From NCBI GenBank assembly GCA_963669155.1, contig OZ022584.1:13804179-13868178 (forward strand): a stretch of 64,000 nucleotides of DNA. Reading direction: 5' to 3'. Positions 1-64,000 of this stretch are shown here, piece by piece. A program made the translations under genes and the position numbers. This DNA comes from Arbacia lixula. Taxonomy: Eukaryota; Echinodermata; Echinoidea; Arbacioida; Arbaciidae. Numbering within the stretch: position 1 is the stretch's first letter; each line of letters starts with the position of its first letter. The notes beneath the pieces were generated by a model. The model saw nothing but the letters and a program-made list of their open reading frames with translations, did not search any database and was not told the DNA's origin.

Positions 1-1331
1 AATCATGTGAAAGAGCTCAATATGTTCTTTCATTTGATACTAAATTCGTCATGGTAGTATTTATATTTCTGAAGATATATAGTGAATTTTACAATATTTG
101 GCAAGCGGGAAAATTTCACTGTATTCCATGGGTTTATGTAAATTTTTAGCCTCAAATGTACATGCTTGATAAATGATCATATCTTGTCATTTAGCCGACA
201 TGGAATGTCCACATTCACACCATAAATCTGAGCTGCTTAAATTATCGTGTTCCAAATTAAGTTGCCAGTACAACCATTGACAGGCACAAGATTATACTTT
301 CAGATACCCATGAGTAAGTATTTTTAACATGTAATTATCAATGTTATTCCAGTTTTCAGTACCTGTACTTTGAGGGAAGTTATAAAACTGCATTTTCTTC
401 TATTTAAACATCGCACTTCCACAAAACATGAATTATGTCGTGCAAAAAGGGTTAAACGACCTTTAATGCTGAAGGGTAATTAAGATTCAGGATTTCATTT
501 CAGGAAGAGGGGAGGGACTGACACTATGTGACACTTTTCTCTTTCTTCACACAGGTTCATGCTGCTCAAATCTAAAAATACCAACAAAACACTAATGACT
601 AGGCAGATTTCAATGTCTTCTTTTAATTAGTCCAGGAGTTTGTTGACTGACGTTTATTTGAGTAACGTACTGCACAATGATTTGTTTACCTATATGAGAT
701 TTAAATAATGATATGCAGTGAATGAAGTGTACACATCATATGCATGAGAGTTGAATATGAAAATGAATGTGAAAATGTGCTGTCGTAGAACAAGAAAGTA
801 GGCCTAATATGAATTATGCATCACATTTCATTGGAATGTGTCCCTATATATTGAGAATAGGTATCTGGAAGGAATATCCCTGATCTGATTAGATCAATTA
901 GTTTCTAGTGCTGACTATGCTGGTTTAGCTATACCCAGGGTAATAATGCAGTGTGGTGCTTCGTGCCAGCAAAGTGCTACATGAAAGCAGCTTATCATCA
1001 TCATCATTCATTCAAAATTCATTGGAACATTGCAAGTAAATGTCAACAATTTGATAGCAGGTTGTAAATGAAAGGTTTTGAATACCATCGTTTTGTTTTC
1101 TTTAACATGTCCAGCTGAGTGGTACTTGATACTAATAAAGCGCTATATAAAAGCCAATTTCATTTTCATCATTCATTCAAAATTCATAGGAACATTGCTA
1201 ATAACAATTTGATAGCAGGTTGTAAAAGAAAGTTTGTTGATATCATCACTGCTTTAGTAAATGTTAATTTTGTAATTAGCAGATTGTAAAATAAACTTTT
1301 TGATATGATCCCCCCTGACATGTTTCAATAG
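1..1331. other. AT-rich non-coding sequence, probably intron of the upstream gene
   Basis: No convincing coding signal is seen. If the exon that starts at 1332 is real, this stretch is the end of the intron before it. It contains a direct duplication (listed separately) and an AT-rich lead-in to the AG at 1330-1331. Confidence 0.4.
1001..1245. repeat. Direct duplication, period about 165 bp
   Basis: The block starting TCATCATTCATTCAAAATTC at 1001 recurs at 1166. It is followed in both copies by similar text (GGAACATTGC, then CAATTTGATAGCAGGTTGTAAA). The copies have diverged slightly, so the duplication is not recent. Confidence 0.7.
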
Positions 1332-1475
1332 ATTGCTGGAGCCGTCCGTCCTGTGAGCATCTCGACTATCTCATCCGTGTTTAGGGGCTTGTACTGTCGC
1401 CCTCATCTCAGCATCTTTCATGAGGAGGATCTGGAGGATGATTCATTGGTTTCCATGGCACCAGCAGCATCATGA
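1332..1475 (+). CDS. Probable terminal coding exon of an upstream gene (partial, unknown product)
   Basis: After a plausible acceptor (CAATAG, AG at 1330-1331) there are 47 sense codons followed by TGA at 1473-1475. The stretch is markedly more GC-rich than its surroundings and keeps one open frame in a coding-like composition. The peptide contains RPVSISTISSVFRGLYC, then an acidic run with FHEEDLEDD, and ends in APAAS. That would suit a cytoplasmic tail, but I do not recognise the family. Only the last exon lies in the window, starting in phase 0 if the acceptor is right. It reads in the same direction as the large gene downstream. It could instead be a conserved non-coding island or a chance open frame. 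Confidence 0.4.
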   Translation: MAGAVRPVSISTISSVFRGLYCRPHLSIFHEEDLEDDSLVSMAPAAS

Positions 1476-2355
1476 TCTGACACAAGAGTGCATCTAAAGG
1501 TATTAACCCAAATGGATAGCGAGGCATGCGTGAAAATGTAGCATATCCCTTTTGCAGACATAACCAAATTATGTAAAACTTTGCCTAAACCACAAGAACA
1601 ACATACAAATCCAGTTTGTGAAATATCAAACAGTAATGCAGAATTGAAAGAATGTATGAGCAATGTTTTATGTTGTAGTTTGCCTCTCAGAATCATCATC
1701 AATAATGATACTTTACACATAATATCAAAGAAGTTGACCAAAATATCTCTGTTAATAGCATTGATTTGACTAAGTCATTGAGAATGTTATGTTCAAAATG
1801 AAGGTATTACAGTAAGGATCTGCTGGCACACGACTATATTTTATGTTTATATGCTGATTAGTCATGTTACTGTCAATAGAATTCCACTGAAACATCATTT
1901 TCCAGTTTCTGTATTCTGGGAAAGCTCTTAAAGGATATGTTCTCCTATTTACAGAGGTGCATTTACACAACTTTATATTTTTGGCCTACATTTAAATATT
2001 CTTTTATTATTCTAAGAAATATGAATGGTTCATTTTAAGTTGGTAATGTATATTCAAACATCAGCAAGAAAAGACAAAAGGGTGTAATAGATTAACATAC
2101 AATAGGGAAGGATTATTATTTCAGTTGGTGTATTGCTTGCAAATATCACTCAACTTAATGAGGGGATAGAACTGACCTTAACGTTCCATTTGATAAGATA
2201 AGTTAGATTGATTCTTCAAAAATTCTTTTCCTTTTCCACAACACATATCAGACTGCCCACCCCTCCATACAACTGAACAATAAAACACTGCTGAGGGAAT
2301 ACCTTCTTTAGTATCATAGAAAAACCCCTACAGAACTAGTCAATCGCTCCAACTT
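1476..2355 (+). other. Putative 3' UTR and intergenic spacer
   Basis: This is AT-rich sequence with no coding signal, between the putative last exon of the upstream gene and the putative promoter of the next. An AATAAA at 2279 could end the transcript. Confidence 0.35.
2279..2284 (+). promoter_or_regulatory. Candidate polyadenylation signal AATAAA
   Basis: This canonical hexamer lies about 800 bp after the TGA of the upstream exon. The motif is common in AT-rich DNA, so the call rests on position only. Confidence 0.25.
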
Positions 2356-2407
2356 CCATATAAGGCATCAGTAGGCTGGGCTTTGCACACTGCTGTCCCG
2401 TGATTGG
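2356..2407 (+). promoter_or_regulatory. Candidate promoter elements: CArG box and inverted CCAAT box
   Basis: CCATATAAGG at 2356-2365 is an exact CC(A/T)6GG SRF-type site and also contains a TATA-like core. ATTGG, an inverted CCAAT, lies at 2403-2407 within GTGATTGGTCAG. The pair sits about 0.85 kb upstream of the first coding exon of the large gene. An exact CArG box is expected a few times by chance in 64 kb, so this is suggestive only. Confidence 0.3.
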
Positions 2408-3254
2408 TCAGTAGTAGAAAGGGAAGGAGCTTGTCTTAGTACAGTCTTCTGTTGGTGTGTGTGTTGGTGTTTAATAGTGTGTGTATGTGTGTGAGTGTGT
2501 GTGTGTGTGTGAGTGTGTAGTGCTGGAGGGATTGTAGCCTGGTTGACTGAGCATGAAACCGAGTGTGTACTATATCAAGCATGCTTGCGTTAGTTTAGCA
2601 TGACTGCCCCCAGAGTTCAACCATAGGTGCAGGCGCACACAACTGGACTTTTAGCGTGGAGTGCTCTGTACTTTCAGCCGTCTTCAACCGCTCATTAGTG
2701 CCAAAGCATTGTGACAAGTGGAATAATAATCCTTTTTTCTTTTAAAAGAGAGAAAATATTCTTCCAAGCAAATTTTCATCTTTGCATAGTTATTAGCTTG
2801 TGGGTTTGAGACAAAGGAGGTGCTACCTTTCAAAGAATCTGCATAGAGTGTTCGTCATAAATTGAGTCATAAATTATAAGAAAGCAACTCGAGCAAGCAG
2901 ACGCTAATCACCGAAGGTTGAAGTTCTCTTGTAAGGAAATACCAGCAGAGACGTGCCATCATCTCTATGAAACAATATTATTTTTTCTCTGTATAGTTTT
3001 CTGGAGGGATATATCCCTGATTTTGTTTTTCTCTTTTAGCTGAACTCTTTGCATTCTGTCTACAATTCTCAAAAGGACACACATTTTTTACCTTGACTGA
3101 TAAATCAGCCTTTGTTTTGTTGCTGTGGTATCGCATCTTCGCAATATTATGGGAATGCTTTGATAAAAACCAAAGGATAATATCACCAGTTGGGGTTGGT
3201 GCTTGGAACCCAATCTTTGTTTTGTCTACCATCGGATCAAATACTGCAAACATT
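2408..3254 (+). other. Putative promoter-proximal region and 5' leader of the large gene
   Basis: No coding exon is seen. The region contains a GT microsatellite and moderately GC-rich stretches around 2380-2700. The reading frame of exon 1 stays open upstream from 3093, so an earlier ATG there cannot be excluded. The ATG at 3255 is preferred because it is followed directly by a compact signal peptide. Confidence 0.35.
2454..2518. repeat. GT microsatellite
   Basis: This is an interrupted (GT)n tract with occasional A and TT interruptions. Confidence 0.9.
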
Positions 3255-3348
3255 ATGGAAATCAGAATGCGACTGACTTGTAAATGTGCCTTGGTGGTAT
3301 TGATCATCAACATGTGCACACCGAGGAATACCATACTAGCAGACCAAG
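3255..3348 (+). CDS. Exon 1 of the A-Ig-B-EGF gene: signal peptide
   Basis: The ATG at 3255 opens 31 codons plus one base, ending at a consensus donor (CAAG|GTAAGT, GT at 3349-3350) in phase 1. The peptide has a basic start (MEIRMRL) and a hydrophobic core (CALVVLIINMC), then a short polar stretch ending ILADQ. It is a classical secretory signal with likely cleavage near Ala29. The phase matches exon 2, whose first two bases complete a glycine codon. The nearest supporting exon is 19 kb away, so the link to exon 2 rests on phase, strand and the product's need for a signal peptide. A competing first exon may lie at 7150-7297. Confidence 0.6.
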
Positions 3349-3458
3349 GTAAGTCTGCCTCTTTTCACTTTAACAGGAAAAAGCACAGATCAGATTGTTT
3401 TGTAATATGAGTTAAAGCTATAAATGATACATAATATGTGTGGTATGTGTTTTTTGGC

Positions 3459-3482
3459 GGGGGGGGGGGGGGGGGGGGGGGG
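3459..3482. repeat. Poly-G run (24 G)
   Basis: This is an uninterrupted G tract 110 bp after the exon 1 donor. A second G-rich run lies at 3779-3799. Such runs can form G-quadruplexes on the coding strand. Confidence 0.95.
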
Positions 3483-5083
3483 CATTTAAGGTATGTTGGA
3501 GTGAAATAAGTGAAGAAGATAAATTTACATTTAGAATACCAATATGGCAGAGTTTTCTTTCGGAAAAGCTGATTGACATTCTCATTATTTTGTATTTCAA
3601 TTCCTGTTTGGAAATATGTGATCCGTTGATGGTTCTTAGATAGAAAATGTCCTGATGGTAACACATGCCCTGTGAAATTGCTCATTAACTAATAAGAATG
3701 AGAGAAGAAGACAAAAACATAGGGTAAATAATTTATAATTGTCTTTTGCAGTTTGTCAATAGAGCAATCAATCCAGGTTGGGGGGTGGGGGGGGGGGGGT
3801 ATATAAAAAGGCACCTTCACAGTCATGCTCTCTTTTAAGGAACTGATTTTTCATTAAATGCATTTAAGTAAAAGTATCTAAAAATCCCCTTTTTAAGCGT
3901 TATGAAGAAAAGTGTTTGTTGGATCGTCCTCTGTACAATCACAATCCCTCTGTGGTCCATTTTTCAAGTTTTACATCATCTGTAGCACTGTATGAAGAGT
4001 TAACTTCCAAAAGGAGCTTAATCCACTTTGAAAACCTTAAGGAGAAAAACAGGTTTCTTCAATCAACTTTGTACAGGTTCGTATATGGTTCTCGTTCGTA
4101 TGGGAAAGTGAACCTAGAATGTGACAATAATTGGTCTTGCTCATTTGATCAATCTTAAATTCTTACTCCACTAGCCCCTCCGATCCTTCTTGCTATGAAT
4201 AATACCTAAGTTTTATGAATAAAGCAGATTTAACCCTTTTGGAAACCAGCTCTTCATATGTTCTTGGCGACAATGAGCGGGGACACATTTCTCCTGCTGC
4301 TTGCTAGCTGAAGCGCTGTCCATCCCCCAAGGCTAGGGGAGCATTCCCTGCCTCGATATCTTCTCTCCCGCTCTCTCACCATCTCTCTCCCTCGTCTTGG
4401 CATCCCTCTCCCGCCCGTCTTGGCATCCACGCTTCGTGCGCTTGAGAATCCCTCTTTCAATACCTTTTGTCTCTGTACTCTTCACCCCTGATTGCCCTTG
4501 TTAGCAGTAAATACTTCTTGAACAGTGCCCCCCCCCCCCCCCGCACCCCTAACATGAAAAGGTATGTTGCCTGTTCCCGGATAAACAATGATTATCATTT
4601 AGGTTCACTCTGGTATATACAGTCAACATAGACTTATCCATTCATCTTTCATAAAACACACAAAATAATTATCTAATCATTGAAACACCTCTGTGGTTTC
4701 CCTCTTTTGCGAATACTTGTTGAAGCTTTTGATTGTCCCAAAGCTTGGAGAGAGAAAAATTCTTTTTGGGCAGGAGTAAAATTATGAGGTATAACTTGTG
4801 CAACTTAGAGCAGGGAACTTGCTAGGGGTGCTTTATCATGCATTGACACTGATTACAAGTGATTAACCCCCCACATTTTTTTTTTTTTTTTGGGGGGGGG
4901 GGGGGTGAGGTGTACATCCATGGACATTTTCCTGTGCCAAATAGATTCTGTTCTATGGCACTTGTGTGCTATACTGGTCTAAAAATGGGATTTTAGCACA
5001 ATTGAATCATCTGGCCCTTTCTCTTTCATTTGGTACCAGTTTGGAGACAAATTGATACAAACTAACAAAAGTATCATTGTGTT

Positions 5084-5240
5084 GGGAAGCACTCGTTATT
5101 CCGAAGGCTCGTTATTCCGAACGTTACACCACAAATGCTCGGATTAATGTACCCTTTTTCGTTTTCGGATTAACGAGCAACGAGGTATAGGCAATTTACG
5201 TGTTTCAGAATTACGACCCTTCAGAATATCGAACTGTAAA
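5084..5240 (+). repeat. Dispersed repeat, CGTTATTCCGAA family, copy 1
   Basis: It begins GGGAAGCACTCGTTATTCC and ends near TATCGAACTGTAAAC. It closely matches 58722-58894, and 52617-52885 is a related copy in reverse orientation. Internally it iterates variants of CTCGTTATTCCGAA and GGATTAACGAGC. No open frame is present and no family name is assigned. Confidence 0.85.
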
Positions 5241-7149
5241 CATTGTGTTAATGCACTTCTTCTTTCACTAAAATAGTGGAGCAAACTTCAAAAGCGCTGT
5301 TACTCATTTTACCCCCAAAATCGAAGTTTTGTATTTCTTGCAGAGTACTGTATGTGTGTCTGAAGTTGTGATTATTTCTGTTTAACAAGAGCTAGACTTT
5401 TGCTCATTTGGGGTTTGGGAAGCCCACTTAGTGGTTTGCTTGCCAGCCCCCTCCCTGCCCATCTCACTCGTGTCAGACAGAATGAGGGCTGGCATGCTGA
5501 CATATTGCTTAATGTGAGAGGTGGGATTGTCCATGGCACCTTTGTCAGACCTCATTGTTGTAGACCACTGCATTCTCTCATATTGAATACAATAAGAACT
5601 CTGCAGGCGATTTTGGTGCAATTGTGCAAAAATCCCACCAAAAGGAACCATGTGCTTGTTGATTTAAGAACTCTTTTTTAAGATGGGTCTCCTTGCGGGT
5701 ATTTTCTGATTTTGGCAGTGATTTTGGCCTAAATCAATCTTTTTGTTGTCTTTGGCAAGAAGCTGAGCATGAATGAGCTTTAGCTGTGGCTAGCCCTTCA
5801 GGTATGCTGGGGAGAAAAAAACAAATCAGCTCCAATCATTAGCTATCAAATTTCTGATATGCAAGGATTTTGTTGACTTTACACTGAAATCTTACAATCC
5901 TTTAAAAAGGCAGTGGAAGTACACACACAGTGCTAGGAAGAAAGCTGTAAAACAGACTAAACTAACAGGATAATTGTGAATCAATATTGTAAAGGTAGAC
6001 AAATATCTAAGAATTTGGGAATGAATTTTGTCCCGGAAATGTGGTCAATTATGTCAGAAGATGAGTTGACAAGTATGTCAACTTATATTTGTTTCTTTAT
6101 TTGTTTCTTTACATTTTGTTTATCTATATATGTCACCTTTTTAAAGATTGTATTTTTTTATGTGATGGAAATACAGTTCAATTCAAATTGTTCAGAATTA
6201 TTTCTGTGTTTCATGTAGTCAGGACTTCTTTCAGCAATCTAATTATAAAACTTGAATTACATGTACTTTTTTAGACACTTAAAGACTGAAATGGAGATGA
6301 GAGTCGTCTCTGATTAATGTGAACAGGAGGAATCATTATGGTTACCAATGGTTACCATGAGCTCCCATCTTACTGCTCCAGTATTCTCACAATTCTCACT
6401 AACTGATGGTCACTTTGTCATATCTTCATATCTTCAAACAGCATCAAGGAGGATAACAGCATGGAGCCTCCCTGATACAGCAATACATGCACCAACCGTT
6501 GTCATGGTACTAATGTTATTTCCAAATGTTTTGAGAGGATCACATCAAGAGCTAAGGGGATCTAAATATTGACGGTAACTTATTGACAAATTTGGTAACA
6601 ACGTGGCCTTGCAGAAACAATGACATACTTTCACTTTGAGCTTTCAGTTACCTTCACTTATAAATATACAGGAGGAGCCGTAATAGGCTTGTTGGTATTG
6701 TGGTGACAGAAGGATAGATTCCTTGCACAATGAACGATGGGGCATATGAATGATTTCTGACAAAGTATCGGCTTGTCTCCACAAGGACATCCCCCCTACC
6801 CCACAGAAGGGGCCAACAGTCTAGTCATTATCGCTTTTTGATTTGAGGTGTTCTGGATGAAAAGGAATCGCTAGATTTCAGCTGGAAGCAGGAGGAATGA
6901 TATATGCCCAGTGACACCCCTCAAGGTAGCATGTAGTCTGGAGACCAAGACTAAATTTGATGTGAGTTGAAATGGCATCACTACCAGAAAATGTAACCAC
7001 ACTATGTTAACATTCCCTGGTACATTTTATCTGCCCTTGGAAAGGAAAGAGTGCAAAGCCTATCGTAGACTTGAAAACTTGAAGTGCCCCTTCCTGATTT
7101 AAAACTACCGGGAATGGTGAAAGTTAAAAAGTATGCCCTGTTGGATTTA

Positions 7150-7297
7150 ATGAAATCTTGCTTCACATCTGCTCGTAAAATCCCTCAGCTTTTGCTTTTT
7201 GTCGGCATTTTTGTACTATATCTAGAAGTGGGGGTTAATATCTCTAGCCGTGCATCATTGGAAAGTCACATCATCTGGATCTCCATCTGGCAAGCAG
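7150..7297 (+). other. Possible alternative first coding exon (signal-peptide-like)
   Basis: The ATG at 7150 opens 49 codons ending in phase 1 at GCAG|GTAATT (GT at 7298-7299). The peptide has a basic N-terminus and a strong hydrophobic run (IPQLLLFVGIFVLYLEVGV), as in a signal peptide or anchor. The phase would join exon 2 cleanly. The frame is open upstream to 7084. Codon composition is ordinary for the surrounding intron, so chance is a real possibility. Confidence 0.2.
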
Positions 7298-7473
7298 GTA
7301 ATTAGAATTAGTCGGTGCTTATACTCCAAGCGCCTGTTGGGTTTGATGTCTCCCTCCAAGGTAGCTTGCCTGAAGATGGCTGCTGACCTGCCTGCATGCC
7401 TGCCTACTTGCTTGCTTACACTTGTTTGTTGGAGGAGCAGGCAGGTACATGACCCCTTCACTTTTTATCACCT

Positions 7474-7552
7474 TTAACTCTCTCATTACCATCGGCAAGA
7501 AGATGTGGAGTAATCCAATGGAGTTTTCAAGGCCCGGCAATGTAAGGGTTAA
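7474..7552. mobile_element. 79-bp piggyBac-like MITE, copy 1 (TTAA flanked)
   Basis: TTAA stands at both ends. The inner ends CTCTCATTACC and GGCAATGTAAGGG are inverted repeats of each other with a few mismatches. The same 79-bp span occurs at 21710 and 57105, and degenerately at 12980. Confidence 0.75.
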
Positions 7553-8831
7553 AACTGCTTGTTCATTCTGCCTCTGTACCACCAAATCAGCTTCAGAACC
7601 CACTCTCCTGGTAAACCTCAATATCTATTCTCGTCTTCACCACTCTGACGCAAAAAATCAGGTTTCAATAGATTTGAAAGGAGAAAATAATCAGCGTATT
7701 TATGAACCATCAAATCAGTGCCCTATGCGCTGTATGGATTTGATGGTTCTGGTACTTGAGTTTAAACCTGTTATCACAATTTGTGTTGTTGGTCTCTTTG
7801 AGGGATATCATATAACTGTTCCATTCAATATATGTTTGAAGTATGGAATGATGTATGAGGTAAAGCTTTTTCTGTGTTACTCTAGGAAGTAAGCTTGGGC
7901 AAAGTTCTTAATTAAAAGCTGATCTTCAGATTGAAGACTTCTATCATATTGTGTCATCTTTATCCAGAGGGTAAAAATGGATTTAATTTGGCCTGGAAAT
8001 AATGAGAAGTTCACTTTATAGGTTTATTCATTTGAAGACTACAGGGTAAGTGTTGTGTTGTGTTGTGTTGGTAGTCCAAGAATTGAAGTTAGACCTGGTT
8101 TACACCGCAGATGTCTTAGGACTGAGGACTTGTCTGGTCTCCTATTATGAGCTAGGATGAGTCCCCTGGGCAATGTTTTGCCTCTGTCATGGATACTACC
8201 CAAAATCTTTAAGAAATCTATAAGAAATCTTCAGTTGGGCAATACAAGTTAGCACTGGGCTGTCTGTGTTCCCCTTTTCATTTTTATTTCTTCACTTGTG
8301 ACATGGGATTATTTTATTGTGATTTGTGATGAGGAATCATTTATTGTAACAAAGGTCAAACTAGTTGCTTGAGTCATCATCTTAGTAGGCTTCTGCGATC
8401 CTGTCACTGGGTTTTGTCTCTGCTTTTGTCCAGCGCAGTCTGGGAACAGGATGAATGAAAGTTTCCAATGAAGGGAATGGAGTGTTTGGACATCACAGTG
8501 GCTTTATATTCTCATCTGTAGTATCCATGGTTGCAATTTGGTAAATAAGAAATTGTCTTCAAGAGAACCGATATGTGACAGAGTGGGTTTGTTGGATTTC
8601 TGTAGTATTTCTTTGCAGCATGAACTAGGAACTTTCAATTGATTCATCATATCGATATTACGTTTTAGGTTAAGGGTGTCAAGGTACATCTTGAGGAAGC
8701 TACCATGTGTATGTTTCCTTAAATGGCAGTGAGATGATCACAAAACTATATATTCTGAGTAAATTTTCAGTGGTCAGTGCTAATCGTAATAGGCTAAATC
8801 TCAAGTGTAAGATTTTATGATTTACCATCTG

Positions 8832-9050
8832 TCTCTTTTTCTCCTTCCAATTTCTCTATCTTTCTCTCTCTCTTTCTTTCTCTTTCTCTCGATATCATCC
8901 CATTTCGCTTTCGCTTTCGCTTTCTCTCCCTCTTTCTCTCTCTCTTTCTACAATGCTTTTCCCTCTCTTTCTCTGTCCATATCTTTTTCTATTTCCCTCT
9001 TTCTCTCTATCACTCTTTTCTCTCTCCCTCTTTCTCTCTCTCTCTGTTCA
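8832..9050. repeat. CT-rich microsatellite
   Basis: Long imperfect (TCTC/TTTC)n tract containing an embedded triplicated GCTTTC motif near 8905-8925. Confidence 0.95.
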
Positions 9051-10399
9051 TCACAAATTCTCTGACATGGAGGCACTTTAGTCATGGATATGGGTACATG
9101 TAGGATGCGTAAGGATGGCAGGACATCCCAATGGTTTTTCAAACCATTTTGTCGAATTCATTGTAATTTTGGCATTTGCTTTTGGAGAGTACAAGATAAA
9201 TATCCTGAAATATTCCCCAAAGACAGGTGTATATACATTTATGTTTCAAACATGTGTCAATCACCTAGTACAGTCTCTGTCAGTCTCTATCATCAATCAT
9301 CATCTCATGTTCTGACAACTGACAGCAATTACTCTCCATAGTAGAAATCCCCTGAATAGACAGGAGCGAGCAAAAAAAGGGGGAGTTGAGTGCCTGTGAC
9401 CAATGAACTGAAAAGACTGGGAAAAAAAGGAAAGAATGGAGTGGATTTAGGTATTAGTTCCTTTCTTCACTGAAGAATTGAGTATGAAGAACAGTTTAAC
9501 TGAAAAGGTGACAGGGACACAATGCTGATTAGGATGGTCTTTCTTCTAGAAGAAGAAGGCAACGACCTTTTTAGAGCAAAACCTATCATTGTTTGGCTTT
9601 TAAGTCACCAATGCTATTTTTCAAAAAATCAGATTTTTTTTCATAAAATGGAATGTACATTCGATTGAAAATTAACATATAATATAAACAACATACAATT
9701 TGAATTTTGCCAATCTTAAGAGCAAACACATGATAATTACCTTGTCAAAGCATTGTCAGTTTGAAATTTAGTGATCATTTCATCTTTATTGCGCTTTGAA
9801 AAATACAAAGTTAATCACTAAGCAATAAACATTTAATCATCTTGTGCAAAAATGTATTCTTCTTCATTTGTTTCATTTATACTTTGTAATATTATCAAAA
9901 GTTGTAGCCCCAAATCCCACCCAGATATGTGTAGTTCTTGGTTCTGAATGAGTTTTCAAAAAGAATGGCTAAGGTGATTAGACAAGTATGAGAGGAGAAA
10001 CTAGAAGAAGGAGAGGCAAAGTGTGGTAAGATGAAGGCACTACTTGAGGAAAGAAGACAAGGGGGCCCAAGTCTGACAAAGAGGGGCCAGAGTGGTCCCC
10101 ATTGAAGGATTTACTGAAGTGCCCCAACCATGTTAACCAGCCTTGTGATCCTCTTAGAACGAGTGGCGGTGTAATACCAAGAGGGGGGATGATGATGAGT
10201 GGATATTTGCATAATCTTAAAACCCCCAAGATATAGAATGAGATCTTCAAACACCTCAGGCCCAGGTGGAATATTTGATTAAGAGAGCGAAGAGTTCTCA
10301 AGAGGGCTGGGAGTGTTGAGGATCTTAACACCGGCACTCTCCTCTTTTCTTCAGATCTGAGCAAATAGTTCATTAGAAACATGTATCCAGCATTGTCTG

Positions 10400-10470
10400 T
10401 TAACTATCTCGATACTAAGCCTCATTGACTTAATACACATTCTGTGCTCTCATGAGATCCAAAGGGTTAA
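10400..10470. mobile_element. Possible diverged copy of the TTAA MITE
   Basis: It is bounded by TTAA at 10400 and 10467. The right inner end CATGAGATCCAAAGGG resembles the family consensus, while the left end is weak. The call relies on the pattern of the better copies. Confidence 0.3.
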
Positions 10471-11532
10471 AAATTATTTTATGTTGCAGGCTTTACAGGA
10501 CATAATCCTGCTCAGCAATGTGAATCATTATTCTGGATATAAGGGTACAGAGTTCTAATGTACAGTGCACACTTTTTTGTCTAAAATATTACTTTATCTC
10601 TTCAGCACTTTCTTTGAAGAGGTGTGAAGTAGCATATTTTGTTCTCTTTATTGACATTAAACATGTTAGGATTCATGAAGTATGATTAATGATTGCCTAT
10701 CTAATGTTACAGTTATTATTACTTTTAAACTGATTGGTTAGATTTTAGCCTGATTACTCAATTAGTTAAATAACTGTGTACTTTATACAGCAGACCCCAA
10801 AACAAAGCACATACTCATACATACGTTTTCTGATGCTACGTGTACTTATTAAAATTTCTTTCAGGTTTTCCACCACATATTTGACTGTCAGAAAATAGCA
10901 TGCATGCTAACATGTTTAATTGATCTCAGTTTAAAGAGGCTTTTGATTGTAATATCAATGAGAAAATAGATTGTTATTCACGCATTTACAGGGTCCAGCA
11001 GGCGATCCTTTCATGTATCTTTTTGTCAGTAAGTCAATTGTTAAGGTACAATTGTAGAATTTAATTGAGAAAGTTAGTTGTGACTAATTGGCAGTATGAA
11101 CCACCAATTTTACCTTACAAAATCTCTTCACCATCAGCGTGAGCAAACAGGTGAATAATTACAGCCTGTAGGTTTGATCTCCAATCCAACTTCTCATCCT
11201 TCCCCTTTCCTGTAAACCTGTGGCTGTGCCCTCTTACAATTGTCTCTCCCTTTTCCTTCCCGCCCGCCCCCATTCTATTCTGCCCCACAGGCTCATGTCA
11301 CCGCAAATCCCTCAATCTTGTTATTTCTCTCCCTTTTAGAAGCTCCATTGGAGGGAGGTATTTGTTTTAGATACCATTTTGGCACTATTTGGTGGCAACC
11401 ACCAATTTGCTGCATACCCAGAAGCCCTTGCAGTGCTAAAGACACCTACTTAGAGGTTTCCCCCGCACCCTTAGCTCTGTTCAGCTATTCTTTGAGGATA
11501 TGATGCATCATCATTTGTTTTCATTCCTGTTC

Positions 11533-11572
11533 CTTTCTTTCTCTCCCTCTCTATCTCTCTCTCTCTCTCTCC

Positions 11573-11624
<52 letters not shown>

Positions 11625-11631
11625 TCTCTCG
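11533..11631. repeat. CT microsatellite
   Basis: Nearly pure (CT)n with scattered CC and TTT interruptions. The reading frames crossing it are artefacts. Confidence 0.95.
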
Positions 11632-12979
11632 TTTCTTCAATTCTTTCCTGTCTTGCATCCAACTCAACCAGCCGTGGTCTTCCCTTGCCGTCTTCACAAC
11701 TATTCATCCGCTCTGATTAATTGTCCTGCTACAACATTCACATCACTCTAATAGCTACAGCACCGTTTCAAATAACAATCAAGAAATCAATGATATTGCG
11801 TTGTCTTGGACATATTTAGTTTGGTGTGTCCTTTTCTCAACCAAGTCATTGTTTGTGCCAAAAAGCGTTGACTTCTTTCTGTTATACATGATATTTGTTA
11901 CAAAGTCATGATGAGCTGCTAAGAAGTTTCATGATCCTTACAGTAGCAATTTCTCCATTGTTTTATTGGTGTCGCCATGAGGAAGTATTCTTTGGGTATG
12001 TTCATTTAACTCATAAGGTGAATAGGGAAAAGGGAAAGCACCGAAATATATGAAGAGATTAATTGGTATGTTAATAGTATGTTGACTGTAACAGTTACAG
12101 TAGTCTTAAGCAAGTGTTTTTGATGAATATAGATTAAATGAATGATGATAAGAACAATACAGGCTGGCTTTTCTTCAATCAGATACCAAGCAGCACGACC
12201 CCTGCGTAATCTACTGTACGGACAATACAGGACAGGCTACCATCAAATGTCGTGTGGGGAACGATTAAGTTACTAGAGTTCCATAGCAAATTTTGACATC
12301 CTAACTGGACCAGAGTTCACCAAGCAGGACAATCTAACTGTGAGCAACGGGTTATATAAAACTGATACTGTTTTACCGGGTGGTGTGGTTAATAATCGCT
12401 GGCTCACGATCACTTTCTGGACCCAACCGCAAGTTTTCTTCACTGGGGACAATAACCCTGCCTAGATTGATACAGGAGGGGTGTATTCTGAATCAGGTCT
12501 GGGACGTCTTGTTTGAGAGAGGATGTTTTTGTCTGCCCTAGCCTCCTGCTATCTTAGACGTGGAGATTTTGAACCTGATATTCTCTTCAAGTTGGGAAGT
12601 ATATAGCCTGACCACACCTCAACTAGGAAATTTGCATGTACCTGCTCTTTCAAAAACTGTGTCTTCTATAGCCTGAAATAATCAATAGTGCATTTGTGTT
12701 CATATCTAGTGCATACAGTGGTGATCTTTCCTGTTCCAAACAGCCAGAACACTGAGGTGGTATTTTGGACACAAACTTCAGTTTTGACTGAAATCCCCTT
12801 TGAACCACAACTGAGATTGGCCAATTGTTATCTTAAGTCAGTTTTCAGAATACCAACTGAGTTAGCTGAAAAATTATTTCTCTTCAGTTGTTTCAGAATG
12901 CCAGCCATTCTTGGCAGATGTTAATGAATGCTGTATAATATGGCTCACCATATATTTTAAGTGAATGTAAATAATTCAC

Positions 12980-13058
12980 TTAACCTTCCCATTCCCATGG
13001 GCACCCACTTGTATAACAATTCAATGGGGTTTTTATACCTTGGTATTGAGAGGGTTGG
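12980..13058. mobile_element. 79-bp piggyBac-like MITE, degenerate copy
   Basis: It has the same 79-bp span as the good copies. The left end is TTAACCTTCCCATTCCC. The right end is GGTATTGAGAGGGTT followed by GG where AA is expected, so the right TTAA has been lost by mutation. Confidence 0.55.
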
Positions 13059-14109
13059 TAGAGACAAAGTTAAATGCTGTAAAGGAAGGAAGTTATCAAA
13101 TTGGATATAAGGGAGCAAAGGAAACTAGGTTGATGGATTGAAATAGCTTGGAAAAATGTCAGGATGTGAGAGGGATCATCCCTCCCTCAGCTTCTTGGCT
13201 TTTTCTTCAAATGTGACTTGGTGATGATGATCACACTTGAATGCTTTATATTCCCTGCTGTGTTGAAGTAATCTGGGCTCTCTACGTCTTTCTGTTCTTG
13301 CGCTCTCTCAAACTGTCATCTCGACAAAAGCGATGAAGCTTTGATTTCTGAAGAAACACACTCGCTTTCGTAATGTCATGAAGGTATATGACTATGAGAT
13401 AAGAATTGTCCTGACTGGTGTGCAGACATGTTGCAGCTGATGTCAGGATAATGAAAGTCTGCGGCCTATGTCAATGTGGTTGATGAAATACAGACGTGCA
13501 AGCGATAACTTTCCTCTGGTGATATGCAAGGTCAAAGTGAGGGGTGAAATATAGTTGTCTCATCATTCAGTTATAAGTCTGGATTTTTTTATTTTACTTT
13601 CAGAGGAGTGATAACATTGTCTTAAAAGTGTTTTTTATGTTGGTGTCGTAAACTATAATAGGTAATTAATAAATGTCTGAAGTTGTTTAGGTGTGATCAT
13701 TTCTCGGATCAGAATACAAATGTTTAAATGGTGAAGAAAAAAAATTCCCATTCACGATACACTCACAAATAACATTTAAGTTGGATACATGAAATAGCTC
13801 ATAAGATAACCTATTTGACTATTTTGCAAAATTTCAGCTCCTTAATATCTCAAATCGAAAGTTAACATTTGCCATAATGAGTAGGAGGACAGCTTGAAAA
13901 GTCCATTCTATGAATGTGTCCTCCAGTTTGCTGTAGGTCTTACATGGTGTAGTTTAAGTGATCACTTGCTTTGATATAATTTGCTATCAAAGTTTTGATG
14001 TTGCTGACAGGTGTCGCCATGTCAGTATGTTACTCATGGAATGTGTGGACACTGGTGTGGTCGTATGAAGTTCCATTTTCAAAGACACAAATGAACTACA
14101 AGAAGATCT

Positions 14110-14268
14110 GGGGCCCATTTTATAAAAAGTTGCTATGATAGCAACTCTTGCTGTAATGTCAACTACTATGACAACAGTGAAAATTCTGCTCCCTGATTGG
14201 CTCTTCCAATGGAAGTTGACATTCCAGCAAGAGTTGCTATCATAGCAACTTTTTATGAAATGGGCCCC
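14110..14268. mobile_element. 159-bp MITE with about 55-bp terminal inverted repeats
   Basis: The left arm starts GGGGCCCATTTTATAAAAAG and runs through TTGCTATGATAGCAACTC to TGTCAACT. The right arm is its near-perfect complement, ending ATGAAATGGGCCCC. The spacer is about 50 bp. There is no coding capacity. A partial relative (CCCCGTTTTATAAAGAATTA) lies near 35483. Confidence 0.85.
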
Positions 14269-17039
14269 TGTAGTCAGTAGTTGCAGACGCATTTACTAGT
14301 GATTCCCAGCATCTCCCATCCCTCGATGTTGCCTTTCCATCAACAACTTGTTGTGACCCATATTGCAGCCATCCGTCGTACCCACGGTGGGGCAGGAAGT
14401 TGTAAAAGCTGCTCATCTTTCCTCAGATTAGGTGCAAAGCCAACAAGAGACAGCACCACTTTGACACATGTTTCCATCACTTCTCTCTGACAATGTAAAT
14501 TCTTTGAGGGGAAAGACCGGGGTATGACAGATTTAGTGCCACTGACTCCTCTTTCTCCATCCAGATCAAACGAGCATTAGTGATGTTCATGTGTTTGATT
14601 GTGGAGAAACAGGAAGAAGGGGTATGCACGGTTGACAAATATTTGCCTTTCTTGTCTTGATCTTTTCTAAATCATACTTCCAGTAGGTCAGGCTCAAACA
14701 ACATATGACCACAAACGTGATGTCTTGATGCAGGAAGTAATGATTTTGAATGGACTGTCACAGTCGCTAAAGAGAATTCTAATTTCGTTCAGGTTGACAT
14801 CTGCTTACATGTGCCACAATTTTGATGTCCAAATCACATACATCAGTATGGAAGTTTTGTGTGTTGTTTGAAGTTGGCAAAAAATGGCAAGATTGGGTGT
14901 GTTTCCAACAAAGATCAACTCTGAAAACAGCACTTAAAAGAATTAAGGGAATGCGCGCAAAATTGTCACAAACTTTGTCCATCATTTCACATCTGTTGGC
15001 ATAATATTTCCACTGCTATATATTCAGAATATGGTATGGGTATGTATGACTTATATAACATACCAATATCTGTCAAATTGTGGAAATTGGCTCCTTCAAC
15101 TTATGCACCAATTTATTATTCTGATCTTCACGTGCCTCTCACTCTCCCTATCTGGTATTGATGTTACTCATTTTGTTTTCATAGACCGGAATAAACTATT
15201 TTGATACCAGAATCTGTAGTCTTAACCAACTTCACGTTCTGAATGGACTCAAAGCTGGGGTCAGGAATTCACCGCAGGAGAAGCGTGAAAGAAACAAGAG
15301 AGAGAGAGAAAGAGAAAAGTAACACCCTCTACGGCTGATCTCTGTGTGTCTAATTTCAACTCCCAAGTTTTTTTGCTTTTTGCAGTCCAGCATCTGTCCT
15401 ATATCAAATGAAGCTTAATAGCCCTCATCTATTTACCAAAGCTTCTAACCAGCCCGGGGACACCGAGCAAGAAAAGGAGATAAGTGGCTTTTGTAATTGG
15501 AGGAAATTCAACTGTTGAGAGTTCTTTTCTTCCTGTTCTCCTTTGAGTTGTCCTCGCAGTTGGAATTACCAACCAACGTCCATCTTTTTTTATTTTGCTT
15601 GCTTTCTCTAGATCTTGCTCCCTCCCCTCCTTTCTCTAGATGCGGTTACGCTAGCTAGCTGCAAAACATCTCAGATTTTGAAGTTCGGAGACTGATCCTG
15701 TTCACACACGAACAAAAGTTTTCCCTCTTTCTCTGTTCTTTAAATAAAATCGATGTCCTCCCTCTCTCTCTCTCTCATTCTCTCTCCCTCTTTCTCTCCG
15801 CCAGGAAGTTTGGCCACAGTTTGGAGTGTGATTTCACAGACTACATTTTTCTTCAGTGACTCTTCACTTGAGTTGCGTGAACAATGCATGGCAATTAACC
15901 CTCCAAGTACCATGGATGCATGTAATGTGAAGTCAATATGAGAGTTAAATGCAGTGTGAAGTCAATATGAGAGTTGAATGCAGTGTATGATCAGGGAGGT
16001 CTGGCCATGTCTTGTTATCCTGGTACTTGTCACTATATATGAACGGATATTAATTGTTGCAAGAGAAATTGCATTAGAGATTCATTTTTCTGTCTGAAAG
16101 CTAAAAAATGGACTTTCAGATTATTTCATGTTTCTATGAAAATGATATTCTTTAAACTCTTAACCTTTCATTTTACTCTTTAGATGATGAAACAACATTG
16201 TCTGTAATGTAACAATTTTCTCAGAAGAAGGTATCTTGTAAGGTACTTGTTTTGGAGGTTCTCCTCTTTTTGCAACAAAGAGGAAGAATGGAGGAACACA
16301 TGTACATATGAACTTTTAGTACCTTTTGTGTGGCTTTCATCAAAGACTGATTTTTTTTAAAGAATTGAGACTAATGTAAACACACCCATAGTTTACCATC
16401 CAGCTCTACCCAAACCTGGAGGAAAGTTTGGAGCGAGCGAGCGGTGAGATCTTCAGAGGCATTCAGTTGCTTACTGGGGCTAAGCCCTGGCTCTGAAAGC
16501 AAATGGTAAATATCTGCTGGGGAAAGCTCAGACAAAGGGTTTGCATTCCAGTCAACTTTATATCTTTCTTTTCTCTCTGGTTTGATTTGACCGTGGGGAA
16601 GGGCAACAAAAGACAAGCTTGGAAGAAACAACACTTTAATGGACAATGATTGCAGGTATTGAATGGATAATGACAATTTATGCGAGGGTGGCAGACAAAA
16701 GGGAGAGGGTGGGGTGCGTGGGGGGGGGGGGGGGGGGTGAGGGGGCACAAGTTTGAGTCTCTTGCTTGTTCTTCGCCCCGACACCCGTACCAGCGAAAGC
16801 AGGCTTGCACTTCTGCCCACAGGCTCCCCGAATTCTCGTATTGGGTAATTGCAGTTATGCCTTGCTCCGGGGGTGAAAACTCAGAGACTTTTGGCGGGGA
16901 TTACAAGCCCACAGGGCCTACTTGCGCCTTGATTCATTCATGGGTTTGTATAGGGGATTAGCGAGTGTCGGACTGCAAAAACCAACATCAAGTTTGCCTG
17001 GGAATGCTGCCATTGCCAGAGAGAAGAGCTCTCGGGTTA

Positions 17040-17620
17040 CCCGTCAGTGTTAGGCTCCTAACCAACACCACTCCTCATTGATGAAGACTCTGAACCAACA
17101 CCAGGGTTATATACCCTTCGGTCCAGGCTTCCAACCAGTAGCATTCCTCATCTATGAAGGCTCCAAATCAACAACTGCGTTGCTGCCGTCAGTGCAGGCT
17201 TCCAACCAACAACACTCCTCAACTCCTCAATGTGAGCTCCTGAAAAACACCAGATACCCATCAATGTATATAGACTTCCAACCAACTCCAGATTTTTGTG
17301 GGTGTAAGCGTTCGAGCAAGACCAGCGCTTCCAATTGGTGCGGGCTTCCAAACTTACGCCATAGTTGCCTATTACCCATAGGTGTAGGTGTTTCCCAGTG
17401 GTGTAATATTGATCCAATCATGCAACACCATACGGGGTTACCCTTTACCCGTTGATGTAAGTACCCAACCAACACCAACCGTTATTGGTTATAGGCTACC
17501 AACCAATAATTACATGTATTGGTGTAGGCTACCAACCAGCACCCCCCCTTCATCTATAAAGGTTCCACCATCATCATGGTTACTCATAGGCGTAGGATAC
17601 CAACTGACACCACCCCTCGC
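17040..17620. repeat. Degenerate tandem array, unit roughly 45-55 bp
   Basis: Variants of GTAGGCTTCCAACCAACACC followed by CTCATCTATGAAGG-type text recur about ten times, for example near 17130, 17200, 17275, 17340, 17455 and 17525. Drift is heavy. The open frames across it are shadows of the repeat. Confidence 0.7.
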
Positions 17621-18238
17621 AAAGGCTGAGTCATATGCAGGTGTCATCACATATCTAAGAGACGAGTCAATCGTGCTAGTGTTCATGGAAAGATGGAGTC
17701 CCGTCATAAAATTGCGCCCAAGTCACAAAGAAATGAAAGTGTGAAAATGTTCCTGGTATCACCTGTTGTTCTGTTTTGTTGAAGAACACCTATTCCTTGT
17801 TTATGCCTAGGGCCACTCCCATGAAGAACAAAGCCTCCTGTGGAATACAGCTTTTAGCTTTCAGGCCTCCAAATGGAAGACAACCAATTGGAAAAGCAAA
17901 TAATAGAAAAGGGAGAACCCTTTATTGAACAATACAATAGGAATGTGTCTTTAGTGTTAATCATTGCCTGTTTGACTGAAATAAAACACCTCTTTTTTCA
18001 ATTCCGGAACCCAGCTGGAGGGTTATGTGATCAACAGATATCCATGGGAAGTTCTCTGTTCTCTGTTCGAGTCCACATGTACTTGTGCGATTAACAAAGG
18101 AAATGCAGCGAACTAAGAGAGGAGTAGGAATGGGAGGAAAAAAAACTCCTTGGAAAATATGTGAATCTTGTACGGCCCTGTTTAACGGTAACCTTGGAGG
18201 TCAAATTTGTTACAAACGGCAAAATATGATGCATGATG

Positions 18239-18690
18239 TTAATATCTCTTACAAGAAAGGGAGTACTGGTATAAGAAAACAGTCCAATAATTAGTAGCTT
18301 CAGCTGACAATTAGAGTCCTCATTAAGACTTAAAACAAATTCTTGTAAATTGTAATGTTTCCACATTACCAGTAATCGTGGTCAAAAGAATGTGAGCTAT
18401 TAATATCTCCTACAAGAAAGGCCAACAAAACAATTGCAGGATGCAAGATGGATTGAGGCAAAAAGTGTAGTTTGACTTAATTGATGAATCTCCAGCTGAC
18501 AATTAGATTCCTCATTAAGATTTAAAACAAATGTTTAGAATGTTTTCCTAATTAGTAATTATATTCGAAGAATATTATTGAATATAGGATATTAATATAT
18601 CTTACTAGAAAGGCCAAAGGACAAATATAGGCTACAAGATGGATGGAGGCAAACAGTGCAGTTTGACTTGATCGATGAATTCCTTGAAAT
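18239..18690. repeat. Three-unit tandem duplication, 161-192 bp period
   Basis: TTAATATCTC(C/T)TACAAGAAAGG recurs at 18239, 18400 and 18592. Shared internal blocks are CAGCTGACAATTAGA, CTCATTAAGA and GGAGGCAAACAGTGCAGTTTGACT. Confidence 0.8.
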
Positions 18691-20990
18691 GTGTAAATAT
18701 TTAGTGGAAATAGTGAATGATTGCAGAACTAAATAACTCCAAATATTGTTCAGCACGATGGTAATAGGCATTAGGCAATGCATCCATCAACATAGAAAGG
18801 AGGTTGTGACATGTAATTACACAGGTCCATAATATGTGTGTACACATTCCTTCTTGATTCCTTCATCTAAATGGTAAGAGGCAGTGGAGGAACTTAAAAA
18901 AAACAGGTTTTATTTGGAATTGGGTCAGTGCAGGAGATGTTAAATGACAAAACAAGGTCATGGCCTATCTTGCTTTGCACTGCGTTTGTATTTTCTCCTC
19001 ACATTGGACGAACATGGTACAAATGCTCCTATGTTTCTTTGATTTGTTATTTTTGGGCCTGCAGACTGACATATTCAGAAATGAGCAGTCCAATGGAAAC
19101 AGAGTCACATTTAAAAATAGACCATTCTTAAAGCAGATTTTCACCTTGAACTTTGATTCAAAATATTGAAATATGTGTCTTTTCATTTTTGGGGGACAAA
19201 TTCAGTTACCAATGATTTAATTTTTTGTAGTCAAATATACACATGTGTAAATAGAAGATTTGAAGTATTCATAGGAAGGATGAATTTAATTAAATTATAT
19301 AATGCCTTCACAATATTGTAGACATAATTGTATCTTTAATAATTGAATTTGGGTAATATGTGTTGTGCCAATGATGGCACAAGACACTTATCCTAGCCCA
19401 TCGGATAGAGGGAAGTGGTCTGCAATGTGTTCTGCACTGTGAGGTGCCATGTGTGACACTGATAGCCGCTTGGATCGCCGAGATTCCGCCGCTCACGTGA
19501 TGCATGCTGGGAAGATTGATATTGAAACTTGCGGGCAGATCGCTTTCAGTCGGGACATGGCATGGAGAGGTGTGAATGAATTGATCGGGGGTGAGAGGGG
19601 GAGATAAACAAGTTGATGCGATGCGAATGTCTGCAGTTACTTAAGTAATCAGGGCGTACGGACTTTGTGGAAGGGACGTAATTGGGAGGAGGGTAAACAA
19701 GATGTGCCAGCAAGGAGGATGTGGGCTGGAGATAGGCAACTAGTAAGAGCTAATGAGAAAGAAATCTTGACCTCTTCATCCCATCAGGTCCATGTCGAGA
19801 TTATTCAAGGGTGCGCAGACTTCCCGCCAGAGGAAGCGTTGCATTCCAAGTTTAGGAATGGTTCCTAAAAGAGAGGTTTAGAGAAAAAAGACCAATGAGG
19901 TTTTAAACAGATGAAGAACATGATGATCGAGATACGAAGGAAGCAGATTTAAACCTGGTAGCAAAGAGCGCTTTATACAAGAGGGAAAGGAAAAACGTAA
20001 GTGAAAGAAATAAATTGAAGTCAAGAATAAAGAAATCACTTCTCTACCATTATCTCGCAATACCTGCATCGCAATTTTATTTGAAGTGATACTCTCTACT
20101 TACTTGGCATAGCATTCCATAACAGTATACAAGTAGTTCAATGAACATGTGCTAGCTATTTGACATTCCCAAAAGGCTGTTTAGGATATCTGGAGGGCCG
20201 CAAACTTGTAAGGTTATTCCAAATCATTTTTTGGCAGAACTTCAAAGGCTCTTCTTGTATTACAGTCTGAGGTAGCAAGCCTTCTTCACTTTGCTAAGAG
20301 CCTAGCTACTGCACGTGAATTCCCAACTGGTTGTTCGCAGTATCACTTGCGGCGGCGCTATCTAGCTTGATATGCCGATATGTGACAACCTTGTATTAAT
20401 TTCTTCTGATTGGTGATTGAAGACTATTGGTTCCGTACGTGCAGGCATACCAACATGTACATGTCTGCTAATCCCTGAATCAGGCATTTACATTTGCTGG
20501 TCATTGGCTTAGTGCACTTTTATATGAAGAGTCAATTGCATGTTCCTGGAATACCAATTGATTTAGGTAATCCCTTTGAAATGCTATTTAATCGCCCTGC
20601 AGATTACAAGTGATTAAAGATGATTGAGCTTCATTCATATTCATGATTACTTTAATACCCAGGGTAGCCCCTTCAGTGGTTGAACACTGTTCTACCAGAG
20701 GGCCCTGCTTTGACATTTAACACAACATAAAGTGATATTACATTTCAGATGTGTAATTTGTTTGTACAATGTTAAAATATTCTTCTTAGTTGTGTACATG
20801 GGACTATCAAACAGTACATTAACCAATGCTTTGGTGAGACAAGATGGGAGGACCTTTATTTGTGAAAAAGTTAGATATAAAGTTGACCAAGCAAGAATGC
20901 AAACCAGCTTTTGAACTATGCATTTCTGTAGTCGATGACCATGTAAAATGAACGATCACACTATTAGATAGATGTACTCATATCGCGCTA

Positions 20991-21437
20991 GTGCAATTCA
21001 CCCTTTGCTGTACCCTTTACCCCAACATGCCAAAAAATAGAATAAGTGAAGTGCGCATGATTTGGTCAGTGATTGACGTTTGTGGTGGTGGCTTTGGCAG
21101 CGTGCAAGTAAATCCATTCCTAGGGGTTTATTTTTACAGTGGATTTTCTACGATGATTGATTCCTTAATGAGAAACTCTCCTTACGGCTCAGAAATAATA
21201 TGTTTCTCCCCCGTTTTTAAGTCTGTCGTCTTTGTAGTTCATATCTTTATTGACCTAACCACTAATTTTACCTCAGATCCTAAAGTGCTACAAGATGTAA
21301 GAGATTATATTATAAAAGAATCACAAAATAACACAAGCTTTGGAATTGTGATGAGAACGACGTTTCATTCAATACTTTGTTATCTGAATTTCACATATTT
21401 CTTACAATTTCTTACTATGTTTATCAGTGACCAGTAA
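20991..21437 (+). other. Open reading frame of 148 codons, no recognised product
   Basis: It is open from ATG to TAA in otherwise AT-rich sequence and long for this composition. The peptide is mixed hydrophobic with no domain I recognise, no codon bias like that of the exons, and no clear splice context. It could be a relic of a mobile-element protein or chance. Confidence 0.15.
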
Positions 21438-21709
21438 ACCTGTATCACAAAGACTGTTTCCTGCTGCTGTGCTATATTCTATGGTTACATTTCTTGGCCT
21501 GATTCAGAATGGTGGTTCAACTTAAACCACATACTTTATTTAGACTAACTTTACAGGGTGCAAAATGAATCATCTGATGCTCTCAAAACATTAATTTTCA
21601 CCACAGAATCACACAAATGAATGATTTCAATTATGTGATATAATTTATTATGAGGAATCAATTGTATTAAATCAATAATAATGTTTCATGGTGTTTTATG
21701 TGGCATTTC

Positions 21710-21788
21710 TTAACTCTCTCATTACCATTGGCATGGAGATATGTAGTAAGCCAATGTGCTTTTCAAGGTCTGGTAATGAAAGGGTTAA
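21710..21788. mobile_element. 79-bp piggyBac-like MITE, copy 2 (TTAA flanked)
   Basis: TTAA stands at both ends. The inner ends CTCTCATTACC and GGTAATGAAAGGG give the cleanest inverted pair in the window. Confidence 0.8.
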
Positions 21789-21849
21789 AGTTAGTCTAGA
21801 TCTAGTAAACCTCTGTTCTGAATATGAGCCCATTATGAATGATCTTGTC

Positions 21850-21929
21850 TTAACCTATAGCTTACAGGAACCAGGTTACCCCTGTGTTGAGTCTATAGGA
21901 ATGGGATAGTTCAGGAGTGAAAGGGTTAA
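21850..21929. mobile_element. Possible diverged copy of the TTAA MITE
   Basis: It is an 80-bp span bounded by TTAA at both ends, with right inner end GGAGTGAAAGGG. It lies 61 bp after copy 2. The left inner end is only weakly similar. Confidence 0.4.
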
Positions 21930-22388
21930 GATGTAAACTGTACAGGTCAAAGCTGTGATCATCAGTAGATATCTATGTTAGCTTATATGTAGTACCCTTT
22001 TGAAATAGGATCCTTCAAAGTGTAATGACAAGATATAGCCTTGATTTCTCCAAAGACTGGATAGTCAGATAGACAGTAGAAGCTTTCTGAATCTTAAATA
22101 TGTGTGGAGTTTGTACTCCTGTATGTGTGTTTTGTGTGTGTTTGTTGTATGTTGTGCATGTGTGCGTATGCGTGAAAACTACATATTGTGTTCACATAAC
22201 AATATATTTCTCTTTAAGTTAATTTTTTTTTATGATGTATGAAATTCCAAAACAAAACCGAGTCAAATTCAAATTCCCTCACCCAGCTTTTGCAGATGGC
22301 ACAATGGAAGAACATTTTAAAATTTAATTTCTTATGTTTTTTTATGATGAATGAAATAAAAACAGTTTATATCATATTCAATCCCCAG

Positions 22389-22639
22389 GTTGTGCGGATG
22401 GCACGACGGAGGGCCTGGCCACCAAAGAGGGCCTCGCGGCGTGCGCAGGGAAGTGGGCAGGCCACGTGGGGAACGCCAGCCAGCTGTGTGCCCCAGGCTG
22501 GGGGGTGTGCAGCTGGGAGCAGGCTGGTCTGCTCTCTAGCGTCACCTGGGTGGAGGCCGTGGGCGTGGATGGCTGCTTCGCCTACAACGCGGCCCACGAC
22601 AGAGGGGAGTGTGGGCCCTGCAAGGACACCTTAGAACAG
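22389..22639 (+). CDS. Exon 2: first half of cysteine-rich module A
   Basis: Acceptor CCCCAG (AG 22387-22388) and donor ACAG|GTAGGT (GT 22640-22641). The exon enters in phase 1, completing a glycine codon, and leaves in phase 0 after 83 full codons. The peptide is residues 33-115 of the joined protein. It carries seven cysteines with the landmarks CADGTTEG, LAACxGxW, GHV, LCAPGWGVC, GCFAYNAA and ECGPC, and one N-glycosylation sequon (NAS). It aligns without gaps to exon 6 over 78 residues with 38 identities by hand count. GC at third positions is about 82%, far above the surrounding intron. I do not recognise the family. The protein is extracellular by inference from its disulfide-rich character and the signal peptide. 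Confidence 0.9.
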
Positions 22640-23191
22640 GTAGGTGCCCTTTTTCATATCTTATTCTATCATTAATATCTCCTTACAGACAGGGCCCATT
22701 TACAAAAGTCATGAAAGTCAGCAGGAATCAGAAGTATACCCTTAACTATAACATGTATGAAATTTAAGTTTTAGCTTCAGGAACCATTTTGGGAAAAGCG
22801 AAAAACTATCCCTACTTCTTCAAAATGTATTGACCATAGTCTACATTCATATACCGTATTGCAACATGCGGTGCGCCACTTGCCTCAACGCATCACGGTG
22901 CATGTGCGAAAAGCCGTAATGTGCACTATTGCGTATTGCAGTCTCCAGGCTGTAGGCTATAGCTTTTGAAGCTAGCCATTGATATAATTCTGTCTGAAGT
23001 CAGTTCTACAATTGGGAGGGAAGGTCTAATACATCATTTTCTTCATTTTTTTGTGTGTTTTTAGAGAGATTTTTTACAACCATCCTGCTGTAATGCCTTG
23101 TTCACACAAAAGTGATTTGCTACTGCTGCTCTTGCTGCCTGGCGTATATGATGCTGGTAAAGCAACAAAATGGAATCATATAAACAAAATA

Positions 23192-23520
23192 CCAGGGTGG
23201 TGTTTCACCAAGCTGTTCTTGCTAAGAATGACTTTATGCAAGACTGCTTACCCTTTCTTGTGCTAAATGAGATTCTCAGTGATTTTGATTCCCATCAGAT
23301 AAAGTTCATTTCTAATGTTTAGAAATTAAAATCCTTCTTGTAAGCAAGTGTCTGAATACGAAGTTTATAATTTGTTAAATTTGATTAGGATTAAAGGAAA
23401 TTAACTTGCACTGTGTAAAAATAGACAAAGTGGGGTATCTCATAGCACAAGAAAGGGTCACGAGTTGAGTGTAAAGACGTTCTTAGCTTAAGAACAGCTT
23501 GGTGAACCCCCCCCCCCCCC
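23192..23520. mobile_element. TIR element, TTTCACCAAGC family, long copy (about 330 bp)
   Basis: The left arm CCAGGGTGGTGTTTCACCAA, CTGTTCTTGCTAAGAAYG, TTTCTTGTGCTAAATGAGAT is matched in inverse orientation at the right end. That end reads ATCTCATAGCACAAGAAAGG, TTCTTAGCTTAAGAACAG, CTTGGTGAACC and then a C-run. Arms are about 95 bp and imperfect. It is the same family as 42106-42289. Confidence 0.8.
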
Positions 23521-26500
23521 ACGTTGGTTCTCGCTCTTTGCCGGTGGGGAGAAACTATGTGAACAGCCCAGTAAAAGTGTAATTATTGTCGTGCGGCATT
23601 GGCACACTGTTTCCGCGGGAACACACCTTTAAGAGAACAACCTGTATTCATGCACTGCACACATATTTCAGAATACGTGCACTTGTTTTACAGTACAACG
23701 CTTCAGCTCTTGCCCTTTTAAATCTATCAAGCAGGTATACCAGAAAAGATGACAAATTCCATATGACACATCTCTCCCTAACGAGGCAAACAGCTGTGAA
23801 AGTCATTAGCATGGTTGTAGTCATCCTAGTTCAGGTAGATGCTAATTTGGCCGTAAAAGTCAATTAAGTTGAATTTCTATGGAACATTAAACAGTACATG
23901 TAGGTCTTCATAAAGTGGTGACACAGGGTTATTAGGAAGTCAATGATGACATCAAAAACAAAAGTATCGTGAATAAGGATAGTAACAGTCTATACCCTAA
24001 ACCCAACTTCATGGTATGTACTTACACTCTGAACATCTCAACTCTGGGAAGAAGTTTGTGCTCACTGCCATATATGCTTCTACAAATAATGTAAACAACA
24101 ACCTCTCAGACTTCTAGACTCCAGTATACATACACTAATCTCATCAAAACAATTTTGGTATCTCATGTCTACATTTTATACAGCACACCCATATATCTTC
24201 TTAATCATTAATACCTGAGCGATATAAAAGCAAATCTTCTGTAGCAATTTTATCTTTATTATGCCTGTTCAAGGTTCAAGTTCAACCTAGGCACAGGCGA
24301 AGTGACCTGTACGCTCAGGTCTACATAGTTTGATTATTAACTGTTTATATTTTATTGCAGGGTATTAATAAGATGTTTGTATAGGGCCACAATTTAACTG
24401 TACATACAGATGATATAGGTACACTGTAGCAGGTAAATATATTCAGGATGTGTTCTTGGTGACGTACAAGATTTTGGTATTTACTCGTGACTGATAATGA
24501 TCATAAGAATCATGGATAGAGTGAAGCAGTGAACTTTGTTTCATCAAGATAAGTTTTGGAGATGTATACACAGTACTGCTCATAGATAGATACTTAGACA
24601 ATGAATAAAAAGATGGTAACATCATGACATACTAATAATTTATACAATTCTTCTTCTCTTAAACCCTATGCATGCATGTTAATTGCAAGTATTTGCTTGG
24701 TATTATTTTAAGTTTTATAACATGAGGATTGTTAGAAATTTACTTACATGTTAATACCAATAAAGATTGATTTGTTTCTTGGAAGAGAAATTACTTATCC
24801 AATTGTTGATTACAAACTTGAAACCTAAAAGAATTATTCTATCTATTTTGAGAGAACATTAAAAAAAGATAAAGTTTGTAAATGTTTAAATTTTGAACGA
24901 TATGGAATGAAGTATACCTTTTGAAAGGAGACTATCTGATGAATTGAAATATAAACCTGGAATGCAATATGTTTGTCATATCAGGCCTTTGAGCATTGAT
25001 AGTGAGTCCACATACCTCTCATATTACTGGCAAGGAAATTTCAGATCAAACTGAAATTGTTGAAGATGGTATCAGCTGCTTTCAGAAGAATTCAATTTCC
25101 CTCAAACTTGATGTGTTTATAGGAGAGGATATTAAAGTGATACAAACATGCATGAATGTTCTCTACAAAACTGCATGGTAATTGTTGTTTATTTATTTTC
25201 ACGCTTTTTGCACAACACGTCTTAGCAAGCAGGAATTTATCTTCACTTTGAATTTAAAACCATCCTGCTATCATTAGCAGGCTTGACATGCAAGTCTATC
25301 AGGGATTCCAGAGTTACTAGTAGTGAAATTCAACTCGTGCGTGTTTTGCATGCTGTAATGCGTTGCACAATCATTGGCTATTTTGTGACGTTAAATGTTC
25401 ATGATAATGTTGTGCCCAGAGATTTGTTGATGATTTTAATGCACGCAGTGGATTCTTTTTGAAGTGAAAAGTATTTCTTATGCACAAAAAATAATATCCT
25501 GCAAATATGTTGTAGGTATGCTGTCCAGCAGAAGTTTACTTCCACTGAAATTACCGGGTTTTACAAAAGTATAGCAAGCAGGTGGTAGGCTTGAAGTAAG
25601 ATAACAGAACCATTGCTTCTTTGAACTCGATTTACTGTTCATGTCAAGCAGATTGTTGGTTCAAATATGTAAACAGGAACATGATTAACGATGTACCTCA
25701 CTCTAGAGAATGTACAGCATGTAATGGGGTGGAATTCTACACATATCACATGTCAGGATTGATTTGATATGGCATTCGCAATGTAGATGCATTGGTTATC
25801 TGCTCCTGCGCATGTGTGTGTAACTAGATAGGCAATAGGTCCATTGACATGAATATCACATGATGGAATTACATCATACATCAAACCACATCATGCCTTG
25901 ATATTTGATAGGCTGTCTCCCGGAATGAGAGGAAATGGGAATGAAGTTAATAGGCGGTGAGGATGAGATGGGGGTTGACTTTTGCGAGTGGCAGGAACGG
26001 AGAGGGAAATGAAGTTTAACAGAAATAATGGAAAATCATTAGATCGTTACATATTTCACATTTATTTCAATACAAGGAGCAATGCATTATCTTCATTGTT
26101 ATTAATTATTATTGTCATTAATCACAGTGTTACTTTTATCTATGGTATACCAGACTTTTTGTCTATGAAGCACCATTTAATTCTGTCAGACAGCAATATT
26201 ATGTGAAGGTTTAAATGCATGGATATTATCATTCTTGAAGTAAATAAATAATTATTTATGAATTGATTCATACTTACCAAATTGCTTAATTTGGAAAGAG
26301 AAAAGACAAACTTTTGCATAGATTGTACACAGGATTGGTAGCAGTTAAAAGTGCAAGTATGTCATACACACATAATTGTTCTACAGGGAAAAGTACAAGC
26401 GCACTTTGCTGGAGAAAAAAGAACGGCAAGAAATTGCATCTGCATGGAAGTACCTGTCATTTTGATTACTGCAGTAAAATGGGTAGTCTTGTGATTAAAC

Positions 26501-27464
26501 CTTCTTTTGGAGGATAGGTTCTAATAGTCTGCCATAATACGCTTTCAAAATATCAAATGGTACAGTGTTACGGTTATTGACCCTCCAATACCTCCAGGGG
26601 AAAAGTGATATTATGAATCCATTAATATGAAGTCACTTAATGTCAAAGACAGAAGAAAATATGTTAGATGGATGTAATGGGAGGCTAGTCTTAAGAAATA
26701 TCGCAGTTAATTTCTCATATGTGGAGCTTAAACAATACCAAATTAAGTCCATATCTTATAGGTAGTACAAGTCTATAACAGTATTCTATTTTGTACATTC
26801 ACAATCATGGAAGTGTTGATTAGTTAGATTAAAAAGTGCATATCATTACTTCGTAACACTTAAACTACTATAAAATGGCAGAGAAAAATGGTGTAGATTT
26901 TCAAGACTATTTGTCGTGTTTGATGAAGACCTGTTCGAAATGATTTTGAATGGAAGATCTCCCTTAATCAGATTTGTTCTTAATGCAGCGTGTGTGTTTT
27001 CCTTACTCCTTGGCATAGCGGGGATATGTGACCTACATAACGTGAGCGGTGTTATTGTTGCTCATATATGGATAAAAGTGACAAGGGTAACTTTTACCTT
27101 CCACTCTATATCCTTTGCTTGTTTCTCTTTAAGTCGTGCATGGGCATGAGGCATTAAGCTCGAGATACATTGACGGCTTATGATAGTAGAATGTCAGAAA
27201 TACAATTGATAGTTCTTTCTTATCCTAGGTAGGAAGAAGAGTACTGTTGATGGAAAAACAAAAGTCAACCAATGCAAAATCTTGCATTTATTTGGAGCAG
27301 GAAATGATAAGAGCAATTATGATCATAGCTAAGTTATATGTTTTTGTAACTTAAAAGAGTATTTGTTCAGTTGCATTACAGAATAGAAATGACTGTCACC
27401 TGTCCACATGCTTTCCTCCAATTCCTGTTTGTAATTGTAAGAAGAGATAAGATAAAAATATATT

Positions 27465-27830
27465 TTACTTTGTGTTGCTGTAAACATGTGATTCATAGAG
27501 GAAACAAATATTTTTACAGACTGTATTCAAAATTTATCACAGGCAAAGACAACATTTTGCAATGAAGGGTGGGAATATGCAGGCTGCTTACATTACACTG
27601 ATGTTGTGGTGAACTGTCAGAGATGGGATGGGGATTTGAGCAGCTTTTCAAAAAAATGTGTGTTGCTATACTTGTGATGTCATTGAGGAAACGACTGTTT
27701 TTACACACCGTATGCAAATGTTTCCCAGGCAAAGCTAAAATCTTGCCATGTAGAGTGAGAATACCCAGGCTGGTTGGTTCATGCGCTGATGTTGTGTTGA
27801 ACCATAGGGTCCAGGGTTGAACTGTCAAGA
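27465..27830. repeat. Diverged direct duplication, period about 190 bp
   Basis: TTTTTACAGACTGTATTCAA, CAGGCAAAGACAA and CAGGCTGCTTAC...GATGTTGTGGTGAAC near 27505-27615 recur as TTTTTACACACCGTATGCAA, CAGGCAAAGCTAA and CAGGCTGGTTGG...GATGTTGTGTTGAACC near 27695-27805. Confidence 0.65.
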
Positions 27831-28059
27831 GCGACAGAACGGGGGTTGATTTGAGAGAAAGGGAGGGCGGGCGGGGGGAAAAGGGGGGGACATGAGTCAG
27901 GGCAGGGAGGGGTGGGGTGGTTCTGTGTAGCCTCATTCCACATCCATGCCTCGCAGCGGCGGAAACGGACCAGCGTCCCAGCTTTCCAAGCACTGCTCCG
28001 AACCATTTGAGCAGAAATGGAAAGGCCCTGAGGAAAGGTGGGACTTGACTTGAAGGTCT

Positions 28060-28372
28060 TGTCACTCTAATAGGTCTTTCCAAGGCTTGCCATCTCCCAC
28101 TCACATCCCCTGTCAGCTGGCAGGCTGCTGGATTTTTCTGTGAAATGTTAAAGAGAGAATCCATAGTAGAAACATGTTATGATCCAGGTATAATTTATTC
28201 TTGTGTTAGTATTAGACTTGAGTATCCAAAGGCATTTAATTCTTGTTGGGTTGTTCATGTCAAAGCTTAGAATCTCTCACTCACAGCCTGTCAGCTGGCA
28301 TGCTGTAAGTTTTCTCTCAGAATTTTGTGAATTGGTTAAGAGAATATGATATGAAAAACATGTTGTGATGCC
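28060..28372. repeat. Diverged direct duplication, period about 190 bp
   Basis: AGGCTTGCCATCTCCCACTC, CTGTCAGCTGGCAGGCTG and GAAACATGTTATGATCC recur as AAGCTTAGAATCTCTCACTC, CTGTCAGCTGGCATGCTG and AAACATGTTGTGATGCC. It follows directly on the previous duplication with a similar period. Confidence 0.65.
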
Positions 28373-28795
28373 CATATTTCTAATTATATTCCGCATACTA
28401 AGAATGTTGCTATATGATTGGTCAAGAGTTGATCACATGATTAAAGAGTAGTTTTGCCTATCTGATCATCCGAGAAGAGAAGTTTGTTACACTCTAGGTG
28501 ATAGTACTTTTTGGTTTTGCTGATCTCTTCACTCCTCACAGTCCTAACGCGTGATCAATATTTTGAGTAAGCGCGAAATAAAAGTGCGTTACACTAGAAC
28601 TATCAATTGACTACTACCAACGCGTCCTAATGCACGTCCTATAATGCGTGTCCTAACGCATGTTCCCCATGGCAGCGGCTCGGGGTTGTGTAGAGAAGTA
28701 AAATTACTTTTTTACTTCAAATTGTCATTTTTGGTATAGATAGTTGGTTTCAGATGTGTAATATAAAGCAAATAATCAACTTTTGGTTTCAGGCA

Positions 28796-28900
28796 ATGAG
28801 ACGAACCATCACTTCCTCGGCGATCTGAATGTATTTCCTCAGCTGCGCTTTGGAAAGATAGTTACATCCAGATCGCCTCTGAAGTGATAGTTCGTCCCAT
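28796..28900. repeat. Long imperfect hairpin, about 105 nt
   Basis: Two 38-nt arms (28796-28833 and 28863-28900) are complementary with about six mismatches. The key pairs are GACGAACCATCACTTC against GAAGTGATAGTTCGTC and GGCGATCTG against CAGATCGCC. The loop adds TTTCC/GGAAA pairing. It could be a MITE, a foldback remnant or a small-RNA precursor. Confidence 0.7.
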
Positions 28901-29347
28901 CACCCTCACCAACATTGGATATTTGCTACCTGCCCGTGTAAAGAAAGACCACAGGTCTATTTAACAACAAATGCTGTTTCCCCCGAATAATGTTTCTTAT
29001 TGAAAAAACATTTTAAAGTAACCTGAAGATGAAGAACATCTGCTAATAAAGACCACATTTCTTGCCTCCCGTGAGTGGCCTTTATGGACAGGTTTCACTG
29101 GCCTTCAAAGTTATTATGACTGGAGTATTCAAAGGGATTTAAATGTCGTTCAGTTTGCGATAAATAAACTGCACATTTCTTGTTGGGGGTCGTAATGAGA
29201 ATAGATGAATACATTTTGTTGATTGATAACTTGGTGCTGCATATGGAATGATGTTTACTTTTTTTGTTTCATTTTTTTTATTAATTTATAGAATATTACC
29301 TTTGTAAAGGGATTATTCTTCTGTGCAAACAGTGATACTATTCATTG

Positions 29348-29436
29348 GAGGAGATAAGGGAGAGGGAGAGAGTGGGAGAGAGAGAGGGGGGGGGGGGAGG
29401 GGGAGGGGGGAGGGGGAGAGAGATAGGGGTGGGGGT
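29348..29436. repeat. GA/G-rich low-complexity tract
   Basis: (GAGAGG)n-like sequence with long G runs. Confidence 0.9.
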
Positions 29437-30599
29437 AAGTCAATATATTATGTGTTAGTTAGGTTTCAGGCAATTGATTCACCCAAATGCAAAAATTGAT
29501 ATGTACACATGAAAGTGATATTGCTCTTATAATTGTGATATTTAAAGTGATTTCCTATCTTGTATTTCAACAACATATACGCAGACGAAAATACTTTATT
29601 TGTTTATGCCATTGCCCCCTGCTCTCGTGATTCAGTTACCAGCAATGCTACTCTGAAGAAAGAGAGAGAGAGAAAACAAGAAAATGAAAGTTTGGACTGT
29701 ATTTTGATTTGGCATCGCCCATGGACAAGAAAAACTCATCTTGTTTGTGGTCTCGGCCAGAGGAGTGAGGCCACTTAAGACACTTTGTCGTCTTGAAGGG
29801 CCATGAGCAGAAGAAAAGAAGGCAGAAAATACAGTGGTTTCCTCTGCAGACCTCATTACTCATATTACAGCCAGACTGCTCTATCATGAGTAACACCTCC
29901 CGCCTATATCAGAGAGACAGGGTACAAACAGAGAAAAGTGGTGGGTTTTTCAGCACGGTGGCAGGTGGTACTCGTCCACAGTAGTTCCCCATTTTGCCCA
30001 GGGTCTGTTGTTCGTTCCCCTAGTTTTAATTCAATTTTCGCTAGCTGCAGAGTAGCCCATGATAGACCGGAGAATTGGAGTTTCTATTATTGTTATGAAT
30101 AATAGAATCACCCCCCCCCCCCAATTTATAACACATATGCTGCCCTGTCCCTCTCCGTCACCCCCCCCCCCTCGTCCATCCCCTCCACTTCTCTCTCCCT
30201 CTCCCTCACTCCCTCTCCCTCACTCCCCCTTTTCCCAGAATAATACTGATTTTGGGCGAATATATGTGTAATTTTATATGCATAAATTGTACAATTGAGT
30301 CTAAAGTAGAAGGATAAACTTGCTACAAGTTATATACTCTGAACATTTATATATTGACAAGAACTTTCAGAAGATAGCTCTGAATGCCCTACATTTATGT
30401 TGGATGCCATGGTACTTTGTTCTTAGTTCTTTATTTTATTTATATTATATAATTGTTATATCTGCTTATCAAATTGTCTTGATTGTTTATGTTTTGTTTG
30501 CCATTTCATGTACCCAGGGCCCCCAAGGAGAAGAGTACTTAGCTCACTGACGGGGCTACGTTGGTAAAAAAGGACAAAATAAATGAATAAAACAAAAAG

Positions 30600-31105
30600 A
30601 ATATAGAAACAATGATTTTATGCTTGATACATTGCAATGGGTAACAAATGCACCTTAATTGCAGCTTCCTACATAGGCCTAGGGGTAATGAGATATATGC
30701 AAATGAGAAGCAAAAAATCAAGAAAATGAGAAATTGCAAGAAAATAGAAACTAGATGAACGTTATGCTTGTTACATTGTGATGGGTAACAAATGCGCCTT
30801 AATTGCAGCTTGCTACATAGGTCTAGGGGTAATGAGATACGCAAATGAGAAGCAAAAAATCAAGAAAATAGAAAGAAGATGAACGTTATGCTTGTTACAT
30901 TGTGATGGGTAATAAATGTGCCTTAATTGCAGCTTGCTACATTGGTCTAGGGGTAACGAGATATGCAAATGAGAAGCAAAAAATCAAGAAAATGAGAAAT
31001 TGCAAGAAAATAGAAACTGGATGAACGTTATGCTTGTTACATTGTGATGGGTAACAAATGCGCCTTAATTGCAGCTTGCTACATAGGCCTTAGGGTAATG
31101 AGATT
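30600..31105. repeat. Minisatellite, four units of 124-144 bp
   Basis: ATGCTTGWTACATTGYGATG starts units at 30620, 30764, 30888 and 31030, with spacings of 144, 124 and 142. Each carries CCTTAATTGCAGCTTSCTAC and GGGTAATGAGAT. The short unit lacks about 18 bp containing GAGAAATTGCAAG. Confidence 0.9.
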
Positions 31106-31261
31106 GTCCTTCATGCTGCTGAATGCTCTCCTCAGGATGCGACCCTACCACTCCCAAATGACTCATGCTCCTCTGTTTGTAGGCAAGACTGTCAAAACTC
31201 CCGCATTTGTCTTGATTAAGAGCACAGTATGACGTTTGTTAGATTCATACAAGTTTGGGAT

Positions 31262-31508
31262 GATTGTCTGCGTTGATATGATATTTCGCTAACCAAACAT
31301 GTTAGTTATGGAACTTTCATATAGTGAACTTCATGTATAAGCTAGGGAATCTATTTTGATGATGATATTGTGTTCATATTTTAATACAAATATCTGCATT
31401 GATATGATATTCTGCTGACCAAACATGGGGATTGTGAAACTTACATGGTGAAATATAAGCTAGGGTTGACGATGATGATGATGCTGATGATGTGTTCATA
31501 TTTTAATT
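31262..31508. repeat. Tandem duplication, period about 130 bp
   Basis: TCTGCGTTGATATGATATTTC, ACCAAACATG, TATAAGCTAGGG and TGTTCATATTTTAAT appear once in 31267-31385 and again in 31392-31508. Confidence 0.8.
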
Positions 31509-33004
31509 TGTCTGTGGGAGCAAGAATCTCTAGGATTTGTAACATAATTACATTGATATGCATTTAAAAAATGGTTAATATGCTAAACAAAGGAGGTCAA
31601 ATAGTTTGGAGATTAGAGTAGTAGTAGGCCTGCTATATCATCAAATAAAGTACATATTCATTGAATAGTGTATGTGCTGTATCCATTTTAGCATTTTTTT
31701 TTTATAAGGACAAACATTTTGATCGAGTGTCCCCATGTATTTTATGAGGAAAAACATGATTTAGTGTTTGATGCTTTGACAAGTGCATCAATAACAAAGA
31801 AGTAGGCCTACTTTTCAGTTCATCCCATATGGCAACACACATACCTTGACTTTATAGCTTAGCATTTGTTTACACTAATATTTATCTTCTCTCACCAGCA
31901 TTGTTCAAATTTGTTGGGAAGGGTCGGATGTGGACATTTAGTTTGTCTGTAGGCCGGTGATTAATTAATTAATCATTAATGAGAAGACATGTTGACATGA
32001 GTTGAACTTCAGACATGATTCAGTCATCAAACATTTGCATGCAACTGGGTACTCCATGTATAAGATGATTAGGATGGGCTAACTAGCACATCAAATACAC
32101 CAAGAATATGTGTTACTTGCTGGGATGGACATTGATTTTTAAACTGAACATTAATATGAATATGTGTTGCTGTGAACATACAGAATCAGGACTGGAGCTC
32201 AGTTTGTACTTCCTGCAAACTGGGACATGGCGACTTCCTAAACGTGTTGCTGAAGGTCTGCACACAGTTATGTCATTGTTTCAGAACTTGTATGACGCTT
32301 GCTTACTTTCTTCATCAAGATAAAGAATATATTACACATGCATGATCATTACTTTTCATAGGCAAGACATATGCTGGCCAAACTTCCTCTATTAAATTGA
32401 TTTTTGTCTATATAACAATTGTAAAAAAAACACATGAATGTTGAAAGTAAGACTAAGTTTGTTGAAGTACAGATGCACCTGTTTGTCATTCCAATTAAGG
32501 ACGTAAAAGAAAATTGTGTGTTTAATTTGTGTCACGTGACTCATCATGCTTTAATACAGAGAGTGCTATTAAAAGAAAATCCAGTAAAATAATAATTGTA
32601 GTATTAATTAGTACTAATTACTAATTCTGCATGTGTGTTACTGTTGTTGTATTCAAGTTCACCCTTAAATACAAAATCTTCAATACATGTACGTACACCA
32701 GCGTTGCAATCAAACGTATAGAGTGTGGTTAATGTGCACTATCATGACTGCGCTTGGCAATGCTCGCCCTGGTAGAGGTCCCTTATGGGTTTGCCATCAT
32801 CAGAGTTGTGACGAATTAGGCAGCAATCACCTGTAAATTGGTCTCGTTTAAATGATAAGAGTCAAGGATGAGAAGTCAGGTGGTTTTTGAATCACCGATA
32901 CTTTGTGTTCATAACGTGGAGACCTATCTCCCTTCCTTAATTCAACCGTCTCGACTGTGAGCATGGTAACGGGGAAGTGGAAGAGTTATCAGTGATAGGT
33001 CTGT

Positions 33005-33143
33005 GGCCCTGTTGCGTAAAACTCACCATTGGTGGTAACTTTGCTACCAATGGCAATTTCTATGGAAACCTTGAATTTTGATTGGATGTCAAGCGATGTT
33101 ACCATCGTTACTATTAATGGTAAGTTTTTATGCGGTGGGACCC
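33005..33143. mobile_element. MITE, GGCCCTGTTGC family, copy 1
   Basis: The left end GGCCCTGTTGCGTAAAACTC and right end TTTTTATGCGGTGGGACCC are imperfect inverted repeats. The interior holds CCAATGGCAA, TGGAAACCTTGAA and GATGTTACCAT, shared with the copies at 42288, 42579 and 60742. Confidence 0.8.
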
Positions 33144-33734
33144 TCACATTAGTCTGCTTGTCTTGCATTTCACCCTCTCAAACTGTGCAAGAATAAAGTG
33201 TTGTTTATGATCAATTCCTTATTACCAATAAAGAGTAGTCTTTATTCTATCTAAATATTTGTTTATATAAAAATTTGGTAATAGTGTATTGCCATGACAT
33301 ATAGCTGCATGCATCAAATAATAATCATTCATTCTTCAGTTGTCATGAGGTTAATACAGGAAACATTAAATTTGAATCAGTCTCTCAGATTTCCATGTGA
33401 TCAAATTAAATGTACCGGGGTAAGTTTTACTGAACTTTACCTTCCAGGAAACATATATGTAGAAATGTGTTCCTCTCTAGGCCACATCTGTACCAAATGT
33501 GATCAACACTGGCATAGTGGGCTGGATATATGCATGAGTAAAGTGCAAATGAACGGAATTGATTAGTCGCGGCGTATCTTTGCTGACATGCTCGCTTGTT
33601 CCCTCTGCAGAATTTTTAAAAGAGGTCAGTGATCGTGGGGGGATCTGGACACTCATAGAATTAGGAAGCAATTTGTGAAACACTTGTCATCTCCGGCGAT
33701 TTTTCCCCCAAAAGTGTGTCACGCAAGATGTACA

Positions 33735-33770
33735 TCGGAGGGAGAGAGTGGGAGGGAGAGAGAGAGAGAC

Positions 33771-33816
<46 letters not shown>

Positions 33817-33848
33817 GGAGACAGACAGAGATAGGGACACAGAGATAC
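33735..33848. repeat. GA microsatellite, left flank of an inserted element
   Basis: (GA)n with GACA interruptions. It is interrupted by the element at 33856-34311 and continues at 34312. Confidence 0.9.
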
Positions 33849-33855
33849 AGAGAAA

Positions 33856-34311
33856 CCCCGTTCATATACACCGCCTATCCGCGAAAAAGGCGCAACATTT
33901 GCGGCAATTTTGCCGATGCATTACCGATAGCTGCGTATATGAACGGGAATCGCTCAAATAATGCGGTATTTGCTTTCTCCTTTTTTGCGCTCATTTTGCG
34001 GTTTTTTTGCGGATAGAGACCTAGTAATAATACCGCAATATTACGGTAAGCGAATCTTATAAACTGCGTCCGCAAAATAGGCGTAAATGTTGCGCCTTTT
34101 GCATCTCGCTCTGGCATGTGGGTCGCTAATCCTACCGCTCGTATGGCTGAGCGGAGCATGTCACCATTGGTTTGGAGAGAGTCCAGCTGTCCAAAACACC
34201 GCAACATTACGGCTTTTGGGGGTGTATATGAACGGTGCTTTTGCCGCTCGCTGGAAACTTGCTTATCGATATGCATCGGTAATAATAGCAGTATATGGTA
34301 TATGAACGGGG
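33856..34311. mobile_element. 456-bp TIR element inserted in a GA microsatellite, copy 1
   Basis: The left end CCCCGTTCATATACA pairs with the right end TATATGAACGGGG. Inner text is rich in ATTACGGTA, CCGCAAAATAG and GCTCAAATAATGCGG. A diverged copy is at 36125-36571. GA repeats flank it on both sides, which marks the insertion point. There is no transposase, so it is non-autonomous. Confidence 0.85.
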
Positions 34312-34432
34312 CTAGAGACAGAGAGAGACACATAGGGAAAGGCAGAGGCAGAGAGAGAGAGAGAGAGACAGAGAGAGAGAGAGAGACAGAGTGATATAGA
34401 GAGAGAGAGAAAAAAAGAGAGAGAGAGAGACA
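34312..34432. repeat. GA microsatellite, right flank of the inserted element
   Basis: Continues the (GA)n/GACA sequence after the element that ends at 34311. Confidence 0.9.
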
Positions 34433-35628
34433 GTGATAGGACAGAAAAAAGACTTTTGTTACATTTGCAGTTGATATGCTTCTCTTTACCTGTCAAGCCT
34501 CTTCATAGTTCTGTACATGTAAGGTTATTATATTCTTGTGGCATATTATTTAATTACTTGCATCTATAGGCATCTCTTCATTTCTTCAAGAAATTATTTC
34601 ATTTTTCAGTTGGTAGAAATGCCTTTATCTCTATCTCTCTATTTTCATTCTTGAAAAATCCACTTATTTTTCAGCAGGTACTTTTGTTGCCATCTAATTT
34701 TTAATTACTAGTTTATACTCATGTCCGAAATAGTGACAATTATTGCTTTAGCAGGAGCAGAATTGGCTAATATCTCTCTATTTTCACCCCCCAAAAGCCG
34801 TTTACTAACCCGCAGGTACTGTTGTAGGTTTTGGGTTTTGAATTACCAGTAAATATTCAGGTGCAAATTAGTGACAATTACTGCTTGAGCAGCTAAGTAG
34901 AATTGGCTAATTGGAAGGCAGTAATGTCTCGGCCTAACAACAGGTGAGGAGGGGAAATGCCTGGCTGAATCTTGGGATTCCTCACCGCATGACCTTTGAA
35001 AGTTGAGCCTTTTAGCTGACCAGCCACGCGACTCCCTGCGCTGATGACGCATCAGGGGGCTTGCCCCTGTCTCAGAAACCTGTCAACTAATCGGAGCTCT
35101 CTTAATTGGATTACATGATCTGTTTGTCTTAGATGGGCTCTAGCTGTCCATCTTCCTTTTGTTTGCTAACAAGATAATGACAGAGCACAGACTGACAGTG
35201 AATCATTAAAGGATCGTTCAGCCGTAATTGGCCAGCTTTTGCCCCATGTCCTGCTGGGCAGTCAGCTTGTTGCCTAAATATGTGTGTGTGATGTGTATAT
35301 GTGTGCGTGTGTTTGAGTGTGTATATAGTTATGCTGTGTGGGGTTGTGCATTTTCTTGGTGAATATATACCCCAGTCTCTAATGAACATAAAACATGTGC
35401 TTAAAATTTGATTCACTTTTCTGTGGAGACACTTAACAAACAACAATTAGGTACCTCTGTATGCATACCAAACTGCTTCAGAGCCCCGTTTTATAAAGAA
35501 TTACGATTGATCTCAATCCCCTATCTCTAATGTTCACATAATACAGGTGAATGTAATAACATGTAACTTGGCAGCTAGAGGGGAAGTTATGAATACATTA
35601 CAAAAATGGCTTATACTATTTTATAGAG

Positions 35629-35957
35629 TCAGAGAATGCAGAGAATTCTTTGTATGTATGTATGTATGTATGTATGTATGTATGTATGGATTGAGAGGGC
35701 TACTGCGCAAATGATTTGGATACACTATTGAGAGATATCTATGTCCTCCTGCAGGGTGATGAAATTTACATGGAGAATACCACCAAATAATTAGCTAAAA
35801 CCAAGAAATACCAGTGGAGCAAATTAGAGCATTCCAGTAAAATAGTTGTTGGTACGAATTGAGTCAGAGAATGCAGGGAATTCTTTGTATGTATGTATGT
35901 ATGGATTGAGATATACTGTGCAAATGATTTGGATACACCATTGAGAAATGTCTGCCC
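35629..35957. repeat. Direct duplication containing a GTAT microsatellite
   Basis: GAGTCAGAGAATGCAG, GAATTCTTTGTATGTATG, TATGGATTGAGA and GCAAATGATTTGGATACAC occur at 35629-35735 and again at 35862-35945. The first copy carries about nine GTAT units (35651-35688), the second about four. Confidence 0.85.
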
Positions 35958-36124
35958 CTGCCTGCCTGGTAATCCCTTCCTAAACACAAGGTGGAGCACT
36001 GACAACATCGGGCCGCCAGAAGGTGGCCAGGGTTACGCCTTCCATAAATAGGCACCGCTCCGTATCCAAACACGGCCGTCTCAAGAAGGGAACAGGCACC
36101 ACTCGTATCCAAACACGTCCATAA

Positions 36125-36571
36125 CCCCGTTCATATACACTAACTATCCGCAAAATAAGCGCAGCATTTGCAGCAATTTTGCTGATGCATTACCGATAGC
36201 TGCGTATAAGGACGGTAGTCACTCAAATAATGCAGTATTTACCTTCTCCTTTTTTCTGGCTATTTTGCAGATTGAGACCTCATAAAAAATACTGCAATAT
36301 TACGGTAAGCGAATCTTTAAAAAATTCTACCGCAAAATAGTAGGCATGACATTTGCTAATCGCAACGCTTATATTGCTTAACGGAATATGTCACCATAAC
36401 GTGTTTTCTCTAGCTAGGGGTGTAAGGAGAGTCCACTGTGTCCAAAACACTGCAGTATTACAGTTTTTTCAATTAATATGAAGAGTGTTTTTAAAGGCTC
36501 ATTGTAAAACTTCTTACTGACGTGCATCAGTGATATAGCGGTGTTATCATGATTATGGTTTAAGAATGGGG
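36125..36571. mobile_element. TIR element of the CCCCGTTCATATACA family, copy 2 (diverged)
   Basis: It aligns along its length to 33856-34311: same left end, CGATAGCTGCGTATA, CTCAAATAATGC, ATATTACGGTAAGCGAATCT and TGTCCAAAACAC. The right TIR is eroded to TTAAGAATGGGG. It is older than copy 1. Confidence 0.8.
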
Positions 36572-36750
36572 CTCATCTGCAGCAGGAACGGGGTTACCTC
36601 CCCTAATCCCTAGCTCTCCTCAAGCTGCTGAAAGGCTATCAAATCTCGGTCTCCTCGCTGGCTGTACTGTAGACAGGAATAACCGTCTCATTTAGGGCAT
36701 TCTTTTATCGAAATTACGTTTTTTTTACGCACCCTATATGTAAGGGTGGG

Positions 36751-37094
36751 TTCAGAGGAGCCAGATGCAATCTCAGCGGATCCAATAGCAAAACAGAGAC
36801 TGATTTTTCTGTCCAGCTGTATGGTAGCCTATGTTCTAGGCGTTGGTGTATATGGACATAAACGAGTCTGTAAACAAGTAAGTCTGGCAATAAAGACTAA
36901 GCCCTGCCTGCTCTCTCCTCACACAGAACAAGCAGGGAGGAGGATGTAGTCTTCTTTGCCAGACCTAGTTGTTTATAGACTCAGTTGTATCCATGTTCTC
37001 CACTGCCTAGTACATAGGCTACCATACAGCTGGACAGAAAAATCAGTCTCTGTTTTGCTATTGATCCACTGAAATTGCATCTGGCTCCTCTGAA
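36751..37094. mobile_element. Foldback/hairpin element with arms of about 140 bp
   Basis: The left arm (36751-36890) contains AGAGGAGCCAGATGCAATCT, AAACAGAGACTGATTTTTCT and GTCCAGCTGTATGGTAGCCT. The right arm (36956-37094) is its inverse complement with modest drift. The loop is about 65 bp. Both strands therefore show the same short translated stretch, an artefact of the palindrome and not a gene. Confidence 0.85.
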
Positions 37095-37907
37095 TGCTGT
37101 AATATCAGAAACCGGCAACTGCCGAGAACATAAGCTAGCTGTATGGAAAGAGAAGCCATGTCTATACTGAAAGCCATCAAAACAAGTATTAAAATTCACA
37201 AGATTCATATTCCTACTCTTAAACTAGTTCAAATCTGATAAAAAAATAATGTCACTCATACTTAACAGTGGAGATGGCACTCAAGTTGTGCCTAACATTT
37301 GGACAATCATAATTGGATGCAATAAAGATGAAGATAATGATCAAGAACTTCTCTCAGAATGAAGGAACCTCCAAAATAGTGTGAATGGGCTTATATTGGC
37401 CTATACATTTTGTGTGGATTTCTTATCCAGGCTGTATAAAAATACAGATATTGTAAGAGAAGTTGTTATTCATTTTCCATGATATTTGCACATTTTTTTT
37501 TGTTGACCTGCAGAGGGCTATTAACACTTTTGAACCTTTAAACAAAATGAAAAAAAAACGAGACATACTTGTGGACAAGTATCAGGTGGTCTGCATTGGC
37601 AAATTCATGCACAGACATGGGCTGGAAAATGCACGGTGAACTATAGACCTTCATTCGTGACACCAACTATCCATAAGCAATGTGAGACAGCGCTCAAGAA
37701 AGCTCATAGGGCACCTATTATACTAAAATTTCAGAGAATTTCCTAAATGGTAACATGTTTATGCGAACGTGATTAATAGTCATGTAAGAGAATGGGGTGA
37801 GAGAAAAAAGAATTGGAAAGAAAATCTCAAAGAGAATGACAAAGTGAGGCATAGAACAGAAGAAGATGGCAAAATAAACATTGCAAAAGGAATGCAAAAG
37901 TTGACCC

Positions 37908-37978
37908 TACCCACGCCAGGAATCGAACCGGGGGCCTCGAGATCTTAAAACGGCGCCTTACCTATTGAGCCACAAATC
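37908..37978 (-). repeat. tRNA-like sequence, probable SINE head
   Basis: On the minus strand a box A-like TGGCTCAATAGGT (37960-37972) is followed 30 nt later by box B GGTTCGATTCC (37919-37929), an RNA polymerase III promoter pair with tRNA spacing. The T-arm region is recognisable, but the acceptor stem (3' side GCGTGGG) has no matching 5' strand, so it is not a functional tRNA. A SINE body would run toward lower coordinates, where AT-rich sequence to about 37800 shows nothing else. Confidence 0.55.
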
Positions 37979-37984
37979 TTCCCA

Positions 37985-39250
37985 TTCACTTAACACGTAA
38001 TGCCCAGCAGGGGCTAGAATGATTAAGAAATCAATATTCAAGCTGAAATTTCACCATGATCCCGACATCTGATTAAAAAATGGAGACAACATTCCGGAAA
38101 GCTCGTAGACTCAGCTACAACATACTGAAATTTCAGAGTGAAAGCTTGACATATTAGTGAGATACATCTCCTAGAAGCTCGTCATGTCATTTCATAAATA
38201 CCACTTCCATTGACATAACACGGAAGTGCGATTTTGACATTCATGCGTATAATGAAATTTACACCGTGAAGACGTCATCAAAATGAAAAATGAAGGCAAC
38301 TCCTACTATGGAGCGAGGTCTCAGCTACAACATACTGAAATTTGGGAGAAAATTGACCATGAATTACTGAGATACACAAAAGCGGGTAAAAAAGTTCATG
38401 ACGTCATACATGAAAAATCATTTTTTCGATTCATATGGCAATATGATGACATCAACATAAATTTAAAAGGTAAATCGAACATTAAATCACATCTACATTT
38501 CCCACTCTTTCAGAATATTGAAAAAAAATTGGGGGTCACCGGCCATTCTGAAGAGCTATGGCCGATTGAAGGTAGTCATGTTTTTTGCAATATTTGCACA
38601 CAAAAACGTATTGACGCACGCGCAGACTTTGAACTTTGACGCACCCGCACGACCTTGTTATTGCATGGAAATGGCTCAAAATGACAGGATGTGTTGTATG
38701 TAGTGTCAGTAACATGAATCCAGTAAAAAAACAGAATTTTGACGTTTTGTTCGCGTTACGCACGAAAAAACGCGCGAACGCGCGCGCACGCGCGGAAATT
38801 TTTGAAATGCTAGAAATGGCCTGAAACATATGCAAAACAATTTTGAGTTGATTTGGAGCATTTTAAAATTTTGCGCGCGCGTTTTTGCACTAACGTACTC
38901 GTACGCGCGCGTTTTTTTCAATGAAATTAATTAGCTACTCATTAATTATATGCATGTCAAATTTCATTACACAGAGATGACCAGTTCTAGAGCTACATGA
39001 GGTAATAGGTTTTCATTAAACTGCTCGTAGATGACGTCACGATGACGTCATGACCTTGAAAATGTTGCTGTAACATGTTCACATATATGTCCATACATGA
39101 TGAACATTTCATGAAATATGGCCCATGCATTGTTGAGATATCCATGTCACAAAAATTTGGAATAAAAATAAATAAATAAATAATAATAAATAAAGAAAGA
39201 AAATTCTAACGAAATTAAGAGGTGATCTGTCGTTGGCGACAGACCACCTA
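37985..39250. repeat. Composite dispersed repeat with CpG-rich cores and AAAT-type tail
   Basis: CTCAGCTACAACATACTGAA occurs at 38110 and 38321. CpG-rich alternating tracts lie at 38771-38795, 38873-38881 and 38901-38911. TGACGTCA palindromes lie at 38399, 39032 and 39043. An (AAAT)n/(AAT)n tail at 39160-39200 is followed by a hairpin, GTGATCTGTCG/CGACAGACCAC (39220-39249). The tail suggests retroposition. Open frames inside have no recognisable protein. Confidence 0.55.
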
Positions 39251-39545
39251 AAAACTCTTAGACAAAGCAATGGTGTGAACAGCGAATTGAAGTAGTGTTT
39301 TTTAGGTGAACCATGGGAGAGTCTATACATTAACAACCTTCGAAACTTTGCCTCCAGCCAAACTATTTGTCAATTGAACCAAGTGCATATCTGACCATGA
39401 AGTTTATCCAGGGTGTCTCCATGTAAATCCAACACTTATTTTTGTCTCAAGTTATCAGTATTTTGCGACCGGAAGATGGTATTATACCTGGCTAATAAAT
39501 ACTTGAACTTGTTTGTTGGATCATCTAATATTTTAACACATTGAA

Positions 39546-39559
39546 TTTCTCTCTCTTTT

Positions 39560-39602
<43 letters not shown>

Positions 39603-39650
39603 CTATGTGTCTCTCTCTGTATCCCCCCCCCCTCTCTCTCTCTCCCTCTC

Positions 39651-39689
<39 letters not shown>

Positions 39690-39822
39690 CTCTCTCTCTG
39701 TATCTCTTTATCTCTCCCTCGGTATCTCTCTATCTGTATCTCTCTCCATTTGTATCTCTCTCTCTCTTTCTCTCTTTCTTTCTCTTTCTCTCTATCTGTC
39801 TCTCTTTCCTTTCTCTTTCTGG
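39546..39822. repeat. CT microsatellite
   Basis: Long (CT)n with TATCTCTG interruptions. Serine/leucine-rich open frames across it are artefacts. Confidence 0.95.
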
Positions 39823-40029
39823 TTCTTTGCTCGTTGCTGTCTCATGTCTTTCCTTCCACCCTGCTCTCTTTCTTTCCTCATGACTACAACATAGTTCTCT
39901 TCACTTCACAGACAATGCACAACTTAATTAACAAGATATCTATGAATATGTTGAAAGTTGTGAGTCTACCATGGTTCAATGCTGATGGATGTTCCATCCT
40001 TAAAGGAAAAGACATCTTTGTTGTTACAT

Positions 40030-40365
40030 TGGTTTTCAATAAAGCAGAAAAATTAAGGTATCAGTGAAGGTTTGACAAAAATCCATCAAAGGCAAAGAAA
40101 GTCCTGATTTTTTGACGTCTCATACGAAATGCTCTACCATACGTTATATGTTGTATAATTCCACAAATTCCCCTTTTTTCTATTTTTTTATGAATAAATC
40201 TTTCCCATAGAGGTATGTGTGTAATATGTGTGTCTAATGATCTATCTAATGCATGCATATATGTCCCTTTGAGAAAACAGAAATATTCAATAAAAATAGT
40301 ACACAATGTATAGGAGAGTACCTGGCAGGTGACATCACAAAATAAAGAATTGGACAAATTAATAA
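40030..40365. mobile_element. Remnant of the AAAGGGATAGTCCACC element family
   Basis: GTTTGACAAAAATCCATCAA, ACGTCTCATACGAAATGCTC, CATACGTTATATGTTGTAT and the closing GTACACAATGTATAGGAGAG, CAGGTGACATCACAAAAT match the two arms of the element at 49468-50199. Outer ends are lost. Confidence 0.65.
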
Positions 40366-40503
40366 TTGTTATGCTTTTATGGAATTTTGTTAAACCTAAT
40401 TTTTTTTATTTCATGTTTCCGCTTTTATTAAAGCTAACATAACTTCAGGCTTGATGGGCTTTCTCCTTGATAATCTGACTTTGTATCCCTTTTTTGTCAT
40501 CAG

Positions 40504-40672
40504 GATGATTTGGGCGGCATTGGGAGGACTTGTCCACACCAGAACAAGGGGCAGACATCTTGCCTGGCGTCTGGGCGCATCGACGCAAGCTGCTGCTTGG
40601 ATTCACACTTCAACAGGGCCTGCCATTACAGGCCGGGCCTCATGACTGGCGTCGTCTGCTGCAAACTCCCAG
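40504..40672 (+). CDS. Exon 3: second half of cysteine-rich module A
   Basis: Acceptor TTTTTTGTCATCAG (AG 40502-40503) and donor CCCAG|GTAAAT. It enters in phase 0, matching exon 2, and leaves in phase 1 after 56 codons (residues 116-171). Landmarks are DDLGGIGRTC, TSCLASGRIDASCC, a central NRACHYRPG and the closing MTGVVCCKLP, with seven cysteines. With exon 2 the module has 14 cysteines, an even number that suits a fully disulfide-bonded extracellular fold. The same signature recurs in exon 7 (DVLGGVGRHC, SCLGEGRVD, SGALCCRIP). The exon has no ATG-led frame of length, so it is seen only by similarity to exon 7 and its splice borders. Confidence 0.9.
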
Positions 40673-40688
40673 GTAAATAGGCATGTAT

Positions 40689-40719
40689 GAAGAGAAGAGA
40701 AAGAGAATGGGAAGAGAGA

Positions 40720-40768
<49 letters not shown>
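40689..40768. repeat. GA microsatellite just inside intron 3
   Basis: (GA)n beginning 17 bp after the exon 3 donor. Confidence 0.9.
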
Positions 40769-42105
40769 AGAGAAAACCACCAAAACACTTTTAAAGTGAT
40801 ATCAAAGTTGTATAATTATGTGATTCATAGCACATCAGGGCGTACCACTACAGAATTTGGCAACAATTCATTTTTGACATTGCTGCATATTCAGGAGGTC
40901 TGTGCATTCCACGATTGTGTAAGCATTATAAACAATACATCATTGTAAAGATAAATAGTTTAGCTGTCTTTAATATGATACCACATTTATGTACAATAAA
41001 GAAGCAATTGCAGATATATTACCCCAGAAAACTCAGTTGCAGGAATTTTAAAGGGATTTATATGAAGAGTGGCCTAGTAGAAATCAATATAAAACATAGA
41101 TGACCTGTTCCTGTGCGATAGAATACGCTTCCCTATGTGTCTTGTGTGGATTATTGCTGACAAAATACACATATACAGGGTTAATAGAATGAAATGTCAC
41201 CACTTCTACTTCAATTTCAATTTCAATTTATTTTCCGCTTGAATAGACAAGATGTACAAAACTGCATAATAATATATATTTATAAGTTGGTGGCAGACCC
41301 AATGAAAGTACAAAGGCTCATAGGAATGGTCCCATTTCACGCTTATATACATAGGATACAGTGAACTTACTTTAGATTATTACTTCCAAGCATCACAATG
41401 AAGATCATGATGAAGTCTTAAATACTATTGAAGGCGTGTGTGACCACATCCTTACAAGTGAGGTTCAGGAAAACCACCTGTACGTGCTGCGGATCACGGT
41501 GTATATTTAGCACGGGTTCTTCCCCGGCAATCGCAATACCAGAGGGATGCGGCATCTGTGAAGTTGAGAAGGTTCTGACACTTCTGGGAAACCACTTGTG
41601 CCACAATCATTTCTTACAAGAAAGTGCATCTTCTCCTCACATATCATATATGCATTAAATATTCCTCCTTTTTAGAAGGTGGTGAGTTACATGTATGACT
41701 CATAACATGAAACGGTACACATGTGGTACATCTTCTTGAGTATCAATTACAGCTCGATCCAGTTACATATTCGGTACTATATCTATGTATGAAGTATCTA
41801 ATTTTTTTTTATATATCTTTGTACCTGTTTCATAAGTTATTTGATAAGTTTGTCAGTTTGTGTAAATGAAGATTAAGATCTCCTGTGTCAGACCCGTCAT
41901 TTTTCTTGTTTTATATGCAAGTCATTAGAGCATTTATAAACCTAAACAGTCACATAACAGGTGTTGTGTTTGGGTTCACTGAAACTGGCAACTGATCAAC
42001 CAATTGACTAGGCACTCTTATGGTGGCATTGTCTTTAGTGTATATCACAAATGCATACACACGTAGAGTACATCCATTACAGCCACACATGTTTGTTTGA
42101 AAAGT

Positions 42106-42289
42106 CCAGGGGGGGGGGGGGTGCTTCACCAAGCTGTTCGTAAGTTACGAATGACTGGTGATCTCTTCTTGTGCTAAATCAGATTCTCAATGAACAAAGT
42201 GTGGGAACGCATTTAGCAAAAGAAGGGATCACCAGTCGTTCGTAAAGTCGTTCGTAACTTACGAGCAGCTTGGTGAAACACCCTCCTGG
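42106..42289. mobile_element. TIR element, TTTCACCAAGC family, short copy (184 bp)
   Basis: The left arm reads CCAGG, a G-run of about 14, TGCTTCACCAAGCTGTTCG, TAAGTTACGAATGACTGGTG. The right arm is the complement, ending AGCTTGGTGAAACACCCTCC then TGG. Arms are about 65 bp. The interior shares TCTTGTGCTAAATCAGATTC with 23192-23520. Confidence 0.85.
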
Positions 42290-42400
42290 GCCTGTTGCAT
42301 AAAACTTACCATTGATAGTAACTTTGATACCAATGGCAACTTCTACGGAAATCATGCATTCAGTGGCTGTTAAGTGATGTTACCATGTAACAACAGGGCC
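42288..42400. mobile_element. MITE, GGCCCTGTTGC family, copy 2 (shortened)
   Basis: It starts GGGCCTGTTGCATAAAACTT immediately at the end of the previous element. It contains CCAATGGCAACTTCT and GTGATGTTACCATG and ends TAACAACAGGGCC. The right part is shorter than in copy 3. Confidence 0.75.
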
Positions 42401-42578
42401 AATTAAGATCATATTTAAGATTGAACTCTTTGGGTGCCCCTGATGCAATTTTTTTTGCACAAATGCTACAAATAAAGCCAATTCTGCATCAATTTATGTG
42501 GCCCAAAACAGGTTGAGAAGAGGTGAATATTCAATTATGTTAAAGCATTTTCACTTACTGATATTAATAAGTGACCAT

Positions 42579-42735
42579 GGCCCTGTTGCTTAAAACTTAC
42601 CATTCATGGTAACTCTACGACCAATGGCAACTTCAATGGAAACCTTAAATTGATTGGCTGTTGAGCCATGTTACCGTGGTATATACTATTGATGGCAGAG
42701 TAACCATTAATGGTAAGTTTTATGCAACAGGGTCC
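42579..42735. mobile_element. MITE, GGCCCTGTTGC family, copy 3 (full length)
   Basis: The left end GGCCCTGTTGCTTAAAACTT, ACCATTCATGGTAAC pairs with the right end GTTACTCTGCC-type interior and ATTAATGGTAAGTTTTATGC, AACAGGGTCC. About 157 bp, and the most complete copy. Confidence 0.85.
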
Positions 42736-44094
42736 TTCACAAAAGCAAGGAAAACAAATTGTGTGGGGTGATTTACACTAGCCCCGTGCAGTGCAAACAA
42801 GAGCCCTTGTAGGTAACGGAAGCGCCCATCTTAGAATGTAACCCACAGTGTGGTGGAGTGTGTTCATTTTCCCCGCACAAATTAATTTTTTTCTTTTCTC
42901 CCTGGCTCACCATGACCTTTCATTATCATGATTATTAACAGCCCCATATTAGTGTCATCATTATCATGACTACATGAATGTAGTGTCTTTATTCTCTGTG
43001 GCATTATGTCCTTGTATGTTATTGAAACATTCTGAGCACATATGAAGTGAAAGGTAATTTATTCAGGCAAGTCCTGTGGTTTGGCATGCATGCTGAAACA
43101 TTGATAAGTGTATCTTTCGTGGAAGTTATAGTTTGTAGTAAAGATCCAAGCCTCATACAAAAATCTTCATGTGGAACCTTACATTATTAGCAATATCCTT
43201 TGTATGTTGATTGTAAGTGAGTTCATTTGTTGATGGTGAGATCTTCATTGTTAGAGAAGTAGGTCTGATGAGTAAGACTAATCAGAGTTTAGTCCAATCA
43301 ATCTAGATGGACTGTGACAGCTTTTAACCAATCAGATTGGCCCAGTCAAACTCTCTCCCATGGCAACCGCCCAGTGGCTTGGGAGTTTGTTTCCTGGATA
43401 AGACTAGGCTAGGCTGAGATGGTAGTAGAAGATTTCATTACTCTGACCGAATACTAATCCCAGCACCAGTTATCAGATTGGAGCTGTTCATTTTGATGGA
43501 AGGGACCAAACGGGTAGTCTTGAAATCCCTATCGGCTGATAGCCAGGATACATACCTGGAACATCAAGAACATCATTTATGTTTCTGATAAACAGAGAGA
43601 CAGTATGTTAGAGTGTGTGTGAGTGCACACCTGTCTGATGATAGTAAAAAACATGTCAGAACATTTGTCATAAATGAGTTATACTTTGAGTGACATTACA
43701 CAGTTGCTAGTGTGGCATTAGTTCTGATACCATTTGGTGAAACCGTCTTTTGCTTGTCATGAAGAGTGAGCCAACTTCTTGTGGAGAGGGACAGGAGGGA
43801 AATTGTTGCAAGGGCAAGCAAGGAGACGGGGGAGTATACACACTAGAAGGAACATTGTGAACATGAAGCTCTTCCAATATCCTGAGAAGCTTAGTGGTGG
43901 GTGGTAGTGTCTTGGATATGTCTTGGATGTGTCTTGTTGGTAAAATCTGTGGGAGGTGAGATTCTATGTGCAGTCATCTCATTTGATTCTGAGGTTATTA
44001 GTCGCTGCGACCTTTTCTCTATAGAAATTGTGTGAGCTGTGAAGGCGATGCTAGATTGATAAGAGAATATTGAATACAAAAGATAAAAGAGGAG

Positions 44095-44520
44095 GAAGAT
44101 GATGGATGATCAGATGAAGAAAAATTGGTGAAAAAGAGAAGATGGAGAGAGGTAAAGAGCAGAAAACTTCCGAAAGATGAAGAAGGAAGAGACGATAAAA
44201 TATCAGATGAAGAAAAATTGGTGAAAAAAAGAGCAGAGGGAAAGAGGAGAGGTGAGAACAGCAGAAAGATAACAAGAAAAATGGAAAAGGAAGAGATGAT
44301 CGATTATCAGATGAAGAATCATTAGTGAAAGAGAGCAGAGAGGAAAGAGAAGGGCACAAAACTGAGAAAAGATGAAAGAGGAAGAGATGATGGATCATCA
44401 GATGAAGAATAATCAGTGAAAAAGAGCAGGGAGAAAGTGGAAAAGAGCACAAAGAAATGAAGAAAAAGGAGAAGGAAGAGATGAACGTTAATCAGATAAA
44501 GAAAACAGATCTGTGCTGAA
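44095..44520. repeat. GA-rich minisatellite, five units of 91-104 bp
   Basis: ATCAGATGAAGAA-type unit starts occur at 44109, 44202, 44306, 44397 and 44491. Each is followed by TGGTGAAAAA/AGTGAAAGAG, AGCAGAGGGAAAG and GGAAGAGATGA variants. The lysine/glutamate-rich open frames on one strand and phenylalanine/leucine-rich ones on the other are by-products. Confidence 0.85.
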
Positions 44521-46544
44521 AAAAAAGAAGACAGCTGTGCATGGGGAACAATCATATCACTAATTGAGCTGCAATGGGGATGGAGAAGGAAGTGATAGGC
44601 CAGTATCTAAATGGAGATCTGTTACACCTGTTAACTGATGCTCGCAGTACTAGAGGGCACACCTAACACTGAGTCAAACTTAATCAGAGGAATTATGTGT
44701 CATGATTTCTTCATAGAATTGGGGAGCAAATTAAATAGCGCGCTGACTGACATGTCCGCTTGCTTAGAACAAATTATTCAGAATGTATGTACATGGGTGT
44801 ATGGTTCATGCTTGTCTGCACTTAGCAAGTATGAATGGATGTTAAGCCTGTGTGTCCCATGGGCATTTAATCGTGTTATATTTGACACGTGACTCTCATT
44901 GTTTGGTACTGAGAGGGTTCATGTAAAGGGTTCCTTAACATTGGCTTGTATTCACGACAGTGGTTAAACGTAACATACTATGTACTAAACTAACTTTTTG
45001 GGGCGCCAAATAAAATAACATCAAACATTATATTGATTCAATATCATTGAGTTTGTCCTCAGAATCATTATGGTATATTGAGCTTGTTCACATAATAATT
45101 ACAGCAAATAATTGAAATTACCCACTGTTGTGGTTCTGTGATGAAAATCAATGATTTTGTGACAGCATCAGATGATCTATTTTGTGCCCAATAAACTTAG
45201 TCCATGTTTAATTTTAGTATCTGGTCTAAGTTGAACCACCATTGTAAATTTGGGCAATTTTGTGGAGGGGGGCTTTTTTATTAGAAATTCATCATGCAGT
45301 ATTCTGAATTTTATCCCAAAATATCAAGTGTGCTGCCTGCCCCGCCCATTTAACAACAGAGGTGGCGCAACACAGGAAATGCTGCATACGGGACAAAAAA
45401 GGTGACAATTAAACATAGAGGTGGAAAGATATTTGCTAAATTTGAAAAATAACAGCCCATCTAGAGACTTGACGATATTTGAGAAGGACTAGGTCACCTC
45501 CTGTCATGTCTTATTCCTCCTCTGCATCTCCTCTTTTTCCTTTCTACCCTCTTTTCTATTCAATTATCTTCCTGCTATCTTGTAATTTACATGAATGCCT
45601 GTCCTATCCTCTTTGACTCTGCTTACAACTCAACATTTTATCCAAACACTGTTTCTTTTCACATTGACTCCTAAATCATTTCAGCCCCATAGAATTACTA
45701 CAGTGACTAGCCAGTTCCCAGAAGCTAGTTGTTACCTTGGGGTTATTGTTTAACTGAGATCTGCTCAGGCCATCAACTCCATATCTCGCGCATCTTCAAA
45801 TGTGCCGAAAAGATGAATGTTTTCCCTTCGGTTGAGTCTTGAATGTAGCACATCTTTCTCATCTTGCTATTTGCCTTAAATTTATTTTGAGATTATTTAT
45901 TCATGAAGATATACAAATTATGATAATAAAATGTTTCTAAAAATGCACCATCTTGAAAACAAATAATCGGAGAGCATCAGGATGTTGTTAAATCAGGCAT
46001 AACCAACATTTGTCTTACGCAAGTGGACAAATTTACATTCAAGATATTTGTATCACCTGCACCGTAAGGGTCAGGAAATTCATATACAGAAGTGTCATTC
46101 TCACTGTTGTCCATGAGAACATCCACATTTAATGGTCATCTGCAGGAAATTGATGCTCATCCCTTTCTGCCGCAAAGTCCAGATGCGGAATATCAGACCA
46201 CGACGGCGGGTCGCTGCGACATTGCCACTTTTAATTGGCTGATGACAGCTGTGATAAGTTATTACAAATCATATGTGAGGAAGGTGTCTGTGATGTCTAG
46301 CGCTCATATCTGTTAACTCATTCTCAGAGGAGAGAGAGCCATTCTGGTCCGAGAAGTTCTCTCTCATTAATGTAATAACTTAATTGGGCAGAAAAGGGTT
46401 ACTAAGGTACCTTAGATTCATAGGATTTGCAAAGGTAATAGCACTGTTATTAGAATATTAATCTCAAGTGCTATCTGTTTGAAGAGTATCAATGAAACAC
46501 TTTTTTAATTTAGTGAAAGGCTGTCTGAGATAATTTCAATTTTG

Positions 46545-46639
46545 AAAGGAAATTGTAGGTATACACCTAGTAGTAGTAAGGATAAGCATGCATAGACAAT
46601 GCTATCCTTACTACCAGGTGTTTACCTAAAATTTCCTTT
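46545..46639. repeat. Hairpin of about 95 nt with arms of about 42 nt
   Basis: AAAGGAAATTGTAGGTATAC, ACCTAGTAGTAGTAAGGATA, GCAT faces ATGCTATCCTTACTAC, CAGGTGTTTACCTAAAATTT, CCTTT in inverse orientation with few mismatches. The loop is about 10 nt. Likely a small palindromic MITE. Confidence 0.75.
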
Positions 46640-49467
46640 AAAAAACGTTTTTATTTGTTTAAGCTAAGATGAACTTTTTGGCAGATACAGCTAAGAGACA
46701 AAATATAGGCAACACTATCCATTATGAGCGTAGCTGCTTCCAATCTCATAGATAGTGGCTGCTGGAAATGTGTGGTTTCTGTCTGGGGCTAATTTACATT
46801 CATTAGTAGTATTTGAACAAGTAACCCAGTAATATAAATCTTGTTAGAAGTCGTGATGCATAAATGATTCAGTTCATGAATGATTTTTGTGTGTAATCCT
46901 ACTATTCAATAATCAGATTTTACAATGTGTCAGCTGGTCATGAAAAGAAGCCACAAGTACCAAAAAACAGAGGAGGTTTTTATTAACCCTTATCCACCAT
47001 TAATGCATTTTCGCACAAGTAAATCATACAGATCCTAAATAGCAGCAGTTAATGTGGCGCACAAACACTTAAAAATGTTGTCAAGTCCCCAGCTGTGTAT
47101 GCTGTGTCATGGTGATAATAGCATCTTTGATCAACTAGCTTACCAGGAAGCCTATAAATTACTGCTGATTTCCAGTCAATTTGGGCCACCCTCCACACCA
47201 CATCACCAGCCGTTAGTCCTGAAGTGTTCTGACGCACCTCTGCAATGATCCTTGGCTGGGCAAAACATAGCATAATGGTCTTCCCGGGGAAGGTTGGGAC
47301 TAATTTGATTACTGTGGGATGAGCATGGGATGAGCATAGCGCTGTTATCTTGTCTCATTTGGATGAAGTCAACTCTGGATGAGCATGCGATGAGCATATA
47401 GGTCTGTTATCTACTTGGGATGCAGTTTGCAGGTGTATGCTTTTTTGTATGAGTGATATCGATTCATTCTGCGTCATACTAATGTTTGTCTTGTTATATC
47501 GTTTGGTATAACATTTACCAATCATTATGTAAATCGTTTTGGGAGTCTAGGGACAGTGAAAGCAATTTGATGATATCATTTGAATGCTTAGTACACAAAA
47601 AAGGGAAAGCAAAACCTGTGATTAAACAAAAAAATCTTAGGAAGCCTTCTAATGACTAGCTCCAGCAGAACTTCTCAAAGAAAGATTGCCATCAGCTTCC
47701 CAATTCCTATCAAGCGAAATGACTGGAGAACTTGTTCTTTGTGTCGCCCATAAAAATTGATTGTTACAATTTCCTGTGACAATACCTCTCTCCGAGGATG
47801 ATACTGCACGACGATGACAGAGCTATCACAGACCTCTGCTCTTCATTATAAATGCAATTCATTGCTGGAAGTACCCCAATGAGAAATGACTATGACCTGC
47901 GATATTTCCTGAAATGAGGCTCGTCAGGAACAAGAAATGTGGACGTAATGAATTAGGATGACGGTCACCATTATTCCTCAAGATTTGCGAGTCGTCTGCA
48001 ATTACTCCCATGCTTTGTTTAAGTATGGAGGTGTATTGCATCATTCTGTTTCTTGTAAGCTTGAGCCAAAAACTAATTGGGTGGCTGAATGTGATCAGTC
48101 AGAATGTAGATTTATTTTAAATGTTCATAGCAGAATGCTTCAATTGAATTTGAAAGAAATGTGTAGTGTAGTAATCAAGTGATTGTGAATGCAACATCTA
48201 TAAAAATGTATCATCATAAGAACTTGATTACTAATTTGATTTGCAAAGTTTTATCATAATTTTTTTTTCACATTGATGCTGTGATAATCTTTGTAAAAAC
48301 AAAATTCCACCCCTCCGCAACTCACATTTTTGTTTATGGAAGGTATGATTGGATGCAGCTTGTACATGATTTTAGTTTTTGTTCTTCTCGATTCATGTGT
48401 TACTTGTATATATTGTTAATTTGAAGAGTTTGACGATATACTCTGTATAGGTTTACAAACATAGAAAGGCAAATATATGAACATACTCTACAAACTTAAT
48501 TTACTATTAGTTTACTATAAACTGTCATCTACGGTCACCTAACAGGCTGAGTTAGTGACTGGTGGTTTAGGTCTTCATTTCTTCATGTTCACATCAAGTC
48601 TAACTTCCAGACTGTGTGTCATGTTTAATCCTTACTACCATATTCAATGAACGTACAGGTGTAGCTGCCATAGACTAATCATTCTCAATTCCTTCTCCGG
48701 CTCATCCAAACATGTAGGGAGAAAAGAGAATAATGAGACTAGTCATGTGAGTTCTAGGCACTTATCTTTAACTTGATCTTTACAGTATCTTTTGATGATC
48801 TTCTTTTAAGCCCATATCCTGGCCGAAGTGGTTATTTACGTAGTATTTGAAATCAATTCTTTGAGGATTCTGAGACATTTGTAGAAACTTGTCACTCATC
48901 CAATGGCTATGATTCACCGCTCTGTACAACAGGCACCAACATGTCAACATCTTAATTTCCACATTGTACAGTCATTAGACCCCTCAAAAAGTGATGTCAC
49001 CTTCTTCTCTTCTGGTCCTCCAGATAACTTGATATTTATTGAAAAAAAAAAGAATATGTGAAAAAAATGAAAACCATGAAAAAAAGGAGAGATTTTCATT
49101 GTGGAATTTGTCACTGCGATTAATTTAAGAGCAGGATATGTCAATACCTTAAAACTATTCATTCCTTGGGTCCATACTTGTCTGTAGAGTTACCAGTATG
49201 TGCCGTACTTTAATGCCAGTTTAATAATGTCCTGTCAACTCTGTGCATTTCACTCATCATTTGAGCAGCCCTGTGCGAGGTTGTTAACTGGATAACAACA
49301 TTGATGTGTTAATCAGAATTAAAGTACACAGGGGCACTTTAATTTTTTTTTGATGAAGACATAGATACTGAAGGAAATCCTCTCTTTTGTGAGTATTTTT
49401 CTACTATACTTTAGTACAGTAGAGACTGAAAGGGCAACCATGACTCTCTGTGTCATACATCTGATGT

Positions 49468-50199
49468 TAAAGGGATAGTCCACCTTGAAGTTAAGTTGGT
49501 TTTAAAAAAAGCAGAAATATGAAATGAACAAGTAAGAGAAGGTTTGTCAAAAATCAGACTAAGGATAAGAAAGTTATGATATTTCGAAATTTCAGCTCTG
49601 TGACCTCACGTGCAAGATAGGTGCTCTTCCATATGTTGTGTGCCGTATGATTCCTTTTCTGTTTTTGATGAAGCAATAATTTTTTCATAGTGTAATGTGT
49701 GGAAAAATGTCATTCTAATCATGTATCAAATGGGTTAATTGCCATTTGGTCCAATCCCAGTTGGTCCACTCGCCATTTCGTCTACAAGGAACCCCTTAAA
49801 AATACCATTTTAGATTAAAATATTGGGTCAAATTATCAACAACTCTAATCTACACCATAACCTCAAGGGTTAACCCTAATCCAGACCTCCTACCCCAACC
49901 CTAACCCATACAAATCAGCATGTGATAGTAGAAGAAATGGTGAGTGGACCAACTGGGATTGGACCAAATGGCAAATCACCATCAAATGCACAGCTGATGC
50001 ATATACTTTTGAGAAAATGGACATTTTCAAAAAAAATGTACACAACATATGGGAGAGCACCTCGCATGCGACGTCACAAAATCAAAACTTTAAAAAATCA
50101 TGACTTTCTCATCCTTTGACAAATTTTTGTCAAACATTCACTAATATGATTCTGGTTTTATCAAAACCGTCTGAATTTCAGAGTGAACTGTCCCTTTGA
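49468..50199. mobile_element. TIR element of the AAAGGGATAGTCCACC family (about 730 bp including an insert)
   Basis: The left end AAAGGGATAGTCCACCTTGA and right end GAGTGAACTGTCCCTTTGA are inverted. The similarity continues inward for about 190 bp: TTTGTCAAAAATCAGACTAA, GATAAGAAAGTTATGAT and CCATATGTTGTG are mirrored by AAATTTTTGTCAAA, ATCATGACTTTCTCATCC and CACAACATATGGGAGAGCAC. A second element sits in its middle. Relatives lie at 40030 and 51497. Confidence 0.8.
49733..49980. mobile_element. 248-bp hAT-like MITE nested in the previous element
   Basis: A perfect 8-bp direct repeat, ATCAAATG, flanks it (49725-49732 and 49981-49988). TIRs begin GGTTAATTGCCATTTGG and GGTGATTTGCCATTTGG (complement of the right end). 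The next part, 49741-49778 against 49935-49972, matches at 37 of 38 positions. An 8-bp target duplication is the hallmark of hAT elements. The interior contains CCAACCCTAACCC and has no coding capacity. Confidence 0.88.
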
Positions 50200-51301
50200 T
50201 ATGGAGACAGGCATCAACACATATTTGACAGCCATGGTGTTCATCCCTTTGCATTGCTATTTGTGTGGTGAAATATTTTAAAAGCGGGTAAAGTATCAGG
50301 AAAGGGAAGGAGGAAAGCCGACGTGCTGATGCGTGATGCTAACACAACGGCTAGATCAAGAAGCGAGATCCGCTCCATTACCAGAGGCAAAAAACCCTTT
50401 TCCTAAACCAGAAGAGGGAAATTAAATCTTGTAATTTGAGGAAAGCAAACTTTCCAGGTGGTGTGGATGTCGTACACTTGAGCTGGGGAGTTGAGTTGAA
50501 GCTATATGATTGCACAAGTCAAGTGTGATGATGCCGAACTCCATGTCTAATGTGCATCTGTGTTACGAGCTCCTGGTTGCTATAATTAGATGGCTCAAAG
50601 TGGTTGCCGAAAAGATGGCTTTACTCTGTAAATCTGTCTACAAAAGGGACAAACTTTTGATATACACTGTATATCCTAGAAATCATATGAGTGAGCAGAA
50701 GAGTCATTTATCTTTTGCCATAATGGAACATTTGCTTTGTGTGTTAATATCATCTGTTTTTTTCACCAGCATATGAACGTATCTACAGAGAGCAATATTT
50801 CAGTAAAACTTTGCTTGAAATATTTATATTTTAGAGAGGACAAGCAGTGTGTGTGTCATAATCGATATGTCAGAGATTGTGATATTCTGGAATATGTGTG
50901 AACTAGTTTCAGAATTGAATTGAAACATCGGCTAAAGGAATTCATACAAGTGTAGTTTATCACAAATATACTGAACATTTTGGTAACACCATGTGGTCAT
51001 ATTCTTTCAGAATATTTGACCCACTTATAGAATGACAAAAGGAAAGTAAAGTGAAAAGAGAAAAGAGGATTTTTTCAAAGTCATTTTTATGACTACTTAC
51101 ACAGGGCTGTTTTAAGCTTCAGCTTTCAGTGTTTAACTAAAAAATGAACGAGTCACAAAGAAGTTATACAGAAATAGAAGAAAGAAAGTATAGAGGCAGA
51201 GTGTCGTAAAAATAAAGTAAGTTTTGCAATAAACTATAGGTTTCTTCCAAAATCAGACAGAGAGAGTATCTATTTCTTTGTGCTTCTCTCCCACCATACA
51301 G

Positions 51302-51472
51302 ACATCCCACCAGCCATCGATGAGCGCTTCCCAGCAGAGATGCACGTTAGTCTGGGCCAGAACATCAGCCTGCACTGCTCTGCCTCGGGTAGCCCTCAGC
51401 CCAAGATCAGCTGGCTCAAGAATGGAGACTTCCTGCTGCAAGACCCCTTCCGGAGGATCACCATCACCCCAG
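51302..51472 (+). CDS. Exon 4: first half of the Ig domain
   Basis: Acceptor CACCATACAG (AG 51300-51301) and donor CCCCAG|GTGAGA, phase 1 in and out, 56 full codons plus split codons (residues 172-229). It carries the A-to-E strand part of an I-set Ig fold. The first core cysteine is in SLHCSASG, then SPQPKISW with the invariant tryptophan, then LKNG and RRITITPG. There is one N-glycosylation sequon (NIS). The second cysteine is in exon 5. A phase-1 intron inside an Ig domain is common in animal adhesion and receptor proteins. GC at third positions is about 75%. Confidence 0.93.
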
Positions 51473-51496
51473 GTGAGACATAATGCTTGCACTTAA

Positions 51497-51735
51497 ACGG
51501 AAAGTCTACCTTGAAGGTAAGCTGTTTTTTTTTAAAGCAAAAACATGAATGAAACAAATAAATAGGTTTGACAAAAGTCAGTCAACGAATAACAGAGTTA
51601 TCAATTTTCAATTTCTTGATTTGTGACATGTGTACCAGTCCACCCTGTTGGTTTTCATAAAAAAAAACATGAAATAAAGAAATAGGTGAAGGGTTAACCA
51701 AAGTCTGTCAAAGGAAACAGAGTTTTGAATTTTTA
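51497..51735. mobile_element. Remnant of the AAAGGGATAGTCCACC element family
   Basis: GGAAAGTCTACCTTGAAGGT, AGGTTTGACAAAAGTCAGTC and ACAGAGTTATCAATTTTC match the left arm of the 49468 element. Part of the block repeats at about 51655-51720 (GGTTAACCAAAGTCTGTCAA). Confidence 0.6.
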
Positions 51736-52616
51736 AATTTGCTAAAAAAATGTTTGTAGAAGTGAAAGGCAGAGGCTTGCTGTAGTATAAAGCTTGTAGG
51801 AGTTGCTTTTTCATATTCAAGTGCACAAACAAGTTTGATTTATGTACAAAACCTGCCTAAATATTGAGTTCACTTTTCTGGTTTGTGGTCGACATTCTCC
51901 AATCTCATTGAACTGTATTTCCTGGGCCGCAGTCATAATAGAGTACTTGAAGAACAAAGTCAGACAAATCAGCAGTCTTTGACAGCTTCTTTCAGAAAAT
52001 ACAGCCCATTAAACTGCTGTTTCTGGTTGAAAGAAACTATGGGGATGTGGATATGCATGTGGGGAGAAGACATCAGGATTGGGAAATGAACTATTAATCA
52101 GCAAATGCTACTATAAATGTTTATGGCAATACGTGACTGTAAAACCTTTGTGAGCCAGATAAACTGCTGCTCGATTGGAAATTGTGTGTATTCATTGTGA
52201 AAAAAGTTTCAAACACAAACAGTTAAGGCAGGAAGGTGGAGGCATACTAGTCAGCGTACTCTTTATTCAACTTTAAGTTAATAATTCAGCTCAGAACCAA
52301 ACTAGATAATTTCAGACATTTAGAATATGTTTCAACTCTCAATTTGCTGGAATGTCAAAGTACTTGTATTAGATCTACTTTTAATTTGGAATTTCATACC
52401 TCATGGTTCATGTGTCCATTGTGAATTACAAGATAGACCAGGGTCTTCTAAAGCAGCTCTAATGAATAAATACCATTTTACCTAGCCTTGATGCATTGCT
52501 AAATATTATGTTAAATTCTATTTTGTCATCTGTCTGCAGCTGTTTAACCAAGTTGTTTAACCAATTTAACCAAGTAATATGACATGTGCTTTTTTTAATG
52601 TCCATGTACATTGTTT

Positions 52617-52885
52617 GGTAACAGTCCGATATTCCAAAGGCTCGTTATTCTGAAGGGTCGTAATTCCAAAACACGTAAATTCCCTATACCTCGATGCTCA
52701 TTAGTCCGAAAACGAAAAAAAGGTTTGTCGATCCGATCATTTGTGGCGTTATTTCGAAGGTCCATTAATCCGAAAGTGAAATAGGGTTCGTAATTCTGGA
52801 GGCTCGTTAATCCGAAAACGAAATAAGGCTCATTTCTCCAAAGATTCGTTAATCCGAAATCAAAATAAGGTTCATTTTTCGCATT
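52617..52885 (-). repeat. Dispersed repeat, CGTTATTCCGAA family, expanded reverse copy
   Basis: It reads in the opposite direction to copies 1 and 3, with GTAACAGTCCGATATTCC, AACACGTAAATTCCCTATAC and CTCATTAGTCCGAAAACG. It then continues with extra iterations of TCGTTAATCCGAAA(A/T) at about 28-40 bp spacing to 52885, which the other copies lack. Confidence 0.8.
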
Positions 52886-55204
52886 CATATTCGTGTCTTT
52901 CATTTATGTATCTTTAATGTGGTTTAGTGGGGTGGGGTAACATCACCACACTTGGTATAGATATGTTTCACTCTGTATTATTGTTTTTGTTTGTTATTCA
53001 GCATTATACTCACTTCAAACCCATACTTTTTACAGATTTGAATTACCAACTTGTAGATTTATCATTTGACCTTTTTTTCACTTTGGAAAATCCTCACTTA
53101 GATTATATCTATCAATTAAAAACAAACATGAAGAAATGTAATGTTCATTAATGTGATGCATCTTTTATTATTTGTAATACTTGATATCAGCAGTTATAGT
53201 CCCTTACCACATATTTGTGGTACTAAGTCTCAAATGGGTTAAAAAATGAAGAATTAGCTGATGCCTATGACTCCCAGCCAGGGCACAGTTAGGGTATGTA
53301 CGTAGGGAGCAGCTTGAGAGGAAGAGGAAGTCAAAATGGGTCGTCCCTTGCTCTGCCCATTTTTGTGGCTATCTTTGAGGTCATTAAAGCAGATTTGCCA
53401 AAATGGAACGCAGATGCGGTTAGCCTTTTGGACATGGCTAATTCAAACTTAAAGATAAGATTCTAGTACTGACAAGACTAGTCACTCTTTCATTCACCTC
53501 TTTTCTCCCTCCGTGTTTTGGGGGCGAGGCGGACAAGGAATTGAGAATGAATATTCTACTGCAGTGAAACCTGTTTATCGAATATTAGAGTTAAGATTGA
53601 AAATGCCCCACAGCCGAGAAGGCAGGCTAAGATGCAGGCTGTGGTACACATTTAACTCACTGAAGAAATATGAAGTGCACAAAGCAAGTAAATGGTATCA
53701 AACAAGTTCTTGTAATAGTCAACTTTTTTTGTTGTTGTGACCATATATCCATCACAAATGGAATTGATTTTCCTTTCCGGGGTTTATTAAAGTACTATAT
53801 CTTGTAGCAACATATATATTTCTTTCCTCTGTGACCATAGATCTTGGGGGAAAAAGTTTATGATGAACATTTGAATCAGGTTCCCACAAATGTATTGTAG
53901 AGCATTCTTTTGGATTATGTGACTCTTCTCTTCCCTCCACAAATTTGTCTTACTTTTGTGTAAAAGGTAAGCGCTGACGCATGTTTGCTTATATTTGATC
54001 TGCGGAAATCTTTGATCTTCCTCTTGAAATTCTAGTCCGTTATATTGTTCAATATTGGCCCAATTCAAACATCCTGTTATTCCCTTGTTGCAAGTGTAAC
54101 CCACAGAAGGCAATACATGTCTATTGTCCAATGTACAACAAGTTGTGATATGTTTGAACAACTTGCTGACTAAATATCACTAACCTGTTCAAAAAGTCAC
54201 CGCTGAGTACTCACCTTTATTATCAAGGAATTTAAAAAGGAGTAATATTGATATAGGTTTTTTTTCAGCCTCTTGATCTCATTTGTGAAAGAAAAATTAC
54301 TGCAATCTTTCTTTTAATTGAAAGGGCAAGGAGGCATGTAGCGATAGCATTGTTGGTATGTGAAGAAAATAAATGTTTCAAAGAAGTGGACCCTTTTATG
54401 TTGACTGGTTCATGTTTCATTTGCAGTGAAAGGGATTGAGCCCTTATCAATCATCAGTCAGGGATGATATGATGCTGGTTTCAATTTTGATGAACACAGT
54501 TTGAGAGTGAATAAGGAGGTCAACTGTTTGTGCAAGCAATCCCCTTCAGAACCTTTGTGTGTCAGAGTTGTGTTTTGGGAAACATATATACAGGAAGCTC
54601 AGTGTCGTCCAACTTATCATTGAATACCGGTATGTTATTCTGTAGTGCTCCAGTTTGTAAGTTAAATATGCACTCGAAATAACGCCGAAAAGTGAGCAGA
54701 TGAATGAGCATGGGACGAAAGTCACAAAAGAGAGAAAAAAGGGCAGGGCCTTATTAAAACATGTCTCTTTCAATACATGCCTCTTTATAATTTATTCAAA
54801 CATTTCAATGTTCTGCTTATGAACCAGCTCATGAGCTAGAGGATTGGTGATGCATGCGCAAGGGCAGTGACTTAAAAGTGACATTAGGGTGATTTACCCG
54901 AAGAACAGAAACCTCAATCTCCTGCTTTCCACCCGCGCCAGCTCCGATTCGTCCCTTCCCTTCCCTTCCGTCCCCTGGAGTCCTCCGATACACTCACTGC
55001 CCCTATCATTTCCCATCTTCCTTCCCCACTCCTCCCCCTCTGTAACCATCCCATGCCTCTCTGACCATCCCTCGCCTCTGTAACCATCCCTTGCCGATCC
55101 CGTTCCCCCACGATCCTGAATGTCAAGGGTAATAGTGAGTGGAAGATGGGGAAGGGAACGCCCTTCCCATAGGACTAGACTCCGAGAGCAATGAACTTAC
55201 GGGG

Positions 55205-55295
55205 TTAACCTGCTTTCAACCCTCTCGGCACCACAGGTGCAGGAAATGTGTGATAAGTAAATGAGCTTTTTCTGGCTTGGTACTCTAACAGTTAA
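55205..55295. mobile_element. Possible diverged TTAA MITE
   Basis: TTAA at 55205 and 55292 bounds CCTGCTTTCAACCCTCTCGG ... CTTGGTACTCTAACAG. It resembles the degenerate copy at 12980 in parts. This is a weak call. Confidence 0.2.
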
Positions 55296-55573
55296 ACTTG
55301 ATGTGGATTCATATTATGCTTCTAGACCCCTTCGAGAGCACTCTAGCAGCTCAGGACGCTCTTGTGTACACACCCAAAATCAACAAAAGTGTTCTGAGAC
55401 ATTGTAGGAAGTGTCTGAAATGGTTCTGCAGATTCGCAAAGTTATTTCGGCATTCTTGGACTTGTTCTAGGTTTGTTGTATATTTGAGGGGAGCATTTCA
55501 AAGCGTGACAGGGGGACTAAGTTTAATTTTTATATAGATTCCTTTTTGATTTGCTTTATCTTTCCTAGTATTT

Positions 55574-56240
55574 CACCCACTTGCTTCCTTCATGTCATAT
55601 GAACATGTACATTATCTTCATGTCTTTCCCTTCTTTTTCCCAGTGTTTATTTAATTTGCATCTCTCCTGTTTTATTTGTATTCTCATTCTGCCATTTGCC
55701 CTCATTCTGTCCTTCTGTCTTCTCTTCTTTCTTCCAGTTGCAATTTCTGTTTTTATCTCTTTCCTTCTGTTTGTTTCAGCTTTTCTTTTATTCATTTTTT
55801 CTTTTCTTCTTTCTTCTTTGCTTACTAATTTTCTTCCTTTTTTGGTTTTTGAATTTTTCTCTATCTAGTTCTTTTGTTCAGTTTTGTTTTTGTCTTCTTT
55901 CTTCAATTCTGTCGTTGTTTCTGTTCATTCTCATTCTTTTCTTTATATTGTTTTCCTTCAATACTTTTCTCCCCACGTCGCTTCTTTTCTTCTTCATATG
56001 TTCATGGCTTCTTTTTCTTCTTCTCCCCGGTTCCTGTCTTTTTGTCTTTCTTTCTTTATTGTTTTCCTTTCTGTTACTCTATTTCTAGCATTCTACAATT
56101 GGTATGTATCTTCATTCATTATTTCACTTTGTTTCTTTCCTCCTCTTAAATTCAATTCTTCATTCCTTACTTTGCTTCACCCAAGATCTCTTTATCTTCT
56201 CCTATACATGTTTTATTCCGTTGTTTCATGACCAATCTCC
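55574..56240. repeat. Long pyrimidine-rich tract
   Basis: About 650 bp of C/T-biased sequence (TTCTTTCTTC-like) with no fixed unit. Overlapping phenylalanine/leucine/serine-rich open frames in several phases are composition artefacts. It lies in intron 4, ending about 180 bp before exon 5. Confidence 0.8.
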
Positions 56241-56418
56241 TTCCTCTTTAGTGTATAAAAGCTGTTCCCATCATTTGAAACTAAGGTAGAACCCCTCCAT
56301 ATTTGATGTAGGTTCATTGTTAACATAACTGATATATTACAGTAATACTCAGAGTACATCTTATTCTTCTCTTCAAATAAATCAGAGTCTTTTTTGTCTT
56401 TTTTGCTTACTTCAACAG

Positions 56419-56532
56419 ATACAATGGTTATTCACAAGGCTACTGAGTTCGACAGTGCCCATTATTCATGCATAGCAGCTAACATAGTGGGGTATGCCAA
56501 GGAAGATATCACAGTCAAAGTCTCTGACAAAC
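56419..56532 (+). CDS. Exon 5: second half of the Ig domain
   Basis: Acceptor TTCAACAG (AG 56417-56418) and donor ACAAAC|GTAAGT, phase 1 in and out, 37 full codons (residues 230-266). It contains the I-set F-strand motif DSAHYSCIAAN with the second core cysteine, then the G strand EDITVKV. This completes the fold begun in exon 4. GC at third positions is about 46%, against about 75% for exon 4, although both halves belong to one domain. A near-copy of its donor lies 187 bp downstream. Confidence 0.93.
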
Positions 56533-56790
56533 GTAAGTACAAACAATCAACTATAGTACTTGTAATGATAGTGTTGGTTATGATAATGATGATAGTGATG
56601 ATGATGTTGATGACGATGATGATGACGATGATTTTGATGATGAATTTGCTGGAAGTGGTGCTGGAAGTGGTGTTGGTTTTAAGAAATACTTGTCATGAAA
56701 GGTTGCACAAAAGAGAAACGTAAGTACAAAAAATCAACTATAGTGAGTGTAATGATAGTGTTGGTTATAATAGTGATGGTGGTGTTGTGG
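56532..56790. repeat. Tandem duplication copying the exon 5 splice donor, with GAT microsatellite
   Basis: CGTAAGTACAAACAATCAAC, TATAGTACTTGTAATGATAG, TGTTGGTTAT at 56532 recurs at 56719 (CGTAAGTACAAAAAATCAAC and so on). Between them lies a (GAT)n-like stretch (56585-56645) with GTGGTGCTGGAAGTGGTG. Confidence 0.85.
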
Positions 56791-58259
56791 TGGTGATGAT
56801 GATAATGATGAATGTGATGGCATTGGTGCTTAAAATGGTGTTGTTCTGAAGAAATACTTATATTGAAAGGTCATACTCATACAAAAAGCTAATTACTTTA
56901 AAAGAGACATCATGATTAAAGTCTCCATTTAAAGATTTATGAAGATGCACGCTGGAATTGTAAAATAGCCAGCTGGAGTGATATGAAATGTGCACCAAAC
57001 GCAAACCTCCAATGCATTATGATAATAATGTATGCAAGTTGTCGGCTATTGAGGATGGATATAAGATGATCAACTGTGCTGTGGGAAGCATAACCAAACT
57101 CTGGTTAACTCTCTCATTACCATCACCATGGAGATGTATAATAAGCCAATGGGTGTTTTAAGGTCTGGTAATGTAAGAATTAAGTCAGGTTGCTTGCAAG
57201 AACCGACGTCTTTAATTGTAGAGGTACAATGCACTTTCTGCTGTATATTTCTGGTGAGAGCCGTGCATATTTCTTCAGCAGTCAGCAGTCGAAATTTCAT
57301 TACAGATTTCGCACATGACTGCATTTGTGCTATGAGCATGAGTGTATCAACAATCCCACTGCTAAAGTTAGCGAAAGCTTTGTGGATTTGAAAGCATTTT
57401 AGTTATTGTACCTCCACTATGTGGAGAGCATTGTCCTTGATAGTGGTGATGGGTGTGAAATATTGAATTAGAGTCCACTTAGAGATGTGGTGAGACATAT
57501 CTGTCAAAGTAGTTACGTATTATGTGATGGATATTTGTTCATAAGTGTTAACAAATTTATGATGGAAAATTATGAAAGCTTGATTGAAATGATTCTAATG
57601 AGAACTGTTCATAGTTTTCTTGGGATAACATTTCAATATTCATTGTATTTTGCTGAGAAATTCTTTCTCCTTCTGTGAATGTGACTCCATCTGGTCACTT
57701 GAGCGTGTGGTTGTCCATTTATCTGACCATTTGGTCAATTTAGCTATATACCAATATAATCAAAGTCAATGCCAAAAGCTATTTACGGGCAATTGACAAG
57801 CAAATCATATTGTGTTGGATTATGGCAATACTTCAAAATAATTGTAATGGATAGTGGAGTTGGGCAAAGTGCTTTTGCAGTCTTGTTGATGTGAATATGA
57901 AGAAAATTTGAATTTTCACCAGACCCCCTTCCCCTCTAGTTGGCTGTATTTCTACACTCTAGATATCCATCTATTTTGCTGTGCATTATATCGATATAAT
58001 GGATGTCAAAGGCTTTGATTATATTCTGCTCAAAATATCAAATGGCAGTGCTTCATTGAATTAGCGATGGCAAAAAGACTCTAAGTCTACATGAGTAAAG
58101 GCAAAAACAGCAAATTCCAAATGGCTCCAAAAGTTCTATATGGAACGATGTGGTCAACATCGGGTAAAAGTTCTATATTGGGTAATATGGTCAAAATCAG
58201 TAAAAGTGCTATCTGGTCAGCATGAGTAAAGTCGTGTGCACACGTTTCTTTGCATACAG
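56533..58259 (+). other. Intron 5 (about 1.7 kb)
   Basis: It holds the donor-duplicating tandem repeat and a TTAA MITE. The remainder is AT-rich with nothing recognised. Confidence 0.85.
57105..57183. mobile_element. 79-bp piggyBac-like MITE, copy 3 (TTAA flanked)
   Basis: TTAA stands at both ends. The inner ends are CTCTCATTACC and GGTAATGTAAGAA. It has the same 79-bp length as copies 1 and 2. Confidence 0.78.
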
Positions 58260-58506
58260 CCAAGAAGAAGGAGATTGGGTGCAAGGACGGGACTATAGAG
58301 GGCCTCCACCACATGCAGAGCCTAGCAGCCTGTAGCGGGGCCTGGAAGGGGCACGTAAAGAAGGGCAAGACCCTCTGTGCCCACGGCTGGCGGGTCTGCA
58401 ACCACGAGGATATCGACACCCTCAAGCACATCTCGTGGCTCGATGCCACTAGCATGAACGGCTGCTATGCATACAACGCCGCCAACAATGAGGGCAGGTG
58501 TACGAG
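58260..58506 (+). CDS. Exon 6: first half of cysteine-rich module B
   Basis: Acceptor TTTGCATACAG (AG 58258-58259) and donor ACGAG|GTGAGG. It enters in phase 1 and leaves in phase 2 after 81 full codons (residues 267-349 with split codons). A basic linker, PKKKEIG, precedes the module. Landmarks repeat those of exon 2: CKDGTIEG, LAACSGAW, GHV, LCAHGWRVC, NGCYAYNAA, with all seven cysteines at the same spacing when the first codon of exon 7 is included. This is an internal duplication, 38 of 78 identical by hand alignment with no gaps. High GC contrasts with the flanking introns. Confidence 0.93.
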
Positions 58507-59085
58507 GTGAGGGAGAACGATGGTTATACATTACAGCGATATCTGCTTTTTGCGATCATCTTTGGAAAAAATAACCCACCTGTTTATAGAGACCACATTT
58601 GTTGTATCCTTAAACTAAATTCAAGCTAGTTACCATCTTTTATTCAATGGTTTATTCAAATTGGTATGATTAATATGTGTTTTTTACACGGTCTGATTCA
58701 TAGAAACGTGCCTGAATTTAGGGGAAGCACTCATTATTCCGAAGGTTCGTTATTCCAAACGTTACGCGACAATTGCTCGGATTAACGAACCCTTTTTCAT
58801 TTTTTGACTAACGAGCATCGAGGTATAGGCAATTAACGTGTTGCGGAATTACGAACCTTCGGAATAACGAACCTTCAGAATATCGAACTGTAACCGAAAT
58901 TAGCACTCTATGCAGAACATGTGCTTTCATTATTGGACCCTTTTAAAGCATGATCTAAATCTTAAAGTCCTTTATGAATTCAGGCCTTGGTGTGTAAGCT
59001 ATGATTGTCTTGTGAGAACCTATATAGGGACCGCGTCTCATGAAGGACCTTGCTCACACCAGAATAAATTTCCTCTCCCATTCAG
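58507..59085 (+). other. Intron 6 (579 bp)
   Basis: It lies in phase 2 inside module B, 22 bp earlier in the aligned coding sequence than the corresponding intron of module A. It contains a CGTTATTCCGAA-family repeat. Confidence 0.85.
58722..58894 (+). repeat. Dispersed repeat, CGTTATTCCGAA family, copy 3
   Basis: GGGAAGCACTCATTATTCCG ... GAGGTATAGGCAATTAACG ... TATCGAACTGTAACCG closely matches 5084-5240 in the same orientation, with one extra iteration of AATAACGAACCTTC. Confidence 0.85.
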
Positions 59086-59315
59086 CTGCACAGGGGAGCC
59101 GGGCCATGACGTGCTGGGAGGGGTGGGGCGGCACTGCTCCAAACGCCGACAGCGCCACGAGTCCTGCCTGGGGGAGGGGCGGGTGGACGTCTTCCCACCG
59201 CACCGGGAGTACGTCTACGACCAGGTCGACAAGTGCTCCTTCCAGGAGGGGCTGCTCTCTGGTGCCCTCTGCTGCCGCATACCGGACAGGCGCAAGGGCG
59301 GCCCCGGAAAAGTCT
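59086..59315 (+). CDS. Exon 7: second half of cysteine-rich module B
   Basis: Acceptor CTCCCATTCAG (AG 59084-59085), chosen over CTGCACAG at 59092-59093 because only the first gives the phase 2 needed by exon 6. Its single leading base completes a serine codon. Donor GTCT|GTGAGT, phase 1 out, 76 full codons. Landmarks are SCTGEPGHDVLGGVGRHC, HESCLGEGRVD, VDKCSFQEG and SGALCCRIP, then a basic tail, DRRKGGPGKV. It has five later cysteines against seven in module A, lacking the ASCC pair, so B has 12 cysteines in total. The loop between the GR(I/V)D motif and the next cysteine is three residues longer than in A. Confidence 0.92.
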
Positions 59316-59584
59316 GTGAGTATACCAAGAAACTGTCCCGTCCCAATACATCTGATATGATTTTGCAGTGATTCAGCAGTCAGAGATCGTATAGGGGACT
59401 TGAAATATGACATCACCTTCTTGAACAAATGCAATGACCAAATCATTCAATTCAGCCAGTCGCAGAGTCATATAACTGATCGGATGGTGGCGTGTGCAGT
59501 GGCTTTTATAGGAAGGCTTGTCCCAATTTCTGAAGTAGGGGAATATGTTTAGATGAATCAAAGTTTCTAAATTACTTTGAAAAA

Positions 59585-60330
59585 GACGAATACTTATCTG
59601 TTATTTTTTTCTCACTTATACTGCTACAATACCTCCATGTCATGGCCGCAGTCATATAGTTCAATGAATCTTGTGTAATATGATTAATTATCAAATATGA
59701 TTAATATCAACTTTGCTGAATTAAATTAGAAATAAGGAATACTTACTTACAGTTTGATAGATTATACCACAAAGATATCCGCTTGTCAAATAGTCAAATA
59801 AATCTTGTATAACAAGGATCATGAGAAGGTTTGCTGGAATATTCTGTTGATGAAATTTGCTGAATTAAATGAAAAATAAGAATACTTACTTGCAGTTTAA
59901 TCACTTATACCACAAAGATATCCGCTCATGGACATGGTAAAATTGCTGTGTATAATGATAAATCCTGTGTAAAAAAGACCATGAGAATGATCGCTTGATT
60001 ATTGTTAATATTCAATGTGCTGGATTAATTAAAAATGAGGGATACTCATTTTGATCACTTATACATGCATACTGCTAAGATATCTGATCGTCATGAACAC
60101 GGTAAAATCGCTCTGTATAATGATGAATCGTATATAAAAAGGATCTTAATAATAGGGATAGTGGGAATATACTGATAATATCAAATTTGCCAAATTAAGT
60201 AAAAATTGAAGAATACTTACTTTAATCACTGATACATGCATACTGCTAAGATATCCGCTCGTTATGGACATGGTCATATCGACCTGTATCATGATGAATC
60301 CTGTGTCAAAAAGACCGTGAGAAGGATCAG
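59585..60330. repeat. Minisatellite, about five units of 143-171 bp
   Basis: GATATCCGCT-type unit landmarks occur at 59774, 59917, 60079 (altered) and 60250, with a diverged first unit near 59620. Shared text includes TTATACCACAAAGATATCCG, TAAATCTTGT/GATGAATCCTGTGT, AAAAAGACCATGAGAA and GAATACTTACTT. Confidence 0.85.
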
Positions 60331-60741
60331 TGTGTTTGAAGAAGTGTTAATTGATGTTTCTTGTAGAGGAGCTGTCCCACCATCCCACCTGCACATGCTT
60401 GGGGCTAAGTCATAAGAACGCATCCCGTTCATATTCAGCAGACAGGATACAGCCTTCTGGGGAGAGACGAGAACGTCACATGTGCCACCAAATCAGAGTG
60501 ACCTTGCCTCTAAATTCTCAAAACTCGCTCCCTATATTCGCTGCCAAATTCCAATTTGCGAAGAGCTGGTGTCGTTGCCTTCCCAAAGCATGAGCAACTT
60601 GGCGCTCGGCCACAATGCAAGTGAGATCTACATTCATGTGCAGCAACCCCCCAAAATACTTGTTGATTTCAAGAAAAGATAAACACAAATTTGAAGAGGT
60701 TCTCTATCATTGATAATTCAGAAAAGAAAATGAACGATTTA

Positions 60742-60831
60742 CTGGTTAGTTTGGCTGTTGAGCAATGTTACTTTGGTAGTTACCATTGATGGCAGATTTA
60801 CCATCAATGGTAAGTTTTACGCAACGGGGCC
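60742..60831. mobile_element. MITE, GGCCCTGTTGC family, copy 4 (left end missing)
   Basis: TTGGCTGTTGAGCAATGTTA ... ATCAATGGTAAGTTTTACGC, AACGGGGCC matches the right half of the copy at 42579. The left half is absent. Confidence 0.75.
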
Positions 60832-60947
60832 TTGGTTCTTGTCAATGTACTCAACGATTCCATGCTACACACAACACCTTACACATACATTTATATAAAT
60901 ACATGTCTCACAGAAATAAAGATGTGTTTAATTATTTTCTCCTTCAG

Positions 60948-61052
60948 CCAAGAACCTGTGCGCGCTTGGCCCTTGCCAGAATGGTGGTCGCTGCATTGGA
61001 GTGAATCGATGCTGGTGTCCCGAAGGGTACAAGGGAGCCCTCTGCCAAATCC
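60948..61052 (+). CDS. Exon 8: EGF-like domain 1
   Basis: Acceptor TTTTCTCCTTCAG (AG 60946-60947) and donor AATCC|GTAAGT, phase 1 in and out, 34 full codons (residues 426-461 with split codons). A single complete EGF domain has six cysteines: [26 protein letters not shown]. It is a compact, non-calcium-binding type, with no DxNEC start and no hydroxylation consensus. One exon per EGF with symmetric phase 1 is the standard shuffling unit. The short CxxGPCxNGGxC form resembles EGF repeats of many receptors and secreted factors and does not identify the family. Confidence 0.95.
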
Positions 61053-61066
61053 GTAAGTTAATTAAA

Positions 61067-61185
61067 TCATTTTCTTGCATATTTACCGTCAGAGCTTTGC
61101 ACCACGTCTAACCTTACATCATTGTCTTGCATATTAACTGTCAGTGCTTTGCACCACGTCTAACCTTACATCATTGTACATGCAA
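61067..61185. repeat. Tandem duplication, period about 57 bp
   Basis: CTTGCATATTTACCGTCAGA, CTTTGCACCACGTCTAACC, TTACATCATTG is repeated with few changes directly downstream of exon 8. Confidence 0.9.
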
Positions 61186-61680
61186 CTGTCGGTGTCCTTC
61201 TGTACTAGCTTACAAACATGTTCAATTTTAAACAGAAATTAATTGCCACTTCGGAGTTGTTACTTCAAGACTGCAGCATTTTCCTAAGGGCCCCCTGCAG
61301 CACATTAAAGGCTTTGTATGAATGACTACATTTGTGCAATATCTTCACATATTTTAGTGATCTGTTACATTGAATGAAGAACTGATTAGAAGAAACAGGT
61401 CTATACCAGTAATATTGTGGTATGACAAGATTTTTTTTTTTCAGAACAAAACCGATAAGATCTGTTGACAAGCTACATCATGCATGATTTGTATAGATGT
61501 ATGGAGAGAAATTTGAAATGCAGCTGATGAGTGAACGTTGATACATATCTGTGAATGGCTCTGTGTATGTGTAGACTTCTCCTCATTGTACTCATATCAC
61601 ACCTTGAAAGCGCCCAATAAGAAGAAGCTACAGTATAAGAATTAATGTATAGGAATAATGCTTCATACGCATAAGACGTT

Positions 61681-61841
61681 TTAGATTCTGGATCATGTTC
61701 AATCTAGTTTTGAATTATTGTGTTGTACTTCAATCATTTAATGCATCATTTGTTTTCTGTCTTAGATTCTGGAACATTTTCGATCTAGTTTTGAATTATT
61801 GTGTTGTACGTCAATTATTTAATGCATCATTTGTTTTCTGT
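61681..61841. repeat. Tandem duplication, period 81 bp, next to the exon 9 acceptor
   Basis: TTAGATTCTGGATCATGTTC, AATCTAGTTTTGAATTATTG and TTTAATGCATCATTTGTTTT appear in two units starting at 61681 and 61762. The second ends at TTCTGT (61841), in the acceptor's pyrimidine region. Confidence 0.9.
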
Positions 61842-61858
61842 ATGGATTGCTATCTCAG

Positions 61859-61993
61859 CTATCTGTGAGCCTGAATGCTCAGCCGGTAGTGAGTGTGTGG
61901 AGCCTGGAGTCTGCCGGTGTAGTGATGGCAAGGAGGGGAGGAAATGTAGGAGAACACTCGAGTCAAAAAGCAACCAAGACTCAAGAAAACCAT
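61859..61993 (+). CDS. Exon 9: EGF-like domain 2 and polar linker (gene continues)
   Basis: Acceptor GCTATCTCAG (AG 61857-61858) and donor ACCAT|GTAAGT, phase 1 in and out, 44 full codons (residues 461-505). Its six cysteines form a second short EGF: ICEPECSAGSEC, GVCRCSDGKEG, KC. A basic, polar tail (RRTLESKSNQDSRKP) follows, which looks like an inter-domain linker. The strong donor shows that the gene runs past the window. Whether a transmembrane segment, more EGF repeats or an intracellular domain follows cannot be seen. GC at third positions is about 48%, unlike exons 2, 4, 6 and 7. Confidence 0.93.
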
Positions 61994-64000
61994 GTAAGTG
62001 TTGCTCTTAGTTTACATCAATTTTGTTTCATTTGCAAATCAACTGTCTTATTGATTGTGTTGGTTATCCCCCCCTTCTCTCTCTCCCTCCCCCTCTCTCT
62101 ACTTTTCCCCCTCCCTCTCCCTCCTCCCCCCCACACTCTCACTCCTCCCCCTCCCTCTCCCTCCCCCCCCCCCCCCCCGCACCCTCACTCCTCCTCTTCT
62201 CTTATTTTCTCTCTCTCCCTCTCTTTCTCCCCCCTCTCTCCATCCTTCTCCCTCCCCACTCTCTCTCTCCCCCTCTCTCCCCTCTCTCCCCTCTCTCCCT
62301 CTTTCTCCCCTCTCTCCCTCTCTCCCTCTTTTTCCCCTCTCTCCCTCTCTCCCTCTCTCTCCCTCTCTCTCCCTCTCTCCCCCTCTCTCTCTCTCTCTCC
62401 CTCTCTCTCTCTCCCTCCCCCTCTCTCTCCCTCTCTCCCTCCCCCTCTCTCTCCCCTCCCTCTCTCTCTCTCTTTCTCTTCCTCTCTCCCCCCTTTAACT
62501 ACTCTCTCACCCTCTCTCTCTCTTCCTCTTTCTCTCTCTTTGAAACTGACTTAAAATGTATATATTCTTGTGTTGAATTGTTCTATAAAAAGTGTACAAA
62601 AGTACAATGCAAGTATAGCAGTAAGCGTAAGCATGTTAAGGCAATTACTATCTACATATGAGCAATATAGCTATAGGATACGTTAATACAATCATAGAAT
62701 TTGCCTGTGTGTAGTTTATATATGTATGTGTGTGTGTGTGTGTGTGCAAAACATGTAAAGAGGAAATAAGTTCTTCAACTTATGCTGTCACTTTCACCTT
62801 CCCCTCAACAACAAAATCCCCTTTAAGAAGATAAAAGAAGATTTCCTTAATCTGCTAGGAATTATTCCCATCATTGGGCCCCTGTTGTGGATAAAGTCTG
62901 CCTGAATTCATCTAATCCAGTGGCATGTTCACTGTCCATTACCACCAGACTGGCAAGATTGTCTTCTTGTAGTGGCAAAGTATCCCTGCTTGAGATGAAA
63001 GAATTTAAGCTTTGGTAGGAATTTGGTCTACTCTAAGCTTGAAGAAGAATTGTGACAGATCAAAGTCTTCCTTTTTGTCTAAATTCCTGCTTTACCAAAC
63101 CATGAAGTTTGAGCAAAGCTAGTCAATCAGGAAATAAGGAATGCTGGTATCTTCCATCTTCAAAACCAAAAGGATATTTTTTGTATTTGCCCCCAACATT
63201 CTGTAACTGAAGGTTAGTGAGGGTTATCTCATAGAGATATGACCAGACCTGAATTATGAGATTAGTCCAGGCTACTGATATGATCTTGCATATCAATGTC
63301 TGTCATTGGATGCGGGATACCCTCTATGACGGAATAAAGCTCAAACCGCCCACCACAGGAAAGTAACGATTAAACATGGTTTTAGGAATATGAAACAGTA
63401 TCTCATGCTCAAATGTTATTTGAGACAGGGGTTTGTGGAACTGGAAGTGGCATGTTGTATAATATAACAACATATTTTAAAGGTCTGCAAATACTGGACG
63501 GTCATTTTTGACAGCCTGGCAAAAATTTCTGATGAAATGTGCTGGCCGGTGTAAACCCATTCAAAAACACTTTTGAGCTCCTATATTCTGAGGAATGTCC
63601 TTAACTAGTATTTTCTTCCATTAACTGCGTAATTTAGACATATTTTTATCTTTTGACCTGCAAAAGAGACGCACTACCTTTCAGTGAAGCATAAGAACCT
63701 GAATGTGTTAATTGAACGGAAATGAATTATGCTACAATGGCAGCTCTGGAAACGTTAAAGGTTTTCAGTCTTCTTCTTGAGTCACTCGTCGCATGTAAAC
63801 TGAAGCGTGTTGATGCAGCGTTAGATAGTGTCACGTCAGGCTATCAGGGTATTACATTTCACTTCTGTCCATGTAGTGGAATTCCTGCCCCTCGGGCTAA
63901 GTTTCCACTGGTGCATCGGGCTTCTACATCCCGCAGCTTCACCCCTCATTTTTTAACCTCTGTCTACCTTTTGTCCACTATGATGATGCATTGCTTTCCA
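61994..64000 (+). other. Start of intron 9 (runs off the window)
   Basis: No further EGF or other exon could be found to 64000. Apart from the CT tract and a GT microsatellite (62725-62746), it is AT-rich with no recognisable feature. Confidence 0.7.
62067..62541. repeat. CT/CCCT-rich microsatellite (about 475 bp)
   Basis: Long pyrimidine tract of CTCTCC, CCCTCTCT and C-runs. Several overlapping proline/serine/leucine-rich open frames are artefacts. Confidence 0.95.

Follow-up and report, generated by a model that had tools for sequence, protein, structure and literature searches.

The window, that is, the whole 64-kb stretch of DNA that was analysed, lies within a 26-Mb contig of an animal genome (607 Mb, 590 contigs) and carries a gene whose ten exons join into a single open frame of 529 residues (Table 1). 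Contig C590 of this genome matches a cytochrome oxidase sequence of sea-urchin type at 93%, and the match contains twelve TGA codons, which is in keeping with an echinoderm without proving it. The encoded protein displays, in this order, a signal peptide, a first copy of a cysteine-rich module (M1), an Ig domain, a second copy of the same module (M2), two EGF repeats and a short tail. Every boundary between these domains corresponds to a phase-1 intron, a pattern that typically betrays the shuffling of extracellular modules.

Table 1. Exons of the gene encoding M1 and M2 (positions refer to the window, except for exon 10)
Exon	Encoded part	Position	Strand	Intron phases and basis
1	Signal peptide, with start codon at 3255 or 3267	3255..3348	+	Phase 1 out; consensus donor
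2	M1, first half	22389..22639	+	Phase 1 in, 0 out
3	M1, second half	40504..40672	+	Phase 0 in, 1 out
4	Ig, first half	51302..51472	+	Phase 1-1; Pfam I-set 8.6e-16 on the joined protein
5	Ig, second half	56419..56532	+	Phase 1-1; Pfam I-set on the joined protein
6	M2, first half	58260..58506	+	Phase 1 in, 2 out
7	M2, second half	59086..59315	+	Phase 2 in, 1 out
8	EGF-like repeat 1	60948..61052	+	Phase 1-1; Pfam EGF E 0.0051, six-cysteine pattern by eye
9	EGF-like repeat 2	61859..61993	+	Phase 1-1; EGF pattern by eye
10	Last exon, tail of about 24 residues	G000:C9, about 1.9 kb past the right end of the window		Splice signals and frame alone

Splice signals and frame suggest that exons 1 and 2 are spliced together over an intron of 19 kb. 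The donor site of exon 1 follows the consensus at 9 of 9 places (score 12.9) and is the best among the few upstream phase-1 candidates that resemble a signal peptide. The earlier note on this DNA, which was drawn from the sequence alone, had placed the module in the company of a signal peptide and of Ig and EGF modules, and this company is found in the joined protein. Indeed, exon 1 is signal-peptide-like and the Ig domain exceeds the cut-off of Pfam I-set. EGF repeat 1 obtains 17.5 bits with Pfam EGF, under the 21.5-bit cut-off of this profile, and EGF repeat 2, which has no Pfam match of its own in the joined protein, is assigned by pattern alone. Since no membrane-spanning stretch can be seen by eye after the signal peptide, the protein is probably secreted. 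N-glycosylation-type motifs occur within M1 (NAS, residue 60 of the joined protein) and within the Ig domain (NIS, residue 192).

Among the best candidates of two single-protein queries against the 607-Mb genome, no second gene carrying the module was found, so that the count of one gene is a lower bound. Inside the introns of the gene, long CT-rich and GA-rich simple repeats are present (62050-62550 and around 40690-40790), as well as a frame of 216 aa on the - strand (27514-28164) without Pfam match. Scans of the 64-kb window for tRNA genes and Rfam families found nothing.

The two module copies and the family catalogues

The earlier note had recognized in exons 2 and 3 and in exons 6 and 7 two copies of one module of about 140 residues with 14 and 12 cysteines. 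This is borne out both by the joined frames, whose splice sites and phases were checked, and by a profile derived exclusively from bacterial sequences related to the module (see below). M1 consists of 140 residues with 14 cysteines and M2 of 143 residues with 12. Over their first 78 residues, a recount on the joined exons gives, without gap, exactly the 38/78 identities that had been counted by hand, and the shared motifs that had been quoted are present at their places on the + strand. Over the whole copies, identity amounts to 41% (58/140). When the bacteria-only profile is compared with 3,494 six-frame fragments of at least 20 aa from the window and the 40 kb downstream of it, the four module exons alone match at E <= 1 (exon 2, 5.6e-17; exon 6, 3.1e-15; exon 3, 5.2e-6; exon 7, 0.0042).

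Both copies are bordered on either side by phase-1 introns. The intron that splits each module is in phase 0 in M1 and in phase 2 in M2 and also lies at a different position; therefore, these internal introns do not derive by simple shared inheritance from one split.

The module had been said to belong to an unrecognised family, and the catalogues that were searched agree with this statement. No family of Pfam-A exceeds its gathering threshold with M1 or M2 (the splice of M2 was provisional in that run), none covers either module in the joined protein, and NCBIfam gives 0 matches to M1 and M2; thus the whole module has no significant match to an existing family of Pfam-A or NCBIfam. A 12-row alignment (A8) yields chance-level matches only, the best E-values being 0.027 in Pfam, 0.13 in NCBIfam (1 of the 12 rows) and 0.04 in PHROGs. 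Among PDB sequences, none matches the A8 profile at E <= 10, and the other PDB queries stay at chance level (best 0.18). The Pfam I-set and EGF families are neighbours of the module in the animal protein, but the module itself matches neither. A resemblance to a FISUMP-like or Link domain was considered and dropped, as no match whatever was obtained. The literature search, which covered mainly titles and the beginnings of abstracts, mostly outside subscription journals, found no description of the module. AlphaFold2 models made from window exons and from L009/L010 have mean pLDDT values of 36 and 39, too low to be of use.

Relatives of the module in bacteria

Two short patterns were compared with a prokaryote collection in which 84,980 species are represented by a single genome each, which is the only sampling beyond one phylum. 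Of the 107 stretches retrieved, 3 code for relatives of the module (two from uncultured Myxococcales and one from a Deltaproteobacteria MAG). With the queries used, no relative was found in viral contigs, plasmids or phages. In the phylum holding the Myxococcales hits, whose named members point to Myxococcota, the relatives fall into two subtypes. The long subtype (that of L010, about 180 to 270 residues) is encoded by 75 of 377 genomes. The short subtype was retrieved from 17 of the 377 by a profile made of M1 and M2 only (best E 9.8e-26), and 16 of these 17 genomes also belong to the 75, so that either subtype is present in 76/377, as counted by genome handle. Thirteen of the 17 short-subtype matches reach at least position 140 of the 153 positions of the profile and one is a fragment; the three others stop at 114-117, but their translations continue to the GV.CC end. 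In one class, represented by 289 genomes, 63 match at E <= 0.001. Only 3 of them (G087, G287 and G381) display a strong full-length match, G101, G156 and G307 display a weak match that spans the profile, and most of the other matches cover at most the first 26-51 positions of the profile.

The short-subtype domain (for example L065/L094, L066/L095 and L067/L092) is like M1 and M2 in being full length and in having twelve invariant cysteines, and it shares with the animal copies the motifs C.DGT.EG, LCA.GW.VC, GCFA, GRIDAS and GV.CC. The long subtype begins with the same order of motifs as the animal copies (GC.DGTREGF, AAC.GAW, DLCA.GW.VC) and has a GGVLCC end. However, it carries about 26 extra residues ahead of the LCA.GW.VC motif, including an insert, GN.G.N..G.GC, that is missing from M1 and M2, and its middle part is different. 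Profile-profile comparison with the animal copies gives 97% probability and an E-value of 1.5e-11 over the first 43 columns only, the second half of the long subtype giving no significant alignment to them. The long subtype also matches Pfam at chance level only (17 rows of alignment A3, best 0.61).

The domain usually ends the bacterial proteins. Among the 70 copies (of 73 distinct ones) for which the end of the frame is in view, 55 lie within 15 residues of this end and 65 within 60. More than 60 residues follow the domain in the 5 others, among them L043, where 219 follow, and L044, where the number is at least 499. The stretch preceding the domain differs greatly between proteins. In a Pfam scan of 13 bacterial frames, seven (L088, L089, L090, L091, L093, L096 and L097) contain 4 to 42 Dicty_CTDC stretches and L092 contains 27 TSP_3 stretches. 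L052:402-8537 (+), a frame of 2,712 residues, contains 36 EGF_3 (33 EGF_CA) stretches, followed by a long-subtype domain at its end. L009, L010, L094 and L095 have no Pfam repeats and carry a low-complexity linker only, L094 and L095 being short proteins of 250-310 residues ended by the domain. By a crude pattern, of whose hits some (L025, L048, L052 and L074) look false by eye, a lipobox-like signal is found in 35 of the 45 copies with their start in view, versus 92 of 560 other long frames, a control that holds many non-coding frames and perhaps a few domain-bearing ones. These sequence features suggest that the bacterial proteins are lipid-anchored and presumably exposed at the surface.

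Two further observations can be made on these architectures. EGF stands beside the domain in 1 of the 13 bacterial frames (L052), a pairing that is also seen in the animal gene. Moreover, a short-subtype domain closes all seven frames with Dicty_CTDC, a repeat that owes its name to slime moulds.

Homology and history of the domain

The long-subtype profile alone makes an unconvincing case for homology: M2 obtains the top score with it (19.9 bits), but one shuffled sequence reaches 15.3 bits and thus scores above M1 (5.6 bits). It is the short subtype that settles the question. A profile of 21 of the 23 bacterial short-subtype copies (L067 and L081 were left out) scores 89.9 bits with M1 (3.8e-26) and 80.4 bits with M2, versus at most 14.1 bits with 4,000 shuffles of M1 and M2, although these scores are not fully independent but mildly circular, as the animal profile had served to collect the bacterial rows. 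This profile covers M1 and M2 at positions 1-143 of 144. In the reverse direction, the two best bacterial matches of the animal-only profile span positions 1-141 of 153. Furthermore, L065 used as a query against the 607-Mb genome (E <= 10) matches, among the best candidates scored, only exons 2, 6 and 3 (1.3e-15, 4.4e-10 and 8.4e-6). The protein of the long-subtype L010 matches nothing in the same genome, and the known module exons were missed too.

With 49% identity (66/134 and 65/134), M1 is nearer to L065 and L066 than to M2 (41%); M2 is 35% identical to each of these two (47/134). Twelve cysteines are invariant in 23/23 rows, and all twelve are found in M1 (positions 2, 19, 34, 41, 63, 75, 78, 94, 104, 124, 136 and 137) and in M2. 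In the 17 columns other than cysteines that are conserved in at least 90% of the 21 bacterial rows, the conserved residue is found 11 times in M1 and 12 times in M2. That two unrelated cysteine-rich domains came to resemble each other by chance or convergence is thus scarcely credible: cysteine-rich sequences can inflate scores, as the shuffle that outscored M1 and remained below M2 with the long-subtype profile illustrates, but neither the 80-90 bits obtained with the short subtype nor the conserved columns other than cysteines fit such an origin. The module is a domain of about 140 residues homologous to the C-terminal domain of Myxococcota proteins. Its twelve conserved cysteines probably form six disulfides. 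A disulfide-bonded fold had already been suggested by the even cysteine numbers, and the conservation of the cysteines is of the disulfide type.

The proposal of the earlier note that this would be a new extracellular domain, with hits limited to certain deuterostomes, is supported in its first part only. The domain is absent from Pfam-A, NCBIfam and PHROGs, but Myxococcales-type bacteria hold it at up to 49% identity. A domain confined to animals would be in line with the lack of any matching Pfam or NCBIfam profile, but such full-length bacterial relatives refute it unless all the bacterial contigs were contamination. Against this, ten short-subtype loci have 61-75% G+C, including L094 and L095, which hold the copies nearest to M1 (73 and 75%), and L094 has bacterial-type neighbours, i.e. 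an MBL-fold-hydrolase-like frame and an AAA_21 frame; the animal-only alternative thus retains hardly any probability. L095 lies beside a subtilisin-like frame, and the remaining neighbouring frames of L094 and L095 were scanned without match. Since the module is also found at the end of proteins, presumably located at the surface, in bacteria of the myxobacterial type, it cannot be regarded as an invention peculiar to animals.

A maximum-likelihood tree built from 32 sequences unites M1 with M2 in one clade (support 100/99) and the eight long-subtype rows in another (100/100). The branch of M2 is long (1.45, versus 0.16 for M1). As M1 and M2 belong to one clade and as the branch of M2 is long, the doubling seems to have taken place within the animal lineage and M2 seems to have changed faster than M1. 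With respect to the bacteria of the short subtype, the tree does not resolve where the animal clade belongs, and it does not decide the direction of transfer. The domain probably crossed once between bacteria and animals and would then have been doubled inside the animal gene. More broadly, we tentatively consider, at somewhat less than an even chance, that the domain represents an undescribed surface-domain superfamily of social bacteria and animals. According to this scenario, an animal lineage would have taken up a myxobacterial recognition head; introns would have been inserted into it, and its duplication and combination with Ig and EGF modules would have given a secreted two-headed recognition protein.

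Possible roles of the domain

Judging from the architecture of the proteins, a binding head appears as the most likely role of the domain, with slightly better than even confidence, ahead of a structural cap and then of an inhibitor or enzyme. The order seen in the bacterial proteins (signal, then stalk or linker, then domain at the end) evokes a stalk that is anchored at one end and bears a head at the other. The lipid-anchored protein would extend a linker or a repeat stalk with the domain at its far end as a putative binding head, which would make contact with matrix, with prey or with other cells. In the animal, a pair of heads carried by an Ig spacer and followed by EGF repeats could constitute a soluble or matrix-bound bivalent protein of adhesion or recognition. 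Bacterial and animal copies differ in their arrangement: the former are encoded by one open frame and are mostly C-terminal, whereas the latter are split by introns and are N-terminal (M1, after the signal peptide) and internal (M2). The head-on-stalk layout is therefore not literally copied in the animal, and we treat the C-terminal place as a matter of architecture rather than as a defining feature of the domain.

The same terminal position could also reflect a structural cap that closes or protects the ends of repeat stalks, or that aids folding or export, without any specific binding; in the animal, it would act as a rigid spacer. The high proportion of bacterial copies lying within 15 residues of the end of the protein, behind very different stalks, is what would be expected from a cap. 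However, several observations weaken this reading: short proteins that have a low-complexity linker only (L094 and L095) also end in the domain, long stretches follow it in L043 and L044, and its place in the animal is N-terminal and internal. We consider a cap rather unlikely.

Less probable again, and in our opinion improbable, is that the domain would serve not in adhesion but as an enzyme, or would inhibit enzymes such as extracellular proteases. Secreted domains that are small and rich in disulfides often act as inhibitors, and the 12-row alignment shows two invariant acidic residues, D4 and D111, although they are conserved at less than 90% in the 23-row one. The 12-row alignment contains, however, no invariant histidine or serine fit for a catalytic set, and the Pfam and NCBIfam scans give no enzyme or inhibitor family above chance.

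For the preferred reading, a binding head, a comparison is provided by TraA, the kin-recognition receptor of Myxococcus xanthus. TraA is described as having a recognition domain, PA14-like and located ahead of a cysteine-rich repeat region, and as ending in MYXO-CTERM (PMC3820747). The likeness to the bacterial module proteins concerns their working only (surface protein, recognition domain, cysteine-rich repeats), and TraA is cited as a working analogy rather than as a relative.

If the proposed reading is true, one uncatalogued domain joins presumed surface proteins of the myxobacterial type to the extracellular toolkit of an animal. A profile of this domain would annotate many bacterial hypothetical proteins (76/377 sampled genomes, in one phylum) as well as an orphan animal gene. 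The gene would also offer a concrete case in which to test whether recognition domains passed from bacteria into animals. To our knowledge, the domain architecture of teneurins is unrelated to that of the animal module protein. Teneurins are reported as a precedent for metazoan adhesion receptors related to bacterial proteins (PMC13018210).

Two other features lie near the gene. A kinesin gene is located downstream of it, as indicated by an exon at L004:9379-9504 (+) that matches kinesin-5/KIF11 structures (1.9e-11). About 28 kb past the window, a Phage_integrase match (L005:7953-8378, - strand, 2.8e-6) stands beside a frame that resembles a reverse transcriptase by eye, and these frames of the - strand of L005/L006 look like a DIRS-type retroelement.
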